Part shown: piece after piece, positions 1 to 64,000 of the stretch
Layout of the letters: every line of letters begins with the position of its first letter
Position numbering within the stretch: the stretch's first letter is position 1
Source of the DNA: Nocardia sp. BMG111209
Lineage (GTDB): Bacteria > Actinomycetota > Actinomycetes > Mycobacteriales > Mycobacteriaceae
DNA length: 64,000 nucleotides
Assembly (NCBI RefSeq): GCF_000381925.1
Contig: NZ_KB907308.1
Span: forward strand, 62,001 to 126,000
Direction: 5' to 3'
The notes under the pieces: generated by a model
The model's input: the letters and a program-made list of their open reading frames with translations, nothing else
Told to the model about the DNA's origin: nothing
Database searches by the model: none
Program-made: the position numbers and the translations under genes

Positions 1-9
1 CCGACGAAG

Positions 10-30
10 TTTCCTACCAACGGAATATAG
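10..30 (+). repeat. short repeat left of the SDR-MarR block
   Basis: The sequence TTTCCTACCAACGGAATATAG matches the pair of repeats at 2810-2830 and 2868-2888 at 16 of 21 positions, in the same orientation. Part of it (CTACCA) also forms an inverted repeat with TGGTAG at 36-41. The copies lie on both sides of the SDR/MarR/NAD-binding block. Whether they are insertion scars or regulatory sites cannot be decided here. Confidence 0.35.
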
Positions 31-85
31 TCTAGTGGTAGCTTTCGGGAAAGATCACTTCGCCGGCGACCGGTCGGTGTCCCGG

Positions 86-847
86 TTACACCCCGGCTGC
101 CATCCCGCCGGTCACGCGCAGTGTTTCGCCGGTGACGAACCGGGCGCCGGCGCCGGAGAGGAACAGGACGGCGTCGACGATGTCCGCTTCGCCGCCGTCG
201 GTGTCGAGGAACTGCATCCGCTTCACCCCGGCTCTGGTTTCCGGGGACAGTTCGGTGGCGATGGTCTCGGTGAGGATCATGCCGGGGGCGATGGCGTTGA
301 CCCGGATGCCCAGGGGGCCGAGTTCGCGGGCGAAGGTGACGGTCAGGCCGACGACGGCGAGTTTCGAGGTGCCGTAGGCGGTGCCGCCGAGGTAGGCCGC
401 GGCGGAGGAGATGTTGACGATGTTCGCGCCGGGCCGGTCCCGGAGGTACGGGACCGCGGCGAGGGTCGTCGCGATGACGCCGTGGACGTTGACGTCGAAC
501 AGGCGTCGTACCTTGGCCGCTCCCATTTCGGTGATGGGCCGGCTGTAGGCGTCGCTGTGCAGTCCGGCGTTGTTGATCAGCAGGTCGAGCCCGCCGTGCG
601 TGCCGGCCGCGCGGGTCATCACCTCGCCCATGCGGGTCTCGTCGGTGACGTCGCCGGTCAGACCGTCCGCCGAGCCACCGGCATCGCGGATCGCGGCCGC
701 GGCCTCGTGCGCGGCGGTCTCGTCGATGTCGACGAGCACGACGTGCGCGCCCTGCTCGGCGAGCGCGGCGCCGAAGGCCGCGCCGAATCCGCGGCCACCG
801 CCGGTGATCACGGCGGTCGTTCCCTGTCGATCGGTCATGTGCTGCAT
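86..847 (-). CDS. SDR family NAD(P)-dependent oxidoreductase
   Basis: This 253-residue classical short-chain dehydrogenase/reductase has the full family signature: the glycine-rich TGGGRGFG cofactor motif at residues 15-22, NNAG at 92-95, a catalytic Ser near 147 and the YGTSK pair (Tyr158, Lys162). The C-terminal TGETLRVTGG is typical of FabG-like enzymes. The ATG at 847 is preceded by AGGA about six bases upstream. It reads in the same direction as the MarR gene, 51 bp downstream of it, so the two are probably co-transcribed and the MarR protein probably controls them. An acidic residue at the end of the second beta strand (LVDID) suggests NAD rather than NADP, but the substrate cannot be named from sequence. 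Confidence 0.9.
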   Translation of the reverse strand: MQHMTDRQGTTAVITGGGRGFGAAFGAALAEQGAHVVLVDIDETAAHEAAAAIRDAGGSADGLTGDVTDETRMGEVMTRAAGTHGGLDLLINNAGLHSDAYSRPITEMGAAKVRRLFDVNVHGVIATTLAAVPYLRDRPGANIVNISSAAAYLGGTAYGTSKLAVVGLTVTFARELGPLGIRVNAIAPGMILTETIATELSPETRAGVKRMQFLDTDGGEADIVDAVLFLSGAGARFVTGETLRVTGGMAAGV

Positions 848-898
848 TGCCTTTCCTGGAGGTTCGCTGCGGCGAGGGCGGCCCGCCGGTCGATGGTG

Positions 899-1378
899 TT
901 ACCGGTCCCCGGTTGCGGGATCCGCGGCGGTGGTGTCGTGGACGGTCTGCCCGTAGGTGTCGACGAATCGGTCGAACAGGTCCAGCAGCCGCTGCCGGTC
1001 GGTGTCGCCGAGCGCGGCCAGGGCGGTCTCGTAGGAATCGAGCATCTGCCGCGACGCGCGCGCGAGTGCGTCGCGGCCGTCCGGGGTGGCTTCCATCACG
1101 TGCGAGGTGGCGCCGGGCTCCCGGTAGCGGCGCAGCAGGCCCGCGGCGAGCGCCGCGTTGACCTGCCGGGACACCGTCGACTGTTCCAGCCCGAACGTGT
1201 CGGCGATCTCCCGCTGCGTGCGCGGGGTGCCGTCGGACAACAGCCACATCAGCCGCATATCCGCCGAACCCAGGACGGCGTCCTGTTCCTGGAACCGGCG
1301 ATGCTGCTGCAACCGGCTCAACGCCTCGGCCAGGCGCAGACCCGCCGGTCCCCCGGCCTCCGGTGGTGTTTCGTTCAC
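899..1378 (-). CDS. MarR family transcriptional regulator
   Basis: This 159-residue protein has a winged-helix DNA-binding core. The segment around residues 55-90 (TQREIADTFGLEQSTVSRQV) is the recognition helix region, followed by a wing containing RRYREPGATSH. The size and the helical ends fit MarR/SlyA dimers. The start is a GTG at 1378. The gene diverges from the NAD-binding fusion gene at 1477, and the intergenic DNA has several ATGCAT-containing inverted repeats that fit MarR operators. The natural model is autorepression plus control of the SDR and the divergent gene, relieved by a small, often aromatic, ligand. Confidence 0.9.
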   Translation of the reverse strand: MNETPPEAGGPAGLRLAEALSRLQQHRRFQEQDAVLGSADMRLMWLLSDGTPRTQREIADTFGLEQSTVSRQVNAALAAGLLRRYREPGATSHVMEATPDGRDALARASRQMLDSYETALAALGDTDRQRLLDLFDRFVDTYGQTVHDTTAADPATGDR

Positions 1379-1407
1379 GCCCGATCAACCTCTCACTGCG
1401 CACCGAG

Positions 1408-1451
1408 ATGCATGTACCATGCATATGATAGGCGATATGCACTCTGCATAT
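1408..1451. promoter_or_regulatory. probable MarR operator cluster
   Basis: Between the divergent genes there is a perfect inverted repeat ATGCATG-TAC-CATGCAT at 1408-1424. It is followed by GCATAT-N8-ATATGC at 1421-1440 and a further TGCATAT at 1445-1451. The region is much richer in A and T than its surroundings and lies just upstream of a strong ribosome site (AAGGAG, about 1463). This fits a divergent promoter controlled by the adjacent MarR protein. Direct evidence of binding is lacking. Confidence 0.5.
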
Positions 1452-1476
1452 CCCGTCTTCCTTAAGGAGACCCGTC

Positions 1477-2804
1477 GTGAACACCTCAGTCACCGCCGGT
1501 CCCACTGCCGCGGCCCTCGGTGGGGATCAGCGGTCCGTTGTCGGAGTCGTCGGGCTCGGTGGGTACGGAGCAGGCGTGGTCGGCGGGCTCGCCCGAGGAG
1601 GTCGGGCGCCGCTGGTCTGCGATCCGTATCCGGTGGGAGAGTCGGTGGCGGGTGCCGGAAAGGTGGCCGTATCGGGCGCCGACACCGTGTCGGCAGCGGG
1701 TGCCGACGTGGTGTCGTCGCCGTGCCGGGTTGCGGCGGCTTGCGAGACGGTGATCGTGGCGGTGGACGACCCGCAGCAGGTTCGTGCGGTGATCACCGGC
1801 GGTGACGGGCTGCTCGCCGCGGACCGGGCGGGACTGGTGATCGTGCTGCTGACGCCCGTACCGGTCCGGGACGTTCATGCGCTGGCCGCGCTGTGCGCGC
1901 AGCACGACGCGGTTTGCTCGACACCCACATCACCGGCGGCGGCGGCGGGCTCGCGATGGCCGTCGGCGGGCCCGATGAGGTGGTGCAGCGAGTGCAGGCG
2001 GCGCTCGATGACGTCGGCTCGGTCACGCACTGTGGCCCGGTCGGTGCCGCGACGGTTCTGCGCCTGGCCGCCGCCATGATCGGCCACGCCACCCGGGCCG
2101 CCGTTCACGAAGCCCGAGCCCTGACCACGGCCGCGGGTATCGCGGACGAGCACCTGATCCGGGCGATGGCTCGTCCCGGTAGCGATCCGATCGACCTCAC
2201 CGGGATCGTGATGGCGGGACCGGAGTGCGACCGGCCCGAGGCGGTCGGCCGGGCCCGTGCCGAGCTGGCCGCGGTGCAGGACTACGCCGGTGATCTCGGC
2301 ATCGAGGTCCCGATCACCGATATCGCGGCGACGAGTACGGACGAGGTCTGTGCCGGTACGGTCGCCGTGCCGCTGTCCGCGGACCCCGATGTGCGCGGCC
2401 GGGCGATGATGGATCGTGTCTACGGGCCCGGCTTCGGCGCCCGGATCCCCACTTCCGGCAACAATCCACTGACCGACGACATCGTGCACCACCTGTTCGC
2501 CGACATCTGGGGCCGGTCCCACCTCACCGTCCGCGACCGGCGCCTGCTCGTCCTCGGCATCACCGCCACCCTCGGCCGCGCCGACCTACTGGACGTCCAA
2601 CTCCACGGCGCACTGGCCAACCACGAATTCACCCCTGCCCAACTGGACGAAATCCCCCTCATGGTCAGCTATTACGCCGGTGTCGGCACCGGCACGGCCA
2701 TCAACACAGCGATTCGCGCCGCGACCGGACCCGCCACCCGGCCGACCGACGACCACACCACTACGGCACGCTCGCTGCCCGACGCCCGAGTCGGCCAGAG
2801 CTGA
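1477..2804 (+). pseudogene. NAD-binding / carboxymuconolactone decarboxylase-like fusion, frameshifted
   Basis: Two overlapping frames make up one protein. Residues from 1477 to about 1914 form the Rossmann domain of the 6-phosphogluconate/3-hydroxyisobutyrate dehydrogenase family (VGVVGLGGYGAGVVGGLA near the N terminus, then the VIVAVDDP strand). After about 1914 the continuation lies in another frame: LLDTHITGGGGGLAMAVGG, the helical dimerisation domain, and a C-terminal stretch of about 110 residues resembling carboxymuconolactone decarboxylase/AhpD-like proteins. One missing base in the GGTTTGCTC stretch (about 1912-1919) explains the break; a repaired product would be about 442 residues. 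It may be a real mutation, a programmed -1 shift or an assembly error. The ATG at 1477 has an AAGGAG site. The product would probably act on a beta-hydroxy acid or related oxo acid. Confidence 0.7.
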
Positions 2805-2809
2805 ACCCA

Positions 2810-2888
2810 TTCTCTACCAACCGATTACAGCAAGTCTGCCCGACCTACGGCTGCCTCGCTGAATCCTTTCTCTACCAACCGATTACGT
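2810..2888 (+). repeat. two direct repeats, 58 bp apart
   Basis: A 19-base sequence, TTCTCTACCAACCGATTAC, is found exactly at 2810-2828 and again at 2868-2886. The DNA after each copy is also loosely similar (CTACGGC in both). A degenerate third copy lies at 10-30. The pair sits in the 248-bp gap between the frameshifted fusion gene and the next acyl-CoA synthetase. No hairpin or terminator is obvious in this gap. Confidence 0.6.
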
Positions 2889-3052
2889 CACGGCCGCCTG
2901 ATCTACGGCAACCTCCGGCCGGGTCGATGTGTGAGCGGTTTCCGGATGGCGCGATGGGCAGCGGCGGCCGATCGGACGTGTCTCCGATCCGGGGGTGGTG
3001 CGGTGGGTATGACGGGGGTCACGATGGAGCCTGGCCGTGGGAAGGGTTTGCG

Positions 3053-4561
3053 ATGTTCTTCGATTTGGGTGTCCGCGATTTTCTCGATCGGGCCGAACTG
3101 GTCTATCCGGATCGGGTCGGTGTGGTCGACGAGCCGGATCAGCCTGCGGCGTCGTGGGGTTCGGTGACCTATCGGGATCTCGCGCGGCGGGCGCGGGGGC
3201 AGGCGGCCGGGTTGGATGCGCTCGGGGTGCCGGTCGGCGGGCGGGTGGCCGTCGTGTCGCACAATTCGGCGCGGCTGCTGACCTCGTTCTTCGGGGTCTC
3301 GGCCTGGGGGCGGGTGCTGGTGCCGGTCAATTTCCGGTTGTCTCCGGCCGAGGTGGGCTACATCGTGGAGCATTCCGGGGCCGAGGTGCTGCTCGTGGAT
3401 CCCGAGCTCGAAGGTCTGCTGGAGACGGTTTCCGCGAAACACACCTTCGTGCTCGGGGACAGCGACGATGTCGTGTTCGGTTCCACCGCCGAGCCCGTGC
3501 CGTGGGGTGGTGACGAATCTGCCACGGCCACAATCAATTACACCTCGGGAACGACTGCCCGACCCAAGGGGGTGCAGCTCACGCATCGCAATCTGTGGCT
3601 CAATGCGGCGGTGTTCGGTCTGCACACCGCGGTGACCGACGACGATGTCCTGCTGCACACGCTGCCGATGTTCCATGCCAACGGGTGGGGGATGCCCTAT
3701 ACCGTGACCGGGCTCGGGGGGCGGCACATCGTGTTGCGCAAGGTGGACGGGACCGAGATCCTGCGGCGCATCGCCGAATACGGCGTCACTCTGTTGTGCG
3801 CGGCACCGGCCGTCGTGACCGCGGCGCTCGACGCGGCGAAGACCTGGGACGGGGTGATCCCGGGGCGGGACCGGGTTCGTATCGTCGTCGCGGGCGCTCC
3901 GCCGCCGACCCGCACGATCGAGCGGGTGCGGGACGAGCTCGGGTGGGAATTCATCCAGATCTACGGCCTCACCGAAACCGCGCCGCTGCTGACCATCAAC
4001 CGAATGCGTGCGGAATGGGCGGAATTCGACTCGCACGAACAGGCGCGGCTGCTCGGTCGCGCCGGCGCGCCGGCCTTGGGTGTGCGGGTCTCGGTCGATA
4101 CCGACGGTGAGGTTCTCGCCCGGTCCAATCACAATCTGGACGGCTATTGGCAGAATCCGGAGGAGACCGCACGGGCCCAGGAGGGCAACTGGTTCCATAC
4201 CGGTGACGGTGGTTCGGTCAGCGACGGTTATCTCACCATCACCGATCGCAAGAAGGATGTGATCATCACCGGCGGCGAGAACGTCTCCTCCATCGAGGTC
4301 GAGGACGCCCTCAATTCGCATCCGGCGGTCCGGGAGGCCGCGGTCATCGGCATTCCGGATCAGCAATGGGGTGAGCTGGTCACCGCGCTCGTGGTGACCG
4401 ACGATCCCGCGGTGACCGCCGACGAGATCGTCACCCATTGCCGAAAGTATCTGGCGGGCTACAAATGTCCCAAGCGGGTGGAATTCGTGGAATCGTTGCC
4501 GCGCACCGCGACCGGGAAGATCCAGAAGTTCAAACTCCGGGATACCTACGGGCAGGGCTGA
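3053..4561 (+). CDS. fatty-acyl/aryl-CoA synthetase (AMP-forming)
   Basis: This 502-residue member of the ANL superfamily should activate a carboxylic acid to its acyl-AMP and then to the CoA thioester. The P-loop is YTSGTTARPKG at residues 163-173, followed by the A5 motif GLTETAP near 304, TGDGG near 382, the hinge DRKKDVIITGGENVSS near 397 and the C-terminal catalytic lysine in TATGKIQKF (Lys489). All key residues are present. The ATG at 3053 is preferred over starts further upstream because it has a GGGAAGGG site and begins with the conserved dehydrogenase-like N terminus FFDLGVRDFLDRAE. It stands alone between unrelated neighbours. The substrate chain length cannot be told from sequence. 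Confidence 0.92.
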   Translation: MFFDLGVRDFLDRAELVYPDRVGVVDEPDQPAASWGSVTYRDLARRARGQAAGLDALGVPVGGRVAVVSHNSARLLTSFFGVSAWGRVLVPVNFRLSPAEVGYIVEHSGAEVLLVDPELEGLLETVSAKHTFVLGDSDDVVFGSTAEPVPWGGDESATATINYTSGTTARPKGVQLTHRNLWLNAAVFGLHTAVTDDDVLLHTLPMFHANGWGMPYTVTGLGGRHIVLRKVDGTEILRRIAEYGVTLLCAAPAVVTAALDAAKTWDGVIPGRDRVRIVVAGAPPPTRTIERVRDELGWEFIQIYGLTETAPLLTINRMRAEWAEFDSHEQARLLGRAGAPALGVRVSVDTDGEVLARSNHNLDGYWQNPEETARAQEGNWFHTGDGGSVSDGYLTITDRKKDVIITGGENVSSIEVEDALNSHPAVREAAVIGIPDQQWGELVTALVVTDDPAVTADEIVTHCRKYLAGYKCPKRVEFVESLPRTATGKIQKFKLRDTYGQG

Positions 4562-4736
4562 GCGGCAGCGGGTTCCGGCGCGCACGGTGGCGGGGGCGCG
4601 CCGGTTGTGCAGTTGCGACAGGTGATCGGGCCCGGTCTGTGAGTCGGTACCAAGCCGGTGGATCCGTGCCCTGGTTCGTCCGGGCAACCATTAGGTTCGG
4701 TCCACCGACAATCCGTCAGGAAGCTTGGGGACGATC

Positions 4737-5585
4737 ATGCGACGAGTTTTCGCAGGAAACCTGATATCACGGGCGCTGTGGCGCCGGATCGCGGCGCTCG
4801 CGGTGTGCGCGCTGCTACCACTGTTCTGGGCCGGGTCGGCGACGCCGGCCACCGCCGGAGCGCCCTCGGTCCGGGTGGTGACCGATCCGCGGCTACCCGG
4901 CCACACGATCTACCTCCCCGCCGAGCCCACCGAGCACACCCCGGTACTCATCTGGGGCGAAGGTGGTTGTGTCGCAAGGAATTCGCTGTACGTCGACTTC
5001 CTGTCGACGGTCGCGGCGCGCGGCATCGTGGTCATCGACAACTCCGATCCGGACGGCATCGCACCGCTCGATCAGACGGCGATGAACGCGTCCGTGGACT
5101 GGGCCGTCGCCGAGAACGGCCGACCGGACGGCCCGTACTCCGGCCGCCTCGACGCCGGGCACATCGCCGTCGCCGGATGGTCCTGCGGCGGACTGCAATC
5201 CTACGAACTGGCCGTGAGCCGGCCGGAGATCGCGACCGTCGGTATTTTGAACAGCGGTCAGATCGCCGTCGATCAGTCCCAGCTCGATCGGCTGCGCGTG
5301 CCGGTGTTGTATCTGCTCGGCGGACCCACCGATATCGCCTACGAGAACGGGGTGCGCGACTTCGGACAGCTGCCGCCGGACCTGCCCGCCTTCCTGGGTT
5401 CGTCCGATACCGGCCATTTCGGGACGTACTTCCAGCCCGGCGGCGGCGCCTACGCCGCGCTGCTCGGGAACTGGATTCGCTGGCGTATCGCGGGCGATCC
5501 CGATGCCGGGCGGACCTTCACCGGGCCGGCGTGCGGACTGTGCACGACACCGGGGTGGACGGTGCGGCGTCGCAACATCGAATGA
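4737..5585 (+). CDS. secreted alpha/beta hydrolase
   Basis: This 282-residue protein starts with a twin-arginine-containing basic N terminus and a hydrophobic stretch (AALAVCALLPLFWAG) ending near AGA, a probable Sec signal peptide. The mature part is an alpha/beta hydrolase of the chlorophyllase/lipase-like kind, with the nucleophile elbow GWSCG, a strand ending in IVVIDNSD and a late His in the SSDTGHFGTYF segment. A C-terminal Cys pair (CGLC) could form a disulfide. The ATG at 4737 is chosen because it gives a normal signal peptide and has GGGG six bases upstream. It is likely an extracellular esterase or lipase. It ends 21 bp from the convergent transporter gene. Confidence 0.8.
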   Translation: MRRVFAGNLISRALWRRIAALAVCALLPLFWAGSATPATAGAPSVRVVTDPRLPGHTIYLPAEPTEHTPVLIWGEGGCVARNSLYVDFLSTVAARGIVVIDNSDPDGIAPLDQTAMNASVDWAVAENGRPDGPYSGRLDAGHIAVAGWSCGGLQSYELAVSRPEIATVGILNSGQIAVDQSQLDRLRVPVLYLLGGPTDIAYENGVRDFGQLPPDLPAFLGSSDTGHFGTYFQPGGGAYAALLGNWIRWRIAGDPDAGRTFTGPACGLCTTPGWTVRRRNIE

Positions 5586-5606
5586 GACCCCACGACGCGA
5601 GGATCG

Positions 5607-6620
5607 TCAGCCGATCGCGTGTCTGCCCTTGGCCGCGTGGTTTCGCCGGGCCGTGCGGAGCGCCGCGCGGAGCTGGGCGATCGACTTGCCCGCGATGACC
5701 GCGATGAAGGCGGTCACCGCGGCGAGCAATCCGACCGTCGCGGCCTGCCAGCCGAAGGGGTGGAGCAGTCGCAGCCAGGTGATGGTCAGGGCGGCCACGC
5801 TGCCCGCGGGGAAGGTGAACGACCAGAAGCTCAGCGAGAACGGCAGCGCGCGATAGCGCGGTAGCAACGCCACCTGGATCAGGACCATGAACGCCGTCAG
5901 CGCGGTCAGGCCACCGAATACGTCGTCGGGGCGGCCGCCGGAGATGGACAGCCATGCCGCCGCCGCGACGGCGGGCGGGGCGACCAGGATCGCCAGCGTC
6001 GGGATCAGCGGTTCCGGCAGGGTCGGGCGCAGCGCGAGCCGGAGGAAGAAGAACGCCGAGATCACCAGCCAGAAGAAGATCCCGACCGCGAAGGTGCCGA
6101 CGGCCAGCCACTTCAGCCCGGTCTCGGCGGCGGCGAGCGCACCGACCAGGCCGGCCGCGCTGATCGGCAGGTAGTAGCCGCCGTGCACGGCTTCCAGCGC
6201 GAGTTCCCCGCGCATCCAGAAGCTGAGCATCCAGGCGCCGAACGCGGCGCCCGCGGCGACGGCGATCAGGGTCAGCAGGGTTCCGGCGAGCGGAATCGTG
6301 CGGTGCAGGCCCGCGCCGAGCAGCATGGCGGCGATCGGCAGCAGGGCCGCGAGCGGTCCGTGCGCGACGTGCGTGAGCTGCTCCGAGAGTGGCTGATCCG
6401 CGCGGGTGCCGCGATGCGCGTGCAGCGCGACCGTCACGAGCAGGCCGATCGCCGCGATCAGCCAGAGCGACTGCCCCGGCAGGTCCGTCACGCCGAGCGC
6501 GGTGGTCGCTACCGACCAGACCTGAGCGAGGCCGACCAAGCCCATCGGAATGGCCAGCGTGCTCAACGGAATACGGGTGGGCACACCTGCGGCATGCGCG
6601 GAGAGCGTTCGACCGGACAC
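5607..6620 (-). CDS. TDT family transporter (TehA/Mae1-like)
   Basis: The protein has 337 residues and about ten hydrophobic segments spread evenly, from IPLSTLAIPMGLVGLAQVW to the C-terminal VGLLAAVTAFIAVIAGKS. This is the size and pattern of the tellurite-resistance/dicarboxylate transporter family, which folds like the SLAC1 anion channel. The conserved FSLSFWSFTFPAG motif in the eighth helix is diagnostic of the family. The GTG at 6620 is chosen because it has AGGAAG about nine bases upstream and because residues further upstream look non-coding. Substrates of the family include C4-dicarboxylates, sulfite and tellurite oxyanions; which applies here is unknown. Confidence 0.85.
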   Translation of the reverse strand: MSGRTLSAHAAGVPTRIPLSTLAIPMGLVGLAQVWSVATTALGVTDLPGQSLWLIAAIGLLVTVALHAHRGTRADQPLSEQLTHVAHGPLAALLPIAAMLLGAGLHRTIPLAGTLLTLIAVAAGAAFGAWMLSFWMRGELALEAVHGGYYLPISAAGLVGALAAAETGLKWLAVGTFAVGIFFWLVISAFFFLRLALRPTLPEPLIPTLAILVAPPAVAAAAWLSISGGRPDDVFGGLTALTAFMVLIQVALLPRYRALPFSLSFWSFTFPAGSVAALTITWLRLLHPFGWQAATVGLLAAVTAFIAVIAGKSIAQLRAALRTARRNHAAKGRHAIG

Positions 6621-6839
6621 GGAAATGTCTTCCTGGCGAGGGGCGGAACGGCCCCGGCGGGTATGAACGGCCAATTGTTGACCTCTGGGTACAATACTGC
6701 TCCCGCGGAATCGGGTACAGACGCCGGCGACGTGAACTACGTCGCTTCGGCGACAGCTCGCGCGACTGCGGGGGCGAGGCGGGGCTGGGCACGATCCGGT
6801 CGACGGCCGATTCGTCACCGACAGTCTGTTTTCCGCTGT

Positions 6840-6864
6840 TCGTACGGTGAATATTGTTGTACGA
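6840..6864. promoter_or_regulatory. inverted repeat upstream of the TDT transporter
   Basis: TCGTAC-N13-GTACGA lies in the 272-bp gap between the fbiB stop codon and the TDT transporter, in a locally AT-rich stretch (GAATATTGTTG). It could be an operator for the transporter or a weak transcription-end hairpin for fbiB. Apart from this element I see nothing coding in the gap. Confidence 0.25.
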
Positions 6865-6892
6865 CAGGACAATTCGACACACTTCACGCGGA

Positions 6893-8236
6893 TCATCGTT
6901 CGATCAGGGCGTCGCCGGGGTCTGCGAAGGCGCGCGGGGTCAGGGGTTCGAGTGGGTGGCCGACGGCGATCGCGCCGAGGGGTCGCCAGTCGTCCGGGAG
7001 GCCGAGAACGTCGCGGGTGGCGTCGGCGGCGAAGATCGTCGAGCCGATCCAGCAGCTCCCGATTCCCTTGACGGCCAACGACATCAGCAGGCCCTGGACC
7101 GCCGCGCCCGCGGCGACGGTGAACATGGTGGACTCGGCCGCCGTCCGGCGTTCGTCCGGATAGGCGTGAGCGCCCTCCGGAACGCAGATCGGAACGATCA
7201 GTTCGCGGGCCCGGAAGAGGATGTTGCCCTTGGCCATTCGTTTCTCGGCGGTATCGCGGTCGTGGCCGTCGCCGGTGAGATCGGCGCGCCAGCGGTCCCG
7301 CAGACCGGTGAGCAGAGCGCGGCGAACCTTGTTCGTGCGGATCCAGACGAATCGCACGGGACGGGTGTGATGCGGTGCCGGGGCGGTGAGCGCCTCCGCG
7401 ATCGCCGTCCGGATCGCGGCGGGATCGACCGGGTCGTCGGAGAAGTGACGGATCGAGCGCCGCAATCGGAGCGCGTCCGCGCGGCCGCGTGTGACGGCCT
7501 CGTCGGTGCCGAGCCGGAACAGGTCCTGATCCGGGCGGCGGACGAGGTCTCGTGCGGTCGAGCCGTCGTCCTTCGGCCGCAGGCCGCGGACCACGGCGAC
7601 GGGCACGCCGCCGAGTTTGCCTTTCACGAGATCGGCCGCCGCAGCGATCTCGTCGGCCGTCGCCACCTCGGTGACGGACAGTTCGTTGCCGTGCGCGTCG
7701 CGCGCACCGGCGTAGGCGTGCAGGACGGCCAGACCGGCTGCGCCGATCGCGGCGTCGGTCTGGCCGACGCGCCAGGCCCGGCCGAGCGTGTCGGTGACCA
7801 CCACCGCGACCCGCACACCGAGCGCAGCCTCGACGGCTTCGCGGAGGGCCCGTGCGCTCGCATCGGGATTCGACGGCAGCACAACGAGTTCGGTGGCGGC
7901 GACGTTCGATCCGTCGATCCCGGAGGCGGCCTGCACGATTCCGAGGTGGTTCTCGGTGACGACGATGCGGCCCCGGCGCGCCACCACCCGGACGGCTTCC
8001 CGGGTGACGAGGTCGCGCCGGGCGGCCTCACGGGCGGCGGGATCGGCGGGGACGGTCACGATCCGGCCCTCCACCTTGGAGATCACCTTGCTGGTGACCA
8101 CCAGGACGTCGTCGTCCGCGAGCCACGGCGCCGCGGCGACGATCGCCGCGGCCAGGTCGTCGCCGGGCCGGAATTCGGGCAGGCCCGGCACCGGCCGGAT
8201 CTCGATCGAGCCGCCGGGGGCGTGATCGTCGGTCAC
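6893..8236 (-). CDS. fbiB: coenzyme F420-0:L-glutamate ligase / dehydro-F420-0 reductase FbiB
   Basis: The 447-residue length is that of the two-domain actinobacterial FbiB. Residues 1 to about 245 are the CofE-like GTP-dependent ligase that adds glutamates to F420-0 ([15 protein letters not shown] early in the domain). Residues from about 255 are a nitroreductase-fold FMN domain ([13 protein letters not shown], then [17 protein letters not shown]) that reduces dehydro-F420-0. The GTG start at 8236 overlaps the fbiA stop as GTGA. It is the last gene of the minus-strand run that begins at the operator near 19.2 kb, now cut off from that promoter by the insertion sequence at 10-11.7 kb. Confidence 0.95.
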
Positions 8237-9201
8237 CGCGGGGCTCCGATCAGGTCGATGGCGGTGCGGACCAGGTCCGCGGTGGTGTCGGGGCCGGTCA
8301 TGATCAGGGGGACGCCGCGCACCTCGACGCCGGGGATGTCGGCGGTGTCGGTCTCGTGGACGAGCCAGCCGTCGAGGATCCCGGGCCCGTACCAGCGGCC
8401 GACCGCCTCGGCGGTGGTCCCCACGCCGAGAATGTCCAGACATCGATCGGCCATGCCGCGCAACGGTTTTCCGCCGATGATCGGCGAGATGCCGACCACC
8501 GCCGCGGTGGTGCCGCGCACCGCGGCACGGATGCCGGGCACCGCCAGGATCGCGCCGATACTGGCGACGGGATTCGACGGCGCCAGCAGCACGACATCGG
8601 CGCCCTCGATCGCCTCGGCCACTCCCGGCGCCGGTGTCGGCCGCTCGGCGCCGACGCGCGTGAAGCCGTGGGTCGGCACCTGCGCGCGGTAGCGGACCCA
8701 CCACTCCTGGAAGTGGATCGTGCGCCGCTGCCCGTCGCCGGGATCGGTGATCACGACGTGGGTTTCGCTCCGGTCGTCGGTGGCCGGGACCAGCTGCACG
8801 CCCGGTTGCCAACGGCCGCACAGGGTTTCGGTGATCTCCGACAACGGGTGGCCGGCGCGCAGCATCCGGGTGCGGATCAGGGCGGTGGCGAGGTCCCGAT
8901 CACCGAGTCCGAACCAATCGGGTTGCCTGCCGTAGGCGGTCAGTTCCGCTGTGGCATTCCAGGTTTCGCCGGACCGGCCCCAGCCGCGAGCCTTGTCGAC
9001 GCCACCGCCGAGGGTGTACATGCAGGTGTCGAGGTCGGGGCAGATCCGCAGGCCGTGCATCCACGCGTCGTCGCCGACATTGACCACGGCGGTGATGTGG
9101 TGCGCGGCAACGGCTTCCGGCCGGTTCGCGCCGAGCAGCCGGCGCACGCCGAGCAGGAAGCGGGCGCCGCCCACGCCGCCGGTCAGTACGGTCACGTCCA
9201 C
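8233..9201 (-). CDS. fbiA: phosphoenolpyruvate (2-phospho-L-lactate) transferase FbiA/CofD
   Basis: This 322-residue protein joins the activated three-carbon phosphate from the CofC/FbiD product to Fo, giving (dehydro-)F420-0. The N-terminal [16 protein letters not shown] is the signature of the CofD family, followed by the conserved [11 protein letters not shown] and [11 protein letters not shown] segments that bind the nucleotide-linked substrate and Fo. The GTG at 9201 lies 10 bp after the MFS stop codon, so the gene has no room for its own promoter. It was evidently co-transcribed with the interrupted MFS gene. With fbiB, fbiC and cofC in the same island, the F420 pathway is complete. Confidence 0.95.
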
Positions 9202-9211
9202 GATCGGTCCA

Positions 9212-10087
9212 TCACTGTCCGCCGGAATGTTCGGTGGTTCCGCTCGCGGCGGATACGGCGCCGCGGCCGGTCAGCAGTCCCAGGGACCACAGCAGGGTGG
9301 CCACGGCCCCGATGCCCGCGAGCACGCAGAAGATGACGACCGGTGGCCGGCCCGCGAGCACACCGCCGAGGATCGGCCCGCACACACCGCCGATCCGGCC
9401 CAGTCCCGAGACGAATCCGAGTACGCTGGAACGGATTTCGGCGGGGAAGTACGTGGCGACGAAGCCGAGCACGATCGGCTGCGTGCCGCCGGTCCCGGCT
9501 CCGGCGAGGAACAGGAAGACGTACAGCAGGGCCACCGGCATGTGGATCGCGAGGGCGAAGACCGCGACCGCGCCGATCGCGATCGCGGCCACGACCGCGC
9601 GGCGACTTCCGATCCGGTCGGCGATCCAGGATCCGCCGGACGCCCCCGCCGCGGCTCCGGTGCTGAAGATGAGCAGGAAGACCAGGGACGATCCGAGCGA
9701 GTGACCGTCGGCCTTCATGACCTGCGGCAGCCAGGTCAGCAGCCCGTACCACTGGATCTGGCTGCAGAAACTCACGAAGGTGACCACCGCGAGGGCCCGT
9801 CCGCCGGTGCGGCCGAGACCAGATACGGCGGCACGCAGGGCCGTTCGGGGGGCGGGGCCGGCCGGTTGCGCGCCGTCCGTGGTGGGCACCCAGCGGCCGA
9901 GTCGCACCGCGGCGACCGGAACCACGGTCAGCAGGGGAACGATGCCGCCGAGGAAGAAGACGCCACGCCAGTTCAGCGCGTTCAGGAAGGCCAGCGCCGT
10001 GAGTGCGGCGACGACGCCACCGAGCGGGAGACCGGCCAGGACCGCGCCGTTGACGAAATTCTTCCGCTGCGCGGGCGCGACGCTCAT
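9212..10087 (-). pseudogene. MFS aromatic-acid-type permease, C-terminal part, cut by IS
   Basis: This is the last two thirds of a major-facilitator permease; the first third lies at 11752-12137 on the other side of an insertion sequence. Removing 10083-11751 (the element plus one copy of CTCAT) restores an open frame of 418 residues reading ALAMSVAPAQRKN across the join. The fragment holds the sixth to twelfth membrane segments. The cytoplasmic loop motif (ADRIGSRRAV) is present in the second half. The intact protein resembles the AAHS (aromatic acid:H+ symporter) family. The transporter is presumably inactive in this strain. Confidence 0.85.
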
Positions 10088-11751
10088 CCTGAATCCACTG
10101 ACGGGGGTTTCGTGCTGGTCCGCGCGCCTGCGGCGCGCGGACCAGCGGGTTTCGGGCGTGGGGTAGCCGCTGGCCTGGCCAGCTTTTCCACGTGAGTCCT
10201 CGGTTCGGGCCCGTCGGGCGGGGATGGTCAGATGCTGTCGGGTTGTGGTGGTGTGTAACCGATTGTGTTGTGCCACAACGTGAGCCATGCGTCCGCCCAG
10301 GGCCAGCAGCGGGGCAGGTGCAGGATGGGACGCCGTTGAGGGCGAGCGAGCCGGGCGGGGATGGTGATGATTTTGCGGCGCAGGGTCGATCCGCGGGCCC
10401 GGCCGAGTCGGCCACCGGCCAGTATTCCGGCGGTGCGCAGCAGGTTGTGGGCGATCGCGGCGCACAGGACCCAGGCGAAGTTGGCGCCGAATTTCCCGGA
10501 CGGAATGTGAGCCAGTGGCCCGTCGATCAGGTCGGCGAACACGGTTTCGATGATGGCGTGTTTGCGGTGGGTGATGTCGGCATCGGCGACGGGCTCGGTG
10601 GAGTTGGTGAAGAACGGGTGATACCGCCAGACCGGGAACAGGGCATCGGGGTATCGGGCGTCTTTCACCCGGCGCACGATCAGCCTCGCGGTGGTCCGGT
10701 CTTTCGTGGAAGCGAAAGCGGTATAAGAGATTTCGGCGACCTCGGCGTCGGAGATCCACTCACCGGTATCGGGATCACGCACGGCACCGGGATACCGCAC
10801 CGGAGTCCATTGGTCTTCGCCGATCGCGGTGATCGCGGCGTTGACCGCCGAATTCTTGGTCAGTACCAGCGAGAACTGTGCCCCGGCGCGCAACGCGGCG
10901 CACACGACTTTGCGGGTGCCGTATGCGGAGTCCCCACGCACCAGCACGATGCCGGTGGCGCGGGCGGCACGAGCGGTGCCGATCGCGGCGGTAACCATCG
11001 ATGCGGCACCTTTGCCCGAGCCGGTCTTACCTGCGCGTAGCCGTATCCCGGCGATCACCGGTGCCGCCAGGTCGGTGCTGATCGTGGTTGCCAGGGGTGA
11101 AAGTCCTTTGCGGAGAACCTTTTTCCCAGCAATCTTCGTGTGCCCGTACGACGCGCCCTGCTTCTGGTGGCCATAGACCGGGCGCAGCAGCGAATCGATA
11201 TCGACGAAGGTCCGCACAGCCGCACCGGGCAACAGATCCGCGCGCGCGGTCAAGGCCAGCAGATGCTCGCGCATCACCGACTCCAACTGCTTGGCGTGAC
11301 CGAATGTGAACTCCCGCAACAGAGTCCCGACCGTCGAGGGCGCATACACGCCACTGAACAGCGTCTTGCACCCGCCGCTGCGCAGCAGACCGATATCGTC
11401 GATGCTGTCCGCACCCGCACACATCCCGGCGATCAACGTGGCCAGTTTCGGTGCCGGGTTCACCGACCCGGACTTGACTCGTGGCGCGTCGATGGCAATT
11501 TTCTCGGTCAACAGCCTGGTCAGACCCGTCTGCTCGGCCAGGGTCATCACCGGAACCAACCCCGCCACCGACACGAGGCCATCATCATCGAACCTCGCCG
11601 AGGACTCGGCGAACCTGTGGAACAATCGCACTGAAAGTGTCTTTCGGAACTTGTCTTGGTTGTTGTGTGGTAACTCCAATCATCCCAGGTCAGAAGGCAC
11701 TTTCTTCATTTCGACACACCCAAATACACCGAATTCATCGGTGGATTCAGG
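10088..11751 (-). mobile_element. IS1380-family insertion sequence
   Basis: The element is 1,664 bp. Its ends are inverted repeats, CCTGAATCCACTGACG at the left and CCTGAATCCACCGATG read inward from the right, differing at two of 16 positions. It is flanked by CTCAT at 10083-10087 and 11752-11756, a target duplication of four to five bases as expected for the family. One transposase gene fills most of it. The perfect duplication and the exact restoration of the host gene frame suggest a recent insertion. Confidence 0.92.
10228..11679 (-). CDS. IS1380-family transposase
   Basis: This 483-residue DDE-type transposase has the acidic residues in the expected contexts: FVDIDSLLRPVYGHQKQG (first Asp), VLVRGDSAYGTRKVV (second Asp) and KHAIIETVFADL (Glu). 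The GHQKQGASYGHTKIAG segment is characteristic of IS1380-family actinobacterial elements. The frame is intact, so the element may still be mobile. A TTG at 11679 gives the longest frame; a GTG 16 codons further in is an alternative start. It is oriented the same way as the interrupted operon, so readthrough from the element could in principle transcribe fbiA-fbiB. Confidence 0.92.
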   Translation of the reverse strand: MELPHNNQDKFRKTLSVRLFHRFAESSARFDDDGLVSVAGLVPVMTLAEQTGLTRLLTEKIAIDAPRVKSGSVNPAPKLATLIAGMCAGADSIDDIGLLRSGGCKTLFSGVYAPSTVGTLLREFTFGHAKQLESVMREHLLALTARADLLPGAAVRTFVDIDSLLRPVYGHQKQGASYGHTKIAGKKVLRKGLSPLATTISTDLAAPVIAGIRLRAGKTGSGKGAASMVTAAIGTARAARATGIVLVRGDSAYGTRKVVCAALRAGAQFSLVLTKNSAVNAAITAIGEDQWTPVRYPGAVRDPDTGEWISDAEVAEISYTAFASTKDRTTARLIVRRVKDARYPDALFPVWRYHPFFTNSTEPVADADITHRKHAIIETVFADLIDGPLAHIPSGKFGANFAWVLCAAIAHNLLRTAGILAGGRLGRARGSTLRRKIITIPARLARPQRRPILHLPRCWPWADAWLTLWHNTIGYTPPQPDSI

Positions 11752-12137
11752 CTCATGGCCAGCGCGACCGCGGTCGGTACGACACCGCCGAGTCCGAGGC
11801 CGGCCGCGAACCGCGCGATACCCAGCAGTGCGGCGGTGGGTGCCACCGCGCACAGGATCATGCCGACGGAAAACCAGGTGATCGAGAGCAGGAACAATCG
11901 CCGGGCACCGTATCGGTCGGCGAGTACGCCGGTGACCACGGATCCGATGGCCATGCCCAGAATCGCCGCGCTGGCGATCACGCCGACGCGCGCGGTGGTC
12001 AGACCCCAATCGGCGTAGTGGAGCAATTTCGGTGTCGCGGCGCCGAATACGGCGAGGTCGTAGCCGTCGGCGGCCACCGCGAGGAAGGCGAGGAGGGCGA
12101 TACCCAGATAGGTGGGCAGGCGAAAACGATTGTGCAC
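11752..12137 (-). pseudogene. MFS aromatic-acid-type permease, N-terminal part, cut by IS
   Basis: The fragment starts at a GTG (12137) with GAGGA upstream and encodes the first four to five membrane segments. It contains the AADGYDLAVFGAA motif, the DG(Y/F)D signature of aromatic-acid:proton symporters such as PcaK/BenK, and the loop GVLADRYGARR between the second and third helices. Reading continues out of frame for the host protein into the insertion sequence and stops at 11706. Its continuation is at 9212-10087. The gene sits between a FabG-like SDR (89 bp upstream) and fbiA, which fits an uptake role for the island's substrate. Confidence 0.85.
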
Positions 12138-12226
12138 AGGGGTCCTCGAAACGAAGAGAAGCCGAAAGTATTTCGGGAGGGGCTGCCGGTGGGATTCCGG
12201 AAAACAGCTAGCGATATTTCGACGCC

Positions 12227-12958
12227 TTACATGTGACGGCCGCCGGTGACCTCGAGCACCGTGCCCGTCATATAGCCGGCGAGGTCGGAGGCGAGGAAAC
12301 ACGCCACCGCCGCCACCTCGGCGGGTTCGCCGAAGCGCCGCATCGGGATCTCGGCCAGTCGCTGCTGCCAGATCTCCGCGCGCATCGTCTCGGTCATCGG
12401 GGTGCGGATCAGTCCGGGCTGGATCGCGTTGATCCGGACACCAAGGTGCGCAACCTCTTTGGCGGCGGCCTTGGTCAGGCCCACGATGGCGGCCTTCGCG
12501 GCACTGTAGTTGGTCTGGCCGACGTTGCCGACCTTGCCCGAGATCGAGGACATGTTCACGATCGACCCGCCGCCGTGCTCGCGCATGTGCGCGGACGCGG
12601 CCCGCACGCCGAGCCACGTGCCCTGGACATGGGTGTCGATCACCAGCCGGAAGTCGTCGAGCGACATCGTCCGCATGGTGGCGTCGCGCAGGACGCCCGC
12701 GTTGTTGACCATGATGTCGAGGCCGCCGTAGGCGGTGACCGCGGCCGCGACGAGTGCGGTCACCTCGTCCTCGGACGTGACGTCGCACCGGATCGCTTGC
12801 GCGGCACCCAGTTCGGCGGCCGCGGCCCGGGCCCGGTCCAGGTCCACATCGCCGAGGACGACATGCGCGCCCTCGGCCACGAACCGCTCGGCGACGGCCA
12901 GGCCGAGGCCCTGGGCACCACCGGTCACCACCGCGACCTTGTCTTTCAGCAACGCCAT
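12227..12958 (-). CDS. SDR family oxidoreductase (FabG-like)
   Basis: This 243-residue classical SDR has TGGAQGLG at residues 12-19, a conserved Asp in CDVTSED (about 59), NNAG at 85-88, Ser138 and the Tyr151-x3-Lys155 pair. The conserved [10 protein letters not shown] loop and the C-terminal [10 protein letters not shown] are those of 3-oxoacyl-ACP/acyl-CoA reductases and 3-hydroxyacyl-CoA dehydrogenases. In this operon (enoyl-CoA hydratase-like and acyl-CoA dehydrogenase-like genes upstream) a role in oxidising a beta-hydroxyacyl-CoA is plausible. It lies 45 bp downstream of cofC and 89 bp upstream of the interrupted MFS gene. Confidence 0.92.
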
Positions 12959-13003
12959 TGAGATTTCCTTCGTCGTTCGATTCGTGCCACGGGTGATCGC
13001 GGG

Positions 13004-13750
13004 TCACGGTTGCCGGGCGAGGACGGGTGTGCCGGAGCGAGACCGGCGCAGCGTGCGCAGGGTTGCGCGCAGGGCCGGGCCCGGCCGTGTCGTGGCGACG
13101 TCCAGCAGATCGGCGAGGTCGTCCACGTCTCGCCGCAGGGATTCGATACCGGGGCAGTCGATCTCGACCGCGCCGGAGTTCAGGTGCGCGCGGCGGGAAC
13201 GCTCGCCGAAACGTGGATCCGGATCCGCGCCCCCGATCGCGGTCAGCAGGGTCGTCCCCACGCGGTGACGGTCCGCGACGAAGGCGCGCTCGTGCCGCGC
13301 GGCCGCCGAGAGTGCTCGGTCCAGATCCACACCGCGCAGGAACGGGAGGTCGGCAGGCAGAACCGCCAGCGGACTGTCCGGCCACAACTCGCGGGCGCGC
13401 CGGGCCCCCGCGCGCACGGCCTCGTTCAGGCCGCGGGCGTCGGGCACGAGTAGGGGCACAACGTCAGGGGCCAGCACCTCGGCCGCGTCCCGGAACCGGT
13501 CCACGACATCCGGGGCCGATACCTCGACCGCGTCCTGGACTCGGTCCACGACGACCACGACCGCCCGGACCTGCGACGCCGCCCGGATCGCCGCGACCGT
13601 ATCCCGGAACATGGCACGTACGACCGCCTGCCGGGTGTGCGGCCGAAGCAGCAGCCGCGATTTCGCGGAGGTGATGTCGCGCTGGGGCACGACGGCCACC
13701 CAGGTTCCGGGCGGGAATTCGCCGGTCCCCGTTGCCGATTCCGCGTTCAT
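13004..13750 (-). CDS. fbiD: phosphoenolpyruvate/2-phospho-L-lactate guanylyltransferase (CofC/FbiD)
   Basis: This 248-residue MobA-like nucleotidyltransferase makes the guanylated three-carbon phosphate used by FbiA. The N-terminal [16 protein letters not shown] is the nucleotide-binding signature with its conserved lysine, and [15 protein letters not shown] holds the metal-binding Asp residues. A later segment, [22 protein letters not shown], matches the conserved substrate-binding end of the family. Its ATG overlaps the fbiC stop codon (ATGA at 13747-13750), so the two are translationally coupled. About 25 residues in the middle ([19 protein letters not shown]) form a near-duplicated acidic insert. 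Confidence 0.93.
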
Positions 13751-16308
13751 CGGTCGGCCGTCCCGACCACGAGCGGCAGCACGGAACGCACCCGGTCGTC
13801 GAATTGCCGTGCCGCAGCGGCACGTTCGGCATCAATCTCGCCGTAGGTGGTGGTGCGCTGCCGGACCGGCCGGCCCGCGGCCGCACCCATCGCGGTGATG
13901 TCGGCGACGGTCTTCATCGACCCGTTGGTCGAACCGGCCATGCGGCTGATGGTCTCCTCCATCAGGGTTCCGCCGAGGTCGTTGACCCCGCCGCGCAGCA
14001 GTTCCACGCATTCGTCCGGCCCGAGTTTGACCCAGGAGCACTGGATGTTGTCGATGTGGCCGTGCAACATCAGCCGCGCCAGCGCGTGCACCGCGCGGTT
14101 GTCGCGCCGGGTCGGTCCCGGCCGCGCCAGGCCGGCGAGATAGATCGGCGAGCTCCGGTGCACGAACGGCAGCGGCACGAATTCGGTGAAACCGCCCGTC
14201 TCCCTTTGGATATCGAGCAGCACCCGGAGGTGGCCGACCCAGTGCCGAGGCTGGTCCACATGTCCGTACATCATCGTCGCGGTGGTGCGGATCCCGAGCC
14301 GGTGCGCCGTCTCGATCACCCGGATCCATTCGGCCGCAGGCAGTTTGCCCTTGGTGAGCACCCACCGGATCTCGTCGTCCAGGATCTCGGCGGCGGTGCC
14401 CGGCACGGAGTCCAGTCCGGCCCGGCGGGCCTCGGTCAGCCATTCGGCCACCGAAATGCCCATGCGCGCAGCGCCACTCACGATCTCCATGGGTGAGAAC
14501 GCGTGCAGGTGGATATCCGGGCTGCGGCGTTTGGTCTCCGCGGCCAGGTCGAGATGGATGGTGCTGGGCAGGCCGGGATCGATACCGCCCTGCATACAGA
14601 TCTCGGTGGCGCCGACCGCCCACGCCTGGGCGACCCGCTCCCCCACCTCGGCGACCGACAGCCGGTAGGCGTCGGCATCGCTCGCGCGCTGCGCGAACGC
14701 GCAGAACCGGCATCCGGTGTAGCAGACGTTGCTGAAGTTCAGATTCCGGTTGACCACATAGGTGACCGTGTCGCCCACCGTCGACTGCCGGACCCGATCC
14801 GCCAAGGCGCACAAGGCTTCCAGATCCGCGCCGTCGGCGTGCACGAGCGCCAGGGCCTCGGCGTCGCTCAGACCGGCGGGGTCCCGTTCGGCGGCGCGCA
14901 GCGCGGCGCGCACCTCGCCGTCCAGGCGGACGGGAGCGCCGGTGGCGGCCCGCGCGGACATCTCCTCGCCGAGCACCGCCCAGTCGCCGAAGGCATCGGC
15001 GAAGTCACCGCGGGTCTCGGTGCGGCGGCCCTCGGTATCGATCTCCAGGTGCAGATCGGTTCTGCCACTGGACCGATCGGGCACGACGACGTCCTGCCAC
15101 GGCCGGCCCGCGGGGATCACGTCGGCGGCCAGTCCGGTCGCGGGGTCGGCCAGCGCCAGCAGGTGCGGCCGGACCCGAGCGTCGACCCATCGTTCGCCGG
15201 CGAGCACGTACTGCGGCTGCACGGCCAGGCGTTCCCGCAGTTCGAATCCGGCGGCGGCGCTCAGTTCGCGCAGGCGCGCGAGCTGCGGCCAGGGCCGCTC
15301 GGGGTTGACGTGGTCGGGGGTCAGCGGTGAGACGCCACCCCAGTCGTCGACGCCGGCGGCGAGCAGGCGGCCCAGTTGCCCGGGTTCGGAGAGGTTCGGC
15401 GGGGCCTGTACGCGCATCGAGGGGCCGAGCAGGATTCGGGCGACGGCGATCGTGGCGAGGTACTCGTCGAAATCGGCGTCGGCGGCCGACCGCATCGCGG
15501 TGTCCGGCTTGGCCCGGAAGTTCTGGACGATCACCTCCTGGACGGCGCCGTACTGCCGGGCGATCCGGCGGATCCGGAGCAGGGATTCGACCCGGTCGGC
15601 GTGCGACTCGCCGATCCCGACCAGGATTCCGGTCGTGAACGGGATGTTCGAGCGGGACGCGTCCTCGATGCAGGCCAGCCGGACGGCCGGATCCTTGTCG
15701 GGGGAACCGTAGTGGCAGCCCCCGGGTTCGGCCCACAGCGAGCGCGCGGTCGTCTCCAGCATCAGGCCCATGGATCCGGCGACCGGCTTGAGGCGCTGGA
15801 GTTCGTCCCACGTCATGACGCCGGGATTCAGGTGCGGCACCAGACCGGTCTCCTCGAGCACCCGCACGGCCATGGCCCGCACATACGACAGCGTGTCCGC
15901 GTAGCCGCGCGATTCCAGCCAGTCGCGGGCGGCCGCCCATCGGTCCTCGGGCCGGTCGCCGAGGGTGAACAGCGCTTCCTTGCAGCCGAGCCGGGCACCC
16001 GCGCGGGCGATCTCGAGGACCTCGTCCGGGGACAGGAACGGCTCGTCGACCCGGCCGGGGGTCGTGGCGAAGGTGCAGTAGTGGCAGCGGTCGCGGCACA
16101 GCCGGGTGAGCGGGACGAAAACCTTCCGGCTGTAGGTGACCACTCCGGGACGACCGGCGTCGAACAGTCCGGCCGAGCGGATACCCGCGGCGATCTCGCA
16201 CAGCCGGTCGAGGTCGGCGCCCCGGGCGCCGAGCAGGAGTTCGGCCTCTCCGGCGTCGATGGTCTTCGCCGCGCCGGCCCGCGCGAGCGCGCGTCGCAGC
16301 CCGGTCAT
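13747..16308 (-). CDS. fbiC: 7,8-didemethyl-8-hydroxy-5-deazariboflavin (Fo) synthase FbiC
   Basis: This 853-residue fused CofG-CofH enzyme makes Fo from tyrosine and a riboflavin-pathway precursor by two radical-SAM steps. The first domain has the CRDRCHYC cluster motif (Cys71, 75, 78) and the second CYTGCRFC (Cys529, 533, 536). Both are followed by the expected family segments ([28 protein letters not shown]). The length is that of mycobacterial FbiC. The ATG at 16308 overlaps the stop of the upstream acyl-CoA dehydrogenase-like gene as ATGA, so the F420 gene is embedded in a catabolic operon rather than standing alone. Longer upstream extension of the frame is not coding. Confidence 0.96.
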
Positions 16309-17453
16309 CTGCTCGCTCCCAGGCCCATGGACCGCGCGATGAAGTCGAGTTGGACCGAGGGCGGTCCCGCCACGACGCGCGCGATGATCCCGTCGGAGTG
16401 ATGCATCGGCAGGGCGTGGTCGCGCACGTAGCCGTAGGCGCCCTGGATCTGCATCGCCAGCGCCGAGGATTCCGCGTACAGCTGGCCGGAGAGGTATTTC
16501 GCCATCGTGCTCTCCACCTCGCACGGCAGGCCCGCATCGAACCGGTCGGCCGACCGGCGGACCGCGCACCGGGCCGCGTCGAGCCGGACGAACATCTCGG
16601 CCAGCGGCAGGGTGACGCCCTGATAGGCGGACAGCGCCTTGCCGAACTGCTCGCGCTCGTTGGCGTAGTGGACGGTCAGGTCGATCACCGCCGCCACGCT
16701 GCCGAGGAAGCCGGAGCTGATCATGATGCGTTCGAGGACCAGGCGTTCCTTGAGGATCTGCCAGCCCTGACCGGGCGCACCCAGCAGCGCGGTGGCCGGC
16801 AGCGCGACATCGCGCAGGAAGACCTCGTAGATGCCGCTGATGTTGCGGCCGAGCGCGGGCATCCGCCGGACCTCGACACCCGGATGATCGACCGGGACCA
16901 GGAAGACGGCGAGCTGGTCGCGTTTGCGGCCGCCCCCGCCGACCCGGGCGACCAGTTCCATCACCGCGCCGGGCAGTCCCGCCCCTTCGCAATAGGTCTT
17001 CTGGCCGTTGACGATCCATCCGTCGGCGGACCGCTCCGCGCGGGTCGTCACGCTCGCCGCGTCGGAGCCCACATCGGGTTCGCTGACGGCGATCGACAGG
17101 CGCGCGGCACCCGCGAGCACCGGCGCCGCATAGGTTTCGCGCTGCTCCGGCGTGCCCCAGCGGTGGAGGTCGCGCAGCCCGCTGAGATTCAGGTTGAACA
17201 GGGCCACGAGATCGGAACTGGCCCGGCCGATCTCCTCGCAGAGGGTGATCAGCAGGCCCGCGGTCTCGTCGGCGGTGTCGTCGCCGGTGACGACGTCGTA
17301 CCAGCCGAGGCGGGCGATCTCGCGGAACAGGTTCTCGGGGTAGGTCCCCGACTCGTCCCAGATCCGCACGTCGTGGGCCGGCGCGTAGCGGGCCAGGAAC
17401 GCTCGCACGGTGGTGCGCAGGTCGTCGTGCTCGTCGGTTCGGATGGTGCTCAT
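16305..17453 (-). CDS. acyl-CoA dehydrogenase family protein, catalytic Glu absent
   Basis: This 382-residue flavoprotein has the helical N-terminal domain, the central FAD-binding strands ([22 protein letters not shown] and [14 protein letters not shown]) and the C-terminal helical domain of the acyl-CoA dehydrogenase family, with [20 protein letters not shown] near residue 345. Usual short-chain dehydrogenases then carry IYEGT with the catalytic Glu; here that place reads VVAGPPSVQ, with no acidic residue. A base at another position or a different reaction is possible. It overlaps fbiC downstream and the enoyl-CoA hydratase-like gene upstream by ATGA junctions, so all are made together. Confidence 0.88.
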
Positions 17454-18148
17454 GGCTGCCCTTTCGAGGGTGGTCGGTCGATCGCGGGGGCCCGCTTCCC
17501 GGCGGAGAGGCCCGTTTTGAGATCGCGCAACAGCGCGACCGGAAGCGCCGCGAGCCGGGCGGCCGTCTCGCGGGCCCTCCCGTCGAGCGCGGCCGCCGGA
17601 ACGACCTCCACCAGGCCCAGCCCGGCCAGATCGTCGGCGGTGAAACGTTCGTCGAGGGCGAGCAACCGCAACGCTCGCGCCGGACCGACGGCGGCCCCGA
17701 GCCTCCGCACGGTGCTGTCCGGTGGCGGAAACCCCAGCGGGAGTTCGGGAAACCGGAACCACGCGGCGGGTGCGGCGAGGGTGATGTCCGCCGCCGCGGC
17801 GACGGCCCAGCCGGCGCCGACCGCGGCGCCCTGGACCGCCGCCACCACCGCCGGAAAGTCGCCGAGCAGGTCCAGGCTCTGTTCGATCAGGCGACGCCGC
17901 AGGCCCGGCCGCCCGGTCGCGGTCCCGTCGTCGGAGCGCACGTCGGCGCCCGCGCAGAACACCGGGCCCGTCGCGCGCACGAGTACGACACCGGCACCCG
18001 CGCGACTGCCCTCGGCGAGTCCGGCGACGAAGGCCTCGAGCAGCGGGATGTCGAGCGCGTTGCGGGCCTCGGGACGATCGAGGGTCAGCACGACCAGGTT
18101 GCCGAGCCGCTCGGCCGGGCACAGCTGCCGTGGGGTGCCGGCGCTCAT
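17450..18148 (-). CDS. enoyl-CoA hydratase/isomerase family protein
   Basis: This 232-residue crotonase-fold protein keeps the two backbone elements of the oxyanion hole (FCAGADV near residue 65 and GAAVGAGW near 108). In canonical hydratases the second is followed by a catalytic Glu (GGGCELA); here the stretch reads [12 protein letters not shown], so that Glu is missing, while the second one is kept in [10 protein letters not shown]. It may therefore be an isomerase, hydrolase, lyase or half-active hydratase rather than a standard hydratase. It is slightly short for the family (usually about 255). Both ends overlap the neighbouring genes by ATGA. Confidence 0.88.
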
Positions 18149-19194
18149 CCGAGTTCCGCCAGGACCTGGGCCGTCAGCAGGCCGACCGCCTCGCGGGGAT
18201 CGGGGCCCACCGGCGCGCCGATATAGGCCTCGGTGAATCCGGCGTTCGCCGCGTACTCGAGCAATTCGGCCAGCGCATCGATGCAGTCCCCGGGCGTACC
18301 CGAGACGATGAGCTGATCCGCGACCTCCTGCGGAAGCAGTTCGGCGGCCGCGTCCACCCCGTCACCGGCCTGGACCGCCGCGCGCGTGGCCGCGTAGTCG
18401 GACGGTTCGAATCCGGCGTCGTGCAGATTCTGCGTGGGCTGCTGGGTGACGATCAGGGTCGCCTGCCGCCGGGCGGCCGCGCGGGCCCGGTCCCGGTCGG
18501 CCGACACCGACAGGTTCACGCCGTAGATCCGGGTGAATTCCGCCCGCTCGCTGCGCTGCCGGCCCCGGTCGAGCGCGTCGAGGTTGCTCACGGCGTCGAA
18601 CCGGCCGCTGCGGAAGGCGGCGAGGCTGTGACCGGGGAAATTGCTGGCGCAGATGACGCCGTCCGCCAGCTCACCGGCCATCTCCAGCACCTTGGGCCCG
18701 GTGCCGGCGACCACCACGCGCACGTCGGCCGCGCGGGTCCAGGAGAACGATGCCCGGCCGTCGGCCCGCAGGCCCAGGGCCGCGCAGGTCTGCGGATAGT
18801 CACCCATCGTGACCGCCTCGCCCCGCCACAGCCGCCGGCACATCGTGATGAACTCCGCCACCCGTTCGACCGGTTTCTCCGGCGACATGAGCGCGCGGAC
18901 CAGCCCGCCGCCGGTGCCGACTCCCATGCTGACCCGGCGGCCCTCGGGCATGAACTCCGCCAGCGTGGCCATGCTCGACGCCAGTTCGAGCGGGTTGCGA
19001 CCGAACGGGAAGGTCACCGCCGTGCCGACCCCGACGCCGGTGCGCGCGGCGATCGCGCCGAGCAGCGCGGCGACCCCGCGGGACTGGAGTTGGTCACTGA
19101 GCCATACGGTTTCGAATCTGCGGGCCGCGATCTCGGCCACTTCCACCATCTCCGGCCCGCCGGCCCAGCCGTGGAGCTGGATGCCCTTGAGCAT
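18145..19194 (-). CDS. LLM class F420-dependent oxidoreductase
   Basis: This 349-residue TIM-barrel protein belongs to the luciferase-like superfamily, which in actinobacteria mostly uses F420H2. Features are the N-terminal strand ending in GIQLHGWAGG, the ARRFETVWLSDQL segment, GVGVGTAVTFPFGRNPLELA, and the GMGVGTGGG loop that approaches the cofactor. It is the first gene of the operon that runs on through fbiC, cofC and fbiA-fbiB. The ATG at 19194 has AGAAG four bases upstream; an ATG at 19209 lacks a ribosome site and lies inside the operator. A reductive hydride transfer to the catabolic substrate is likely but the substrate is unknown. Confidence 0.9.
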   Translation of the reverse strand: MLKGIQLHGWAGGPEMVEVAEIAARRFETVWLSDQLQSRGVAALLGAIAARTGVGVGTAVTFPFGRNPLELASSMATLAEFMPEGRRVSMGVGTGGGLVRALMSPEKPVERVAEFITMCRRLWRGEAVTMGDYPQTCAALGLRADGRASFSWTRAADVRVVVAGTGPKVLEMAGELADGVICASNFPGHSLAAFRSGRFDAVSNLDALDRGRQRSERAEFTRIYGVNLSVSADRDRARAAARRQATLIVTQQPTQNLHDAGFEPSDYAATRAAVQAGDGVDAAAELLPQEVADQLIVSGTPGDCIDALAELLEYAANAGFTEAYIGAPVGPDPREAVGLLTAQVLAELG

Positions 19195-19203
19195 CGCACT
19201 TCT

Positions 19204-19238
19204 TTTCATGATATTGAACTCGAATCATTATGTTGAAC
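19204..19238. promoter_or_regulatory. tandem operator, copies 1 and 2 of the island motif
   Basis: Two 16-bp elements, TTTCATGATATTGAAC (19204-19219) and AATCATTATGTTGAAC (19223-19238), start 19 bp apart. They follow the pattern GTTCAT-N4-ATGAAC seen as perfect palindromes at 26905 and 27047. The first ends nine bases before the start codon of the LLM gene, a spacing nearly identical to that at the other long operon. The adjacent IclR protein is the best candidate to bind here. Confidence 0.6.
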
Positions 19239-19290
19239 AGATTGTGGACAGACCACGGCGACGGTGAATTGCGGGCCCAGGGGGTGTCGG

Positions 19291-19608
19291 TCAGGGTCTG
19301 GCGTAGTCCGGCGTGACCAGCACCGTGCTCCGGATCTCGGCGATGAGCGGCCCGTCGCGCTCGGTCCGCGCCTTCAGCGCGAGCCACCGGGGGTCGGCCC
19401 GGAACCGGGCCCAGTGCGCGGCCGCGGTCTCGGCGTCGGGGAAGGCCAGCAGGTAGACGATCCGGGAACGGTTGCCGATCTCGTGCCAGAAGCCCTCGAC
19501 CCGGAGTCCGAGTTCGGCGAACAGGGCCAGCGTGTCGTCGGCGAAGCGGCGGTGCAGGGCCTCCGAGCGGCCCGGCAGCGCGGTGTACTCACGCAGCTCG
19601 TGGATCAT
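19291..19608 (-). CDS. NIPSNAP family protein
   Basis: This 105-residue protein begins MIHELREYTALPGR, the classic opening of NIPSNAP domains, and continues with LGLRVEGFWHEIGNRSRIVYLLAFPD and a C-terminal strand. The fold is a ferredoxin-like alpha/beta barrel; single-domain bacterial versions often occur in degradation clusters, where their role is not defined. It overlaps the preceding NADPH:F420 reductase by 20 bp and is the last gene of the second long operon. It ends 82 bp before the operator region of the first. Confidence 0.85.
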   Translation of the reverse strand: MIHELREYTALPGRSEALHRRFADDTLALFAELGLRVEGFWHEIGNRSRIVYLLAFPDAETAAAHWARFRADPRWLALKARTERDGPLIAEIRSTVLVTPDYARP

Positions 19609-20266
19609 GGACCACTCCGTTCACGGCGAGTCCCGAGCGCGTCTTGTAGCGCCGGTTGACGTTGATGAGTACGGCGGTCAGCGGTTCCAGTTGCCGGGCC
19701 ACCCGCAGCGTCCCGCCGTCGATGCCCGGCCGGCCGGTGATCGCGACCGCCAGCCGGGCCACCTCGTCCTTGGCGGCGCGGTCGTCGCCGCAGACGAGCA
19801 CGTCCTCGGGCAGATAACCCTCGTGCCCCCAGAGGTTGATCGCCGAGAGGTGATGGAAGGCGGCGACCACGGTGGCCTGCGGCGCGAGGTCGCGCAGCTG
19901 CTCGGCGGCGCTGCCCTCCGCGACGTCCAGGCCGTAGGCCCCGGCCTTGTCGAAGCCGAGCGGGTTCACGCAGCTCACGACGAGTTTGCCCGCGAGGACG
20001 GGTGCCAGTTCCGTGACCAGTTCCCGGTGGCCGTCGTACGGCACGACCAGTACGACGACGGGACATTCGGCGGCGGCCGACGCGTTGTCGGCGGCGCCGA
20101 CCTGCGCACCGTCGCCGGCGTGCGCGCGCACCTCCGCGGCCGCCTGCTCCGCGCGTGCCACGGACCGTGATCCGATGACCACGGGCCGACCGGCCACCGC
20201 GAACCGATAGGCCAGCCCCTTTCCCTGGGGTCCGGTGCCGCCGACGACGGCGATCTTCTTCGTCAT
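19589..20266 (-). CDS. NADPH-dependent F420 reductase (FNO/NpdG-like)
   Basis: This 225-residue protein transfers hydride between NADPH and F420. The N-terminal KKIAVVGGTGPQGKGLAYR is the NADP-binding motif, with SRS at the end of the second strand for the 2'-phosphate. The later segments VVVLVVPYDGHRELV and VVAAFHHLSAINL match the F420 side of archaeal and actinobacterial FNO. In picrate-degrading rhodococci the equivalent enzyme (NpdG) supplies F420H2 to hydride transferases, and the same job is likely here for the two LLM enzymes. The ATG at 20266 has AGGAG-like bases upstream, 113 bp after the IclR gene. Confidence 0.93.
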   Translation of the reverse strand: MTKKIAVVGGTGPQGKGLAYRFAVAGRPVVIGSRSVARAEQAAAEVRAHAGDGAQVGAADNASAAAECPVVVLVVPYDGHRELVTELAPVLAGKLVVSCVNPLGFDKAGAYGLDVAEGSAAEQLRDLAPQATVVAAFHHLSAINLWGHEGYLPEDVLVCGDDRAAKDEVARLAVAITGRPGIDGGTLRVARQLEPLTAVLINVNRRYKTRSGLAVNGVVHDPRAA

Positions 20267-20379
20267 CCATAACTCCTGTGCTGGGACACCTCCGGCGGTG
20301 AGCCCGAGGTGAGTGGTCGGCCCTGGCGGGTCGGCCGGGACGGTGTGCCCCGGAAGGGCCACCGCTCGAAGCGAATCGG

Positions 20380-21180
20380 TCAGTCGAGGCCCGCTGTCCG
20401 GTTGGATGCCGGGTAGTCCGCGGGGATGCGTCCGCCGATGTGCGAGCTGATCTCGCGGGATGCCGTGACGAGGTAGTCGGCGATGCCGGCCACCCCCTCG
20501 ACGGTGAGGTCGTCGCCGATGCCGAGCAGGGAGAGGAACAGGCAGGGCGCACCGTCCCGGTCGAACACCGGGACCCCGACGACGTTGAGCTCGGGCCGGT
20601 ATTCGCCGTAGACCGCGCCGTAGCCCTGCGCCCGGAGCTCGGCGAGCTCCGCGGCGGGGTAGCTGACCTGCTCGGCCCGGCCCCGGCTCGGCCACGCCGC
20701 CGCGAGGCGGCTGATCAGCGGCGTGTCCCGGTCGAACCGCGCGCCGACCTCGATGGTGACCTTGACGGGTTTGCGGCTCTCGATCTTCGCGATCGCCGTG
20801 AAGTGCCCGTCCGGCATCGGCTGAATGGCCAGGCAGGCCAGCTCGGTCCGTTCGGCCAGCCACTCCATATAGGTGCGGGAGGCGGCGACCGCCGAGGTCC
20901 GCGCGATCGCGGCCACCCCGAACTCCACCAGCAGCGGCCCGAGGTTGTACCGGCGGGTCTCCTGGTCGTACACGACGAGGCCCTCGACCAGCATGGTCCG
21001 CAGCAGGACCGACGCGGTGCTCTTGGCCAGCCCGCAGCGCTTGGCCAGCTCGGTGAGCGTGGCCCCGGCGGACTGCTGAACCAGCGCCTCGAGCACCCGG
21101 GCGGCGCGCGTGATGGCCGGCACCAGCTGTTCACCCGATTCGTCGGTTGCGTTGCTTCCCAGGCCTTCTGCCTTGGTCAC
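20380..21180 (-). CDS. IclR family transcriptional regulator
   Basis: This 266-residue protein has the winged helix-turn-helix at about residues 25-90 (ATLTELAKRCGLAKSTASVL) and the effector-binding GAF-like domain behind it (ERTELACLAIQPMPDGHFTA, GAVYGEYRPELNVVGVPVFD). IclR regulators commonly respond to aromatic acids or acyl intermediates in degradation clusters. The GTG at 21180 has AGGA five bases upstream. It is encoded inside the operon it probably controls. The shared palindrome GTTCAT-N4-ATGAAC at three promoters of the island has the half-site form expected for this family. Confidence 0.93.
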   Translation of the reverse strand: MTKAEGLGSNATDESGEQLVPAITRAARVLEALVQQSAGATLTELAKRCGLAKSTASVLLRTMLVEGLVVYDQETRRYNLGPLLVEFGVAAIARTSAVAASRTYMEWLAERTELACLAIQPMPDGHFTAIAKIESRKPVKVTIEVGARFDRDTPLISRLAAAWPSRGRAEQVSYPAAELAELRAQGYGAVYGEYRPELNVVGVPVFDRDGAPCLFLSLLGIGDDLTVEGVAGIADYLVTASREISSHIGGRIPADYPASNRTAGLD

Positions 21181-21210
21181 GAGTTCCTACCTTCGTCGTG
21201 CCGATGCTTG

Positions 21211-21681
21211 TCAGCTGACCGTAGCGGCCCGGCCGACCAGTTCGACGAAGTGGAAGAGGGTGCCGTCGGGGTCGCGGGCGAACAGCAGCCGCCAGCCGCC
21301 GACCCCGTCCGCCCCGATGACGGACTGTGGCGTGTGCAGGAATTCGACGCCCTCGGCGGACAGCCGCGTGTATTCGGCGTCGATATCGTCGGTCAGGATG
21401 GAGAACCGGCACAGGCCCGGGTGCACGAGGTCGCTCTGTGCCCGGCCCTCGGAATGCGCGTCCCGCCATTCGATCAGGTCCAGCATGGCCTCGTCCGGGG
21501 AATCGTTCAGGCGCATGTGCGCGAAGCGCAGCCGGCTCGCGCCCTCGACCATGAACGCGCGCGCGAGGTTGGCGTCGTCCACCTCCTGGTCCTGCATGAC
21601 CTCGAATCCGATGCGCCGATAGAAGGCGATCGAGGCGTCCATATCGGTCACATTGATGCCGACGTGCCAGAACTTTCGCAT
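21211..21681 (-). CDS. VOC family protein (glyoxalase/dioxygenase superfamily)
   Basis: This 156-residue protein has two beta-alpha-beta-beta-beta modules typical of vicinal-oxygen-chelate proteins. Possible metal ligands are His6 in FWHVGINV, His in LVHPGLCRFSI and the late Glu/His in GTLFHFVELVG. It could be a lyase, epimerase or ring-processing enzyme of the pathway. It lies 30 bp upstream of the IclR gene and 55 bp downstream of the acyl-CoA ligase in the same operon. Confidence 0.87.
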   Translation of the reverse strand: MRKFWHVGINVTDMDASIAFYRRIGFEVMQDQEVDDANLARAFMVEGASRLRFAHMRLNDSPDEAMLDLIEWRDAHSEGRAQSDLVHPGLCRFSILTDDIDAEYTRLSAEGVEFLHTPQSVIGADGVGGWRLLFARDPDGTLFHFVELVGRAATVS

Positions 21682-21736
21682 TGTCTCGTCTTTCTGTGTG
21701 TCCGCGGTCGCGGATGTCGTCGGGAGGGCACGGTGT

Positions 21737-23332
21737 TCACGCCGGATGCACCAGCGCGCGGCGCCGGATCTTGCCGGTTTCCGTGCGCGGCAGTTCGGCG
21801 ACCGCCTCGATCTCGCGGGGGCGGGCATGTGGTCCGACCGCATTGGCGACGAGTTCGCGCAGTTCCGTGCGCATCTCGTCGGTGAGCTCGCCGGAGGTCA
21901 ACTGCACGAAGGCCTTGATCCGCTGGCCGGTCTCCGGGTCGGGCAGCCCGACCGCCGCCGCGGCCAGGACCCGCGGATGCCGGCCGAGTACCGCCTCGAT
22001 CTCCGCCGGGCCGATGCGGTAGCCGCGGCTCTTGATCACATCGTCGGCGCGGCCGACGTATTCGAGCCGGCGGCCGTACGCGATCCGCGCGAGATCGCCG
22101 GTGCGGTGCCAACTGTCGGCGGGCGGCACCGGGCGCGCCGACGCGGCGTCCCAATAACCCAGCAGCGCAACCGGATCGGGCAGTTCGAGGGCGATCTCGC
22201 CGACCTCGCCGCGCGCGACCCGGGCACCCTGTTCGTCCAGCAGCGCGATCCGGTGGCCGGGATAGGGCGCTCCCATGGTGTCGTCGTCGACGGATCCGAG
22301 TACGCCGGAATCGCCGATGAGGGCATTGGCCTCGGTCTGGCCGTAGGCCTTGTTGACCGCGTCGCTGAGATTGCGTCGCGCCCAGCCCAATTCGGCCACA
22401 CCGGCCGGTTCGCCGCCGGTGACCACCGCGCGCAGGCGGGCTTGGGCCGGTTTCCCGTGTTCGGCGAACATCCGCAGCACCGACGCCGGCAGGAAGGCCG
22501 TCGTCACGCCGAGGCGGCTCATCGTGTCCAGGGTCGCGCCGGGATCGAAGCGCCGGGGCCGGTGCGCCACCACGGGCACGCCGAGCGACCACGGCACCAG
22601 CAAGCCGAGCATCAGGCCGCCGATCCAGCCCCAGTCCGCGGTGCCGAAATAGATGTCTCCGGGCCGGAACAGCTCGAAGGCGTAATCGACGCCGGCATGT
22701 CCGAGCAGGGCCCGATGTCCGTGCACGATGCCCTTCGGCGCGCCGCTGGTACCCGAGGTGTAGATCAGCAGCGCCGGATCGTCGGCCCGCCGCGGGACCG
22801 GATCGAGCGGGTCGACCCGGCGGATCAGATCCCCGAGTCCCGGGCCGCCGGCGCTGTCCACGGTGAGCACGTCGACGTCGCGCAGGGAACATCCGGTCGA
22901 TTCGAGCCGGTCGACGCCGGGACCGTCGGTGACCACCACGGTCGCGCCGGAATCGACGAGCCGGTGCGTCACCGAGGCACCGGTGAGCAGCCGCGGGACC
23001 GGCACGAGTACCGCCCCCGCGGTCAGCACGCCGAACACGACCTCGGCGGCCTCCACCGACGGATCGAGGTACAGCAGCACCCGGTCCCCGGGCCCGATCC
23101 CGCGGCCCCGGAGGACCGCGGCGATCCGCACCGCGGCCCGCTGGATCCGGCCGAACGTCACCGTTTCGGGCAGGTGGGTCCCGTCGCGCAGCACGGCCAC
23201 GGCGTCGGGATTCTGCGCGAACAGGGCATCCTCGGTGATCGTGTAGTCCGCGGCGGGCACCCAGTCCGCGCGGTGACGGGCCTGGAGCAATCGGCGGACG
23301 GTGCGCGCGGAGGTCAGTCCAGGCGTGCCCAT
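21737..23332 (-). CDS. acyl/aryl-CoA ligase (AMP-forming)
   Basis: This 531-residue ANL-family ligase has YTSGTSGAPKG at residues 191-201, GYWDAASA and TGDLAR in the linker region, the hinge SRGYRIGPAEIE, and the catalytic lysine in TETGKIRRR (Lys521). The overall pattern is closest to medium-chain and benzoate-CoA-ligase-like enzymes rather than long-chain FadD proteins. The start at 23332 overlaps the aldehyde dehydrogenase stop by 19 bp. It would turn the island's acid substrate or an aldehyde-derived acid into a CoA thioester. Confidence 0.9.
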   Translation of the reverse strand: MGTPGLTSARTVRRLLQARHRADWVPAADYTITEDALFAQNPDAVAVLRDGTHLPETVTFGRIQRAAVRIAAVLRGRGIGPGDRVLLYLDPSVEAAEVVFGVLTAGAVLVPVPRLLTGASVTHRLVDSGATVVVTDGPGVDRLESTGCSLRDVDVLTVDSAGGPGLGDLIRRVDPLDPVPRRADDPALLIYTSGTSGAPKGIVHGHRALLGHAGVDYAFELFRPGDIYFGTADWGWIGGLMLGLLVPWSLGVPVVAHRPRRFDPGATLDTMSRLGVTTAFLPASVLRMFAEHGKPAQARLRAVVTGGEPAGVAELGWARRNLSDAVNKAYGQTEANALIGDSGVLGSVDDDTMGAPYPGHRIALLDEQGARVARGEVGEIALELPDPVALLGYWDAASARPVPPADSWHRTGDLARIAYGRRLEYVGRADDVIKSRGYRIGPAEIEAVLGRHPRVLAAAAVGLPDPETGQRIKAFVQLTSGELTDEMRTELRELVANAVGPHARPREIEAVAELPRTETGKIRRRALVHPA

Positions 23333-24762
23333 ACGCTCTTCTCCTTGGTGAAGCTCTCGACGGCGGCCTGACCCAGGTCGCTGCCGTAGCCGCTCTGCCC
23401 GAAGCCCCGGTACGGGGACGCGGGATTGAGCACACCCCAGCTGTTGATCCACACGTTGCCCGCGTCGAGGGTCTGCGCGAACCGCAGCGCGCGGCCCACG
23501 TCGCGGGTGAAAATGCCTGCGGCCAAACCGAATACGGTGTCGTTGGCGAGGGTGATCGCCTGCTCCTCGCCCTCGAACGGCAGTACCGACAGCACGGGCC
23601 CGAAGATCTCCTCCCGCGCGATCCGCATATCCGCGGTGACGTCGGTGAACAGCGTCGGCCGGTAGTAGAAGCCCGGATCCGTATCTGGCGCCGGATCGCC
23701 GCCGCTGACCAGCGTGGCGCCCTGCTCGGCCCCCGACACGACGTACGAGTGCACCGACGCGCGCTGTTCGGCGCTGATCAACGGGCCGATCTCGGTCTCC
23801 CGGTCGAGCGGGTCGCCGACCCGGGCGGACTCGACCCGCGCGCGGAGGAGTTCGATCACCTCGTCGTAGATGGGCCGTTCGACGAGCAGCCGGCTGGCCG
23901 CCGTGCAGGTCTGGCCCTGGTTGCTGTACATCGCCTGGAAGACCACGGCCGCAACGGCTTTCGGGGACGAGTCGCCGAAGGCCACGAGCGCAGACTTGCC
24001 GCCGAGTTCGAGCGAGGCGGTGATGAGCCGGTCGGCCGCCAGGCCCCCGATCTGCTTACCGATCTCGGTCGAACCGGTGAAGGTCACCTTGCCGACCCCC
24101 GGATGCCGCACCAGCGCGTTGCCCGCCACCGAACCGCGACCGGGCAGGACGTTCACCAGCCCCGGCGGCAGCCCGGCCGCCAGCGCCAGCTCACCGAGCG
24201 CGACCGGCACCAGCGGCGCGAGTTGCGCGGGCTTCAGCACGATCGCGTTACCCGTCGCGAGCGCCGGGGCGATCTTCCAGATCGCTTGCACCGCAGGGAA
24301 ATTCCACGGCGTGATGGCACCCACCACCCCGATCGGCTCGCGCACGGTGTAGTTGAGGAATCGGCCCGGCGCGGGTGTGGTGCGACCCTCGATCTTGGTG
24401 ACCAGACCCGCGAAGTACTCGAGGGTCTCGATCATGATCGGCAGGTCGACCCCGAGCGATTCGCGGATCGGCTTACCCATGTCCCGGCTCTGCAACTCGG
24501 CCAGTTCGACCTTGTGTTCCTCGAGGAGCGCGGCATAGCCGAACAGCAGCCGGGTGCGCTGGGCCGGCCGCATACGCTGCCAGACCCGGGCCGCGGCCGC
24601 GGCCGCCTCGACGGCACGGGCGACGTCGTCGGCCGTGGCCTCGGCGACGGTCGCCAGGTGCGACCCGTCGGCCGGATCGATCGAATCGAAGGTCGCCCCG
24701 GTCGAGGACGGACCCGGTTGATCGCCGATGACGAGGGGAACCGAAGTGGTGAGTGCCTGCAC
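23314..24762 (-). CDS. aldehyde dehydrogenase family protein
   Basis: This 482-residue NAD(P)-dependent aldehyde dehydrogenase has all the family residues: GAITPWNFPA with the catalytic Asn, TGSTEIGKQIG, the general base Glu in SLELGGKSALV and the nucleophile Cys in GQTCTAASR. The late EEIFGPVLSVLPF motif is also present. It would oxidise an aldehyde to the acid that the overlapping downstream ligase activates, a sensible ALDH-ligase pair. Thirteen bases separate it from the second LLM gene. Confidence 0.93.
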   Translation of the reverse strand: MQALTTSVPLVIGDQPGPSSTGATFDSIDPADGSHLATVAEATADDVARAVEAAAAAARVWQRMRPAQRTRLLFGYAALLEEHKVELAELQSRDMGKPIRESLGVDLPIMIETLEYFAGLVTKIEGRTTPAPGRFLNYTVREPIGVVGAITPWNFPAVQAIWKIAPALATGNAIVLKPAQLAPLVPVALGELALAAGLPPGLVNVLPGRGSVAGNALVRHPGVGKVTFTGSTEIGKQIGGLAADRLITASLELGGKSALVAFGDSSPKAVAAVVFQAMYSNQGQTCTAASRLLVERPIYDEVIELLRARVESARVGDPLDRETEIGPLISAEQRASVHSYVVSGAEQGATLVSGGDPAPDTDPGFYYRPTLFTDVTADMRIAREEIFGPVLSVLPFEGEEQAITLANDTVFGLAAGIFTRDVGRALRFAQTLDAGNVWINSWGVLNPASPYRGFGQSGYGSDLGQAAVESFTKEKSVWARLD

Positions 24763-24775
24763 GGTGCTTCCTTTC

Positions 24776-25663
24776 TCAGGCCAGTTTGTGAGCGGTGGGC
24801 AGGACGGCCTCGGCCAGCTCGGCGAGCTCGTCCATGGTGGCCTCGAGCGTGTCGTGCTCGAACGAGGTGTCGCAGACGAAGTGCGTGACGCCGAGTTCGC
24901 CGTAGGCCTCGATCGTCTCGGCGTTGTACGGCGCCTTGCGCAGCGGCCGCGCGGTGAGGGTGATCTCGGCCATGTCGCGGCCCGCCTCCTCGGCGTACTG
25001 CCGGAGGGTGGCCAGGTAGCCGGCGTACTCCTCCGGCCCGATCGCCAGCGGGTGCCAGCCGTCGCCGATGGCGGCGATGCGGCGCAGCGACGCGGTGCTG
25101 TACCCGGCGAACCAGACCGGGATCCGGCCGCGCACCGGCTTCGGATACATCTTGAAGTCGTGCAGGTGGTAGAAGTCGCCGTCGAAGTCGACCTCGTCCG
25201 CCGACCACATGTGCCGCATCGCGTTCACCATCTCGGTGACGCGCTTGCCGCGATCCTTGAAAGGCGCGCCCAGCACGTCGAACTGTTCCTTCATCCAGCC
25301 CACGCCGATGGCGACCGACAACCGGCCGCGCGACAGCACGTCGATGCTCACCAGCTGCTTACTGGTCTGGACCAGCGGACGCCACGGCAGGATCAGGCAG
25401 GACGTGCCGAGTTCCATCCGCTCGGTGGCGGCCGCGGCCCAGGTCAGCGAGGTGAGGCAGTCCAGATACGGCGTGGCGGGCTCCCACAGGAACTTGCCGT
25501 CGGCGGTGTACGGATAGGCCGTCTCGACGCGGGTCGGCAGGGCGACGTGGTCGGTCATCCACAGCGAGTCGAAGCCGACCTTCTCCGCGAACCGCGACAC
25601 CTCCGTGATCGCTTCGGGCCCCGCCCACGGTCCCGCTCCGGGGATCCTGATTCCGACCTTCAT
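24776..25663 (-). CDS. LLM class F420-dependent oxidoreductase
   Basis: This 295-residue luciferase-like TIM-barrel protein resembles the Rv2161c-type F420 group: KVGIRIPGAGPWAG at the N terminus, KVGFDSLWMTDHVALP, ERMELGTSCLILPWRPLVQTSK, RLSVAIGVGWMKEQF and a C-terminal GVTHFVCDTSFE. The ATG at 25663 has AAGGAAG seven bases upstream. It lies between the CoA transferase and the aldehyde dehydrogenase. Together with the LLM protein at 18.1 kb it gives the island two candidate F420H2-dependent hydride transferases, an arrangement also seen in picrate degradation, where two successive hydride transfers occur. Confidence 0.9.
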   Translation of the reverse strand: MKVGIRIPGAGPWAGPEAITEVSRFAEKVGFDSLWMTDHVALPTRVETAYPYTADGKFLWEPATPYLDCLTSLTWAAAATERMELGTSCLILPWRPLVQTSKQLVSIDVLSRGRLSVAIGVGWMKEQFDVLGAPFKDRGKRVTEMVNAMRHMWSADEVDFDGDFYHLHDFKMYPKPVRGRIPVWFAGYSTASLRRIAAIGDGWHPLAIGPEEYAGYLATLRQYAEEAGRDMAEITLTARPLRKAPYNAETIEAYGELGVTHFVCDTSFEHDTLEATMDELAELAEAVLPTAHKLA

Positions 25664-25691
25664 TGACGCTTCCTTTCGATATGTTCTGTCG

Positions 25692-26894
25692 TCATCGGAC
25701 GACCCCGTCGGCCCGGAGGGCCTCGATCCGGTCGTTCCGACAGCCGAGATCGCCGAGGATCTCGGTGGTGTGCTCGCCCAGCGAGGTCGGTGGGCGGTGC
25801 ACGCGTCCCGGGGTTCCGGAGAGCTTGACCGGGAGACCCGGTACCCGCAGCGGCCCGAGTTCGTCGTGGGTGATGTCGACGACCAGGTCCAGGGCCCGGA
25901 TCTGCGGGTGGTCCACGGCCTCGCGGTAGTCGAGGATCGGGGCACAGATGATGTCGTGCGCGCAGAGCAGCGCGACCACGTCGTCCCGGTCGTGCTCGGC
26001 GAACCAGGGCGCGAGCGCGGTGTCCAGGGCCTCGCGGTTCGCCAGCCGGTCCGCGGCCGCGGCGAAGCGCGGATCGTCGAGCAGTTCCCCGGCGCCGATC
26101 GCGCGGGCCAGCTTGCCGAAGTGGCGGTCGTTGAAGGCGACGACGTGCACCGCGCCGCCGTCGCGGGTCGCGTAGGCGTTGTAGGGGGCGTAGAAATTGC
26201 TGCCGTTACCCGCCTTGGCCTGGACGTAGTCCGCGAGCAGGTACTGCCCGAGCCACGGCGTCTGCAGATGGAACAGCGCGCCGACCAGGGAGACCGAGCC
26301 GCTCTGTCCCTCGCCCGTGCGCTGTTTCGCGAACAGCGCCACCAGGGCCGCGAGCGCGACCAGATAGCCCGCCGCGCTGTCGGCCACCGGCGGTCCGGCC
26401 TTCACCGGCATCCCGCCGGGGACACCGGTCGCCTCCATGAATCCGGTGAGCGCCTGGGCCACCGGATCCATCGCCGGGCGGCCCGCGAGGGGCCCGCTGT
26501 CGCCGTATCCGCTGACATTGAGGCAGATCAGGTGCGGGTGCCGTTCCCGGAGCTGCTCGGCGGTGAGCCCGAAGCGCTCACGGACGGCCGGCAGCATGTT
26601 CTCGATGAGCACGTCGGCCGTCGCGCAGAGCTCGTGGAACAGCTCGCGGCCCGCCGCCGTGCGCAGGTCGAGCGCGAGGGCCCGCTTGTTCCGGTTCACC
26701 CCGGAATAGACCCCGCTCATCCCGTCGCGCCCCGGGCCGAACGTCCGCGATTCGTCGCCGTCGATCGGTTCGACCTTGATGACGTCGGCGCCGAAGTCCG
26801 CGAGCAGCGACGCACCCAGCGGCCCGGCAACCATCGTCGCGGCGTCGATCACCCGGATGCCGGTCAGCGCCTCGGTTCGGTGGGAGAACCCCAT
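25692..26894 (-). CDS. CaiB/BaiF family CoA transferase
   Basis: This 400-residue class III CoA transferase opens with LTGIRVIDAATMVAGPLGASLLADFGADVIKVE. The catalytic Asp is expected in GRPAMDPVAQALTGFM. These enzymes move CoA from a donor thioester to a carboxylic acid, so the island has both an ATP-dependent and a transfer route to CoA activation. The ATG at 26894 is preferred over the GTG just before it because GGAG lies six bases upstream. It is the first gene of the eight-gene operon, with the tandem operator ten bases upstream of the start. Confidence 0.93.
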   Translation of the reverse strand: MGFSHRTEALTGIRVIDAATMVAGPLGASLLADFGADVIKVEPIDGDESRTFGPGRDGMSGVYSGVNRNKRALALDLRTAAGRELFHELCATADVLIENMLPAVRERFGLTAEQLRERHPHLICLNVSGYGDSGPLAGRPAMDPVAQALTGFMEATGVPGGMPVKAGPPVADSAAGYLVALAALVALFAKQRTGEGQSGSVSLVGALFHLQTPWLGQYLLADYVQAKAGNGSNFYAPYNAYATRDGGAVHVVAFNDRHFGKLARAIGAGELLDDPRFAAAADRLANREALDTALAPWFAEHDRDDVVALLCAHDIICAPILDYREAVDHPQIRALDLVVDITHDELGPLRVPGLPVKLSGTPGRVHRPPTSLGEHTTEILGDLGCRNDRIEALRADGVVR

Positions 26895-26904
26895 CACTCG
26901 CTCC

Positions 26905-26939
26905 GTTCATTATGATGAACTGAAATCATTATCTGGAAC
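26905..26939. promoter_or_regulatory. tandem operator, copies 3 and 4 of the island motif
   Basis: GTTCATTATGATGAAC (26905-26920) has perfect six-base arms; AATCATTATCTGGAAC (26924-26939) is a degraded copy starting 19 bp further on. The order (better copy nearer the gene), the 19-bp period and the ten-base distance to the start codon repeat those at 19204-19238. Position over the promoter/ribosome site suggests repression by roadblock or promoter occlusion. Confidence 0.65.
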
Positions 26940-27046
26940 TCCATGGACGTTACGAGCGCTTCCCGTCCGCTGTCAAGGGGTCGGATCTCGATGCTTGACA
27001 GGCTTCGCCGCAGGTCGTTACCTTCGTGTTCCATATACGGTATCGA

Positions 27047-27062
27047 GTTCATAATGATGAAC
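27047..27062. promoter_or_regulatory. operator, copy 5 of the island motif
   Basis: GTTCATAATGATGAAC is a perfect-armed palindrome 38 bases before the start of the plus-strand NMT1-like gene. It differs from the copy at 26905 only in the central four bases. A weak half-site (GTTCCATA) begins 19 bp upstream at 27028, so the tandem arrangement may be present here too. It would tie the divergent two-gene unit to the same regulator. Confidence 0.65.
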
Positions 27063-27100
27063 CATCGGGAAACGGGCGGAATCCGCCACAAAGGACGGAC

Positions 27101-27943
27101 ATGATTCTTCTGGGCTATCGCGATCACAACGTCCACGAACTGCTGTGCCACGAGATCGCCGACCGCGCGGGCTACTACGACCGGCTGGGCGTCGAGGTCC
27201 GCGCGGTGCCCGGCGCCGACCATCCCGACGCCGCACTGTCCGCCGGGCTCGGTGGCTCGCTGATCGAAACGCTACGGGGACAACGCCGTTGGAAGGTCGC
27301 GCTGGTGCACACGCTGCACCCGTTGTTCTGGATCTGGACCCGGAGGTCGGACTTCCGCTCGGCGGGGCCGACCGTCCTCGCCGGCTTTCCGGCCGGGTCG
27401 ATCGTCGACGCCCTCACGCGGAAGATGCTGGAAAATCATTGGGCGGCAGCCGAATCGCCCGAGACGCTACGCTATCCCGGCGGAAGTCTCGGCGATCGCC
27501 GCCGGCTCGAGGCGTTGACCTCCGGGGCCGCCGACGCGGCGGTGATCGGTTCCGCGTTCGCACCCAGCGCCGTGGTCCGGCTCGGGCTCACCGATTCGCT
27601 GTTCTTCGGCGCCACCCTGCGGTTCCCCACCGCGGGCCTCGCGGTGGACAGCGCGCGAATGAGCCTGGACGACCCGGCGGTACGGAAGATCGTCGCCGCG
27701 CAGACCGCGGCGCTCACGGCGATCGGCGAGCGCGATCCCGTGGCCCTGGACGCCGTGACCTCGCTGCTGCACGACGCCGGTCGGCCGGACGCACACCATT
27801 TCCTGGCGGACTACCTGTCGCCGCAGTACGGGCCCACCCCCGAGGACGTCCGGACCGCCGGCGCGGACGCACTCGACTGGCTGGCCGCCGCGCTGGGCAC
27901 CGGCACCGACGCCGCCACCGACTTCTACGAGGCGATCCGATGA
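27101..27943 (+). CDS. NMT1/THI5-like substrate-binding-fold protein without signal peptide
   Basis: This 280-residue protein resembles the periplasmic-binding-protein fold of NMT1/SsuA-type ABC receptors (GYYDRLGVEVRAVPGADHPDAAL, LRYPGGSLGDRRRLEALTSGAADAAVIG). It has neither a signal peptide nor a lipobox, and no permease or ATPase gene is nearby, so it should be cytoplasmic. Possible roles are an enzyme such as a decarboxylase or synthase of this fold, or a ligand-binding accessory. The ATG at 27101 has AAGGACGG at a good distance. The gene is divergent from the CoA transferase operon and carries the same operator, and is coupled to the OsmC-like gene by ATGA. Confidence 0.7.
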   Translation: MILLGYRDHNVHELLCHEIADRAGYYDRLGVEVRAVPGADHPDAALSAGLGGSLIETLRGQRRWKVALVHTLHPLFWIWTRRSDFRSAGPTVLAGFPAGSIVDALTRKMLENHWAAAESPETLRYPGGSLGDRRRLEALTSGAADAAVIGSAFAPSAVVRLGLTDSLFFGATLRFPTAGLAVDSARMSLDDPAVRKIVAAQTAALTAIGERDPVALDAVTSLLHDAGRPDAHHFLADYLSPQYGPTPEDVRTAGADALDWLAAALGTGTDAATDFYEAIR

Positions 27944-28389
27944 CCTCACCACGACGGGAACACCTCACCGTCCACGCCCGGTTCGGCGACCACGGCACCA
28001 CGATCACCGCGCGCGACCACGAACTGACGATCGACGAGGCCCCGCGATACGGCGGTCACGATCTCGGGGCGAATCCGGTCGAGCACCTGCTCGCCGGACT
28101 CGCCGCCGCCTCCCTGGTGGTGCTGCGGCTGCTCGGCGAGACCACGATCGCCGAGTCCGCGACCCTCACCGTCGCCGCGCGCCTGAACGTCGATCACGTG
28201 ATGGGAGCCGACGACGCCGCGGTCATCGAACTGATCGAACTGGATTGGCGGGTACCGACCGCCGCCGACGCCGAGCGGTTGCGCGCGGCACTGCCCGAAC
28301 TGGCGCGCCGCCGGCCGGGACAGGCCCTGGTCGATGCCGCGGCGGCCGTCCGCGAAACGGTGTCCGTGTCGGCGACCGCGGACCGATAG
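27940..28389 (+). CDS. OsmC-like protein lacking both redox cysteines
   Basis: This 149-residue protein has the OsmC/Ohr layout: an N-terminal beta part (ITARDHELTIDEAPRYGGHDLGANPVEHLLAGLAAASLVV) leading into the long central helix, and a second beta-alpha half. Canonical OsmC/Ohr peroxidases have a Cys in the central helix (for example LAGCT) and another later on. Here the first place reads LAAASL, and the protein has no Cys at all, so peroxide reduction by thiols is impossible. A structural, binding or hydrolase-like role is open. Its start overlaps the preceding stop codon. Confidence 0.75.
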   Translation: MTSPRREHLTVHARFGDHGTTITARDHELTIDEAPRYGGHDLGANPVEHLLAGLAAASLVVLRLLGETTIAESATLTVAARLNVDHVMGADDAAVIELIELDWRVPTAADAERLRAALPELARRRPGQALVDAAAAVRETVSVSATADR

Positions 28390-28450
28390 CGCCGCAACAC
28401 CTTCGCGCGGTAACCGCCGAGGTCATCGAGAACCGCAGGCCCTGTGACCG

Positions 28451-28476
28451 GCGCCGCACTCGGCCGCGTGCGGCGC
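28451..28476. terminator. bidirectional terminator hairpin
   Basis: A nine-base perfect stem, GCGCCGCAC (28451-28459) and GTGCGGCGC (28468-28476), with an eight-base loop lies between the convergent OsmC-like and TetR genes. There is no T-run, which is normal for actinobacterial terminators. Confidence 0.5.
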
Positions 28477-28493
28477 TGATGCGCGATGTTCGC

Positions 28494-29072
28494 TCAGTGT
28501 GCGGTGGTCGCCCGGACCAGCGGCAGGAAAATGCTGTCGACGATCTCCAGCAGCGCACGCTCGTCCACCGGGTTCCGGGTCGCCAGCAGGTCGTGCCGCA
28601 CCAAATCGGTCGGCAGGGTGATCATCCGCGGAGTCAGCCGTTCCATCCGCACTTCGCCGCGCTCGGCGGCGTGGCGCAGCACGATCGACATCACCTCGTG
28701 CGCGGTGGCCATGAACTCGGGATTCTGATCCGGCACCTCGGCAAGCAAGCCGTGGATCACATCCGGGGGAAAATCATGCTGCCGGGATGCGGTGTGGCGC
28801 AGCACCGCGAGTACGTCCTGCCGCAGATCTCCGGTATCCGGGACGTGGTCGACGATCGACCCCGTCCGGTGTCGCACCGCCGCGATGACCAGCGCCGCCC
28901 GGTTCGGCCAGCGCCGATAGAGCACCTGCTTACCGGTCTTCGCACGGGCCGCCACACCCTCCATCGTCAGCTTGGTATAGCCGACCTCACTCAACTCGTC
29001 CCAGGCCGCCGCCAAGATGGTGGCTTCCAGTTCCTCGCCGCGCCGACGGGTGACTCGATTCAGGCTCGTCAT
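28494..29072 (-). CDS. TetR family transcriptional regulator
   Basis: This 192-residue protein has the TetR N-terminal helix-turn-helix in residues 12-58 (ILAAAWDELSEVGYTKLTME, ending in KQVLYRRWPNRAALV). The C-terminal ligand domain has no recognisable specificity; the overall layout fits the TetR_C_16/AcrR-like subgroup. It diverges from the DHA2-type efflux gene, and two related GAGACG-N3-CGTCTC-like sites lie between them. A drug- or metabolite-responsive repressor of the pump is the straightforward reading. Confidence 0.92.
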   Translation of the reverse strand: MTSLNRVTRRRGEELEATILAAAWDELSEVGYTKLTMEGVAARAKTGKQVLYRRWPNRAALVIAAVRHRTGSIVDHVPDTGDLRQDVLAVLRHTASRQHDFPPDVIHGLLAEVPDQNPEFMATAHEVMSIVLRHAAERGEVRMERLTPRMITLPTDLVRHDLLATRNPVDERALLEIVDSIFLPLVRATTAH

Positions 29073-29085
29073 ACCACCTCAACTG

Positions 29086-29144
29086 GAGACGTTGCGTTCC
29101 TTATATCGGTAGTCTAGCCTTCAGCAATGGAGACGCATCGTCTC
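29086..29144. promoter_or_regulatory. TetR operator pair between regulator and pump
   Basis: GAGACGCATCGTCTC at 29130-29144 is a perfect inverted repeat (six-base arms, three-base centre). GAGACGTTGCGTTCC at 29086-29100 is a degenerate copy, 44 bp away on the regulator side. One copy near each divergent gene is a common arrangement for a TetR protein that represses itself and its pump. Confidence 0.55.
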
Positions 29145-29188
29145 TTAAAAAGCCCTGTTGTCGACGGACGAAGAGAAAGGGGGATGTG

Positions 29189-30673
29189 ATGACGACCCCC
29201 GAAACGACCACAGCAACCCGAACGAACCGGTTGGACCCGGCAGTACTCGCGCTGGCCTGGGTGCTGATCGCGGGCATGATGGCCCCGTTGCTGGACAGCA
29301 CCATCGTGAATGTCGCCTTCCGGACGCTCGGCCGCGACCTGCACGCCCCGCTCGCCACGGTGCAGTGGGTCAGTACCGGGTACCTGCTCGCGCTGGCGAT
29401 GGCCGTGCCGATCGCGGCATGGTCGGTGCGGCGATTCGGCGCCAAGACCATGTGGATCACGGCTCTCGTACTGTTCCTGCTGGGCTCGATATCGTCGGGC
29501 GCGGCATGGAACATCCAGTCGCTCATCGGATTCCGGGTGCTGCAAGGCGCGGGCGCCGGACTGATGATGCCCATCCTGCAGACACTGCTCTTTCAGGCCG
29601 CAGGTCGCGAACGCATCGGCCGCCTCATGGCATTGATTACGCTGCCCGCGCTGGTGGGCCCGATTCTCGGCCCGACGCTCGGCGGCCTCATCGCCGACAA
29701 CCTGGGCTGGCGCTGGCTGTTCTACGTCAACGTCCCGGTCTGCGCGCTCGCGATCACCATGGCGGTCCGGAAATTGCCCGACAGCGAACGCCAACCCCGC
29801 TCCCGGCTGGACCTGACCGGACTACTGCTGGTCTCGCCGGGTCTGGCCGCACTCGTCTACGGCCTTTCCGAAGTCGGCACCACCGGCGGGTTCGGCCATC
29901 TCAGCGTGTTGCTGCCGATCACCATCGGCGTCGCACTGCTTGCGGTGTTCACCGGTTACGCGTTGAGTCGGCGACAGGCCGAGCCGATCATCGATCTGCG
30001 CCTGTTCGGCATCCGGTCGTTCAGCGCCTCGATGGCGCTGCTATTTCTCACCGGCTTCATGACCTTCGGGTCGATGCTGTTACTGCCGCTGTTCTATCAA
30101 GGGCTGCGCGGCGCCACCGCGCTGACCGCCGGTCTCATGCTGGCGCCTCAGGGCATCGGCAGCCTGATCGCCCGCGGCGCAGGCAGTCTCACCGACCGGA
30201 TCGGACCGCGTCCGGTGATACTGGCGGGCATCGGATCGACTGTGCTCGGCACACTGCCATTCGTCGTCGCCGACCGGCACACCAATGCCGTCCTGCTCGG
30301 GACGGCCCTGGTGGTGCGCGGCATCGGCCTCTCGGCGGTGAATATCGCCGTCATGGTCGGCGCGAACCGGGATCTGCGGCCGGATCAGATCCCACACGCC
30401 AGCAGCACCACCCGGATCGCGCAGCAGGTCGGCGGGGCCTTCGGGGCCGCGGTGCTCGCGGTGGTCCTGCAACACCTGCTCGGTGACCCGACGGTCGGCA
30501 TCGCGGCAGCATACGGCCACACCTTCGCCTGGTCCGCTGCCCTCACCGCCGTCGGCATCCTCCCGGCACTGCTGCTCCCCGGTCGATCGCGTGGTGTCGG
30601 CAGCTCCGCTGTTCCGCATCACCGGCCCGTTCCACTCACCACCCACGGTGACAAGCCACCCGCCCCGAACTGA
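29189..30673 (+). CDS. DHA2-type MFS multidrug efflux protein
   Basis: This 494-residue membrane protein belongs to the 14-helix drug:proton antiporters (EmrB/QacA type). It starts with MAPLLDSTIVNVAFRTLG, the D-x-TIVNVA motif of the first helix, and has GRLMALITLPALVGPILGPTLGG, the antiporter-specific helix-five motif, followed by GWRWLFYVNVP. The ATG at 29189 has AAAGGGGG at a good distance; a GTG one codon upstream is possible. The divergent TetR gene and operators suggest substrate-induced expression. Confidence 0.92.
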   Translation: MTTPETTTATRTNRLDPAVLALAWVLIAGMMAPLLDSTIVNVAFRTLGRDLHAPLATVQWVSTGYLLALAMAVPIAAWSVRRFGAKTMWITALVLFLLGSISSGAAWNIQSLIGFRVLQGAGAGLMMPILQTLLFQAAGRERIGRLMALITLPALVGPILGPTLGGLIADNLGWRWLFYVNVPVCALAITMAVRKLPDSERQPRSRLDLTGLLLVSPGLAALVYGLSEVGTTGGFGHLSVLLPITIGVALLAVFTGYALSRRQAEPIIDLRLFGIRSFSASMALLFLTGFMTFGSMLLLPLFYQGLRGATALTAGLMLAPQGIGSLIARGAGSLTDRIGPRPVILAGIGSTVLGTLPFVVADRHTNAVLLGTALVVRGIGLSAVNIAVMVGANRDLRPDQIPHASSTTRIAQQVGGAFGAAVLAVVLQHLLGDPTVGIAAAYGHTFAWSAALTAVGILPALLLPGRSRGVGSSAVPHHRPVPLTTHGDKPPAPN

Positions 30674-30685
30674 GCGGCCTCGGGG

Positions 30686-31528
30686 CTAACCGATCAGGGC
30701 GAGATCCTCCTCGGTGAGTCGCAGACCTCCGGCGGCGATGTTCTCCTCCAGATGCCGCGGATCCGAGGTGCCCGGAATCAGCAGGATCGAGGGTGAGCGG
30801 GCCAGCAGCCAGGCCAGCGCCACCTGCGGTGTCGATACGCCGTGGCGTTCGGCGACGGTACCGAGATGTTCGGTCAGCACCGGCTGGAATCCCCCGACGG
30901 GGAAGAAGGGAACGTAGGCGATCCCCGCGGCCTCGCAGGCGTCGATCAACGGATCGTCGCCGCGCATCGCGACGTTGTAGGCGTTCTGCACGCAGACGAA
31001 CGGTGCGAGGTCGCGGGCCTGATCGAACTGCGCCCTGGTGACATTCGAGATGCCCAGATGCTCGATCGCACCCTCCGCTTGAAGTGCGGCCAGGGCGGTC
31101 AGCGGCGCTTCGAGCGACTCCTCGACCGGCGCGATGGCCGCGCCGACCCGCAGGTTGACGACGTGCAGCCGGTCGAGGCCGAGCGTCCGCAGATTCACCT
31201 CGACGTTCTTGCGCAGGCCGTCGGCGGTCAGTCCCGGCTCGATGGCCGCGAACTTGGTGACCAGGACCAGATCCTCCGGATAGGGGTGCAACGCCTCGCG
31301 GATCAGCTCGTTCGCGTTCATCCCGTCGCGGTCGTAGAACTGGGACGTATCGATGTGGTTCACCCCGAGTTCCACCGCACGCCGCAGCAGCGCGATCGCC
31401 GTGTCGCGGGTGGGCTGCTTACCCTGCGGCCATCCGGTCAACTTCATGGTGCCGAAACCCATCCGGTTCACCCGGAACGAACCCAGCTGCGCGTGACCCG
31501 CGGCCCGCGCAGAATTCTCAGTCGTCAT
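30686..31528 (-). CDS. aldo/keto reductase
   Basis: This 280-residue TIM-barrel oxidoreductase has the catalytic Asp and Tyr in NHIDTSQFYDRDGMNANELI and the catalytic Lys in LVLVTKFA. The usual catalytic His of the family is replaced: the strand reads LHVVNLRVG, with Asn in that position, a change also seen in a well-populated bacterial subgroup. The C-terminal LLIPGTSDPRHLEENIAA binds the NADP phosphate. It is convergent with the efflux gene, only 12 bp apart. The ATG at 31528 is chosen because the protein upstream of it does not match the family. Confidence 0.9.
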   Translation of the reverse strand: MTTENSARAAGHAQLGSFRVNRMGFGTMKLTGWPQGKQPTRDTAIALLRRAVELGVNHIDTSQFYDRDGMNANELIREALHPYPEDLVLVTKFAAIEPGLTADGLRKNVEVNLRTLGLDRLHVVNLRVGAAIAPVEESLEAPLTALAALQAEGAIEHLGISNVTRAQFDQARDLAPFVCVQNAYNVAMRGDDPLIDACEAAGIAYVPFFPVGGFQPVLTEHLGTVAERHGVSTPQVALAWLLARSPSILLIPGTSDPRHLEENIAAGGLRLTEEDLALIG

Positions 31529-31920
31529 GCCACCAGCCTCGCCGATGGACTGCGCGGTGACGACCTCACCCCCTCCGGGCGGACCGAGTGCCGGCGAACA
31601 GCTCTCCGCCGTAGTGGTTTCGGCCGACAGCACCGTCACCGCCGCCGCGTGCGCGCGGACGTTCCGGCACGATCGCGACGATATCGGCCCGTCCGGCAGC
31701 GGATATTCGCCCGGCGTGAACATGTCGGTGCGGGCCTCTATGCTCGGGCTCACACGGACATCGGATCGCGCGGGGCCGCCAGATGGATGCCGAGATCTGG
31801 CTCACCGCAATCACTTTCGTGGTTACCGCTGTCGCGGGCCGTTGTCTGTTCATGTTCGGATACGACGTTGTACCGCTGCGGGCGCCGCTCGCAGTGCTGC
31901 ACAGCCGATGAGGAGGAATC
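31529..31920. other. 392-bp intergenic region
   Basis: The gap between the divergent aldo/keto reductase and the lectin-domain gene contains no convincing long reading frame in either direction. A 42-codon frame ending just before the lectin gene (31783-31911) is listed separately. I see no strong inverted repeat. Confidence 0.4.
31783..31911 (+). CDS. possible small hydrophobic protein
   Basis: A 42-codon frame (ATG 31783, TGA 31909-31911) encodes a peptide with a hydrophobic stretch (LTAITFVVTAVAG) followed by two basic and aromatic residues. Its stop codon overlaps the GAGGAGG ribosome site of the lectin-domain gene, so the two could be translated together. It has no clear ribosome site of its own and no homologue that I recognise. 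It may be an upstream leader peptide or chance. Confidence 0.25.
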   Translation: MDAEIWLTAITFVVTAVAGRCLFMFGYDVVPLRAPLAVLHSR

Positions 31921-34830
31921 GTGCGAGCGGTGCCGGGTGAGGTGTTCGCGTACCGGATGTGGCGGCGGAACCGGGGGGCCGCGCAGTGGGAACCTGCGCC
32001 GCCGGTGGTGTTGCACGTGAGTGACGACGCTCTCGCGGCGCCCGCACAGATCTCCTGGACCACGTGGGAGGGCGTGCCGTCCGCGCTCGGCTTCGCACCG
32101 GATATGGCGAGTTGTTACGGGCATCGCCGAGCGGGTGGGGTCGTGCAGGAGTTGCGGGGCGAGCTCGACGAGCGATCGGCGGCGGACCCGGCGCGCGGAT
32201 ACGAATTCGCTACCGAGACAACGGTTGCCGAGAGCTGGAGTCCGGCCGGCCGGCTACGGATCCTGGTCGACGACGGCGACGAGGTGGGCATGTGCTCGGC
32301 GGAATGGTCGGGTACCGCGGGCGATGCCCTGTCCGTCGCACTGCTCACGGAGGATGCGAGCGGCCTCGTCCAGGAGGTCTGGGCCAGCGCGGAACATCCG
32401 CACGCGGGCGAGGTGGCCGCCAATCTGCTGCGCGGGACCACCCGCAAATGGTTCGCCCCGCGCAATCGCGCGACCCTCGAATTCCGTTTCGCCGCACCGA
32501 TTTCGGTCGACCAGTACGAGCTGACCTCCGCCGACGACTACCCGGACCGCGACCCATCGGCGTGGACGCTGCGCGGTTCGGTCGACGGTCACCGATGGCG
32601 AACGCTCGATACCCGGTCCGGCCGGTCGTTCGAGGAACGGCACCTGGCCCATACGTTCACGGTCGCGGAGCCGGGATCCTGGTCGCGATATCGGCTGGAC
32701 ATCACCGGCAACCACGGCTCGCCGGACCTACAACTGGAGACCGTGCGATTCCTGGTCACCAGCGGTTTCACGGGCTACCGGCGACGCACGGGTGAGGCGC
32801 CACTGCCGTTGCGGGGCACCGTCGTCACACCGGCGATCCCGCAACCGAACGAGCTGTCCGCGCCGTTCTCGGTGCGGACGCAGGAGCTGAGCCCGATGGT
32901 CGCCGCCGAATTCCGACCGATCGTGGCCGTGAACCGCGCTCTCTCGGCACCGGAACGAACAGACGAGAGGCCGGAGGAAGCGGACACCGAGCCGAGCCGG
33001 GCGGATGACAGGCCGCAACAGGCGGAGGCCGGGCCGGAGCGCGCGGACGCCGAGGTGGAGCGTGTGGGCAACGGGGTGGAGCGGGCGGACGCCGGGCCGG
33101 AGCCGCAGGCGGGGGGCTCGTGGCTGCCGTTGGGTGGGAGTTTGTCGATGCAGTCGCTGACCTCCCCGTCGGGCCGGTTCACGTTGTTGCACGGGCCGTA
33201 TGCGCCGTGTTTCGCATTGCGGGACAACCTCACTCGTGATCGGGTGTGGATCAGCGATGCGCCGGGTTCGCACCGGGTGTGCCTGGGGCCCGACGGGGAT
33301 CTGGTGGCCTGGGACCATCGCGGGAATCGGTTGTGGAACACCGGTACCGCATGGCTGGGTGTGCGGCGGCTGGAGGTGCGTGACAGCGGTGAGGTGGCGT
33401 TGATCGGCGCGGACGGTGCGGTGGTGTGGAGTTCGGGGATTCCCGGGCTGCCGGCGGGGGACGGTCCCCGGCCGGTGCCGCGGGGGTCCATCCTGCGCCG
33501 GGGCGAGAGCTTGTACGGCCAGAGCCTGACCAGCGCGGACGGGTCGACCGTGCTGTGTCACGACGGGCGGGTAGCGCTGATCATCGTGCACGGACTCACC
33601 TCGCAATGGGACCGATTCCCTGATGTCGAGAACGAGCTGTCCCTCGACGAGGACGGATACCTGCGACTACGCGCTCTGAACGGCACTGTGCTGGAAGAGA
33701 TCTCCGGTCCCGGCGCCGAACTCGTGGTCGAGCGCGGCGCGGCCGAACTGCGCGACGAGGCCGGGGCCGTCGTCTGGACCTCCACTCGGTCGCCGCGGCC
33801 GGGTCCGGTCCGGGAACCGCTGCTGGCGCAGGACGACAGCCTGGTCGTCTGGTTCGCCGGGCTCACCGGACGTGGTCACCGCGTGGCGGTGGCGCGGGAC
33901 ACCGGCCCGCAAGAGGTTCTGGCACGGATCGGTGTCACGCCGGTGGCGGGGACCTGGCACGAGCTGCGGCGGCTCCGGGACGGCACGCATCCGGCGGGCG
34001 GGACCGTGGTGGCGGCGATCGCCGTCGGTGCGGATGTGCTGCTGGTGTCCGACGATCCCGATCTGCCCGTCGCGACGCTGGCACCGTGGGTGGCGGCCGT
34101 ACAGCAGCCGGAGGGGTCCGCCTTCCCCACGTTCAGCCTCCATCGGGACGGCACACTCGTGAGCGAGATCCGGCAGTACCCCTCGCGCCACAAGGGAACC
34201 AAGGTGCCGGAGGTCGCCGCCGCACTGGCAGAACTCGTGCACCCGTTGCACATTCACACCCTGCTGTTCCGCACGGCCGGTGTCGTGCCCGACGCCGGCC
34301 GGCTGGGTGGTGAACTGCTCGGCGGGGTCCTGGCACCCGAACCGGCGCCCGCGCCCGAACCCGAAACTCCGGCCGAATCGCCGCTGGTGCTGGACGGCTG
34401 GCAATCCATGAGCGCGCTGGTGGTCCGCACCGACTTCACCGATCCGGACGCATGGGATCGGGTGATCCGGGAGCTGCGGCTGCCGTGGGTCGGCGACGAT
34501 CCGGAGGAGCCCTACCTGATCTCCGATCCCCGCCTGACCGGCGCCCCGGCCGAACAGGTGCTGCGCGAGGTGCGCGGGGCACGGTCCCCGCAGGGGACGC
34601 CGGGGGCGGTGTTCATCGCCGACGGCATCACCATGCGGGAGCCGGGTCATCCGCTGCTGGCCGTCACCACCGAATGGGACGGCCGGCCCTTCGAGGACGA
34701 CGAGGACGGATTCGTCACCCAGTTCCGCCTGCTGCCCGATGCGGCGGTGGAGATCAGCACGAATCTGGACCTCGGCAACATGGACTTCGAAGACTTCGCC
34801 GGTGACGGGGTGCACGAACGTTTCGCGTGA
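31921..34830 (+). CDS. multidomain F5/8-type C, bulb-lectin, DUF6924 protein
   Basis: This 969-residue protein has no signal peptide and no membrane segments. In order: an N-terminal region of unknown fold; an F5/8 type C (discoidin)-like beta domain at about 173-280 (TLEFRFAAPISVDQYELTSA, WTLRGSVDGHRW); an acidic low-complexity linker at about 340-395; two bulb-type (B-)lectin-like domains at about 400-507 and 523-621; a region at about 640-800 resembling DUF6461; and a C-terminal DUF6924-type domain at about 824-960 (LVVRTDFTDPDAWDRVI, NMDFEDFAGDG). The GTG start has GAGGAGG just upstream. The domain set suggests carbohydrate or surface binding joined to a C-terminal domain of the sort found in contact-dependent or polymorphic systems. 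No function is known. Confidence 0.8.
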   Translation: MRAVPGEVFAYRMWRRNRGAAQWEPAPPVVLHVSDDALAAPAQISWTTWEGVPSALGFAPDMASCYGHRRAGGVVQELRGELDERSAADPARGYEFATETTVAESWSPAGRLRILVDDGDEVGMCSAEWSGTAGDALSVALLTEDASGLVQEVWASAEHPHAGEVAANLLRGTTRKWFAPRNRATLEFRFAAPISVDQYELTSADDYPDRDPSAWTLRGSVDGHRWRTLDTRSGRSFEERHLAHTFTVAEPGSWSRYRLDITGNHGSPDLQLETVRFLVTSGFTGYRRRTGEAPLPLRGTVVTPAIPQPNELSAPFSVRTQELSPMVAAEFRPIVAVNRALSAPERTDERPEEADTEPSRADDRPQQAEAGPERADAEVERVGNGVERADAGPEPQAGGSWLPLGGSLSMQSLTSPSGRFTLLHGPYAPCFALRDNLTRDRVWISDAPGSHRVCLGPDGDLVAWDHRGNRLWNTGTAWLGVRRLEVRDSGEVALIGADGAVVWSSGIPGLPAGDGPRPVPRGSILRRGESLYGQSLTSADGSTVLCHDGRVALIIVHGLTSQWDRFPDVENELSLDEDGYLRLRALNGTVLEEISGPGAELVVERGAAELRDEAGAVVWTSTRSPRPGPVREPLLAQDDSLVVWFAGLTGRGHRVAVARDTGPQEVLARIGVTPVAGTWHELRRLRDGTHPAGGTVVAAIAVGADVLLVSDDPDLPVATLAPWVAAVQQPEGSAFPTFSLHRDGTLVSEIRQYPSRHKGTKVPEVAAALAELVHPLHIHTLLFRTAGVVPDAGRLGGELLGGVLAPEPAPAPEPETPAESPLVLDGWQSMSALVVRTDFTDPDAWDRVIRELRLPWVGDDPEEPYLISDPRLTGAPAEQVLREVRGARSPQGTPGAVFIADGITMREPGHPLLAVTTEWDGRPFEDDEDGFVTQFRLLPDAAVEISTNLDLGNMDFEDFAGDGVHERFA

Positions 34831-34850
34831 ACACCCGGCGGACCGGCGCC

Positions 34851-34882
34851 GCCCGGCAGGCGGATGCGTTGTGCCGCCGGGC
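34851..34882. terminator. weak hairpin between convergent genes
   Basis: GCCCGGC (34851-34857) pairs with GCCGGGC (34876-34882) across an 18-base loop, in the 51-bp gap between the lectin-domain gene and the SnoaL-like gene. The stem touches the stop codon of the latter. It is a modest candidate. Confidence 0.3.
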
Positions 34883-35343
34883 TATCCGTTGACGCGGTGG
34901 AAGGTCATGGCACTGTCGAATCGCGAGATGCGCCAGTGCCCGTCCTCGCCGCGACGAACCGACATGAACACGTCGGACAGCAGGGCCGGATCGGCGTGGT
35001 CCTGTTTGGCGGGCACACCCGCGGTGGTGAAGTACGCCAGGCCGAATTCGATGGTGGCCGTATCCCTTCCGGTGAAATCGACGCGGAGGTTGTGCAGGGT
35101 GTGGCGATGGAACGGCACACCCTCCTCGCTCGCTTCCAGCCGGGCGTAGCGATCCTTGTAGAACTGCAGCACCTCGTCACGGTTACCGCGCAGGCTGCCG
35201 CCGACGTTGTAGGCGACGTCCTCGGTCAGCAGCTCACCCATGCCGACGATCCCGTTGTTCACGTCCAACTCGTGGGCCCACTCACTGACGAGTTGCTGGA
35301 TGGCGACGACCGAAACGGCCTGCTCCGGATCGAATGTGACCAT
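34882..35343 (-). CDS. SnoaL-like / NTF2-fold protein
   Basis: This 153-residue protein has the cone-shaped alpha+beta fold of the SnoaL/ketosteroid isomerase-like group: an N-terminal helix (AIQQLVSEWAHELD), then LLTEDVAYNVGGSLRGNRDEVLQFYKDRYARL and the beta sheet (HRHTLHNLRVDF, HWRISRFDSAMTFH). Related proteins are isomerases, dehydratases or small-molecule binders. The second ATG (35343) is preferred because AGAAGG lies six bases upstream. It diverges from the lipoprotein gene. Confidence 0.8.
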   Translation of the reverse strand: MVTFDPEQAVSVVAIQQLVSEWAHELDVNNGIVGMGELLTEDVAYNVGGSLRGNRDEVLQFYKDRYARLEASEEGVPFHRHTLHNLRVDFTGRDTATIEFGLAYFTTAGVPAKQDHADPALLSDVFMSVRRGEDGHWRISRFDSAMTFHRVNG

Positions 35344-35475
35344 GTGCATCCTTCTTCAACGCGAATTTTCGTGCCCGTTACGGAAATCGACCATAACCCG
35401 TGAGCGTGGCACCGCGCCGGAACAGTAGTCCGAAGACGGCCGCGGAGTTCCCGGCCACAGAGAGGTTGATGTCTC

Positions 35476-36162
35476 ATGCGCAGACCACGATCACCCGGTT
35501 CCCGCGGTGCCGTGCCGGCCGTGCTCGCGGCGGTGCTGATCGCCGGATGCGGTCACGACGGCCCCGCGGCGCGCGGCGGCGAGCCGCTGGCGGCGGCGGA
35601 TGTCGGCAATCCCGGCATCGGATTCCGCGACAACCGGCCACCCGTCCTGGCCCCCGGCACCGAATGTCACGCCTTCACCCCGGCCCTGCGCGCAGCCGTT
35701 CACCTCTCCCCCGGCGTCGAACCCGGGCCGATGGAACCCGGGCACGGGTGCTGGGCCGAGGCGGACGGCGGCAACATCGTGAGTGTTCTGACCACCGCCA
35801 CCCGGTTCGGGGAGTTCTGGCGACGCGCCTGGCCGGACGACGACGGCAACGGGCTCACCGCGACCATCGTCGACAAGGACGCGGCCCAGATGTTCGAGCG
35901 GTTCCTCGTCGACGACCGGTACTACGCGATACGGGCCGGTAGTCAATGGACCGCCGGACTCGACAGCGGGCTGACCAAGACGGCGTGCATGGTCGTCGCC
36001 GACACGGGGGCGGCCGAACCGTTGCTCGTCAACGTCACGCAACAGGTGCCGAAGGTGAGCGGCACGGCGGAAACCGTTGTCCGGCAATGCGATCTGGGCA
36101 CAGCGGTAGTCCGGACCATCGTCGGCGAACACGATCCCGGTGGCGGTAGCCGGGTGCGGTGA
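35476..36162 (+). CDS. lipoprotein, DUF3558-like
   Basis: This 228-residue protein starts with a basic N terminus, a hydrophobic run and the lipobox LIAGC (Cys25), so it is lipidated and anchored on the outer face of the membrane. The mature part has six further conserved-looking Cys residues (for example ECHAF, HGCWAE, KTACMVV, RQCDLG) spaced as in DUF3558-like lipoproteins of mycolic-acid actinomycetes. The function of that group is not established. It is likely its own transcription unit. Confidence 0.75.
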   Translation: MRRPRSPGSRGAVPAVLAAVLIAGCGHDGPAARGGEPLAAADVGNPGIGFRDNRPPVLAPGTECHAFTPALRAAVHLSPGVEPGPMEPGHGCWAEADGGNIVSVLTTATRFGEFWRRAWPDDDGNGLTATIVDKDAAQMFERFLVDDRYYAIRAGSQWTAGLDSGLTKTACMVVADTGAAEPLLVNVTQQVPKVSGTAETVVRQCDLGTAVVRTIVGEHDPGGGSRVR

Positions 36163-36197
36163 GGTGCGGTCTTGCGCGGAGGCGTTGCGGGGCGCAC

Positions 36198-36233
36198 AAT
36201 TCATCATACAGTGAATTCAACGCTCGATGAATT
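36198..36233. promoter_or_regulatory. two overlapping palindromic operators
   Basis: AATTCA-N8-TGAATT occurs at 36198-36217 and again at 36214-36233. The two share the central GAATTC, giving three half-sites on a 16-bp period. The last arm ends three bases before the first start codon of the ABC ATPase gene. The third gene of this operon is a TetR regulator, the obvious candidate to bind here and repress its own operon. Confidence 0.6.
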
Positions 36234-36236
36234 GAG

Positions 36237-36974
36237 ATGATCATGACGGCTGCGAGCTCTCCCCCTGCGATCGAGATCGATCACCTGCGGGTCCGGCGGG
36301 GGGGCCACGAGGTGTTGCACGATGTCTCGCTCTCGGTGCCGCAGGGCTCCATCACCGGACTGCTGGGACCGTCGGGGTGCGGGAAGACGACGCTCATCCG
36401 CAGCATCGTCGGGACCCAGCTGATCGCGTCCGGGGATGTGCGGGTACTCGGCCGGCCGGCCGGATCGGCCGGATTGCGCGCGCGGGTGGGATATGTGACG
36501 CAGGCGCCGAGCATCTACGACGATCTCACCGTGACCGACAACGTGTCGTATTTCGCGGCGCTGTACGGGCGGTCCGCGGCCGATGCCTCCGCGGCGATCG
36601 ACTCGGTGGGACTGGGCGACCACGCCGGGCAGCGGGGGAATCAACTCTCGGGCGGGCAGCGGACCCGGGTCTCGCTGGCGTGCGCGCTGGTCGCCGATCC
36701 GGAACTGCTGCTGCTCGACGAGCCGACGGTGGGACTGGATCCGGTACTGCGCGCGGAGCTGTGGAAGCAGTTCCACGCACTCGCCGCGCAGGGCCGGACC
36801 CTGCTGGTGTCCAGCCATGTGATGGACGAGGCCGAACACTGTGATCGGTTGCTGCTCATGCGCGACGGGGATCTGCTCGCACAGCTCACCCCGGACGAAT
36901 TGCGGGCCGAGACCGGTGAAACCAGTTTGGAGAACGCGTTTCTCGCGTTGATCACGATGGGAGAGTCGCGATGA
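36237..36974 (+). CDS. ABC transporter ATP-binding protein (DrrA-type)
   Basis: This 245-residue nucleotide-binding subunit has Walker A GPSGCGKTT at residues 44-52, a Q-loop near YVTQAPSIYDDL, the signature LSGGQRTRVS, and Walker B LLLLDEPTVGLDP followed by the H-loop SSH. The short C-terminal extension (ETSLENAFLALI) is typical of drug/lipid exporters of the ABC-2 group. The ATG at 36237 or 36243 may be the start; neither has a strong ribosome site because the operator occupies that DNA. It overlaps the permease gene by ATGA. Confidence 0.93.
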   Translation: MIMTAASSPPAIEIDHLRVRRGGHEVLHDVSLSVPQGSITGLLGPSGCGKTTLIRSIVGTQLIASGDVRVLGRPAGSAGLRARVGYVTQAPSIYDDLTVTDNVSYFAALYGRSAADASAAIDSVGLGDHAGQRGNQLSGGQRTRVSLACALVADPELLLLDEPTVGLDPVLRAELWKQFHALAAQGRTLLVSSHVMDEAEHCDRLLLMRDGDLLAQLTPDELRAETGETSLENAFLALITMGESR

Positions 36975-37753
36975 CAACCACTTCCGCGTCCCCGGTGGCA
37001 TCGGTGCGCTGCTACCTCGCCACCACGATCCGGATCCTGCGGCAGCTGCGGGGCGATCCGCGCACCGTCGCGATGTTGCTGCTGGTGCCGACCCTGCTGC
37101 TGGCATTGTTGTATTTCGTGTACCAGGACACCGCCTCGCCGCCGGGGATCCCGCGGATGTTCGACCGGGTCGGGATCAGCATGCTCGGGATCCTGCCGTT
37201 CATCGTGATGTTCCTGATCACGGCGATCGCGATGCAGCGCGAGCGGACCTCGGGCACGCTCGAACGGCTGATGACCACGCCGCTGTCCAAACTCGATCTG
37301 CTCGCCGGATACGGCACCGCGTTCTCGGCCGCGGCCGCCGCGCAGGCGGGGCTGGCGTGCCTGGTGTCGTTCTGGTTGTTCGGCATGACGGCGGCCGGCA
37401 GCGTGTGGCTGGTCCTGCTGATCGCGGTCCTCGATGCCGTCCTCGGCGTCGCGCTGGGACTGCTGGCGAGTGCGTTCGCGCGCACCGAATTTCAGGCGGT
37501 GCAGTTCATGCCGGTGATCGTGGGACCGCAGTTCTTCCTGTGCGGGCTGCTGGTGCCGCGCGGTGAATTGCCGCGCTGGTTGCAGATCGTCAGCGATGTG
37601 CTGCCGCTCAGTTATGCGGTCGACGCGTTGCAGCAGGTGTCGCGGCACACGGGCACGACCGCGGACATGTGGCGGGATCTGGGGGTCGTGGCGGCCTTCG
37701 CCGCGGTCGCGCTGGCGCTGGGGGCGGCGACGCTGCGGCGGCGGACCGCGTGA
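36971..37753 (+). CDS. ABC-2 type permease (DrrB-like)
   Basis: This 260-residue protein has about six membrane segments (VAMLLLVPTLLLALLYFVY, GILPFIVMFLITAIAM, and so on) and the conserved ABC-2 segment RERTSGTLERLMTTPLSKLDLLAGY. The VGPQFFLCGLLVPRGELPRWLQ loop near the C terminus is also typical of the family. With the preceding ATPase it forms an exporter of drug, lipid or polyketide-like substrates. Its stop overlaps the TetR start as GTGA. Confidence 0.92.
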   Translation: MTTTSASPVASVRCYLATTIRILRQLRGDPRTVAMLLLVPTLLLALLYFVYQDTASPPGIPRMFDRVGISMLGILPFIVMFLITAIAMQRERTSGTLERLMTTPLSKLDLLAGYGTAFSAAAAAQAGLACLVSFWLFGMTAAGSVWLVLLIAVLDAVLGVALGLLASAFARTEFQAVQFMPVIVGPQFFLCGLLVPRGELPRWLQIVSDVLPLSYAVDALQQVSRHTGTTADMWRDLGVVAAFAAVALALGAATLRRRTA

Positions 37754-38388
37754 GTTCCGGCGGCGGGGCGACGGAATCGGACGACGGCGGCAACGGCCGC
37801 ACCGGCCGGCGTCCCGGGCACTCGGGCACCCGGGACGCGATCCTCGCCGCCGCGCGGACCCGATTCGCCGAGGTCGGATTCGACAAGGCCTCGATCCGGT
37901 CCATCGCCACCGCCGCGGGTGTGGATCCCGCTCTCGTGCACCACTATTTCGGCACGAAGCAGGAATTGCTCACCGCCGCAATGGATATCCCGATCGATCC
38001 GGAGGTGGTGCTCGGCCGGATCCGAGCGGTGCCGCTGGATCGGCTGGGCGAGACCATCGTCCGGGCCGTCGTGGGCCTGTGGGACTCCCCCGCCGGCGTG
38101 CAGGCGGTGGTCGCGATCCGCAGCCTCATCGGCGGCGGGGAGGTCTCGCTCGCGCGGGCCTTCCTGCTCGAGGTGGTCCTGAAAGAGGTTCGGACCCGGG
38201 TGGATTCGCCGCCGGGCAGCGGGACCACCCGCGCCTCGCTGGCGGTGTCGCAGATGGTCGGCGTCCTGGTCGCGCGCAAGATCATCGGTGTCGAGCCGCT
38301 GGCCTCGATGCCGGTCGAGGAGCTGGTCCGGCTGGTCGGGCCCACGCTGCAGCGCTATCTCACCGGCGATCTCGACCTGCCCGGGTGA
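37750..38388 (+). CDS. TetR family regulator of the ABC exporter operon
   Basis: This 212-residue protein starts with a glycine-rich, disordered-looking tail of about 25 residues, followed by a TetR helix-turn-helix (TRDAILAAARTRFAEVGFDK, VDPALVHHYFGTKQELL). The ligand domain (VVGLWDSPAGVQAVVAIRSLIGG) belongs to a group common near DrrAB-like exporters. Its GTG start overlaps the permease stop codon, so its level is tied to the exporter. The double operator upstream of the operon supports negative autoregulation. Confidence 0.92.
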   Translation: MSSGGGATESDDGGNGRTGRRPGHSGTRDAILAAARTRFAEVGFDKASIRSIATAAGVDPALVHHYFGTKQELLTAAMDIPIDPEVVLGRIRAVPLDRLGETIVRAVVGLWDSPAGVQAVVAIRSLIGGGEVSLARAFLLEVVLKEVRTRVDSPPGSGTTRASLAVSQMVGVLVARKIIGVEPLASMPVEELVRLVGPTLQRYLTGDLDLPG

Positions 38389-38421
38389 CGATGTCGGTGC
38401 CTGCGGCTAGGGTCGGCGACC

Positions 38422-38919
38422 ATGACGACAGACACCACATCCGCGCCGGACGAGACGATGGCGGCCATCGGCGAGGCCGTCACCGCCGGCCACCGGGGCG
38501 ACCCGGCGCGTGCCCACGCGGATCTCACCGCGCTCTGGGAACGCGTCGGGGTCACCGGTGATCCGTTGCACCGCTGCACGATCGGGCACTATCTCGCCGA
38601 TCTGTGCGACGATCCGGCGGAGGCCCTGGTGTGGGACATCCGCGCGCTGGACGCGGCCGACGCGCTCACCGACGAACGCGCGCAGCAGCACGACGCGGGG
38701 CTGAGCGTCGCCGGATTCTATCCGTCGCTGCACCTCAACCTCGCCGACAACTTCCGGCGCCTGGGCTCGTTCCCCGCCGCGCGGCGGCACCTGGACGCCG
38801 CGCGGGACCGGGTCGGCATCCTCGCCGACGACGGCTACGGCAGCACGGTCCGGCTGGGCATCGAACATCTGGAAGAGGCACTCGCGGCCGGGTCCACCGA
38901 GCGGTTGCCCAGCCACTGA
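38422..38919 (+). CDS. hypothetical protein with TPR-like helices
   Basis: This 165-residue protein is all-helical by composition. The helix pairs (HRGDPARAHADLTALWERV, LHLNLADNFRRLGSFPAARRHLDAARDRV) look like tetratricopeptide units. Similar stand-alone proteins occur widely in Nocardia and Mycobacterium with no assigned role. It is 33 bp downstream of the TetR gene and could be the last gene of that operon or a separate unit. Confidence 0.7.
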   Translation: MTTDTTSAPDETMAAIGEAVTAGHRGDPARAHADLTALWERVGVTGDPLHRCTIGHYLADLCDDPAEALVWDIRALDAADALTDERAQQHDAGLSVAGFYPSLHLNLADNFRRLGSFPAARRHLDAARDRVGILADDGYGSTVRLGIEHLEEALAAGSTERLPSH

Positions 38920-39000
38920 CCCGATGGCTGTCGCGCCGCCGCGGCCCGCCGCCTCGGGCCGCCAGGCGCAGGCCACCGGCGCCGCCGGAGTACGGCGTCT

Positions 39001-39222
39001 TCAGCCCTGGGCGGTGAACGCCTCGTGCTCGGCCTCGGACACCTCGCGCGCCTCATCGATCAGCAGCACGGGAATGCCGTCGTCGATCGGGTAGGCGCGG
39101 CGCAGCCGCGGGTTGTAGAGCACACTGTCGCCGCCCTCGGTCCGGACCAGCGACAGCGGGCCCTTGTCCTGCGGGCAGGCCAGCAGACTCAACAGGGTGG
39201 GATCCAAGGTGTGTTCCGGCAT
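39001..39222 (-). CDS. Trm112 family protein
   Basis: This 73-residue protein matches the small Trm112/UPF0434 proteins: LDPTLLSLLACPQDKGPLSL near the N terminus and the LRRAYPIDDGIPVLLIDEA core. Only the first CPxC-type Cys is kept (CPQDKG), as in many bacterial members that do not bind zinc. These proteins are partners or activators of methyltransferases. The ATG at 39222 gives the normal length; a TTG three codons upstream is possible. It is 11 bp from the GtrA-like gene. Confidence 0.85.
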   Translation of the reverse strand: MPEHTLDPTLLSLLACPQDKGPLSLVRTEGGDSVLYNPRLRRAYPIDDGIPVLLIDEAREVSEAEHEAFTAQG

Positions 39223-39232
39223 GACCGACAAC

Positions 39233-40198
39233 CTACCGGTCCCCCTCGGCGGCAGGTTCCGGTGCCCGCCGGAACGAGAAGTACCGGTGACCGAAATAGC
39301 TGGCGACCGCGACCAGACCCATCACCACCACCGTGGCTGGGGTCGCCGGCAGGTCGAAGGTCCCGACCGCCAGCTGGACACCGACCGTATTCAGCAGCAG
39401 CCCACCGGAATTCACCACGATGAAGCGGCCGAAGTCGCGCCACAGATGACCCCGCACCCGGAACACCAGCGTCCGGTGCGCCACGAACGCGGCCAGGATG
39501 CTGAGACAGTAGGCCAGCACCACCGAAACCGCGGGCGGCCAATCGGATCCGAGCACCTTCAGCCAGAACACCGTCAGCGCCATGCCGAGCAACGTGTTGC
39601 CCGCCCCCACGGCCGCGAACGCGATCTCCTGCCGCCGCAACAACCGCAGCAACAGCCCCGGCGCCTGCTCCTCGCCACCTGCCTCGGCTGCTGTCGCCCC
39701 CGGCACGGCAGTCGTATCCCCGCACGAAGGTTCGATCAGTTCGCCGGCGCTGTCCGGCGACGGCCCATCCGCCCCGACGCCACCACCCGGTACGGGCGCG
39801 AGCAACTCGGCACCCCCACCCGAGCCCGGCGCGAGGTACTCCACCGCCCGCCCGGCACCTCCGCTCTGGGCGAGCCCGAATGGCTCCGCACCTCGATCCG
39901 TTGCCGGCGCGAGCTGCTCCACCGCCTGCCCGGCACCTCCGGCGGAGGCCGGCCCGAACGCCCCGGCACTTGCACCCGGGGTGAGCGCCGGCGGCTCCGC
40001 TGCCTGCTCGGCACCTTCGGCCTGTGGTCGGACAACAGAGCGGCTGCCGACTTCGTCCGGCATCAAGTGGTTACCCGATCCGGCTGTCAGCGGTCCGGCT
40101 GCGACGCTGCCGGTGTCCGGCTCGGACGTGCCGGTCCCCCGCCGCGCGGGAACGGCGGCGGCGCCCGGATCCGGCGGGCAGTCCGGCAGGGTGGTCAC
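39233..40198 (-). CDS. GtrA-like flippase with long low-complexity N terminus
   Basis: The C-terminal half (about residues 185-310) of this 321-residue protein is a GtrA domain with four membrane helices (AVGAGNTLLGMALTVFWLKVL, VSVVLAYCLSILAAFVAHRTLVF, FIVVNSGGLLLNTVGVQLAV, VVMGLVAVASYFGHRYFSF). GtrA proteins flip polyprenyl-phosphate sugars. The first 180 residues are an Ala/Gly/Pro-rich, acidic stretch with imperfect repeats of about 18-25 residues (GGAGQAVEQLAP, GGAGRAVEYLAP), unusual for the family. Its GTG start overlaps the stop of the YfhO-like gene, so the pair is coupled. Confidence 0.85.
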   Translation of the reverse strand: MTTLPDCPPDPGAAAVPARRGTGTSEPDTGSVAAGPLTAGSGNHLMPDEVGSRSVVRPQAEGAEQAAEPPALTPGASAGAFGPASAGGAGQAVEQLAPATDRGAEPFGLAQSGGAGRAVEYLAPGSGGGAELLAPVPGGGVGADGPSPDSAGELIEPSCGDTTAVPGATAAEAGGEEQAPGLLLRLLRRQEIAFAAVGAGNTLLGMALTVFWLKVLGSDWPPAVSVVLAYCLSILAAFVAHRTLVFRVRGHLWRDFGRFIVVNSGGLLLNTVGVQLAVGTFDLPATPATVVVMGLVAVASYFGHRYFSFRRAPEPAAEGDR

Positions 40199-42492
40199 GA
40201 AACCACTTCCGCCGGTTCGCGTTCCGCGACGGCCTCCGGATCGTCGCCGTCGCGGCGGCGGGTCCGGAGATAGGCCCATTGCAGGACACCCAGTCCGGCC
40301 AGGCCGACGACCGCGGTGCCGATGCAGATCTTCCAGCCCGGCGGCCGCCACGACACCTCCAGGTCGGCGTTCGAGGTGCCCGCCGGAATGTCCACCGCCA
40401 GAATCGATTTCGACACCGTGGTGATCGGCAGCGCATGCCCGTTCAGGGTCGCGCGGTAGCCGGGCCAGCCGAGCCGGGCGAACACCACGCGGCCGCCCTC
40501 GGCCGAGGACACCCGCACGCGGCTGGTGGTGTCGGACTCCGACAGCGAGGTGGCGGTGACGTCGTGAGCGTCGGCGACGCGGCCGTTCACCGTGGAGATC
40601 AGCCCGTCCTCGCGCTCGAGCACCCAGATGTAGCGGTCGTGGCCCGGATAGTCGGCCCACTTCCAGCCGTCCGGCGCCGGCTGCTCGCCGACGTCGGGGA
40701 ACATCGCCTTCTGCAACACCACCCGGTCCAGCTTCAGCAGATCGACCAGGGTGCGGCCGGTGGTCGGCTCGGGGGTGAACAGGCGGCGGTAGGCGTCGGG
40801 GCAGACGCTGGCGTCCCAGCGCATGCACAGCATGTCGCCGAACCAGTAGTGCCCGTTGGGGGTGTAGCCGTTGACATAGCTCAGCTCGAGGTCGCGGGCG
40901 TAGTTGCCGAACACCAGCGAGCCGTACGCGCCCTCGATCGACTTGTCGTTCGGCTGCAACAGCCCGCGGTCACCGAGCTGGATGGTGGTGCCGGTGAAGT
41001 GCGGGAACGCCGCCTTGGCGTCGGAGCGATAGGCGGGCAGATTCCACGACATCGGCGTCGGCTGCACGCTCCACACCTGCGCGTACGCGATCGGGAACAT
41101 CGCGACGATGGTCAGCGCCGCCGCCGCGGCGGTACCGCGGGTGCGGCCCAGCCACACCGCCGCCGCGCCGAGCGCCGCCACCACGACCGCCGACAGCAGA
41201 TGCCACGCCACATCGTGCGGGTCGGCGCTGAAGGTGCGCACCCACAGCGCCAGGATCAGCACCGCGGCCGCGATGCACCGGTTGCGCCAACCGCGCACCG
41301 TGCCGAACCGGCCGACCAGCACGCAGACCAGGATCAGCAGGCCCAGCGCCACCATCGGCAGCACGCGCGCGGGCCAGCGCAGCGGCCCGACCGTGCCCGG
41401 ACCGGCCGCCCACATCAGGAACATGATCGCGAACAGCGCGGCGGCCGTGAATTCCTGCCAGGCGTCGCGCGCCTTCCGCCAGTCCACGAACGCCAGCACC
41501 GGGATCAGGAACCAGGCGATGTAGGTCATCGGCAGCGGTTGAATATAGCCCCACCAGGAGGTGAACGCCGGAAGTGTGGACGGCAAACTGGCATTCAGCG
41601 ATTCCGACCACGGCACGGTCAGGAACATGTCGTTGTTGATCTGGGAGTTGCCGCGCCAGCTGACCTTCGCCGACAACATGCTCGGCAGATAGGTCATCAG
41701 CCCGGCCAGGCCCGCGCACAACGCCACCGCGGTCAGCCGCGCCACCGGTTCCCATTTGCGCCGATACACCAGTTCGCCGACCGCCACCGCGATCAGCATC
41801 AGCGCGGATTCGACTGCGGGGAAGACGTATTCGACCGAAATCGCCAGGTACAGGAAGACGAACACCGGGATCGGGCCCGATTTGCCGCGGGAATAGCGGA
41901 CCGCCGAGGCCCAGGCGTTGATCATCCACGCCGTGCCGGTCAGCGAGGTGACCCAGCTGGCCTCGTCGAAGAACAGGAACCAGCCGGTGAGCGGGAAGGC
42001 GATACCCGCCACGGCCGCCCAGGGGGCGCGCGACCGGTAGGCCAGGCAGACCCGGTACACGCCGAGCGCCGCGATGATCGAGAAGATCAGCTTGACGACG
42101 GTGTCCAGCAGGGCCAGGTTGTTCACCGACGGCGCGATCAGATCGATCAGCAGCTGCGGCGGGTTGAACAGGCCCGCCTCCTCCTGGCTGTAGTTGCCGG
42201 TCATCCACTGCTCGGGGACGAGGATCGGCAGATGCCCGGACCGCAGCGCGCGGCCGAACATGATCCACAGCGGGGTGTACTGGGATTCGCTGTCGTCGGT
42301 GTAGAAGTGCCGCGGATTGGCGAGCAGGACAGCGGCATATCCGGCGACGACACCGAAGACGGTGATCATCGCCCACCGGAACGCCTCGCTGCGCCGGGGG
42401 CCGCCACGACCGCGCGGCTGCTCCTCGACGGGCACGTCCGATGCGATCGGGGACGGCTCGGCGAGGGCCGTCGACAGGGCACTATCCACCAC
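40195..42492 (-). CDS. YfhO-type GT-C membrane glycosyltransferase
   Basis: This 765-residue protein has about a dozen membrane segments followed by a large exterior domain and a final helix. The first loop contains FYTDDSESQYTPLW, with acidic residues where GT-C enzymes keep their metal/sugar-phosphate site, and GNYSQEEAGLFNPPQ. This layout matches YfhO-like proteins, thought to transfer sugars from polyprenyl-phosphate donors on the outer face of the membrane. The exterior domain includes a beta-rich C-terminal module (RVVFARLGWPGYRATLNG). A GTG at 42492 is taken as start. It is co-directional and coupled with the GtrA gene. Confidence 0.82.
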   Translation of the reverse strand: MVDSALSTALAEPSPIASDVPVEEQPRGRGGPRRSEAFRWAMITVFGVVAGYAAVLLANPRHFYTDDSESQYTPLWIMFGRALRSGHLPILVPEQWMTGNYSQEEAGLFNPPQLLIDLIAPSVNNLALLDTVVKLIFSIIAALGVYRVCLAYRSRAPWAAVAGIAFPLTGWFLFFDEASWVTSLTGTAWMINAWASAVRYSRGKSGPIPVFVFLYLAISVEYVFPAVESALMLIAVAVGELVYRRKWEPVARLTAVALCAGLAGLMTYLPSMLSAKVSWRGNSQINNDMFLTVPWSESLNASLPSTLPAFTSWWGYIQPLPMTYIAWFLIPVLAFVDWRKARDAWQEFTAAALFAIMFLMWAAGPGTVGPLRWPARVLPMVALGLLILVCVLVGRFGTVRGWRNRCIAAAVLILALWVRTFSADPHDVAWHLLSAVVVAALGAAAVWLGRTRGTAAAAALTIVAMFPIAYAQVWSVQPTPMSWNLPAYRSDAKAAFPHFTGTTIQLGDRGLLQPNDKSIEGAYGSLVFGNYARDLELSYVNGYTPNGHYWFGDMLCMRWDASVCPDAYRRLFTPEPTTGRTLVDLLKLDRVVLQKAMFPDVGEQPAPDGWKWADYPGHDRYIWVLEREDGLISTVNGRVADAHDVTATSLSESDTTSRVRVSSAEGGRVVFARLGWPGYRATLNGHALPITTVSKSILAVDIPAGTSNADLEVSWRPPGWKICIGTAVVGLAGLGVLQWAYLRTRRRDGDDPEAVAEREPAEVVS

Positions 42493-42664
42493 GATTGTCA
42501 GACCCTACAGGGCCGCGCCGGGCTCGGCAGCCGCCGTGGTCCGACCGGGGTGTGTGGGGCCGCCCGGCCACCTGTGACCGTGTTAGAGTTCACCCCACAT
42601 TCGGGCCCTGCCATACCATGCGAGGGGTTCCGGCGCGCACCGTCATCGAAAGTCGAACCAGCTG

Positions 42665-43771
42665 ATGCCGATACCCTCCGCACGTTCGCACCACCGCATC
42701 CCGGTCGTCCACGCCCGGAGCAACGGTCACCAGGGCCGCGCCCACGGCGTCTCCGTGGTCGTGCCGGTCTATCGCGGCGAGGAGACGATCGCCGATCTGG
42801 TCGCCGAACTCCACGAACTCGCGCGGCCGACCACCACCCCCTGCGGCGCCACCTTCGTGGTCGAGGAGATCGTGCTGGTGCACGACCACGGTCCCGACCG
42901 TTCCGATGTCGTGCTGGAGCGGCTGGACCGCGAGTACGACCAGGTGCGCGTGGTCTGGCTGAGCCGCAACTTCGGCCAGGACGCCGCGACCATCGCCGGC
43001 ATGTCCGCGGCCCGCGGCGAGTGGATCGTCACCATGGACGAGGACGGCCAGCACGATCCGGCGTTCATCGGGACCTTCATCGATACCGCGCTGGCCCAGC
43101 GGGCCGATCTGGTCTACTCCAAGCCGAGCAACACCCGGCCGCACGGTTTCCTGCGCAACCTCACCTCCCGTGGCGCGAAGCTGGTGCTGGCGACGCTGTT
43201 CGCCTTCCCGGATTCCACCCGGTTCGAGAGCTACCGGCTGATCCGCGGCGATATCGGCCGGCAGCTGGCCGGGGTGGCCTCCAACGGGGTGTATCTCGAC
43301 GTCGCGCTGACCTGGGTGGTCGGCGAGGCCGCGCAGGCGCCGGTGGTGCTGCGGGCCGAGGGTCGCGAGGAGTCCGGCTACAACTATCGCCGGCTGTTCT
43401 CGCTGTTCTGGAAGATGGTGCTGTGCAGCGGCACTCGCGGCCTGCGGCTGGTGAGCATGCTCGGCGTGACGCTGGCCCTGGCCGGGCTGGTCTTCGCGGC
43501 GGTGATCACCTGGCAGAAGATCTTCGGCGAGGGCAGCAACCCCGAGGGCTGGGCCTCGACGATCGTCGTCCTGCTGCTCGTATCGGGGGCGATCCTTTTC
43601 TCACTGGGCCTGATCGCCGAGTACCTCGGGGTGGCGCTGCACGTCCTGGTGGGCAAACCGCTGTATCTGACGGTAGATTCGCCGACACCGCGGCCGGACG
43701 CGCTCCCGCTGGAGCTGCCCGAGCCGGAATTGATCACGACGAGCGCAGGGAGCGACCCGGGTGAGCACTGA
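42665..43771 (+). CDS. family 2 glycosyltransferase (polyprenyl-phosphate sugar synthase)
   Basis: This 368-residue protein has a GT-A domain opening with GVSVVVPVYRGEETIADLV and the DEDGQHDP variant of the catalytic DxD site near residue 121, followed by two C-terminal membrane helices (SMLGVTLALAGLVFAAVITW; TIVVLLLVSGAILFSLGLIAEY). This is the ArnC/GtrB/DPM1-like arrangement that moves a sugar from NDP to polyprenyl phosphate. It diverges from the GT-C/GtrA pair and overlaps the aminotransferase gene by 11 bp. It has no strong ribosome site at ATG 42665. Confidence 0.9.
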   Translation: MPIPSARSHHRIPVVHARSNGHQGRAHGVSVVVPVYRGEETIADLVAELHELARPTTTPCGATFVVEEIVLVHDHGPDRSDVVLERLDREYDQVRVVWLSRNFGQDAATIAGMSAARGEWIVTMDEDGQHDPAFIGTFIDTALAQRADLVYSKPSNTRPHGFLRNLTSRGAKLVLATLFAFPDSTRFESYRLIRGDIGRQLAGVASNGVYLDVALTWVVGEAAQAPVVLRAEGREESGYNYRRLFSLFWKMVLCSGTRGLRLVSMLGVTLALAGLVFAAVITWQKIFGEGSNPEGWASTIVVLLLVSGAILFSLGLIAEYLGVALHVLVGKPLYLTVDSPTPRPDALPLELPEPELITTSAGSDPGEH

Positions 43772-44897
43772 CCGCATCATCTTCTCGCGGCCCCGCCGGG
43801 CCGCCGGTGAGCTGGCCAATCTGGAAGCGGTGCTGTCCTCGGATCACAGTCACGGCGACGGCCCGTTCACCGCGGCCGCCACCGAGAAGCTGCGGCGGAT
43901 CACCACCGCGCCGCACGTCCTGCTGACCACCTCGTGCACGCACGCGCTGGAGATGGCCGGACTGCTGCTGGAGCTGGGTCCGGACGACGAGGTGATCGTG
44001 CCGAGCTTCGGCTTCACCTCCACCGCCACCGCGATGGCGCTGCGCGGGGCCACCGTGGTGTTCGCCGATATCGACGACCGCGGCAACATCGACGCGGATT
44101 CGGTCGCCGCCGCGATCACCGAGCGCACCAAGGCGATCATGGTGATCCACTACGGCGGGGTGGCGGCCGAGATGGACCGGCTGCTGGCGCTGGCCGAATC
44201 GCGCGGTATCGCGATCGTCGAGGACAACGCGCACGGGCTGGGCGGCAGCTGGCGGGGTCGCCCGCTGGGCACCATCGGCGCGGTCGGCGCGCTGAGCTTC
44301 CACGACACCAAGAACGTGCACTGCGGTGAGGGCGGCGCGCTGCTGCTCACCGACGACATCCTGATGGCGCGCGCGGAGATCATGCGGGAGAAGGGCACCG
44401 ACCGGGCCCGCTTCCTGCGCGGCGCGGTGGACAAGTACTCCTGGCAGGACATCGGATCCAGTTATCTGCCCAGTGAACTCAACGCCGCGGTGCTCGACGC
44501 GCAGCTCGCCGAATTCGAGGCGATCCAGGCGGGCCGCTTCCGGGTCTGGAACTCGTACGCCGCGGCCCTGCCGGACTGGGCCGCCCGCAACGACGTCCGC
44601 CTGATGCAGGTACCGGCCGACCGCGAGCACACCGCGCACCTGTACTACCTGCGCACCCCCACCGAGCAGCGCCGCGACGACCTGATCGATCATCTTCGGG
44701 GACAAGGCATTTCGGCGCCGTTCCACTACGTGCCGCTGGACTCGAGCCCGGCGGGCCTGAAGCTGGGCCGCACCCCGACCCCGTGCGTGCGCACCGCAGA
44801 GTTCTCGGGCACCCTGATCCGGCTGCCGCTGTGGCCGGACCTCACCGACGCGCAGGTCGCCCGGGTCGTCGACGCGGTCACCGACTTCATGGTCTGA
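43761..44897 (+). CDS. DegT/DnrJ/EryC1 (WecE-like) sugar aminotransferase
   Basis: This 378-residue PLP enzyme has the catalytic Lys in the conserved SFHDTKNVHCGEGGALL segment, with IVEDNAHGLGG (PLP-binding Asp) upstream. The HDTKN form is characteristic of WecE/RffA, which makes dTDP-4-amino-4,6-dideoxygalactose. The GTG start overlaps the stop of the glycosyltransferase gene. It should supply a 4-amino-4,6-dideoxy sugar to that enzyme, since the four neighbouring genes then form a pathway from sugar nucleotide to exported glycan. Confidence 0.9.
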   Translation: MSTDRIIFSRPRRAAGELANLEAVLSSDHSHGDGPFTAAATEKLRRITTAPHVLLTTSCTHALEMAGLLLELGPDDEVIVPSFGFTSTATAMALRGATVVFADIDDRGNIDADSVAAAITERTKAIMVIHYGGVAAEMDRLLALAESRGIAIVEDNAHGLGGSWRGRPLGTIGAVGALSFHDTKNVHCGEGGALLLTDDILMARAEIMREKGTDRARFLRGAVDKYSWQDIGSSYLPSELNAAVLDAQLAEFEAIQAGRFRVWNSYAAALPDWAARNDVRLMQVPADREHTAHLYYLRTPTEQRRDDLIDHLRGQGISAPFHYVPLDSSPAGLKLGRTPTPCVRTAEFSGTLIRLPLWPDLTDAQVARVVDAVTDFMV

Positions 44898-44942
44898 GCG
44901 CCGGCCCACGCCTCGGGCGAAGACGGCAGCTCGGCGCCTCAG
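44894..44942. terminator. possible bidirectional terminator
   Basis: CTGAGCGCCG (44894-44903) is complementary, with one bulged base, to CGGCGCCTCAG (44932-44942). The two arms contain the stop codons of the convergent aminotransferase and ligase genes. It may end transcription in both directions. Confidence 0.35.
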
Positions 44943-47900
44943 CCCAGGGTCGGCACCACGGATTCGGTGGTGAGGATCTCGTACGTCTCCGTCGCGCGGT
45001 CGTAGAACCAGGTACCCGGGCCCGGCACCGGCTCGATGGTGGCCCGGACCGCCGCGGCGGAGGGCCGGAAGGTGGTACTGCGGGGGATGTCGTCGACGAC
45101 GAAGACCAGATCGGGACGCTGGGCCCGGTCCAGTGCCCGCATCGCCTCGGTGACATCCTTCGGATCCAGGCGGTGGCCGTCGCGCACGCTCACGGCCACG
45201 GCGGCCAGCGTCTTCCCGCCGATCGGCAACGCGAAGGCCACCTCGGTGTCGACGGCGGTGATGTCGTTGACGGTGTCCACGATCGGCTCGGTGTACACCG
45301 GGCCGCGCGCGGTGCCGATCACCGTGTCGCGGCGGTCCATCAGCCAGCAGTCACCGTCGCCGTCGCGGCGGAACAGGTTCTCCGTCGGCAGCCACGCGTC
45401 GCCGGCGGCGAACAGGCCGCGCAGCACCCCACCGGACAGATCGGTGGCATCGGTGGCCCGGCCGATCAGCAGGCCCACCTCGTTGTCCGCCGCCCGGCGC
45501 GCGAAACCCTGTGCGTCGGTGATGATCTCGTCGGTCGCCGGATCGTAGGCGACGAGTTCGACGCGGGCCGTCCCCGGCACCGGCCGCCCCTTGCTGCCGA
45601 TCTTCAGCCCGGCGACGTTGGCCAGCACCACATCTCCGGAGACCGAGGCGTAGAACTCCAGAACCCTTGCGGGCGCGAATCTCTCGGTGGTGCGGCGCCA
45701 CAGCCCGGCGGGCATGCCGGAGCCGATGAACAACCGGATGGGATGCTGGTGACCGCCCGGGAAGACGTCGGCGTCGAGGATGTCGCGCATCATCGTCCAG
45801 GTGTAGGTGACGACGGTGACGCCGTAGCGGTACACCTCCTCACCGAAGCGGGCCGGATCCAGCGAGCGGGCCAGAGCGATCCGGCTGCCGCCGGCCACCG
45901 CGCCACCCAGGCTCACCAGCAGACCGGACGAATGATGCAGCGGCGCAAGGCAGTACACGGTGTCGCCGCGGTCCAGATCGGCCGCGGTGGCGGTACCGAA
46001 GGCGGACAACGCCCAGCGATGGTTGGTGACGTACTTCGCCTCCATCCCCGGGCCGGTCCCGGTCACCAGGATGAAGGCGAGTTCGCGGGCCAGTCCCGGA
46101 TCCGGGCGGAACCAGCCCGGCAGCGCCACCTCGGCGGGGTCGATCTGCTCGAGATCGGTGATGTCACCGGCGGCCGGCCGGTCCAGGCCGCGCGCCTCAC
46201 CGCCGCCGAGGACGAGCACCCGCGCGCCGGTGGCGGCCGCGTCCCGCAGATTCTCCGGATCGGTGACGACGGTGTGCGCGCCGGTCAGTTCGAGAGCGTG
46301 CGGCAGATCGCGGCCCGGGGCCAGCAGCACGGCGACCGCGCCGATCCGCGACAGCGCCGCGACGGCGACCAGCGCGCTGGGCCGGGTCTCCATGACCACG
46401 CCGATGCGGGTGGCGGGCCGCACGCCGACCGAGATCAGGCCGCGCACCACATTGTCGATGCGGGTATTGACGGCGGCATGGGTGTGGGCCCGATCGTCGA
46501 ACAGCAGATACTCCCGCTGCGGGGCCCGCCGGGCCTGTTCGGCGAGCAACCGGCCCAGCGACACCCGGGTGTGCGGTTCGATCATGCCGAGCCGGGTGAG
46601 CCGCGGCAGCGCGCGGGCCGCCTCCCCGGTGAGTTCCACCGAACCGCGTAAGGCCTTGCCCGCCAGGGTTTCCAGGGTCCGGCCGATACCCGCACCGGCC
46701 TCGGCGATACCGGTGACGGTATCCACCACCCGGGTCATCGTGGAGACGGGCCCGCCACCCTCGACATGTTCGGGCATCGGCTCGACCCCCACCGGCGGCC
46801 CGTCGGCGCCCTCCTGCCAGAACACCCAGTCCCGCACGACGGGCCAGGTGCTGACGGTGGCGGTACTCCCGGCGACCAGGCCGAAATGACCGGCGGCCAG
46901 ATCGGCCTCGTACACGTCGGCGTTCGGTGCGGCCCGCACGATCCCGCGCACGGCGGCGGGCTGGCCGATATCGTCGATCTCGCCGACGAAGGCCAGGATG
47001 GGGCATTTCAGTTCGGCCAGTGAGACCGGCTGATCGCCGATCACGAAGCCGCCCAGCATCATCCGGTTGTGCGTGACGAACTGCTTGAGCAGATCGGCGG
47101 CGGCGGGCCCGGCGTATCCGACCCAGCCGTCCTGTTCCAGGAATCGCCGCTGCCGTTCCTTCGGCAACAGCGCGTCGCGATCGTGCAGCTGGCGCAGGAA
47201 GTCGAAGCGGGCCTTGGCGGTCTTGACCGGGTCCAGCAGCTGGAAGGCGACGCGGACCATCGAGTCGGTGATCGGCAGCCGGTTGAGCACGTGGTCGGCG
47301 ATGAAGTCGGTCACCTCCGAGACCAGGCCGTAGGGCAGGCCGAACGGCATACCCGCGACGATGTCGACCGGGCTGCCGAAGGTGACGATGCTCGCGACGC
47401 CGCGGCCGTGCCGGTAGGCAGCGGCCTGATAGGCGAACATGCCGCCCTGCGAGTAGCCCATCAGGTGCACATTGCGCCCGGTGGTCTCCACGACGGTGTC
47501 GATGGCCGCCGACAGCGCCAGCACGTGATCGGACAGATCCCGCTGCCAGCCGCCCTCCTCGGTCGCCGGGGAGCCGAAATCCAGTACCCAGCAATCGATT
47601 CCGGCGCGATGCAGGATACCGACCGCGCCGCCCTCGGCGTTCACGTCGTAGACGTCGGCGGACACCATCAGCGGCGGCACGAACAGCGCGACCGGGCGGT
47701 CGCCATTGCGGCCCTCCCGGCGCCCTTCGGGGTTACGCGCGCTGCCGCCTCCGGGCGCGTCGCTCGAGCCGCGGTCACCCGCCGCACCCTCGCCGGGGAA
47801 GTAGTGCCGCAGCCGGTACATGCGCTTGCGCTCGGCGACCTCGTACGGGGAGGACTGCATATCGTGCGCCAGCCCGCCGAATCGGATCACCTCGAGTCCG

Positions 47901-47962
47901 TTGCGCGCGGTCGACATCAACCGCCGCGCCGACTCGACCACCGACCTCGTACCGAACTTCAC
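44939..47962 (-). CDS. fused PhaC-like alpha/beta hydrolase and AMP-ligase-like protein
   Basis: This 1,007-residue protein has two halves. Residues about 60-400 are an alpha/beta hydrolase of the PHB synthase/PhaC type (VHLMGYSQGGMFAYQAAAYR, LKCPILAFVGEIDDIGQP). Residues about 480-1000 are an ANL-family acyl-AMP ligase domain, but a divergent one: the P-loop reads ILVTGTGPGMEAKYV, the hinge is DRRDTVIGTARGPVYTE, and the C-terminal end RSTTFRPSAAAVRAT has no lysine where GK is invariant in active ligases. Adenylation may be lost or use another residue. The fusion is known from mycolic-acid actinomycetes and annotated loosely as acyl-CoA synthetase. It stands alone between convergent and divergent neighbours. 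Confidence 0.88.
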   Translation of the reverse strand: MKFGTRSVVESARRLMSTARNGLEVIRFGGLAHDMQSSPYEVAERKRMYRLRHYFPGEGAAGDRGSSDAPGGGSARNPEGRREGRNGDRPVALFVPPLMVSADVYDVNAEGGAVGILHRAGIDCWVLDFGSPATEEGGWQRDLSDHVLALSAAIDTVVETTGRNVHLMGYSQGGMFAYQAAAYRHGRGVASIVTFGSPVDIVAGMPFGLPYGLVSEVTDFIADHVLNRLPITDSMVRVAFQLLDPVKTAKARFDFLRQLHDRDALLPKERQRRFLEQDGWVGYAGPAAADLLKQFVTHNRMMLGGFVIGDQPVSLAELKCPILAFVGEIDDIGQPAAVRGIVRAAPNADVYEADLAAGHFGLVAGSTATVSTWPVVRDWVFWQEGADGPPVGVEPMPEHVEGGGPVSTMTRVVDTVTGIAEAGAGIGRTLETLAGKALRGSVELTGEAARALPRLTRLGMIEPHTRVSLGRLLAEQARRAPQREYLLFDDRAHTHAAVNTRIDNVVRGLISVGVRPATRIGVVMETRPSALVAVAALSRIGAVAVLLAPGRDLPHALELTGAHTVVTDPENLRDAAATGARVLVLGGGEARGLDRPAAGDITDLEQIDPAEVALPGWFRPDPGLARELAFILVTGTGPGMEAKYVTNHRWALSAFGTATAADLDRGDTVYCLAPLHHSSGLLVSLGGAVAGGSRIALARSLDPARFGEEVYRYGVTVVTYTWTMMRDILDADVFPGGHQHPIRLFIGSGMPAGLWRRTTERFAPARVLEFYASVSGDVVLANVAGLKIGSKGRPVPGTARVELVAYDPATDEIITDAQGFARRAADNEVGLLIGRATDATDLSGGVLRGLFAAGDAWLPTENLFRRDGDGDCWLMDRRDTVIGTARGPVYTEPIVDTVNDITAVDTEVAFALPIGGKTLAAVAVSVRDGHRLDPKDVTEAMRALDRAQRPDLVFVVDDIPRSTTFRPSAAAVRATIEPVPGPGTWFYDRATETYEILTTESVVPTLG

Positions 47963-48092
47963 GATTGCTCCCAGCCCTCACACCCGGCGCGTGGCACTCC
48001 GGAGACCCGCCCTGTCGAGCTTGCCACAACCCTCGCCTGCTGCGGCAACAGTCCGGCGGCAACTCGCCGCTACCCGATCCGGGCCACGGCGC

Positions 48093-48881
48093 TCACCGGC
48101 CCATGACGTTGTGATACATCGTCACCACCGGGTCCGGGCTCACGCTCAGGTCGCCGCGGAACGGATAGTCCATCGCCGCGATCAGGAAGATCATCGTGCC
48201 GAGGAAGAAGGCGAACAGACCACCGAGCAGCAGGTGCGCACCCCGGCCGGACAGGCTGAACAGGCATACCAGTACGAGGTTGACCACCGCGCCGAGCACG
48301 ATCACGTACCAGAGCACATTCGGCAGCCCGCCGGCCGAGGCGTTGATGCGATGTCGGCGCTGCTCGTCGAACTGGGCGAACTGTTCGATCGCGGCCTGGT
48401 GCACGATCTCCTGGGACCGGGTCTGCGGCTGGAAGGCCAGCAGATCCCCTTGGAAGCGGGTGACCAGGGCCGTGCCGCCGGGCGGATCCTGCCCGTCGCG
48501 CAGCGCCGGGAAGGCCACGGTGAGCAGGTTGTCGGTGTAGTCGACGAGATCCTGTTGCAGCACGCCGCGCTGCGGTTCCGGATACGACGACACCTCGCGG
48601 TACAGGGTGCCCATCGCGGCGGCCTCGTCGGCGACCAGGTTCTGCGCGGTGTCGAACGACTGGTAGGTGGCCGCGGCGACCAGGCCCAGCAGCAGGCCGT
48701 AGAAGACGCCGCCGACGGTCAGCACCATGGTGACCTGCTCGTTGCGGCCCGGCTCGGGCCCGAAGAGCTTGTGCACCAGCGGCCGGGCCAGCAGGATGCC
48801 GGCCGCCACCAGCAGCACCGAGACGCCGGTGATGATGAGGAAACCGGCCCAGGTCGGCAGGTAGTACATCCAGGTGAACAT
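48093..48881 (-). CDS. DUF4239 membrane protein
   Basis: This 262-residue protein has four membrane helices: two at the N terminus (WAGFLIITGVSVLLVAAGILL; MVLTVGGVFYGLLLGLVAAATYQ) and two at the C terminus (VLWYVIVLGAVVNLVLVCLFSL; LLLGGLFAFFLGTMIFLIAAMDYPFRG), enclosing a helical region of about 120 residues. This is the DUF4239 (bestrophin-like) layout, possibly an anion channel. The ATG at 48881 has GAGGGG upstream. It diverges from the 2-MIB operon. Confidence 0.85.
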   Translation of the reverse strand: MFTWMYYLPTWAGFLIITGVSVLLVAAGILLARPLVHKLFGPEPGRNEQVTMVLTVGGVFYGLLLGLVAAATYQSFDTAQNLVADEAAAMGTLYREVSSYPEPQRGVLQQDLVDYTDNLLTVAFPALRDGQDPPGGTALVTRFQGDLLAFQPQTRSQEIVHQAAIEQFAQFDEQRRHRINASAGGLPNVLWYVIVLGAVVNLVLVCLFSLSGRGAHLLLGGLFAFFLGTMIFLIAAMDYPFRGDLSVSPDPVVTMYHNVMGR

Positions 48882-49311
48882 GCGGAAACCCCTCGAACAG
48901 GGTGCGTGGCACGAAGTGGACGAGAATCGGAGGAATGATCCCCGGATACACGGTAGGAGCCGGAAGCCGTACGGGTGGTGGATATTCCGAACGCCGACCG
49001 ATTTGCCACCGATAACCGCATGGTCCCGAATGTCGCAAACGAGTTTGCCGGACGTCTCGAATCGCCGGACTTGCAGCGCTTTTCGAGCCACGCCGACAAC
49101 TTTCCGATCGATTTTCCGATAGATGTTCCCAGCGGCCCGATCGGCACGTAAGATCGAGGACGCTGGAACGCACTGCCGCACTTGTCAATTCACATTCTCA
49201 CATTCGGATCGCGATCCGATGTTTCTCGGCCGCCGGAATCGAACCTGCCGCCGATCTCCGTTGCACCCATTGCGTCGTCGCGCAATGGTCGTCACGAGGT
49301 GAGGACCCAGC
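48882..49311. promoter_or_regulatory. 430-bp promoter region of the 2-MIB operon
   Basis: No gene is seen in this gap. It holds a perfect 16-bp palindrome TCGGATCGCGATCCGA (49204-49219). It also holds a near-repeat TTTTCCGAT/TTTCCGAT (about 49096-49118). A stem of eight base pairs, CCATTGCG (49267-49274) and CGCAATGG (49281-49288), has a six-base loop and lies 23 bases before the encapsulin start codon, just upstream of the GAGGTGAGGA ribosome site. These are plausible operator and leader elements for a terpene cluster that is usually controlled during development. Confidence 0.45.
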
Positions 49312-50718
49312 ATGACCCTTGAACTCCCCCTCCAGACCGACAATCACGCTCAGAAGAGCCTCTCCACCACCGCCGCCCGCCCGCTGGCGCACACCACCAA
49401 ATCCGAGCCCCAGATGCAGGGCATCAGCTCCCGGTGGCTGTCGCGCGCCCTGCCGTGGGTCGAGGTCCGCGGCGGTGTCTACCGGGTGAATCGGCGACTC
49501 ACCCACACCGTCGGCAACGGCGAGGTGGAATTCGTCGTCGACGGCGCGCAGGCCCGGGTCATCCCGCTCGAGCTGCAGGAGCTGCCGCAGCTGCGGGAAT
49601 TCGACGACGAGGAGGTGCTGCGGGCGGTCGCGCAGCGCTTCGAGCAGCGCGAGCTCGAACCCGGCACGGTGGTGGCCGAATTCGGCAACCCGATGGACCA
49701 GGTCCTGCTGATCGTGCACGGCAAGCTGAGCAAGCTCGGCACCGGCGACTTCGGCGAGCCCACCCGGCTCGGATTGCTCGGCGGCGGTGAGTATTTCGGC
49801 GATGCCACCCTCATCGACCCGGCCGCCATCTGGCCGGTGACGGTGAAGACCGTCACCCGCACCACGCTGCTGTCGCTGCCGCGCAGCGCGGTCGACCGGC
49901 TCGTCGCTGACATTCCGGCGCTGGCAGCGCATCTGGCCGCGGTGGCCGAGGCGCCGGCCATGGCGCAGAACAAGCACGGCGAGGCCGATATCGAGGTCTC
50001 CTCCGGCCATTCCGGGGAACCGACGCTGTCCGGCACCTTCGTCGACTACGACGCCTCGCCGCGGGAATACGAATTGAGCCTCGCGCAGAGCGTGCTGCGG
50101 GTGCACACCCGTGTGGCCGATCTGTTCAACGAGCCGCACAATCAGATCGAACAGCAGTTGCGACTGACGATCGAGGCCCTCTACGAGCGCCGCGAGAACG
50201 ATCTGGTGAACAATCCGGACTACGGATTGCTCAACAATTGCGATCTGAAACAGCGCATCTACACGGAATCGGGCCCGCCGACGCCGGACGATATGGACGA
50301 ATTGCTCAGCATGCGGCGCAGTACGAAATTCTTCCTGGCGCATCCGAAGGCGATCGCGGCATTCGGCCGGGAATGCACCCGGCGCGGGATCTATCCGGAT
50401 CCGGTGGATCTCGACGGCCATCGGGTGCCCGGCTGGCGCGGCGTGCCGATCCTGCCGTGCGGCAAGATCCCGATCAGCGGCGGCCACACCACCTCGATCC
50501 TCGCGCTGCGCACCGGCGAGAAGGATCAGGGCGTGATCGCGTTGCACCAGACCGGGATTCCCGACGAGTACGAGCCGGGCCTCAACGTCCGGTTCAAGGG
50601 CATCGACGACCAGTCGATCATCTCGTACCTGGTGAGCTGCTACTACTCGGCGGCGGTGCTGGTACCCGACGCGCTCGGCATTCTCGACAACGTCCTCGTG
50701 GCACGCCAGTCGGACTGA
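49312..50718 (+). CDS. family 2B encapsulin shell protein with cNMP-binding domain
   Basis: This 468-residue protein combines an HK97-fold shell (N-terminal part to about residue 85 and from about 225 on) with an inserted cyclic-nucleotide-binding (CAP-like) domain at about 95-215 ([38 protein letters not shown]). The C-terminal half ([65 protein letters not shown]) matches the group 2 encapsulins once annotated as Crp/Fnr regulators in 2-MIB clusters. It lacks the CAP helix-turn-helix, so it does not bind DNA as a regulator. It assembles a protein shell around the terpene synthase encoded by the next gene, 16 bp downstream. Confidence 0.93.
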
Positions 50719-50734
50719 CGGGAGTGACGGGACC

Positions 50735-52123
50735 ATGTCGGTACTGTCCCGTGCCGCGGCGCCGCCGGCCACCGACGAGGTGGCCGCGGCGGTCGCGGCA
50801 CTGCTGAGCGATCTCGGGTCCGCGCCACCGGCGCTCCTCGTCCTGCCGGGATTCGCGAATGTCGTATCCCCCCAACCACCTTCGAGTCCCCTGGCGGCGA
50901 TGACCGCGAGTACGGTCCCGCGGCGGCTGCTCGGCCCGGCCGGACTCGGCGCCGCCGGACTGCTGCTCGCACCGCCCGATTCGGCGGTCGCCGCGACACC
51001 GGATGTCGCGGCGAGCGACCCGATCCGGACCCGGCCCCGCATCCCCGCGGGCCCCACCGGACTCGGCGCCACCACGCTGTCACCCGGCGGCGGCACCGTC
51101 GCGCCACCGGCCGCCGAGAGCTCGACAGCCGGTGGGCCCGAATCGATTCCGCCGCTGTACTGCCCGCCCCCGGTGCGCGACGATCCGGCGCTGGCCGAGG
51201 CGGTCAACGTCGGCATCATCGCGTGGGCCGAGGCGATCGGGCTGTACGAGGGCCGGCTCGACGATCTGCGCAAGGCCGACTTCGGCCGCCTGATCATGCT
51301 GGCCCATCCCGATTGCGACAACGCGGATCTGCTGCTGTCGGTGGCGAAATGCGCTGTCTCCGAATGGTCGGTCGACGACTACTACTGCGAGGAGGACGCC
51401 GACCCGCACGCACCCGACGGCACCATGTCCACCCCCGAGGCCGAACTCGGGCCCCGGCTGGAACTGGCCATGGCCACCATGGATCCGGCCCACCTGCCGG
51501 CGAAGTACGTGGCCCGGCTCGAACAGGCCCTGAGCGCCGACCCGATCCTGCGCGCGTTCCGCACCTCGTTCGAACATCTCGCGCACTACGCCACGCCGGC
51601 CCAGTCGGCGCGGCTGCGCACCGAGATCGGCGGCTGGTTCATCGCGCTCGGCGCGGAGGCCGGCTGGCGGAACGCCGGGCGGATGCCACCGGTGTGGGAG
51701 TACCTCACCAACCGGCAGCCGCACAGCTTCCTGCCGTGTATGGCGCCGATCGACGTGGTCGGCGGCTACGAACTCGGCGACGCCGAATACTGCGACCCGC
51801 GGGTTCGGCGGGTGGTCACCACCGCGGCGCTGGCCGCGCAGATGGTGAACGACCTGTACTCGATGGCACGCGAAGACCTTTCCGGCGGAAGGGAATTCAA
51901 CCTGCCGACGGTACTGGCCGCGGAGGAGCGCTGCTCCCGCGCCGACGCCGTCCGGCGCACCGCGGACGTCCACGACGAACTGATGCACCGGTTCGAGCGG
52001 GAGGCGGCCGCCGCGGCCGCCGGCGGTTCCCCCGAACTGCACCGGTTCCTCGTCGGACTGTGGTCGTGGATGGGTGGCAACCGCGCGTGGCACGCGCAGA
52101 GCCGCCGGTATCACGATCACTGA
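50735..52123 (+). CDS. 2-methylisoborneol synthase
   Basis: This 462-residue class I terpene cyclase converts 2-methyl-GPP to the earthy odorant 2-methylisoborneol. The aspartate motif is DDYYCEED at residues 214-221 and the second metal triad is Asn372, Ser376, Glu380 (NDLYSMARE), both as in known 2-MIB synthases. The first 145 residues are an Ala/Pro/Gly/Ser-rich disordered tail (GAAGLLLAPPDSAVAATPD and a PAGPTGLG-like stretch), which in related systems directs the enzyme into the encapsulin shell. The catalytic domain starts near LYCPPPVRDDPALAEAVN. The gene lies 16 bp after the shell gene. Confidence 0.95.
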   Translation: MSVLSRAAAPPATDEVAAAVAALLSDLGSAPPALLVLPGFANVVSPQPPSSPLAAMTASTVPRRLLGPAGLGAAGLLLAPPDSAVAATPDVAASDPIRTRPRIPAGPTGLGATTLSPGGGTVAPPAAESSTAGGPESIPPLYCPPPVRDDPALAEAVNVGIIAWAEAIGLYEGRLDDLRKADFGRLIMLAHPDCDNADLLLSVAKCAVSEWSVDDYYCEEDADPHAPDGTMSTPEAELGPRLELAMATMDPAHLPAKYVARLEQALSADPILRAFRTSFEHLAHYATPAQSARLRTEIGGWFIALGAEAGWRNAGRMPPVWEYLTNRQPHSFLPCMAPIDVVGGYELGDAEYCDPRVRRVVTTAALAAQMVNDLYSMAREDLSGGREFNLPTVLAAEERCSRADAVRRTADVHDELMHRFEREAAAAAAGGSPELHRFLVGLWSWMGGNRAWHAQSRRYHDH

Positions 52124-52190
52124 ATTTCGTTGTACCCCGGCATTTCCCGCATCACCCAGCGGTATTTCACAGATCGAGAGGATGATCGTC

Positions 52191-53063
52191 ATGACCATGC
52201 TCGACCCCCAATCCCAGTCGGTCCTGCGCACCACCTATCAGCGGTCGGTCGCCGAGTACTGGAACAACAATCCGAACGACGATCGGGTGAACACCAAGCT
52301 GGGTGAGGTGGACGGCCTCTACCACCACCACTACGGGATCGGTGAGCCGGACTGGTCGGTGCTGGAGGGCCCCGACCGCACCCGGCAGGACCGGATCGTC
52401 CGCGATCTGCACCGGCTGGAGACGGCCCAGGCCGAACTGCTGCTGGATCACCTGGGCGACGTGCGCCCCGGCGACAGCCTGATGGACGGCGGATCCGGCC
52501 GCGGCGGCACCAGTTTCATGGCCAATCAGCGCTTCGGCTGCCGGGTGGACGGGGTCACCATCTCCGAATACCAGGTGGGGTTCGCCAACGAGCAGGCCCG
52601 CGAGCGCGGCGTGGCCGACAAGGTGCGCTTCCACTTCCGCAACATGCTCGAGACCGGATTCGAGACCGGCAGCAAGCGCGGCATCTGGACCAACGAGACC
52701 ACGATGTACGTCGACCTGAACGAGCTGTTCGCGGAGTTCTCGCGGCTGCTCGAGCCCGGTGGCCGCTACGTGTGCATCACCGGCTGCTCCAACGACGTCA
52801 TCGGCGGCAAATCCTCCTCGGTGAGCTGGATCGACGCGCACTACGGCTGCATGATCCACCCGCGCAGCGAGTACTTCCGGGCGATGGCGGCCAACAACCT
52901 GGTCCCGGTGAACGTGGTCGACCTGACCGCCGCGACGATCCCCTACTGGGAACTGCGCACCCATTCCGAGCTGGCGACCGGCGTGGAGAAACCCTTCCTC
53001 ACCTCGTACAAGGAGGGGAGCTTCCAGTACCTGCTCATCGCCGCCGATAAGGTGGGTAGGTGA
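52191..53063 (+). CDS. geranyl diphosphate 2-C-methyltransferase
   Basis: This 290-residue SAM-dependent methyltransferase adds C-2 methyl to GPP, giving the 2-MIB synthase substrate. It shows the SAM-binding motif SLMDGGSGRGGTSF near residue 97, VDGVTISEYQVGFAN, and the WTNETTMYVDLNELFAEFSRLL segment of this group. Among three clustered ATG codons, 52191 is preferred: GAGAGG lies about ten bases upstream, while the one at 52182 has no room. Its TGA overlaps the GTG of the idi gene. Confidence 0.95.
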   Translation: MTMLDPQSQSVLRTTYQRSVAEYWNNNPNDDRVNTKLGEVDGLYHHHYGIGEPDWSVLEGPDRTRQDRIVRDLHRLETAQAELLLDHLGDVRPGDSLMDGGSGRGGTSFMANQRFGCRVDGVTISEYQVGFANEQARERGVADKVRFHFRNMLETGFETGSKRGIWTNETTMYVDLNELFAEFSRLLEPGGRYVCITGCSNDVIGGKSSSVSWIDAHYGCMIHPRSEYFRAMAANNLVPVNVVDLTAATIPYWELRTHSELATGVEKPFLTSYKEGSFQYLLIAADKVGR

Positions 53064-53650
53064 CGAGCAACCAGGCGGCGACACCGGTCGACCGGGAGAC
53101 CCTCCCGGTCGAGCTGGTGGACGAGCGGGGCCGGCCCGTCGGGTCGTGCTCGGTCCTGGCGGCGCACACCGCGCCGGGACAGTTGCACCGGGCGTTCTCG
53201 GTGCTGCTGTTCGACGCCGCCGGGCGGGTGCTGCTGCAGCAGCGCGCCGCGGTCAAGACCCGCTTCCCGTCGCGCTGGTCGAATGCCTGTTGCGGCCATC
53301 CCGAGCCCGGTGAACCGGTGCCGGTCGCCGCGGCGCGGCGGCTGGACGAGGAGCTCGGCGTCCGCACCGGCCTGAGCGAGGTCGGGGTGCACCGCTACGA
53401 CGCCCTCGATCCGGCGACCGGCCGGATCGAGCGGGAGTGGGACCATGTCGTGGTCGGCCGGTTCGCCGGCGCGCCACCGCGACCGGATCCGGCGGAGATC
53501 GGCGACTGGGCCTGGGTGGCGCCCGACCAGCTCGCCGCGGCGCTCGCGGCGGATCCGGAGAAGTACACGCCGTGGCTGGGCGGGGTGCTCGGGGTGGCGC
53601 TCGCGGCCGACGAGGCCGGGCCGCACCGGATTTCGTCCGGCGCCGACTGA
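53060..53650 (+). CDS. idi: isopentenyl-diphosphate delta-isomerase type 1
   Basis: This 196-residue Nudix-fold enzyme interconverts IPP and DMAPP. The conserved metal/catalytic region WSNACCGHPEPGE contains the catalytic Cys, and AARRLDEELGVRTG is the Nudix-like helix. The second half has the EWDHVVVGRF strand with the second catalytic Glu. Having the isomerase at the end of the 2-MIB operon, with a GTGA overlap, would raise the DMAPP supply for GPP. This extra gene is not part of the usual three-gene 2-MIB cluster. Confidence 0.94.
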   Translation: MTSNQAATPVDRETLPVELVDERGRPVGSCSVLAAHTAPGQLHRAFSVLLFDAAGRVLLQQRAAVKTRFPSRWSNACCGHPEPGEPVPVAAARRLDEELGVRTGLSEVGVHRYDALDPATGRIEREWDHVVVGRFAGAPPRPDPAEIGDWAWVAPDQLAAALAADPEKYTPWLGGVLGVALAADEAGPHRISSGAD

Positions 53651-53663
53651 TCGGCGGTACGGC

Positions 53664-53738
53664 ACGCGTACGGACCCGGGCCGATCGGCCCGGGTCCGTA
53701 CGCGTTCCGGTGCCGGAACCGAATCCGGTTCCGGCACC
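53664..53738. terminator. 42-bp perfect palindrome plus second hairpin
   Basis: 53664-53705 is a perfect 42-bp palindrome with centre GATC, forming a stem of up to 19 bp with a four-base loop. Three bases further on, GGTGCCGGAACCG (53709-53721) pairs with CGGTTCCGGCACC (53726-53738), a perfect 13-bp stem with loop AATC. Both lie between the convergent idi and NCS1 permease genes and should end transcription from both sides. The very long perfect stem is unusual. Confidence 0.75.
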
Positions 53739-53745
53739 GCACAAT

Positions 53746-55239
53746 TCAGACGCCGGCGGGCAGTGTCACGAATCGCGGGGCGACCAGCCGGTACACCACC
53801 AGTGCGACCCCGCAGCCGATGAACCAGCTGTACTGGGCGGCGGTGTACATCCCGGTCAGATGGGTGAACAGCACCGGGAACACCGCGAAGACCGCGCCGA
53901 TCACGGTGGCGGCGACCGCCGCCGGGTTGTAACCCTTGCGGTACCAATAACTTCCGGCACTCGACATGGTGAACAGATCGTCGACCACGATGTGCCGCTT
54001 GCGGATCAGGTAGTAGTCGCAGATCAGCACGCCGAACAGCGGGCCGATGAAGGCGCCCAGCACCTCCAGGGTGTAGTGGATCACGTCCGGGTTGTTGTAG
54101 AGATTCCACGGCGTGATCACCACCGAACCGGCCGCCGCGATCATGCCGCCCGCGCGCCAGCTGATCCGCTGCGGGCTGACGTTGGAGAAGTCGAAGGCCG
54201 GCGAGATGAAGTTCGCGACGATGTTGATCCCGATGGTGGCGATCGTGAAGGTCAAGGCGCCCAGCACGATCGCGAAGGTGGAGTCGATCCGCGCCACCGT
54301 TTCCACCGGGTCGGTGATCAGCTTGCCGTACACCGGGATGGTCAGCGAGGCGGTCATCACGACGATGATCGAGAAGGCCAGGAAGTTGATCGGCAGGCCC
54401 AGCAGGTTGCCGCGCCGTACCGCGTTCAGCGACTTCGAATACCGGGCGAAGTCACCGAAATTCAGCATCGGGCCGCAGAAGTACGAGACCACCAGGGCGA
54501 TTGCCCCGAGCATCACCGGAACCGCGTCCAGGCCATGGTATTTCACATCGCCGAGGCTCAGGTTCACCGCACCCCAGCCGGCCTTGTACACCAGGTAGCC
54601 GCACAGCGCGAACATCACCAGATAGACGGCGGGACCGCAGAAGTCGACGAAGCGGCGGATCGCCTCCATACCGCGCCAGAACACGCACGCCTGGATCACC
54701 CACAGCAGCAGGTAGGCGCCCCAGCCCAGCAGCGACAGCCCGAGGAATCCGTAGTCGCCGACCTTCGCGTACGGCGCCAGGCCCGGCCACAGTTTGATCG
54801 CCACCACGATCAGCGCCGCCGAGGCCAGATACGTCTGGATGCCGTACCAGGCGACCGCCATCAGCCCGCGGATGATCGCCGGGATATTGGCGCCGAGCAC
54901 CCCGAAGGCACTGCGGCACACCACCGGATACGGCACCCCGGCCCGCTGGCTCGGCGCGGCGACCAGATTGCACAGCCCGTACACGATGGTGATGCCGATC
55001 AGCAGCGCGAGCAGCACCTGCCAGCTGGCCAGGCCCAGGGCGAACAGGCTGCCGGCGGTGACGTAGCCGCCGACGCTGTGCACGTCGGACATCCAGAACG
55101 CGAAGATGTTGTAGGTGCCCCAGGACTGGGAGCGCAGCGGCGCCAGATCTTCGTTGGTCAGGCGGGGGTCGTACCCGTCCGGTACGCCGACGACCGCGGC
55201 GGCGGGCGCCGGCGCGGCAGGGTTGATGGTCTCGGTCAT
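53746..55239 (-). CDS. NCS1 family nucleobase/allantoin/thiamine permease
   Basis: This 497-residue membrane protein has about twelve hydrophobic segments. It starts with the family pattern LTNEDLAPLRSQSWGTYNIFAFWMSDVHSVGGYVTAG and has ILGANIPAIIRGLMAVAWYGIQTYLAS and CGPAVYLVMFALCGYLVY. NCS1 proteins take up uracil, cytosine, hydantoins, allantoin or thiamine with Na+ or H+; the Trp-Tyr-Gly-Ile-Gln segment lies in the substrate site. Which substrate applies is not clear. The ATG at 55239 is used. It is divergent from the threonine ammonia-lyase gene. Confidence 0.92.
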   Translation of the reverse strand: MTETINPAAPAPAAAVVGVPDGYDPRLTNEDLAPLRSQSWGTYNIFAFWMSDVHSVGGYVTAGSLFALGLASWQVLLALLIGITIVYGLCNLVAAPSQRAGVPYPVVCRSAFGVLGANIPAIIRGLMAVAWYGIQTYLASAALIVVAIKLWPGLAPYAKVGDYGFLGLSLLGWGAYLLLWVIQACVFWRGMEAIRRFVDFCGPAVYLVMFALCGYLVYKAGWGAVNLSLGDVKYHGLDAVPVMLGAIALVVSYFCGPMLNFGDFARYSKSLNAVRRGNLLGLPINFLAFSIIVVMTASLTIPVYGKLITDPVETVARIDSTFAIVLGALTFTIATIGINIVANFISPAFDFSNVSPQRISWRAGGMIAAAGSVVITPWNLYNNPDVIHYTLEVLGAFIGPLFGVLICDYYLIRKRHIVVDDLFTMSSAGSYWYRKGYNPAAVAATVIGAVFAVFPVLFTHLTGMYTAAQYSWFIGCGVALVVYRLVAPRFVTLPAGV

Positions 55240-55492
55240 GGTGCAATCCGATCCGAAGTCGAAACTGACTCACCGACCGTAGAAGCGCACCATTGCCCGC
55301 CCGTTGCTCCGCCATTTCCCGGTCATTGCGCGAAAGATATATCGTCCGGCGGCGGGTGCGGTGGATGCCGGTGTTCAGCATAGGCGGCGGCCGGGAACGG
55401 CCGTCCGCGAGATGACGATCGCGCAACATCGCTGTACTTGCTATGAGATTGCTACGCGCGACGGCGGTCACGATTCGCCACGGTCTGGCAGC

Positions 55493-56722
55493 ATGACGGC
55501 CATGACGCTGATCGAGTGGAAGGATGTGGCGGCGGCCGCCCGGTTGCTGGAACCGGTGATCCGCCGCACCCCGCTGGTCGCGTCGCGGGTCCTGTCCGAA
55601 CACACCGGCTTCCAGGTGTTGCTGAAGTGCGAGAACCTGCAGCGCACCGGATCGTTCAAGCCGCGCGGCGCCTACAACCGGATCGCGAATCTGCCCGCGG
55701 CCGACCGAGCCCGCGGGGTGGTCGCGGCCAGCGCCGGCAACCACGCGCAGGGCGTCGCCTGGGCGGCGACCGCGCTCGGTATCCCGGCCACGGTGTTCAT
55801 GCCGATCGGCGCGTCGCTGCCGAAACTGTCCGCGACCCGGGCCTACGGGGCCACCGTGCACCAGGTCGGCGACACCGTGGACCAGGCGCTCGCGGCGGCG
55901 CGGGAATTCGCGGATCGCACCGGCGCCACCATGATCCACCCGTTCGACCACGCGGATGTGGTCGCCGGTCAGGCGACGGTCGGCCTGGAACTGCTCGAGC
56001 AGATGCCCGACGTGCAGACCGTGCTGGTGCCGCTGGGCGGCGGCGGACTGCTCGCGGGCATCGCCACGGTCCTGCACCACCGCGCGCCGCACGTGCGGGT
56101 GATCGGCGTCCAGGCGGATGCCGCGGCGGCCTGGCCGGAATCCCTGGATGTCGGTAAACCCGTTGCGCTGCAATGGATGTCGACGATGGCCGACGGTATC
56201 GCGGTGGGTATGCCCGGTGCCGTGCCGTTCGAGCACGTCGCGAAGTACGCCGCCGACGTCGTCACCGTCGACGAGGACGCGCTGTCCGGTGCGCTGCTGT
56301 TGTGCATGGAACGCGCGAAACTGGTGGTCGAGCCCGCCGGCGCCGCCGCGGTCGCGGCGCTGCTCGCCCACGGGCCGGAGGGGCTCGGCGTCACCGGGCC
56401 GGTGTGCGCGGTCGTCTCCGGCGGCAATGTCGATCCGCTGCTGCTGACCCGGATGATCGGGCACGGCCTCGCCGCGGGCGGCCGCTATCTGGCCATGCGC
56501 ATCACCATCCCGGACCGGCCGGGCAGTCTGGGCCGGATGCTGGCCGAGATCGGCCGGGTCGGGGCGAGCGTGTTCGAGATCGCGCACTCCCGCACCGGCG
56601 CCTGGCTGGCGATCGACGAGGCCGAGGTCGCGATCACCGTGGAGACCCGCGGCCGGACCCATCGCGACGAGGTGCTGCAGGCCCTGCGCGACTCCGGCTA
56701 CACCGTCCGGGTACAGGACTGA
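55493..56722 (+). CDS. ilvA: threonine ammonia-lyase
   Basis: This 409-residue PLP enzyme converts threonine to 2-oxobutanoate and ammonia. The Schiff-base lysine is Lys56 in TGSFKPRGAYNR, the phosphate-binding loop is VPLGGGGLLAGIA, and the conserved ASAGNHAQGVA motif follows residue 78. The C-terminal 80 residues form an ACT-like regulatory domain (MRITIPDRPGSLGRMLAEIG), as in the biosynthetic and allosteric short form. A second ATG lies three codons downstream (55502). Upstream of the gene I see no strong ribosome site; leaderless translation is possible. Confidence 0.93.
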   Translation: MTAMTLIEWKDVAAAARLLEPVIRRTPLVASRVLSEHTGFQVLLKCENLQRTGSFKPRGAYNRIANLPAADRARGVVAASAGNHAQGVAWAATALGIPATVFMPIGASLPKLSATRAYGATVHQVGDTVDQALAAAREFADRTGATMIHPFDHADVVAGQATVGLELLEQMPDVQTVLVPLGGGGLLAGIATVLHHRAPHVRVIGVQADAAAAWPESLDVGKPVALQWMSTMADGIAVGMPGAVPFEHVAKYAADVVTVDEDALSGALLLCMERAKLVVEPAGAAAVAALLAHGPEGLGVTGPVCAVVSGGNVDPLLLTRMIGHGLAAGGRYLAMRITIPDRPGSLGRMLAEIGRVGASVFEIAHSRTGAWLAIDEAEVAITVETRGRTHRDEVLQALRDSGYTVRVQD

Positions 56723-56801
56723 CCCACCTGCGGCGACACGCCACGCGGCTACCGTTCGGCATCGATCGGGGCTATCGTTGGGCAACAGGTCGGGGTCAGC
56801 C

Positions 56802-59800
56802 ATGACCCACCCGTGGAACGATGAGCAACTGATGGCCGAATCGAACGAGGCCGCGACGCAGCGGGGCATGTTCACCGGGGTCGCCGCAGAACTGGTGGCG
56901 GCTGGTTTCGATGGTCCGGAGGAGGTCGGCCGCGGCGGCTTCGGCATCGTCTACCGCTGCCGCGAATCCGCCCTCGAACGATCGGTCGCGGTCAAGGTAC
57001 TCACCTCCGAGGTCGGCGGCGACGAGCGCATCCGATTCCTGCGGGAGCAGCGAGCGCTGGGCCGGTTGTCCGGGCATCCGAACATCGTCCAGATCCTGCA
57101 CGTCGACATCACCGCGACCGGCCGCCCCTATCTGGTCATGCCGTTCTGCGCGCGGGGTTCGCTGGACCGGCTGCTGCGCGCGAACGGGCCGCTGCGCTGG
57201 CCGGACGCGGTATCGATCGGGGTGAAGATCGCCGGCGCGCTCGCCGCCGCGCACGCCCGCGGGATGGTGCATCGCGACGTGAAACCCGGCAACATCCTGC
57301 TGACCGACTACGGCGAACCGCAGCTGTCGGATTTCGGCATCGCCCGGTTCGGCGACGACGCCACGATCACCTCGGCGCTGGTCCACGGCACACCCGCCTT
57401 CACCGCGCCGGAGGTGCTGCACGGCGCCACGCCGACCGTGGCCGCCGATGTCTACGGGCTGGCAGCCACCCTGTTCTGCCTGCTCAGCGGCCATTCTCCG
57501 GCGCAGTCGCACGGCACCGGCCCGCGGCACGACATCTCGGCCGCCGAACTGGCCCGCATCGCCGCGGGCGGGCCGCCGGATCTGCGCGAGCACGGCGTTC
57601 CCGACGCGGTCGCGACGGTGCTGGAGAACGCGCTGGCCGTCGCCCCGGGCGATCGCCCGGCCTCGGCGATCGAATTCGGTGAGCGGTTGCGCGAGGCACA
57701 GCGCGTCACCGGTCAGCCGATCGACGTGATGGCCGTCCCCGCGGCCCCCGGCGACGCCGACACGGCGCCCGCGGCGCCGATCGCGGGTCCCCCGACCCAG
57801 CCCCCGCCGCCGTTCGCGGCGACGAAGTTCCGCCCGCCCGCGGCCACCCGGACCGCGATCGACCGGCCCCGGCTGCTGGACGTGCTGCGCGGCGGCGAGC
57901 AGCGGCGGCTGGTGGTCATCCTCGGCCCGGCCGGTTTCGGCAAGACGACGCTGGCCGCGCAGTGGGCCCGGCAGTTGCGCTCCGAGGGCGTGCCGGTGGC
58001 GTGGCTGACCGCCGATCCGGACGACGACAACGTGGTCTGGTTCCTCACCCATCTGGTCGAGGCGATCCGCGGGGTGCGGCCCGAGATCGCCCGGGAGCTG
58101 GTGGCGGTGCTGCAGGAGCGATCCACCGACGCCACCCGTTCGGTGCTGTCGACCCTGATCGACGAGATCCACGAGAGCGGACAGGCGGTCGTGCTGGTCG
58201 TCGACGACTGGCAGCGGGTGCACAGCGTCAGCACCCGGGCCGCGATGGCCTATCTGCTCGAACACGGCTGTCATCATCTGCGGATCGTGCTGGTGGGCCG
58301 GGATCGCTCGGGGCTGCCGCTGAGCCGACTCATGGTGGACGACGAACTGGTCGAGATCGACACCACCGCACTGCGTTTCGACCCGGCCGAGACCGGCGAC
58401 TTCCTGATCCGGGCCTCCGGGCTGGAGCTGGATCCGAAGGAGGTCGGCCGGGTCCGGGAGTCCACCGAGGGCTGGCCCGCCGGGCTGCGACTGGCCCAGT
58501 TGTCGCTGTCCGGCCGCGCGGATCCGGCCGGCTTCATCGACAACCTGAGCGGCCGCCACCACGCCATCGGCGAATATCTGACCGAGAACGTGCTGGAATC
58601 GCTGGATCCGGAACTGCTCGACTTCCTGATGGCCACCACCGTGACCTCCCGGATCTGCGCCGGCCTGGCCGGCGCGCTGTCCGGCCGCGCCGACAGCCGG
58701 GCCCTGCTGGAGCAGATCGCCGATCGCAACCTGTTCCTGCAACGGCAGGACGACAACGACGACTGGTTCCGCTATCACCGGCTGTTCAGCGACCACCTGC
58801 AGCGCCGGCTCGGCTATCTGGATCCCGACCAGGTGCCGGTCCTGCACCGGCGGGCCTCGGCCTGGTTCGCCGACCACGAGCTGCTCACCGAGGCGGTCGA
58901 TCACGCACTGGCCGCGGGCGACGAGGAGCGGGCGGTGGATCTGGTCGAATCCCGTGCCATGCGGCTGGTCGAGGCGTCGCAGATGGCCACCTTCCTCGGG
59001 CTGATGGCCAAACTGCCGAGCCCGCTGACCGACGACCGGCCGCGCCTGCAACTGTGCGTCGGCTGGGCGAACGCCGGCCTCGGCCGCAGTGCGCGGGTTC
59101 GCGCCGCGCTGGCCCGGGCCCGCACCGCGCTGACGACGAATCCGCCGCCGGTGCCGGAGCAGGTCGCGCGCCGGGCCGAGGCGGACCTGATCGCGGGTGT
59201 CGAGAGCTATATCTCCGATCGCTTCGAACCGGTGCCGGATTCGGTGACCTCGAACCTCGACATCCTGCCCGAGGCGGGAATGGCCCTGGCGGCGGCCGAT
59301 CTCGCGGCGATCGACGCGTTCAACCGGTTCGACACGGCCGCGATGGACCACTGGTATCGGACCGCGATGCATCTGGCCCGGAACATGCCGCCGTTCGCGA
59401 TGATGCATCCGCACTGCATCCGGGGCCTGGCCGCCGCGGAACAACTCGACATCGAGGCCGCCGAGGAGCATTTCGCCGCCGCAGCGGGGGCGATGGCCGG
59501 CAGCTCGGAGCTGCGCGGCCGCGCCGCCGTGCTGGCCGGTGCGCTGCTCGGCGGACTGCGCTACCAGCAGGGCCGGCTCGCCGAGGCCGACACCCTGCTG
59601 ACCGCCGCGGCGACCGAGCACCGGCACCCCGGTACCGGCGATTTCCTGATCTGCGCGTACGGGACCGGTGCGCGGCTCGCGGCCGCGCGCGGCGACACCG
59701 AGCGCGCCGCGCATCTGCTGGCCACCGGCGACCGGTTCGCCACCGAACTCTCGATGCCCCGGGTGGCCGCCCGCATCACCAACGAGCGGGTGCGGCTCGG

Positions 59801-60206
59801 GCTGCCGATCGCCGACGAGGTGCGCGAGCGGCTCGGCCGGCTGCCGGTGTACCGGCAGCAGCCGACCCGGGTGCTGGCCGCGACCGCCGAACTGGATCAG
59901 GATTCGGCGATCCGGTTGCTGCTGGCCCAGGGCTCGGCCGCGGCCGTGACGCAGGCCTGCGAACGCGCCGCACAGCTGGTGCGGGAGATCCAGCCGCAGC
60001 ATCGCGCCGAGGCGCTCGTGGACGCGCAACTGCTGCACGCCTGCTGCCTGTGGGCCGCCGGCCGGCCCGCGGAGGCCAGGACCGCGGCCCGGCCGGCGGT
60101 GCTGCTGTGCACCGAGCGCGGGCTGCCCCGGCCGATCGCGGACGCGGGCACCGGAATTCCCGATATCGTCGCCACCCTGATCCCGGCGACGGCTCCCGGC
60201 GAGTAG
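56802..60206 (+). CDS. pknK: PknK-like Ser/Thr kinase with MalT-type ATPase/TPR region
   Basis: This 1,134-residue soluble kinase has the N-terminal eukaryotic-type kinase domain: GRGGFG at residues 43-48, Lys65 in VAVKVL, HRDVKPGN with catalytic Asp159, and DFG at 177-179. A Pro-rich linker is followed by a MalT-like ATPase module with Walker A GPAGFGKT at 375-382, VLVVDDWQ (Walker B) and a winged-helix region. The last 400 residues are TPR-like helical repeats. No LuxR helix-turn-helix is present at the C terminus, as in mycobacterial PknK and unlike true LAL regulators. The ATG at 56802 is used. No membrane segment is present, so it should be cytoplasmic. Confidence 0.9.
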   Translation: MTHPWNDEQLMAESNEAATQRGMFTGVAAELVAAGFDGPEEVGRGGFGIVYRCRESALERSVAVKVLTSEVGGDERIRFLREQRALGRLSGHPNIVQILHVDITATGRPYLVMPFCARGSLDRLLRANGPLRWPDAVSIGVKIAGALAAAHARGMVHRDVKPGNILLTDYGEPQLSDFGIARFGDDATITSALVHGTPAFTAPEVLHGATPTVAADVYGLAATLFCLLSGHSPAQSHGTGPRHDISAAELARIAAGGPPDLREHGVPDAVATVLENALAVAPGDRPASAIEFGERLREAQRVTGQPIDVMAVPAAPGDADTAPAAPIAGPPTQPPPPFAATKFRPPAATRTAIDRPRLLDVLRGGEQRRLVVILGPAGFGKTTLAAQWARQLRSEGVPVAWLTADPDDDNVVWFLTHLVEAIRGVRPEIARELVAVLQERSTDATRSVLSTLIDEIHESGQAVVLVVDDWQRVHSVSTRAAMAYLLEHGCHHLRIVLVGRDRSGLPLSRLMVDDELVEIDTTALRFDPAETGDFLIRASGLELDPKEVGRVRESTEGWPAGLRLAQLSLSGRADPAGFIDNLSGRHHAIGEYLTENVLESLDPELLDFLMATTVTSRICAGLAGALSGRADSRALLEQIADRNLFLQRQDDNDDWFRYHRLFSDHLQRRLGYLDPDQVPVLHRRASAWFADHELLTEAVDHALAAGDEERAVDLVESRAMRLVEASQMATFLGLMAKLPSPLTDDRPRLQLCVGWANAGLGRSARVRAALARARTALTTNPPPVPEQVARRAEADLIAGVESYISDRFEPVPDSVTSNLDILPEAGMALAAADLAAIDAFNRFDTAAMDHWYRTAMHLARNMPPFAMMHPHCIRGLAAAEQLDIEAAEEHFAAAAGAMAGSSELRGRAAVLAGALLGGLRYQQGRLAEADTLLTAAATEHRHPGTGDFLICAYGTGARLAAARGDTERAAHLLATGDRFATELSMPRVAARITNERVRLGLPIADEVRERLGRLPVYRQQPTRVLAATAELDQDSAIRLLLAQGSAAAVTQACERAAQLVREIQPQHRAEALVDAQLLHACCLWAAGRPAEARTAARPAVLLCTERGLPRPIADAGTGIPDIVATLIPATAPGE

Positions 60207-60229
60207 GGCCGACTGCCGGTAGTCCCATT

Positions 60230-60250
60230 GCGCCGCAACCGATTCGGCGC
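60230..60250. terminator. bidirectional terminator hairpin
   Basis: GCGCCG (60230-60235) pairs with CGGCGC (60245-60250) across a nine-base loop between the convergent kinase and SMR genes. The stem is short but perfect. Confidence 0.4.
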
Positions 60251-60261
60251 GGTATCGAAAA

Positions 60262-60585
60262 TCAGTGCGCCCCACCGAGTTCCAGGGCCAGCACCCCCAG
60301 GATGAGCAGGCCGATCCCGCCGATCTGCACCGCGGTGAGCCGTTCGCCGAGGAACAGCGCGCCGATGATCGCCACCGCCACCACACCCACCGCCGACCAC
60401 ACGCCGTAGGCGACGCCGACCGCCATGCCGCGCTTCAGCGCCTGTGACAGGAAGAAGAACGCCGCCAGGTAGCCGATCACGACCACCACGGCCGGCCCCG
60501 GCCTGGTGAAACCCTCGGACAGTTTCAGCGATATCGTCGCCGACACCTCGGACGCGATGGCCAGCGCCAACAGCACGAACATCAT
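60262..60585 (-). CDS. SMR family multidrug efflux protein
   Basis: This 107-residue protein has four membrane helices and is of the EmrE/Mmr type. The essential membrane Glu is in the first helix (LALAIASEVSATISLK, Glu13), and the second and third helices show LAAFFFLSQALKRGMAVGVAYGVWSAVGVVA, the SMR signature. These dimers exchange protons for cationic drugs or guanidinium-like compounds. The second Met may be the true start. Confidence 0.93.
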   Translation of the reverse strand: MMFVLLALAIASEVSATISLKLSEGFTRPGPAVVVVIGYLAAFFFLSQALKRGMAVGVAYGVWSAVGVVAVAIIGALFLGERLTAVQIGGIGLLILGVLALELGGAH

Positions 60586-60600
60586 GTCCGCACGATACGG

Positions 60601-62936
<2,336 letters not shown>

Positions 62937-63061
62937 CACGCCTCCTGTCGGACTCCCTCGGATATACGTCGCGACCACCGGCTTGCGGCGGGCGAACGCC
63001 ATCCGACGGTACGCCTGGGCCGCCGCGGCGGCGCGCGGCGGCCGACCGGCGCGGCGGACCG

Positions 63062-64000
63062 CTACTTCTTGTTCAGGTCCCGGCGGGCGGCGACCTTCGA
63101 GGACAGGCCGTGGATCTGCACGAAACCCTTCGCCAGCGACTGGTCGAAGGTGTCACCCTCGTCGTAGGTGGCCAGGTTGAAGTCGTACAGCGACTGCTCG
63201 CTGCGGCGGCCGTTGACCACGGCGTTGCCGCCGTGCAGCACCATCCGGATATCGCCGGAGACGTGCTCCTGGGTGTCGCGGACGAAGGCGTCCAGGGCCC
63301 GCTTCAGCGGCGAGTACCAGAGGCCGTCGTAGGCCAGCTCGCCCCAGCGCTGCTCGATCTGCCGCTTGTAGCGGCCCAGTTCGCGCTCGAGGGTGACGTT
63401 CTCCAGCGCCTGGTGCGCGGCGATCAGGGTGATCGCGCCGGGCGCCTCGTAGATCTCGCGGCTCTTGATGCCGACGAGCCGGTCCTCGACCATGTCCAGG
63501 CGGCCCACGCCCTGACGGCCGGCGCGGCGGTTCAGCTCGACGATCGCCTCCAGCACGCTGACCGGACGGCCGTCGATCGCGACCGGCACACCCTTGTCGA
63601 AGGTGATGATCAGCTCGTCGGGCGCCTCGAAGTTGACGGTCGGGTCGACGGTGTAGTCGTAGACGTCCTTGGTGGGCGCGTTCCACAGGTCCTCGAGGAA
63701 CCCGGTCTCGACCGCGCGGCCCCACACGTTCTGGTCGATGGAGAACGGCGACTTCTTGGTGACGTTGATCGGGAGGTCGTTCTCCTCCGCGAAGGCGATG
63801 GCCTTCTCCCGGGTCCAGGCGTAATCGCGGACCGGGGCGATGACGGTCAGGTCGGGGGCCAGCGCGCCGATGCCGACCTCGAACCGCACCTGGTCGTTGC
63901 CCTTACCGGTGCAGCCGTGCGCGACGGTACCGGCGTTGTGGAATTTGGCGGCCTCGACCAGGTGCTTGACGATCAGCGGGCGGCTGATCGCCGAGACCAG
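63062..64000 (-). CDS. argG: argininosuccinate synthase, 3' part (runs off the edge)
   Basis: The last 312 codons are present; the N-terminal part lies beyond the right edge. The frame is open to the edge and includes [15 protein letters not shown], the conserved loop that contacts aspartate and citrulline, [15 protein letters not shown], and [20 protein letters not shown]. These identify ArgG, which joins citrulline and aspartate with ATP. It is upstream of the methyltransferase and argH in the same direction, so all three probably share a transcript. Confidence 0.95.

Follow-up and report, generated by a model that had tools for sequence, protein, structure and literature searches.

The window analysed here, a 64,000-nucleotide stretch of the genome of Nocardia sp. 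BMG111209, carries on its minus strand a single array in which, by NCBIfam profile matches, fbiA, fbiB, fbiC and fbiD lie together with an NADPH:F420 reductase and two LLM enzymes. NCBIfam cut-offs are exceeded by FbiA, FbiB, FbiC, FbiD, the reductase NpdG, LLM2 and an SDR-family protein. Clear matches below the cut-off, to models that are mostly narrow, are given by LLM1, an aldehyde dehydrogenase, an AMP-forming ligase, a CoA-transferase, a crotonase, an acyl-CoA dehydrogenase, an IclR regulator and a glyoxalase-fold protein; Pfam cut-offs are passed by LLM1, LLM2, the glyoxalase-fold protein and the CoA-transferase. These family matches bear out the gene content claimed in a first-pass annotation as far as its list went, but that list omitted a 105-residue NIPSNAP-family protein (19291..19608, minus strand; PF07978, 52.6 bits), which is kept in all eight relatives compared (57-81% identity).

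Gene content of the locus

The F420 synthesis genes, all on the minus strand, encode FbiB (6893..8236), an F420-0 glutamate ligase with a C-terminal nitroreductase-family domain (NF009810, 698 bits against a cut-off of 304); FbiA, or CofD (8233..9201), of which the genome has two copies (TIGR01819, 385 bits, cut-off 257); the guanylyltransferase FbiD, or CofC (13004..13750; TIGR03552, 128.6 bits, cut-off 105); and the FO synthase FbiC, or CofGH (13747..16308; NF006687, 1428 bits, cut-off 1018), which belongs to a clade specific to such clusters. All four surpass curated cut-offs and are free of internal stops, and FbiC keeps both of its radical-SAM CxxxCxxC motifs. Second, scattered copies of fbiA, fbiC and fbiD, the three genes searched, occur elsewhere in the genome; the cluster set is therefore additional, and the refutation foreseen earlier, that these be the only F420 genes, fails.

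The catabolic part, likewise on the minus strand, begins with a CaiB-type CoA-transferase III (25692..26897; PF02515, 414 bits), 73-88% identical in the six of eight loci first found to hold it and 75% in the remaining two. Behind it come LLM2 (24776..25663), an aldehyde dehydrogenase (23314..24762), an AMP-forming acyl-CoA ligase (21737..23332), a glyoxalase/VOC-fold protein (21211..21681; PF00903, 55.2 bits), an IclR-family regulator (20380..21180), NpdG (19589..20266; TIGR01915, 204.5 bits, cut-off 149.8), the NIPSNAP-family protein, LLM1 (18145..19209, its start more likely at 19194), a crotonase-superfamily protein (17450..18148) and an acyl-CoA dehydrogenase (16305..17453). The trait typical of npd systems, an NADPH-dependent F420 reductase and LLM proteins in one array, is present, the former over its cut-off and the latter twice. 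Downstream of fbiD lies the gene for the SDR-family oxidoreductase (12227..12958), which adjoins fbiD in four relatives too.

An aromatic-acid/H+ symport (AAHS) type MFS transporter, listed previously as an intact permease, proves to be split by an IS1380-family insertion (10088..11751, minus strand; NF033539, 312.7 bits, cut-off 180; transposase 10228-11679) with inverted ends CCTGAATCCAC and a CTCAT target repeat on both sides. The 5' piece (11706..12140, minus strand) is a fragment scoring 108 bits, below the cut-off of TIGR00895; the 3' piece (9212..10087, minus strand) is 72% identical to the unsplit MFS gene of R. koreensis and 67% to that of R. jostii. The element thus stands ahead of fbiA-fbiB and may cut them off from the operon in this genome.

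Beyond fbiB, a SLAC1/TDT anion channel (5607..6620, minus strand; PF03595, 107.8 bits) has relatives in loci L013 and L062 and so recurs in three of nine loci; that it might serve as a nitrite outlet is a guess. At the other end a divergent plus-strand pair (27101-28389) recurs beside the cluster in some relatives. Its first member (27101..27943), kept near the cluster, has no Pfam or NCBIfam match, with relatives in L013, L015 and L062 (55-71%) and in L014 and L018 (about 30%); by eye only, it resembles a solute-binding protein. The second (27940..28389) is OsmC-like (NF041052, 30 bits, below cut-off), and a gene of this kind also follows the first in L013, L015 and L062.

The LLM enzymes and the F420 reductase

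NpdG is the only match of its kind in its genome at E<=1e-6. LLM1, 72-86% identical in the eight relatives, is a Mer-like enzyme whose cofactor looks, from its sequence kinship, to be of the F420 rather than the FMN type. When its family profile was compared with solved structures, all six chain sequences at E<=1e-10 were F420-dependent Mer. Of the solved matches of LLM1 at E<=0.001, ten of eleven were named F420 or Mer enzymes, the eleventh being listed as a luciferase family protein. The solved structures closest to it are accordingly those of Mer, the 5,10-methylenetetrahydromethanopterin reductase of methanogens (E about 3e-28 with the profile), albeit a distant family (131 bits against an NCBIfam Mer cut-off of 276), and its position in the cluster fits the hydride transferase NpdI. 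LLM2, 83-94% identical in the six of eight loci that hold it, passes the cut-off of TIGR03619 (230.6 bits against 166.9), a family nominally of F420 enzymes, and occupies an NpdC-like hydride transferase position; its best solved match by sequence, on the other hand, is the FMN enzyme SfnG (E 5e-18), ahead of Fgd. The earlier expectation that both LLM proteins depend on F420 thus gains support for LLM1 and is less secure for LLM2.

Searches with LLM1 through its order (298 genomes, E<=1e-60) and its phylum (396 genomes, E<=1e-30) returned, among the matches listed, its own genome only, with five to six candidates scored per genome and misses possible. Among plasmids it matched 26 records, none at 60% identity or more.

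Overlapping genes and operator-like palindromes

Start codons are available that would give four-base overlaps from LLM1 into the crotonase gene, from there into the acyl-CoA dehydrogenase gene, on into fbiC and from fbiC into fbiD, as well as from fbiA into fbiB. The fbiC-fbiD overlap is possible in all seven loci that reach it, the window included; that between the acyl-CoA dehydrogenase gene and fbiC is possible in five of eight, the other three being spaced by 31-33 bases.

A palindrome close to GTTCAT-N4-ATGAAC precedes npdB, npdI and the divergent pair, and is probably the operator of the IclR-type regulator. Sites exact to the pattern lie before the CaiB gene (GTTCATTATGATGAAC, 26905..26920) and before the divergent pair (GTTCATAATGATGAAC, 27047..27062), and two with one to two mismatches stand 19 bases apart before LLM1 (19204-19219 and 19223-19238). 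The window holds eight strand matches at five places, one of them (5877) inside the SLAC1 gene; 100 shuffles gave 0.40 on average and in no case as many as eight. The two exact sites are the only ones in the genome, where ten one-mismatch sites occur elsewhere. Among the eight relatives, all carry the palindrome before npdB, these sites defining the matrix, and seven carry it before npdI at 12 bits or more; L014 has no good site before LLM1 (11.2 in one scan, under 12 in another). Trained without the window's sites, the matrix scores the three window places at 26.5, 25.9 and 23.3; among 2,967 random 128-base stretches of the window the best reaches 14.7, and the 99% level is 10.5. In the stretches around the housekeeping fbiC, fbiA and fbiD (the match plus about 1.5 kb on each side) there is no palindrome at 9 bits.

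Overlapping genes and a shared operator-like palindrome agree with the proposal that cofactor supply, at least as regards fbiC-fbiD, is controlled with the pathway, and co-regulation is predicted. A single unbroken transcription unit is less secure, as fbiA-fbiB lie beyond the insertion. On the other side of the balance, terminator-like stems are somewhat commoner than in shuffles (10 versus 5.6), one of them, at 12176-12162 of the minus strand, falling in the gap between SDR and transporter genes, and an automatic promoter scan of the window gave matches no more often than chance.

Relation to the npd operons of nitrophenol degraders

The window's gene order appears to match npdB-C-D-E-F-R-G-H-I-J-K, the operon for picrate and dinitrophenol in Rhodococcus opacus HL PM-1. 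Heiss in 2002 and Nga in 2004 reportedly described this npd cluster of R. opacus (erythropolis) HL PM-1, acting on picrate and 2,4-dinitrophenol. From the CaiB gene (npdB-like) to the acyl-CoA dehydrogenase gene (npdK-like), each of the 11 npd positions is taken by a gene whose family would fit; in the reference operon itself, firm functions attach to C, G, H, I and R. Apparently common to both, and in that order of positions, are the NADPH:F420 reductase, a pair of LLM proteins where the hydride transferases belong, the IclR-type regulator, a small protein between npdG and npdI, a CoA ligase, an aldehyde dehydrogenase, a CoA transferase, a crotonase and an acyl-CoA dehydrogenase. NpdH is presumably a tautomerase, and the NIPSNAP protein occupies its position. 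NpdR in HL PM-1 presumably binds before npdB and between npdH and npdI; the window's palindromes fall in both of these regions. The first-pass annotation, which named picrate clusters merely as a contrast, could name no known match; given the HL PM-1 order, that statement was probably wrong.

F420-dependent picrate catabolism is also said to have been described by Ebert, in 1999 and 2001, for Nocardioides simplex FJ2-1A. This pathway is cited in two papers (PMC8498797; PMC5352752), the second of which places the F420:NADPH oxidoreductase and the picrate/dinitrophenol hydride transferases of R. opacus and N. simplex in the same operon, an arrangement that strain FJ2-1A shares with the window. 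The passages of these papers on FJ2-1A make no mention of cofactor-synthesis genes, and the titles and abstracts retrieved from the open-licence literature yielded no report of fbi genes in npd or picrate clusters. (The name npd has also been given to an unrelated oxidative cluster of Arthrobacter, according to PMC6193132.)

Genes, gene order, conservation, duplicate cofactor genes, overlaps and palindromes are observed directly; membership of the npd family is argued from the gene names, order and repressor sites attributed to HL PM-1, together with indirect evidence. On that footing we hold it quite probable that the cluster is an npd-type (nitrophenol degradation) operon that took in its own F420 factory. 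The new part appears to be the extension: in the window and in seven of eight relatives the operon runs on from npdK into fbiC (and fbiD where the locus reaches it), and into fbiA-fbiB in the window genome and Rhodococcus, the comparison with HL PM-1 covering npdB to npdK.

Proposed mechanism and its alternatives

We infer the reactions on the substrate, repressor binding and induction as follows. NpdG would load F420 with hydride from NADPH, and LLM1 (NpdI position) and LLM2 (NpdC position) would form hydride adducts by passing two hydrides to an electron-poor phenol, for example picrate or 2,4-dinitrophenol. A proton may then be shifted by the NIPSNAP protein (NpdH position), nitrite would leave, a crotonase- or VOC-fold enzyme would open the ring, and the ring-opened acid would be burnt by the aldehyde dehydrogenase, acyl-CoA ligase, CoA-transferase, acyl-CoA dehydrogenase and SDR. 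Because the CoA and β-oxidation genes would fit such breakdown, no CoA-activated aromatic acid, such as had been suggested, need be assumed at the start; reductive, F420H2-driven aromatic breakdown remains the best reading of the cluster. The IclR-type repressor (NpdR position) would sit on the palindromes before npdB, npdI and the divergent pair until lifted by substrate. With fbiC and fbiD overlapping the end of the npdI-npdJ-npdK unit, induction should also raise the making of FO and the step that joins FO to the tail precursor, such that the cofactor pool grows with demand. Copies of fbiA-fbiB stand behind in the window genome and R. koreensis, in the former with the IS1380 element ahead of them.

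The same gene set recurs in eight relatives from five named genera, with the same order in four, an inserted ABC transporter in two, the IclR gene upstream in one, and one remnant. That the same machinery natively acts, by way of F420H2, on some natural aromatic or heteroaromatic compound poor in electrons, with nitrophenol use as a side activity, is a serious if minority possibility: the cluster occurs also in Streptomyces, Actinomadura, Nocardioides and Marmoricola, its transporters differ by lineage (the window and Rhodococcus have the AAHS-type MFS kind, L013 and L015 a branched-chain-type ABC system), and a muconolactone-isomerase-family gene lies upstream in L014 and L018. Against this, R. 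koreensis DSM 44498 is the type strain of a species described under the title "a 2,4-dinitrophenol degrading bacterium" (by its reference entry in PMC9300504), the single matches of that strain to npdG (E<=1e-6) and to LLM1 (E<=1e-8) both fall in the cluster, and the recurring SLAC1-type channel is what a nitrite-releasing pathway might want. The doubt concerns natural role; as to enzymes and control, a natural substrate would be compatible with the mechanism above.

It is unlikely that the fbi genes are duplicated hitch-hikers that landed beside the operon and are expressed constitutively. Some features of fbiA do suit chance acquisition, the window's copy being 75% identical to the R. koreensis cluster copy and nearly as close to the housekeeping copies of R. 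koreensis (74%) and its own genome (72%). Moreover, among the loci compared fbiA-fbiB adjoin the cluster in the window genome and Rhodococcus alone; they are absent beside it in all four non-Rhodococcus relatives whose locus reaches far enough, and each of the six relatives not belonging to Rhodococcus has a single fbiA match in its whole genome (E<=1e-40). "Complete" F420 synthesis thus describes this genome and R. koreensis, but not those four relatives. FbiC tells otherwise. Its gene lies directly behind that of the acyl-CoA dehydrogenase in seven of eight relatives, its overlap with fbiD is possible in all seven loci that reach it, and its tree follows the cluster, not the hosts: eight cluster copies form one clade (support 100/100) against 26 other copies, and the window's FbiC is 75-90% identical to other cluster copies versus 64-66% to host copies. 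Housekeeping fbiA-fbiB, fbiC and fbiD of actinobacteria encode the same enzymes, with the same fused FbiC, but host FbiC falls outside the cluster clade and, in this genome, the housekeeping stretches showed no operator-like site.

Mobile elements were also surveyed. Cluster FbiC matches 61 plasmid records at E<=1e-50, the best in eight at 60-80% identity. Three neighbourhoods were examined as possible cases of the same phenomenon and none joins the cluster clade: by tree R. jostii RHA1 carries on pRHL3 an ordinary Rhodococcus copy, the Tsukamurella plasmid copy groups with a host copy, and that of Paenarthrobacter pCZY, whose neighbourhood holds a cofD next to CoA-linked genes, falls with copies of the Nocardioides type. 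Phage records gave one match, annotated mqnC.

An oxidative pathway in which the LLM proteins act as FMN monooxygenases and the F420 genes serve something else is very improbable, for the kinship of LLM2 with SfnG is set against the Mer-type matches of LLM1, the presence of the genome's only NpdG in the same array and the score of LLM2 over an F420-named family.

F420 is usually regarded as a housekeeping cofactor in actinobacteria, and the FbiC lineage of the cluster is separate from every housekeeping copy compared. We favour, with some reserve, a catabolic operon that travels with a private cofactor supply inducible by its substrate, and in which an FbiC-FbiD lineage co-evolved with an F420-hungry pathway under the same repressor, the F420 pool being enlarged only on meeting the pollutant and fbiA-fbiB being added later in Rhodococcus and the window genome. 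If so, the pathway would carry an FO synthase and FbiD of its own under its own repressor site, a clear example of cofactor supply matched to demand; this would help to explain how picrate-type pathways function after gene transfer and would offer engineers an inducible F420 module, while the string npdI-npdJ-npdK-fbiC provides a sequence signature for finding F420-dependent degraders.

Gene content of the array

The minus-strand array runs from 26897 to 6893 and, in order of transcription, encodes a CoA-transferase III (CaiB), an LLM-type oxidoreductase (LLM2), an aldehyde dehydrogenase, an AMP-forming CoA ligase, a glyoxalase-fold protein and an IclR regulator, followed by NpdG, a NIPSNAP protein, a second LLM-type oxidoreductase (LLM1), a crotonase, an acyl-CoA dehydrogenase, FbiC, FbiD and an SDR, and lastly an MFS transporter split in two, then FbiA and FbiB, the last ending at 6893. 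FbiA, FbiB, FbiC, FbiD, NpdG and LLM2 pass their NCBIfam cut-offs. The first-pass annotation, which had described an F420 catabolic island here, had seen something real; the array it listed stands, save that it overlooked the NIPSNAP gene and took the transporter to be intact. The MFS gene is in fact split by an IS1380-family element (10088-11751), whose inverted ends CCTGAATCCAC lie at 10088 and 11751 and which is flanked on either side by the 5-base target repeat CTCAT; the insertion may alter expression of fbiA-fbiB downstream.

In R. opacus HL PM-1 the genes for picrate breakdown reportedly form an operon in the order npdB, C, D, E, F, R, G, H, I, J, K; hydride transfer is ascribed to NpdC and NpdI, a reductase role to NpdG and a tautomerase role to NpdH. 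We take the window array to hold a fitting gene at every position of this npdB-K order.

Elsewhere in the window, at 49312-53650 (+), a Family 2B encapsulin shell, an encapsulin cargo terpene cyclase, a geranyl diphosphate 2-C-methyltransferase and an IPP isomerase are encoded consecutively, presumably a 2-methylisoborneol-type encapsulin operon.

Second copies and the lineage of FbiC

Second fbi copies, for which the first-pass annotation had proposed a search, are present in the genome (GCF_000381925.1; 9.14 Mb, 5 contigs) for fbiC (C1:4774108), fbiA (C2:1629398) and fbiD (C2:543809), each above its cut-off; NpdG has no further match there at E<=1e-6. Among 396 genomes of the phylum, 98 match FbiC at E<=1e-200, and with at most two candidates scored per matching genome only this one carries two copies: a second FbiC per genome is rare.

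Seven of the eight relative genomes described below, all except N. jensenii, carry both a host FbiC and a cluster FbiC, the latter sharing 75-90% identity with that of the window. Host copies, including the one of N. jensenii, share 64-66% with the window's cluster FbiC; R. jostii has a third FbiC at 47%. In a maximum-likelihood tree of 35 rows, the eight cluster FbiC proteins lie on one side of a branch with support 100/100 and 26 other copies on the other, the third R. jostii copy being assigned to neither group. The clade is again recovered at 100/100 after addition of three plasmid copies and removal of four distant rows, one of them the third R. jostii copy. The cluster FbiC of Actinomadura groups with Nocardioides and Marmoricola (100/99) and its host FbiC with Streptomyces (85/84, a branch that is not firm), and this difference in placement suggests that the cluster may have moved by transfer. 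Another, distinct instance of F420 genes on the move is the Paenarthrobacter ureafaciens plasmid pCZY, typed as conjugative, in which cofD and fbiC lie among CoA-linked genes (8863-13252 of stretch L135); its FbiC groups with the Nocardioides-type copies.

The cluster in relatives

A scan for LLM1 across 84,980 species genomes, which used exact short peptide patterns and so gives a lower bound, found at least eight relative loci with LLM1 72-86% identical, in R. koreensis, R. jostii, a Marmoricola MAG, two Streptomyces, two Nocardioides and Actinomadura. The window's gene order from CaiB to fbiC is retained in four of these stretches (L011, L012, L017 and L018). In Marmoricola (L013, 3127-7599) and one Nocardioides (L015, 3119-7492) the ligase and glyoxalase-fold genes are separated by an inserted ABC transporter of the branched-chain type and its binding protein; the window and Rhodococcus instead carry an MFS transporter of the AAHS type, placed further downstream. 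The Streptomyces stretch L014 lacks the IclR gene at the junction of the glyoxalase-fold gene and npdG, with an IclR relative (66%) further upstream. The N. jensenii locus (L016, 1451-7895) is a decayed remnant in which the aldehyde dehydrogenase and CoA ligase are largely lost and no cluster gene is found beyond LLM1, and that genome has a single FbiC match.

Where the stretch extends far enough, fbiD follows fbiC (6/6 relatives). Downstream of the cluster, R. koreensis carries fbiA-fbiB and R. jostii the start of an fbiA truncated by the contig end. Genome-wide at E<=1e-40, a second fbiA is found only in the window's own genome and R. koreensis; the six genomes outside Rhodococcus have one match each and the R. 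jostii assembly none. FbiD is described as inactive without FbiA in an excerpt of a published account (PMC8498797), so that a cluster bringing only fbiC and fbiD would presumably depend on its host for FbiA.

In R. koreensis (L062) and Marmoricola the genes beside the cluster include those for a SLAC1-type channel, the 27101 protein, which matches no Pfam or NCBIfam family, and an OsmC-like protein; the latter two also adjoin it in Nocardioides (L015). That the channel is a nitrite outlet is a guess. Both Streptomyces stretches have a muconolactone-isomerase-family gene (L014, 1948-2250, where PF02426 was tested; L018, 1680-1982, 88% identical) between CaiB and the relative of the 27101 gene. 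In two Rhodococcus stretches (L054, 7509-16479; L055, 5265-11304), genes near the end resemble a recombinase and a transposase, as judged by eye.

A shared candidate operator

A palindrome of approximately GTTCAT-N4-ATGAAC precedes CaiB in the window and in 8/8 relatives (read by eye, the L056 site coming from a separate scan). Within the window it is exact to pattern at 26905-26920 and 27047-27062, recurs as a near-pattern pair doubled at 19 bases before LLM1 (19204-19238), and lies also inside the SLAC1 gene (5877); the 8 strand matches compare with 0.40 expected, and none of 100 shuffles reaches 8. A matrix trained solely on the CaiB sites of the eight relatives, window sites excluded, scores the three window places at 26.5, 25.9 and 23.3; among 2,967 random 128-base window stretches the highest score is 14.7 and the 99% level 10.5. 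It reaches at least 12 bits before LLM1 in 8/9 loci, L014 failing, and a site before the first gene of the divergent pair opposite CaiB (27101-27943 (+) and 27940-28389 (+)) is likewise present in L062 and L015. The stretches of housekeeping fbiC, fbiA and fbiD give no matrix score at 9 bits. Genome-wide, the only exact palindromes are those at 26905-26920 and 27047-27062, and the 11 further one-mismatch sites are the LLM1 site and ten elsewhere, none of them at housekeeping fbi genes.

NpdR of HL PM-1 is reportedly an IclR-type repressor bound between ORFA/npdB and between npdH/npdI; the palindromes were located without reference to these regions. The IclR protein of the array would probably bind these palindromes. 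With sites before both LLM1 and CaiB, the unit from LLM1 through crotonase, acyl-CoA dehydrogenase and fbiC to fbiD has an operator-like site of its own, of the kind that it shares with the cluster's first half. Counting a 4-base overlap wherever a start codon can be placed to give it, fbiC and fbiD can overlap in 7/7 loci and the acyl-CoA dehydrogenase gene and fbiC in 5/8, with a gap of 31-33 bases in the other three. The proposal of the first-pass annotation that cofactor supply is co-induced with the pathway is, given the fbiC-fbiD overlap and the shared candidate operator before LLM1, plausible. On visual inspection a CTTGAC element lies upstream of the palindrome before CaiB, both in the window and in the eight relatives; an automatic promoter scan left it unscored and found promoters not above chance. 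Terminator-like stems number 10 against 5.6 expected, one lying between the SDR and transporter genes.

Cofactor use and pathway identity

For LLM1, 10 of the 11 solved sequences matched at E<=0.001 are named Mer or F420-dependent, the other being listed as 'luciferase family protein', and all six matched by its family profile at 1e-10 are Mer. The case of LLM2 is more ambiguous, its top solved match being the FMN-dependent SfnG. Published excerpts place the F420:NADPH oxidoreductase and picrate/dinitrophenol hydride transferases of R. opacus and Nocardioides simplex in a shared operon (PMC5352752), list an F420H2-dependent picrate reductase in few Rhodococcus, Nocardia and Nocardioides (PMC8498797), and identify DSM 44498 as the type strain of R. 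koreensis, described as a degrader of 2,4-dinitrophenol (PMC9300504). This strain has a single npdG match and a single LLM1 match, both within the cluster, and we assume that its dinitrophenol breakdown takes the F420 route.

The first-pass annotation had named no known match for the pathway; judged by the npd gene order, an npd-type pathway is the most likely reading, its substrate and induction being putative. What appears to be new is the cofactor module within an npd-type cluster.
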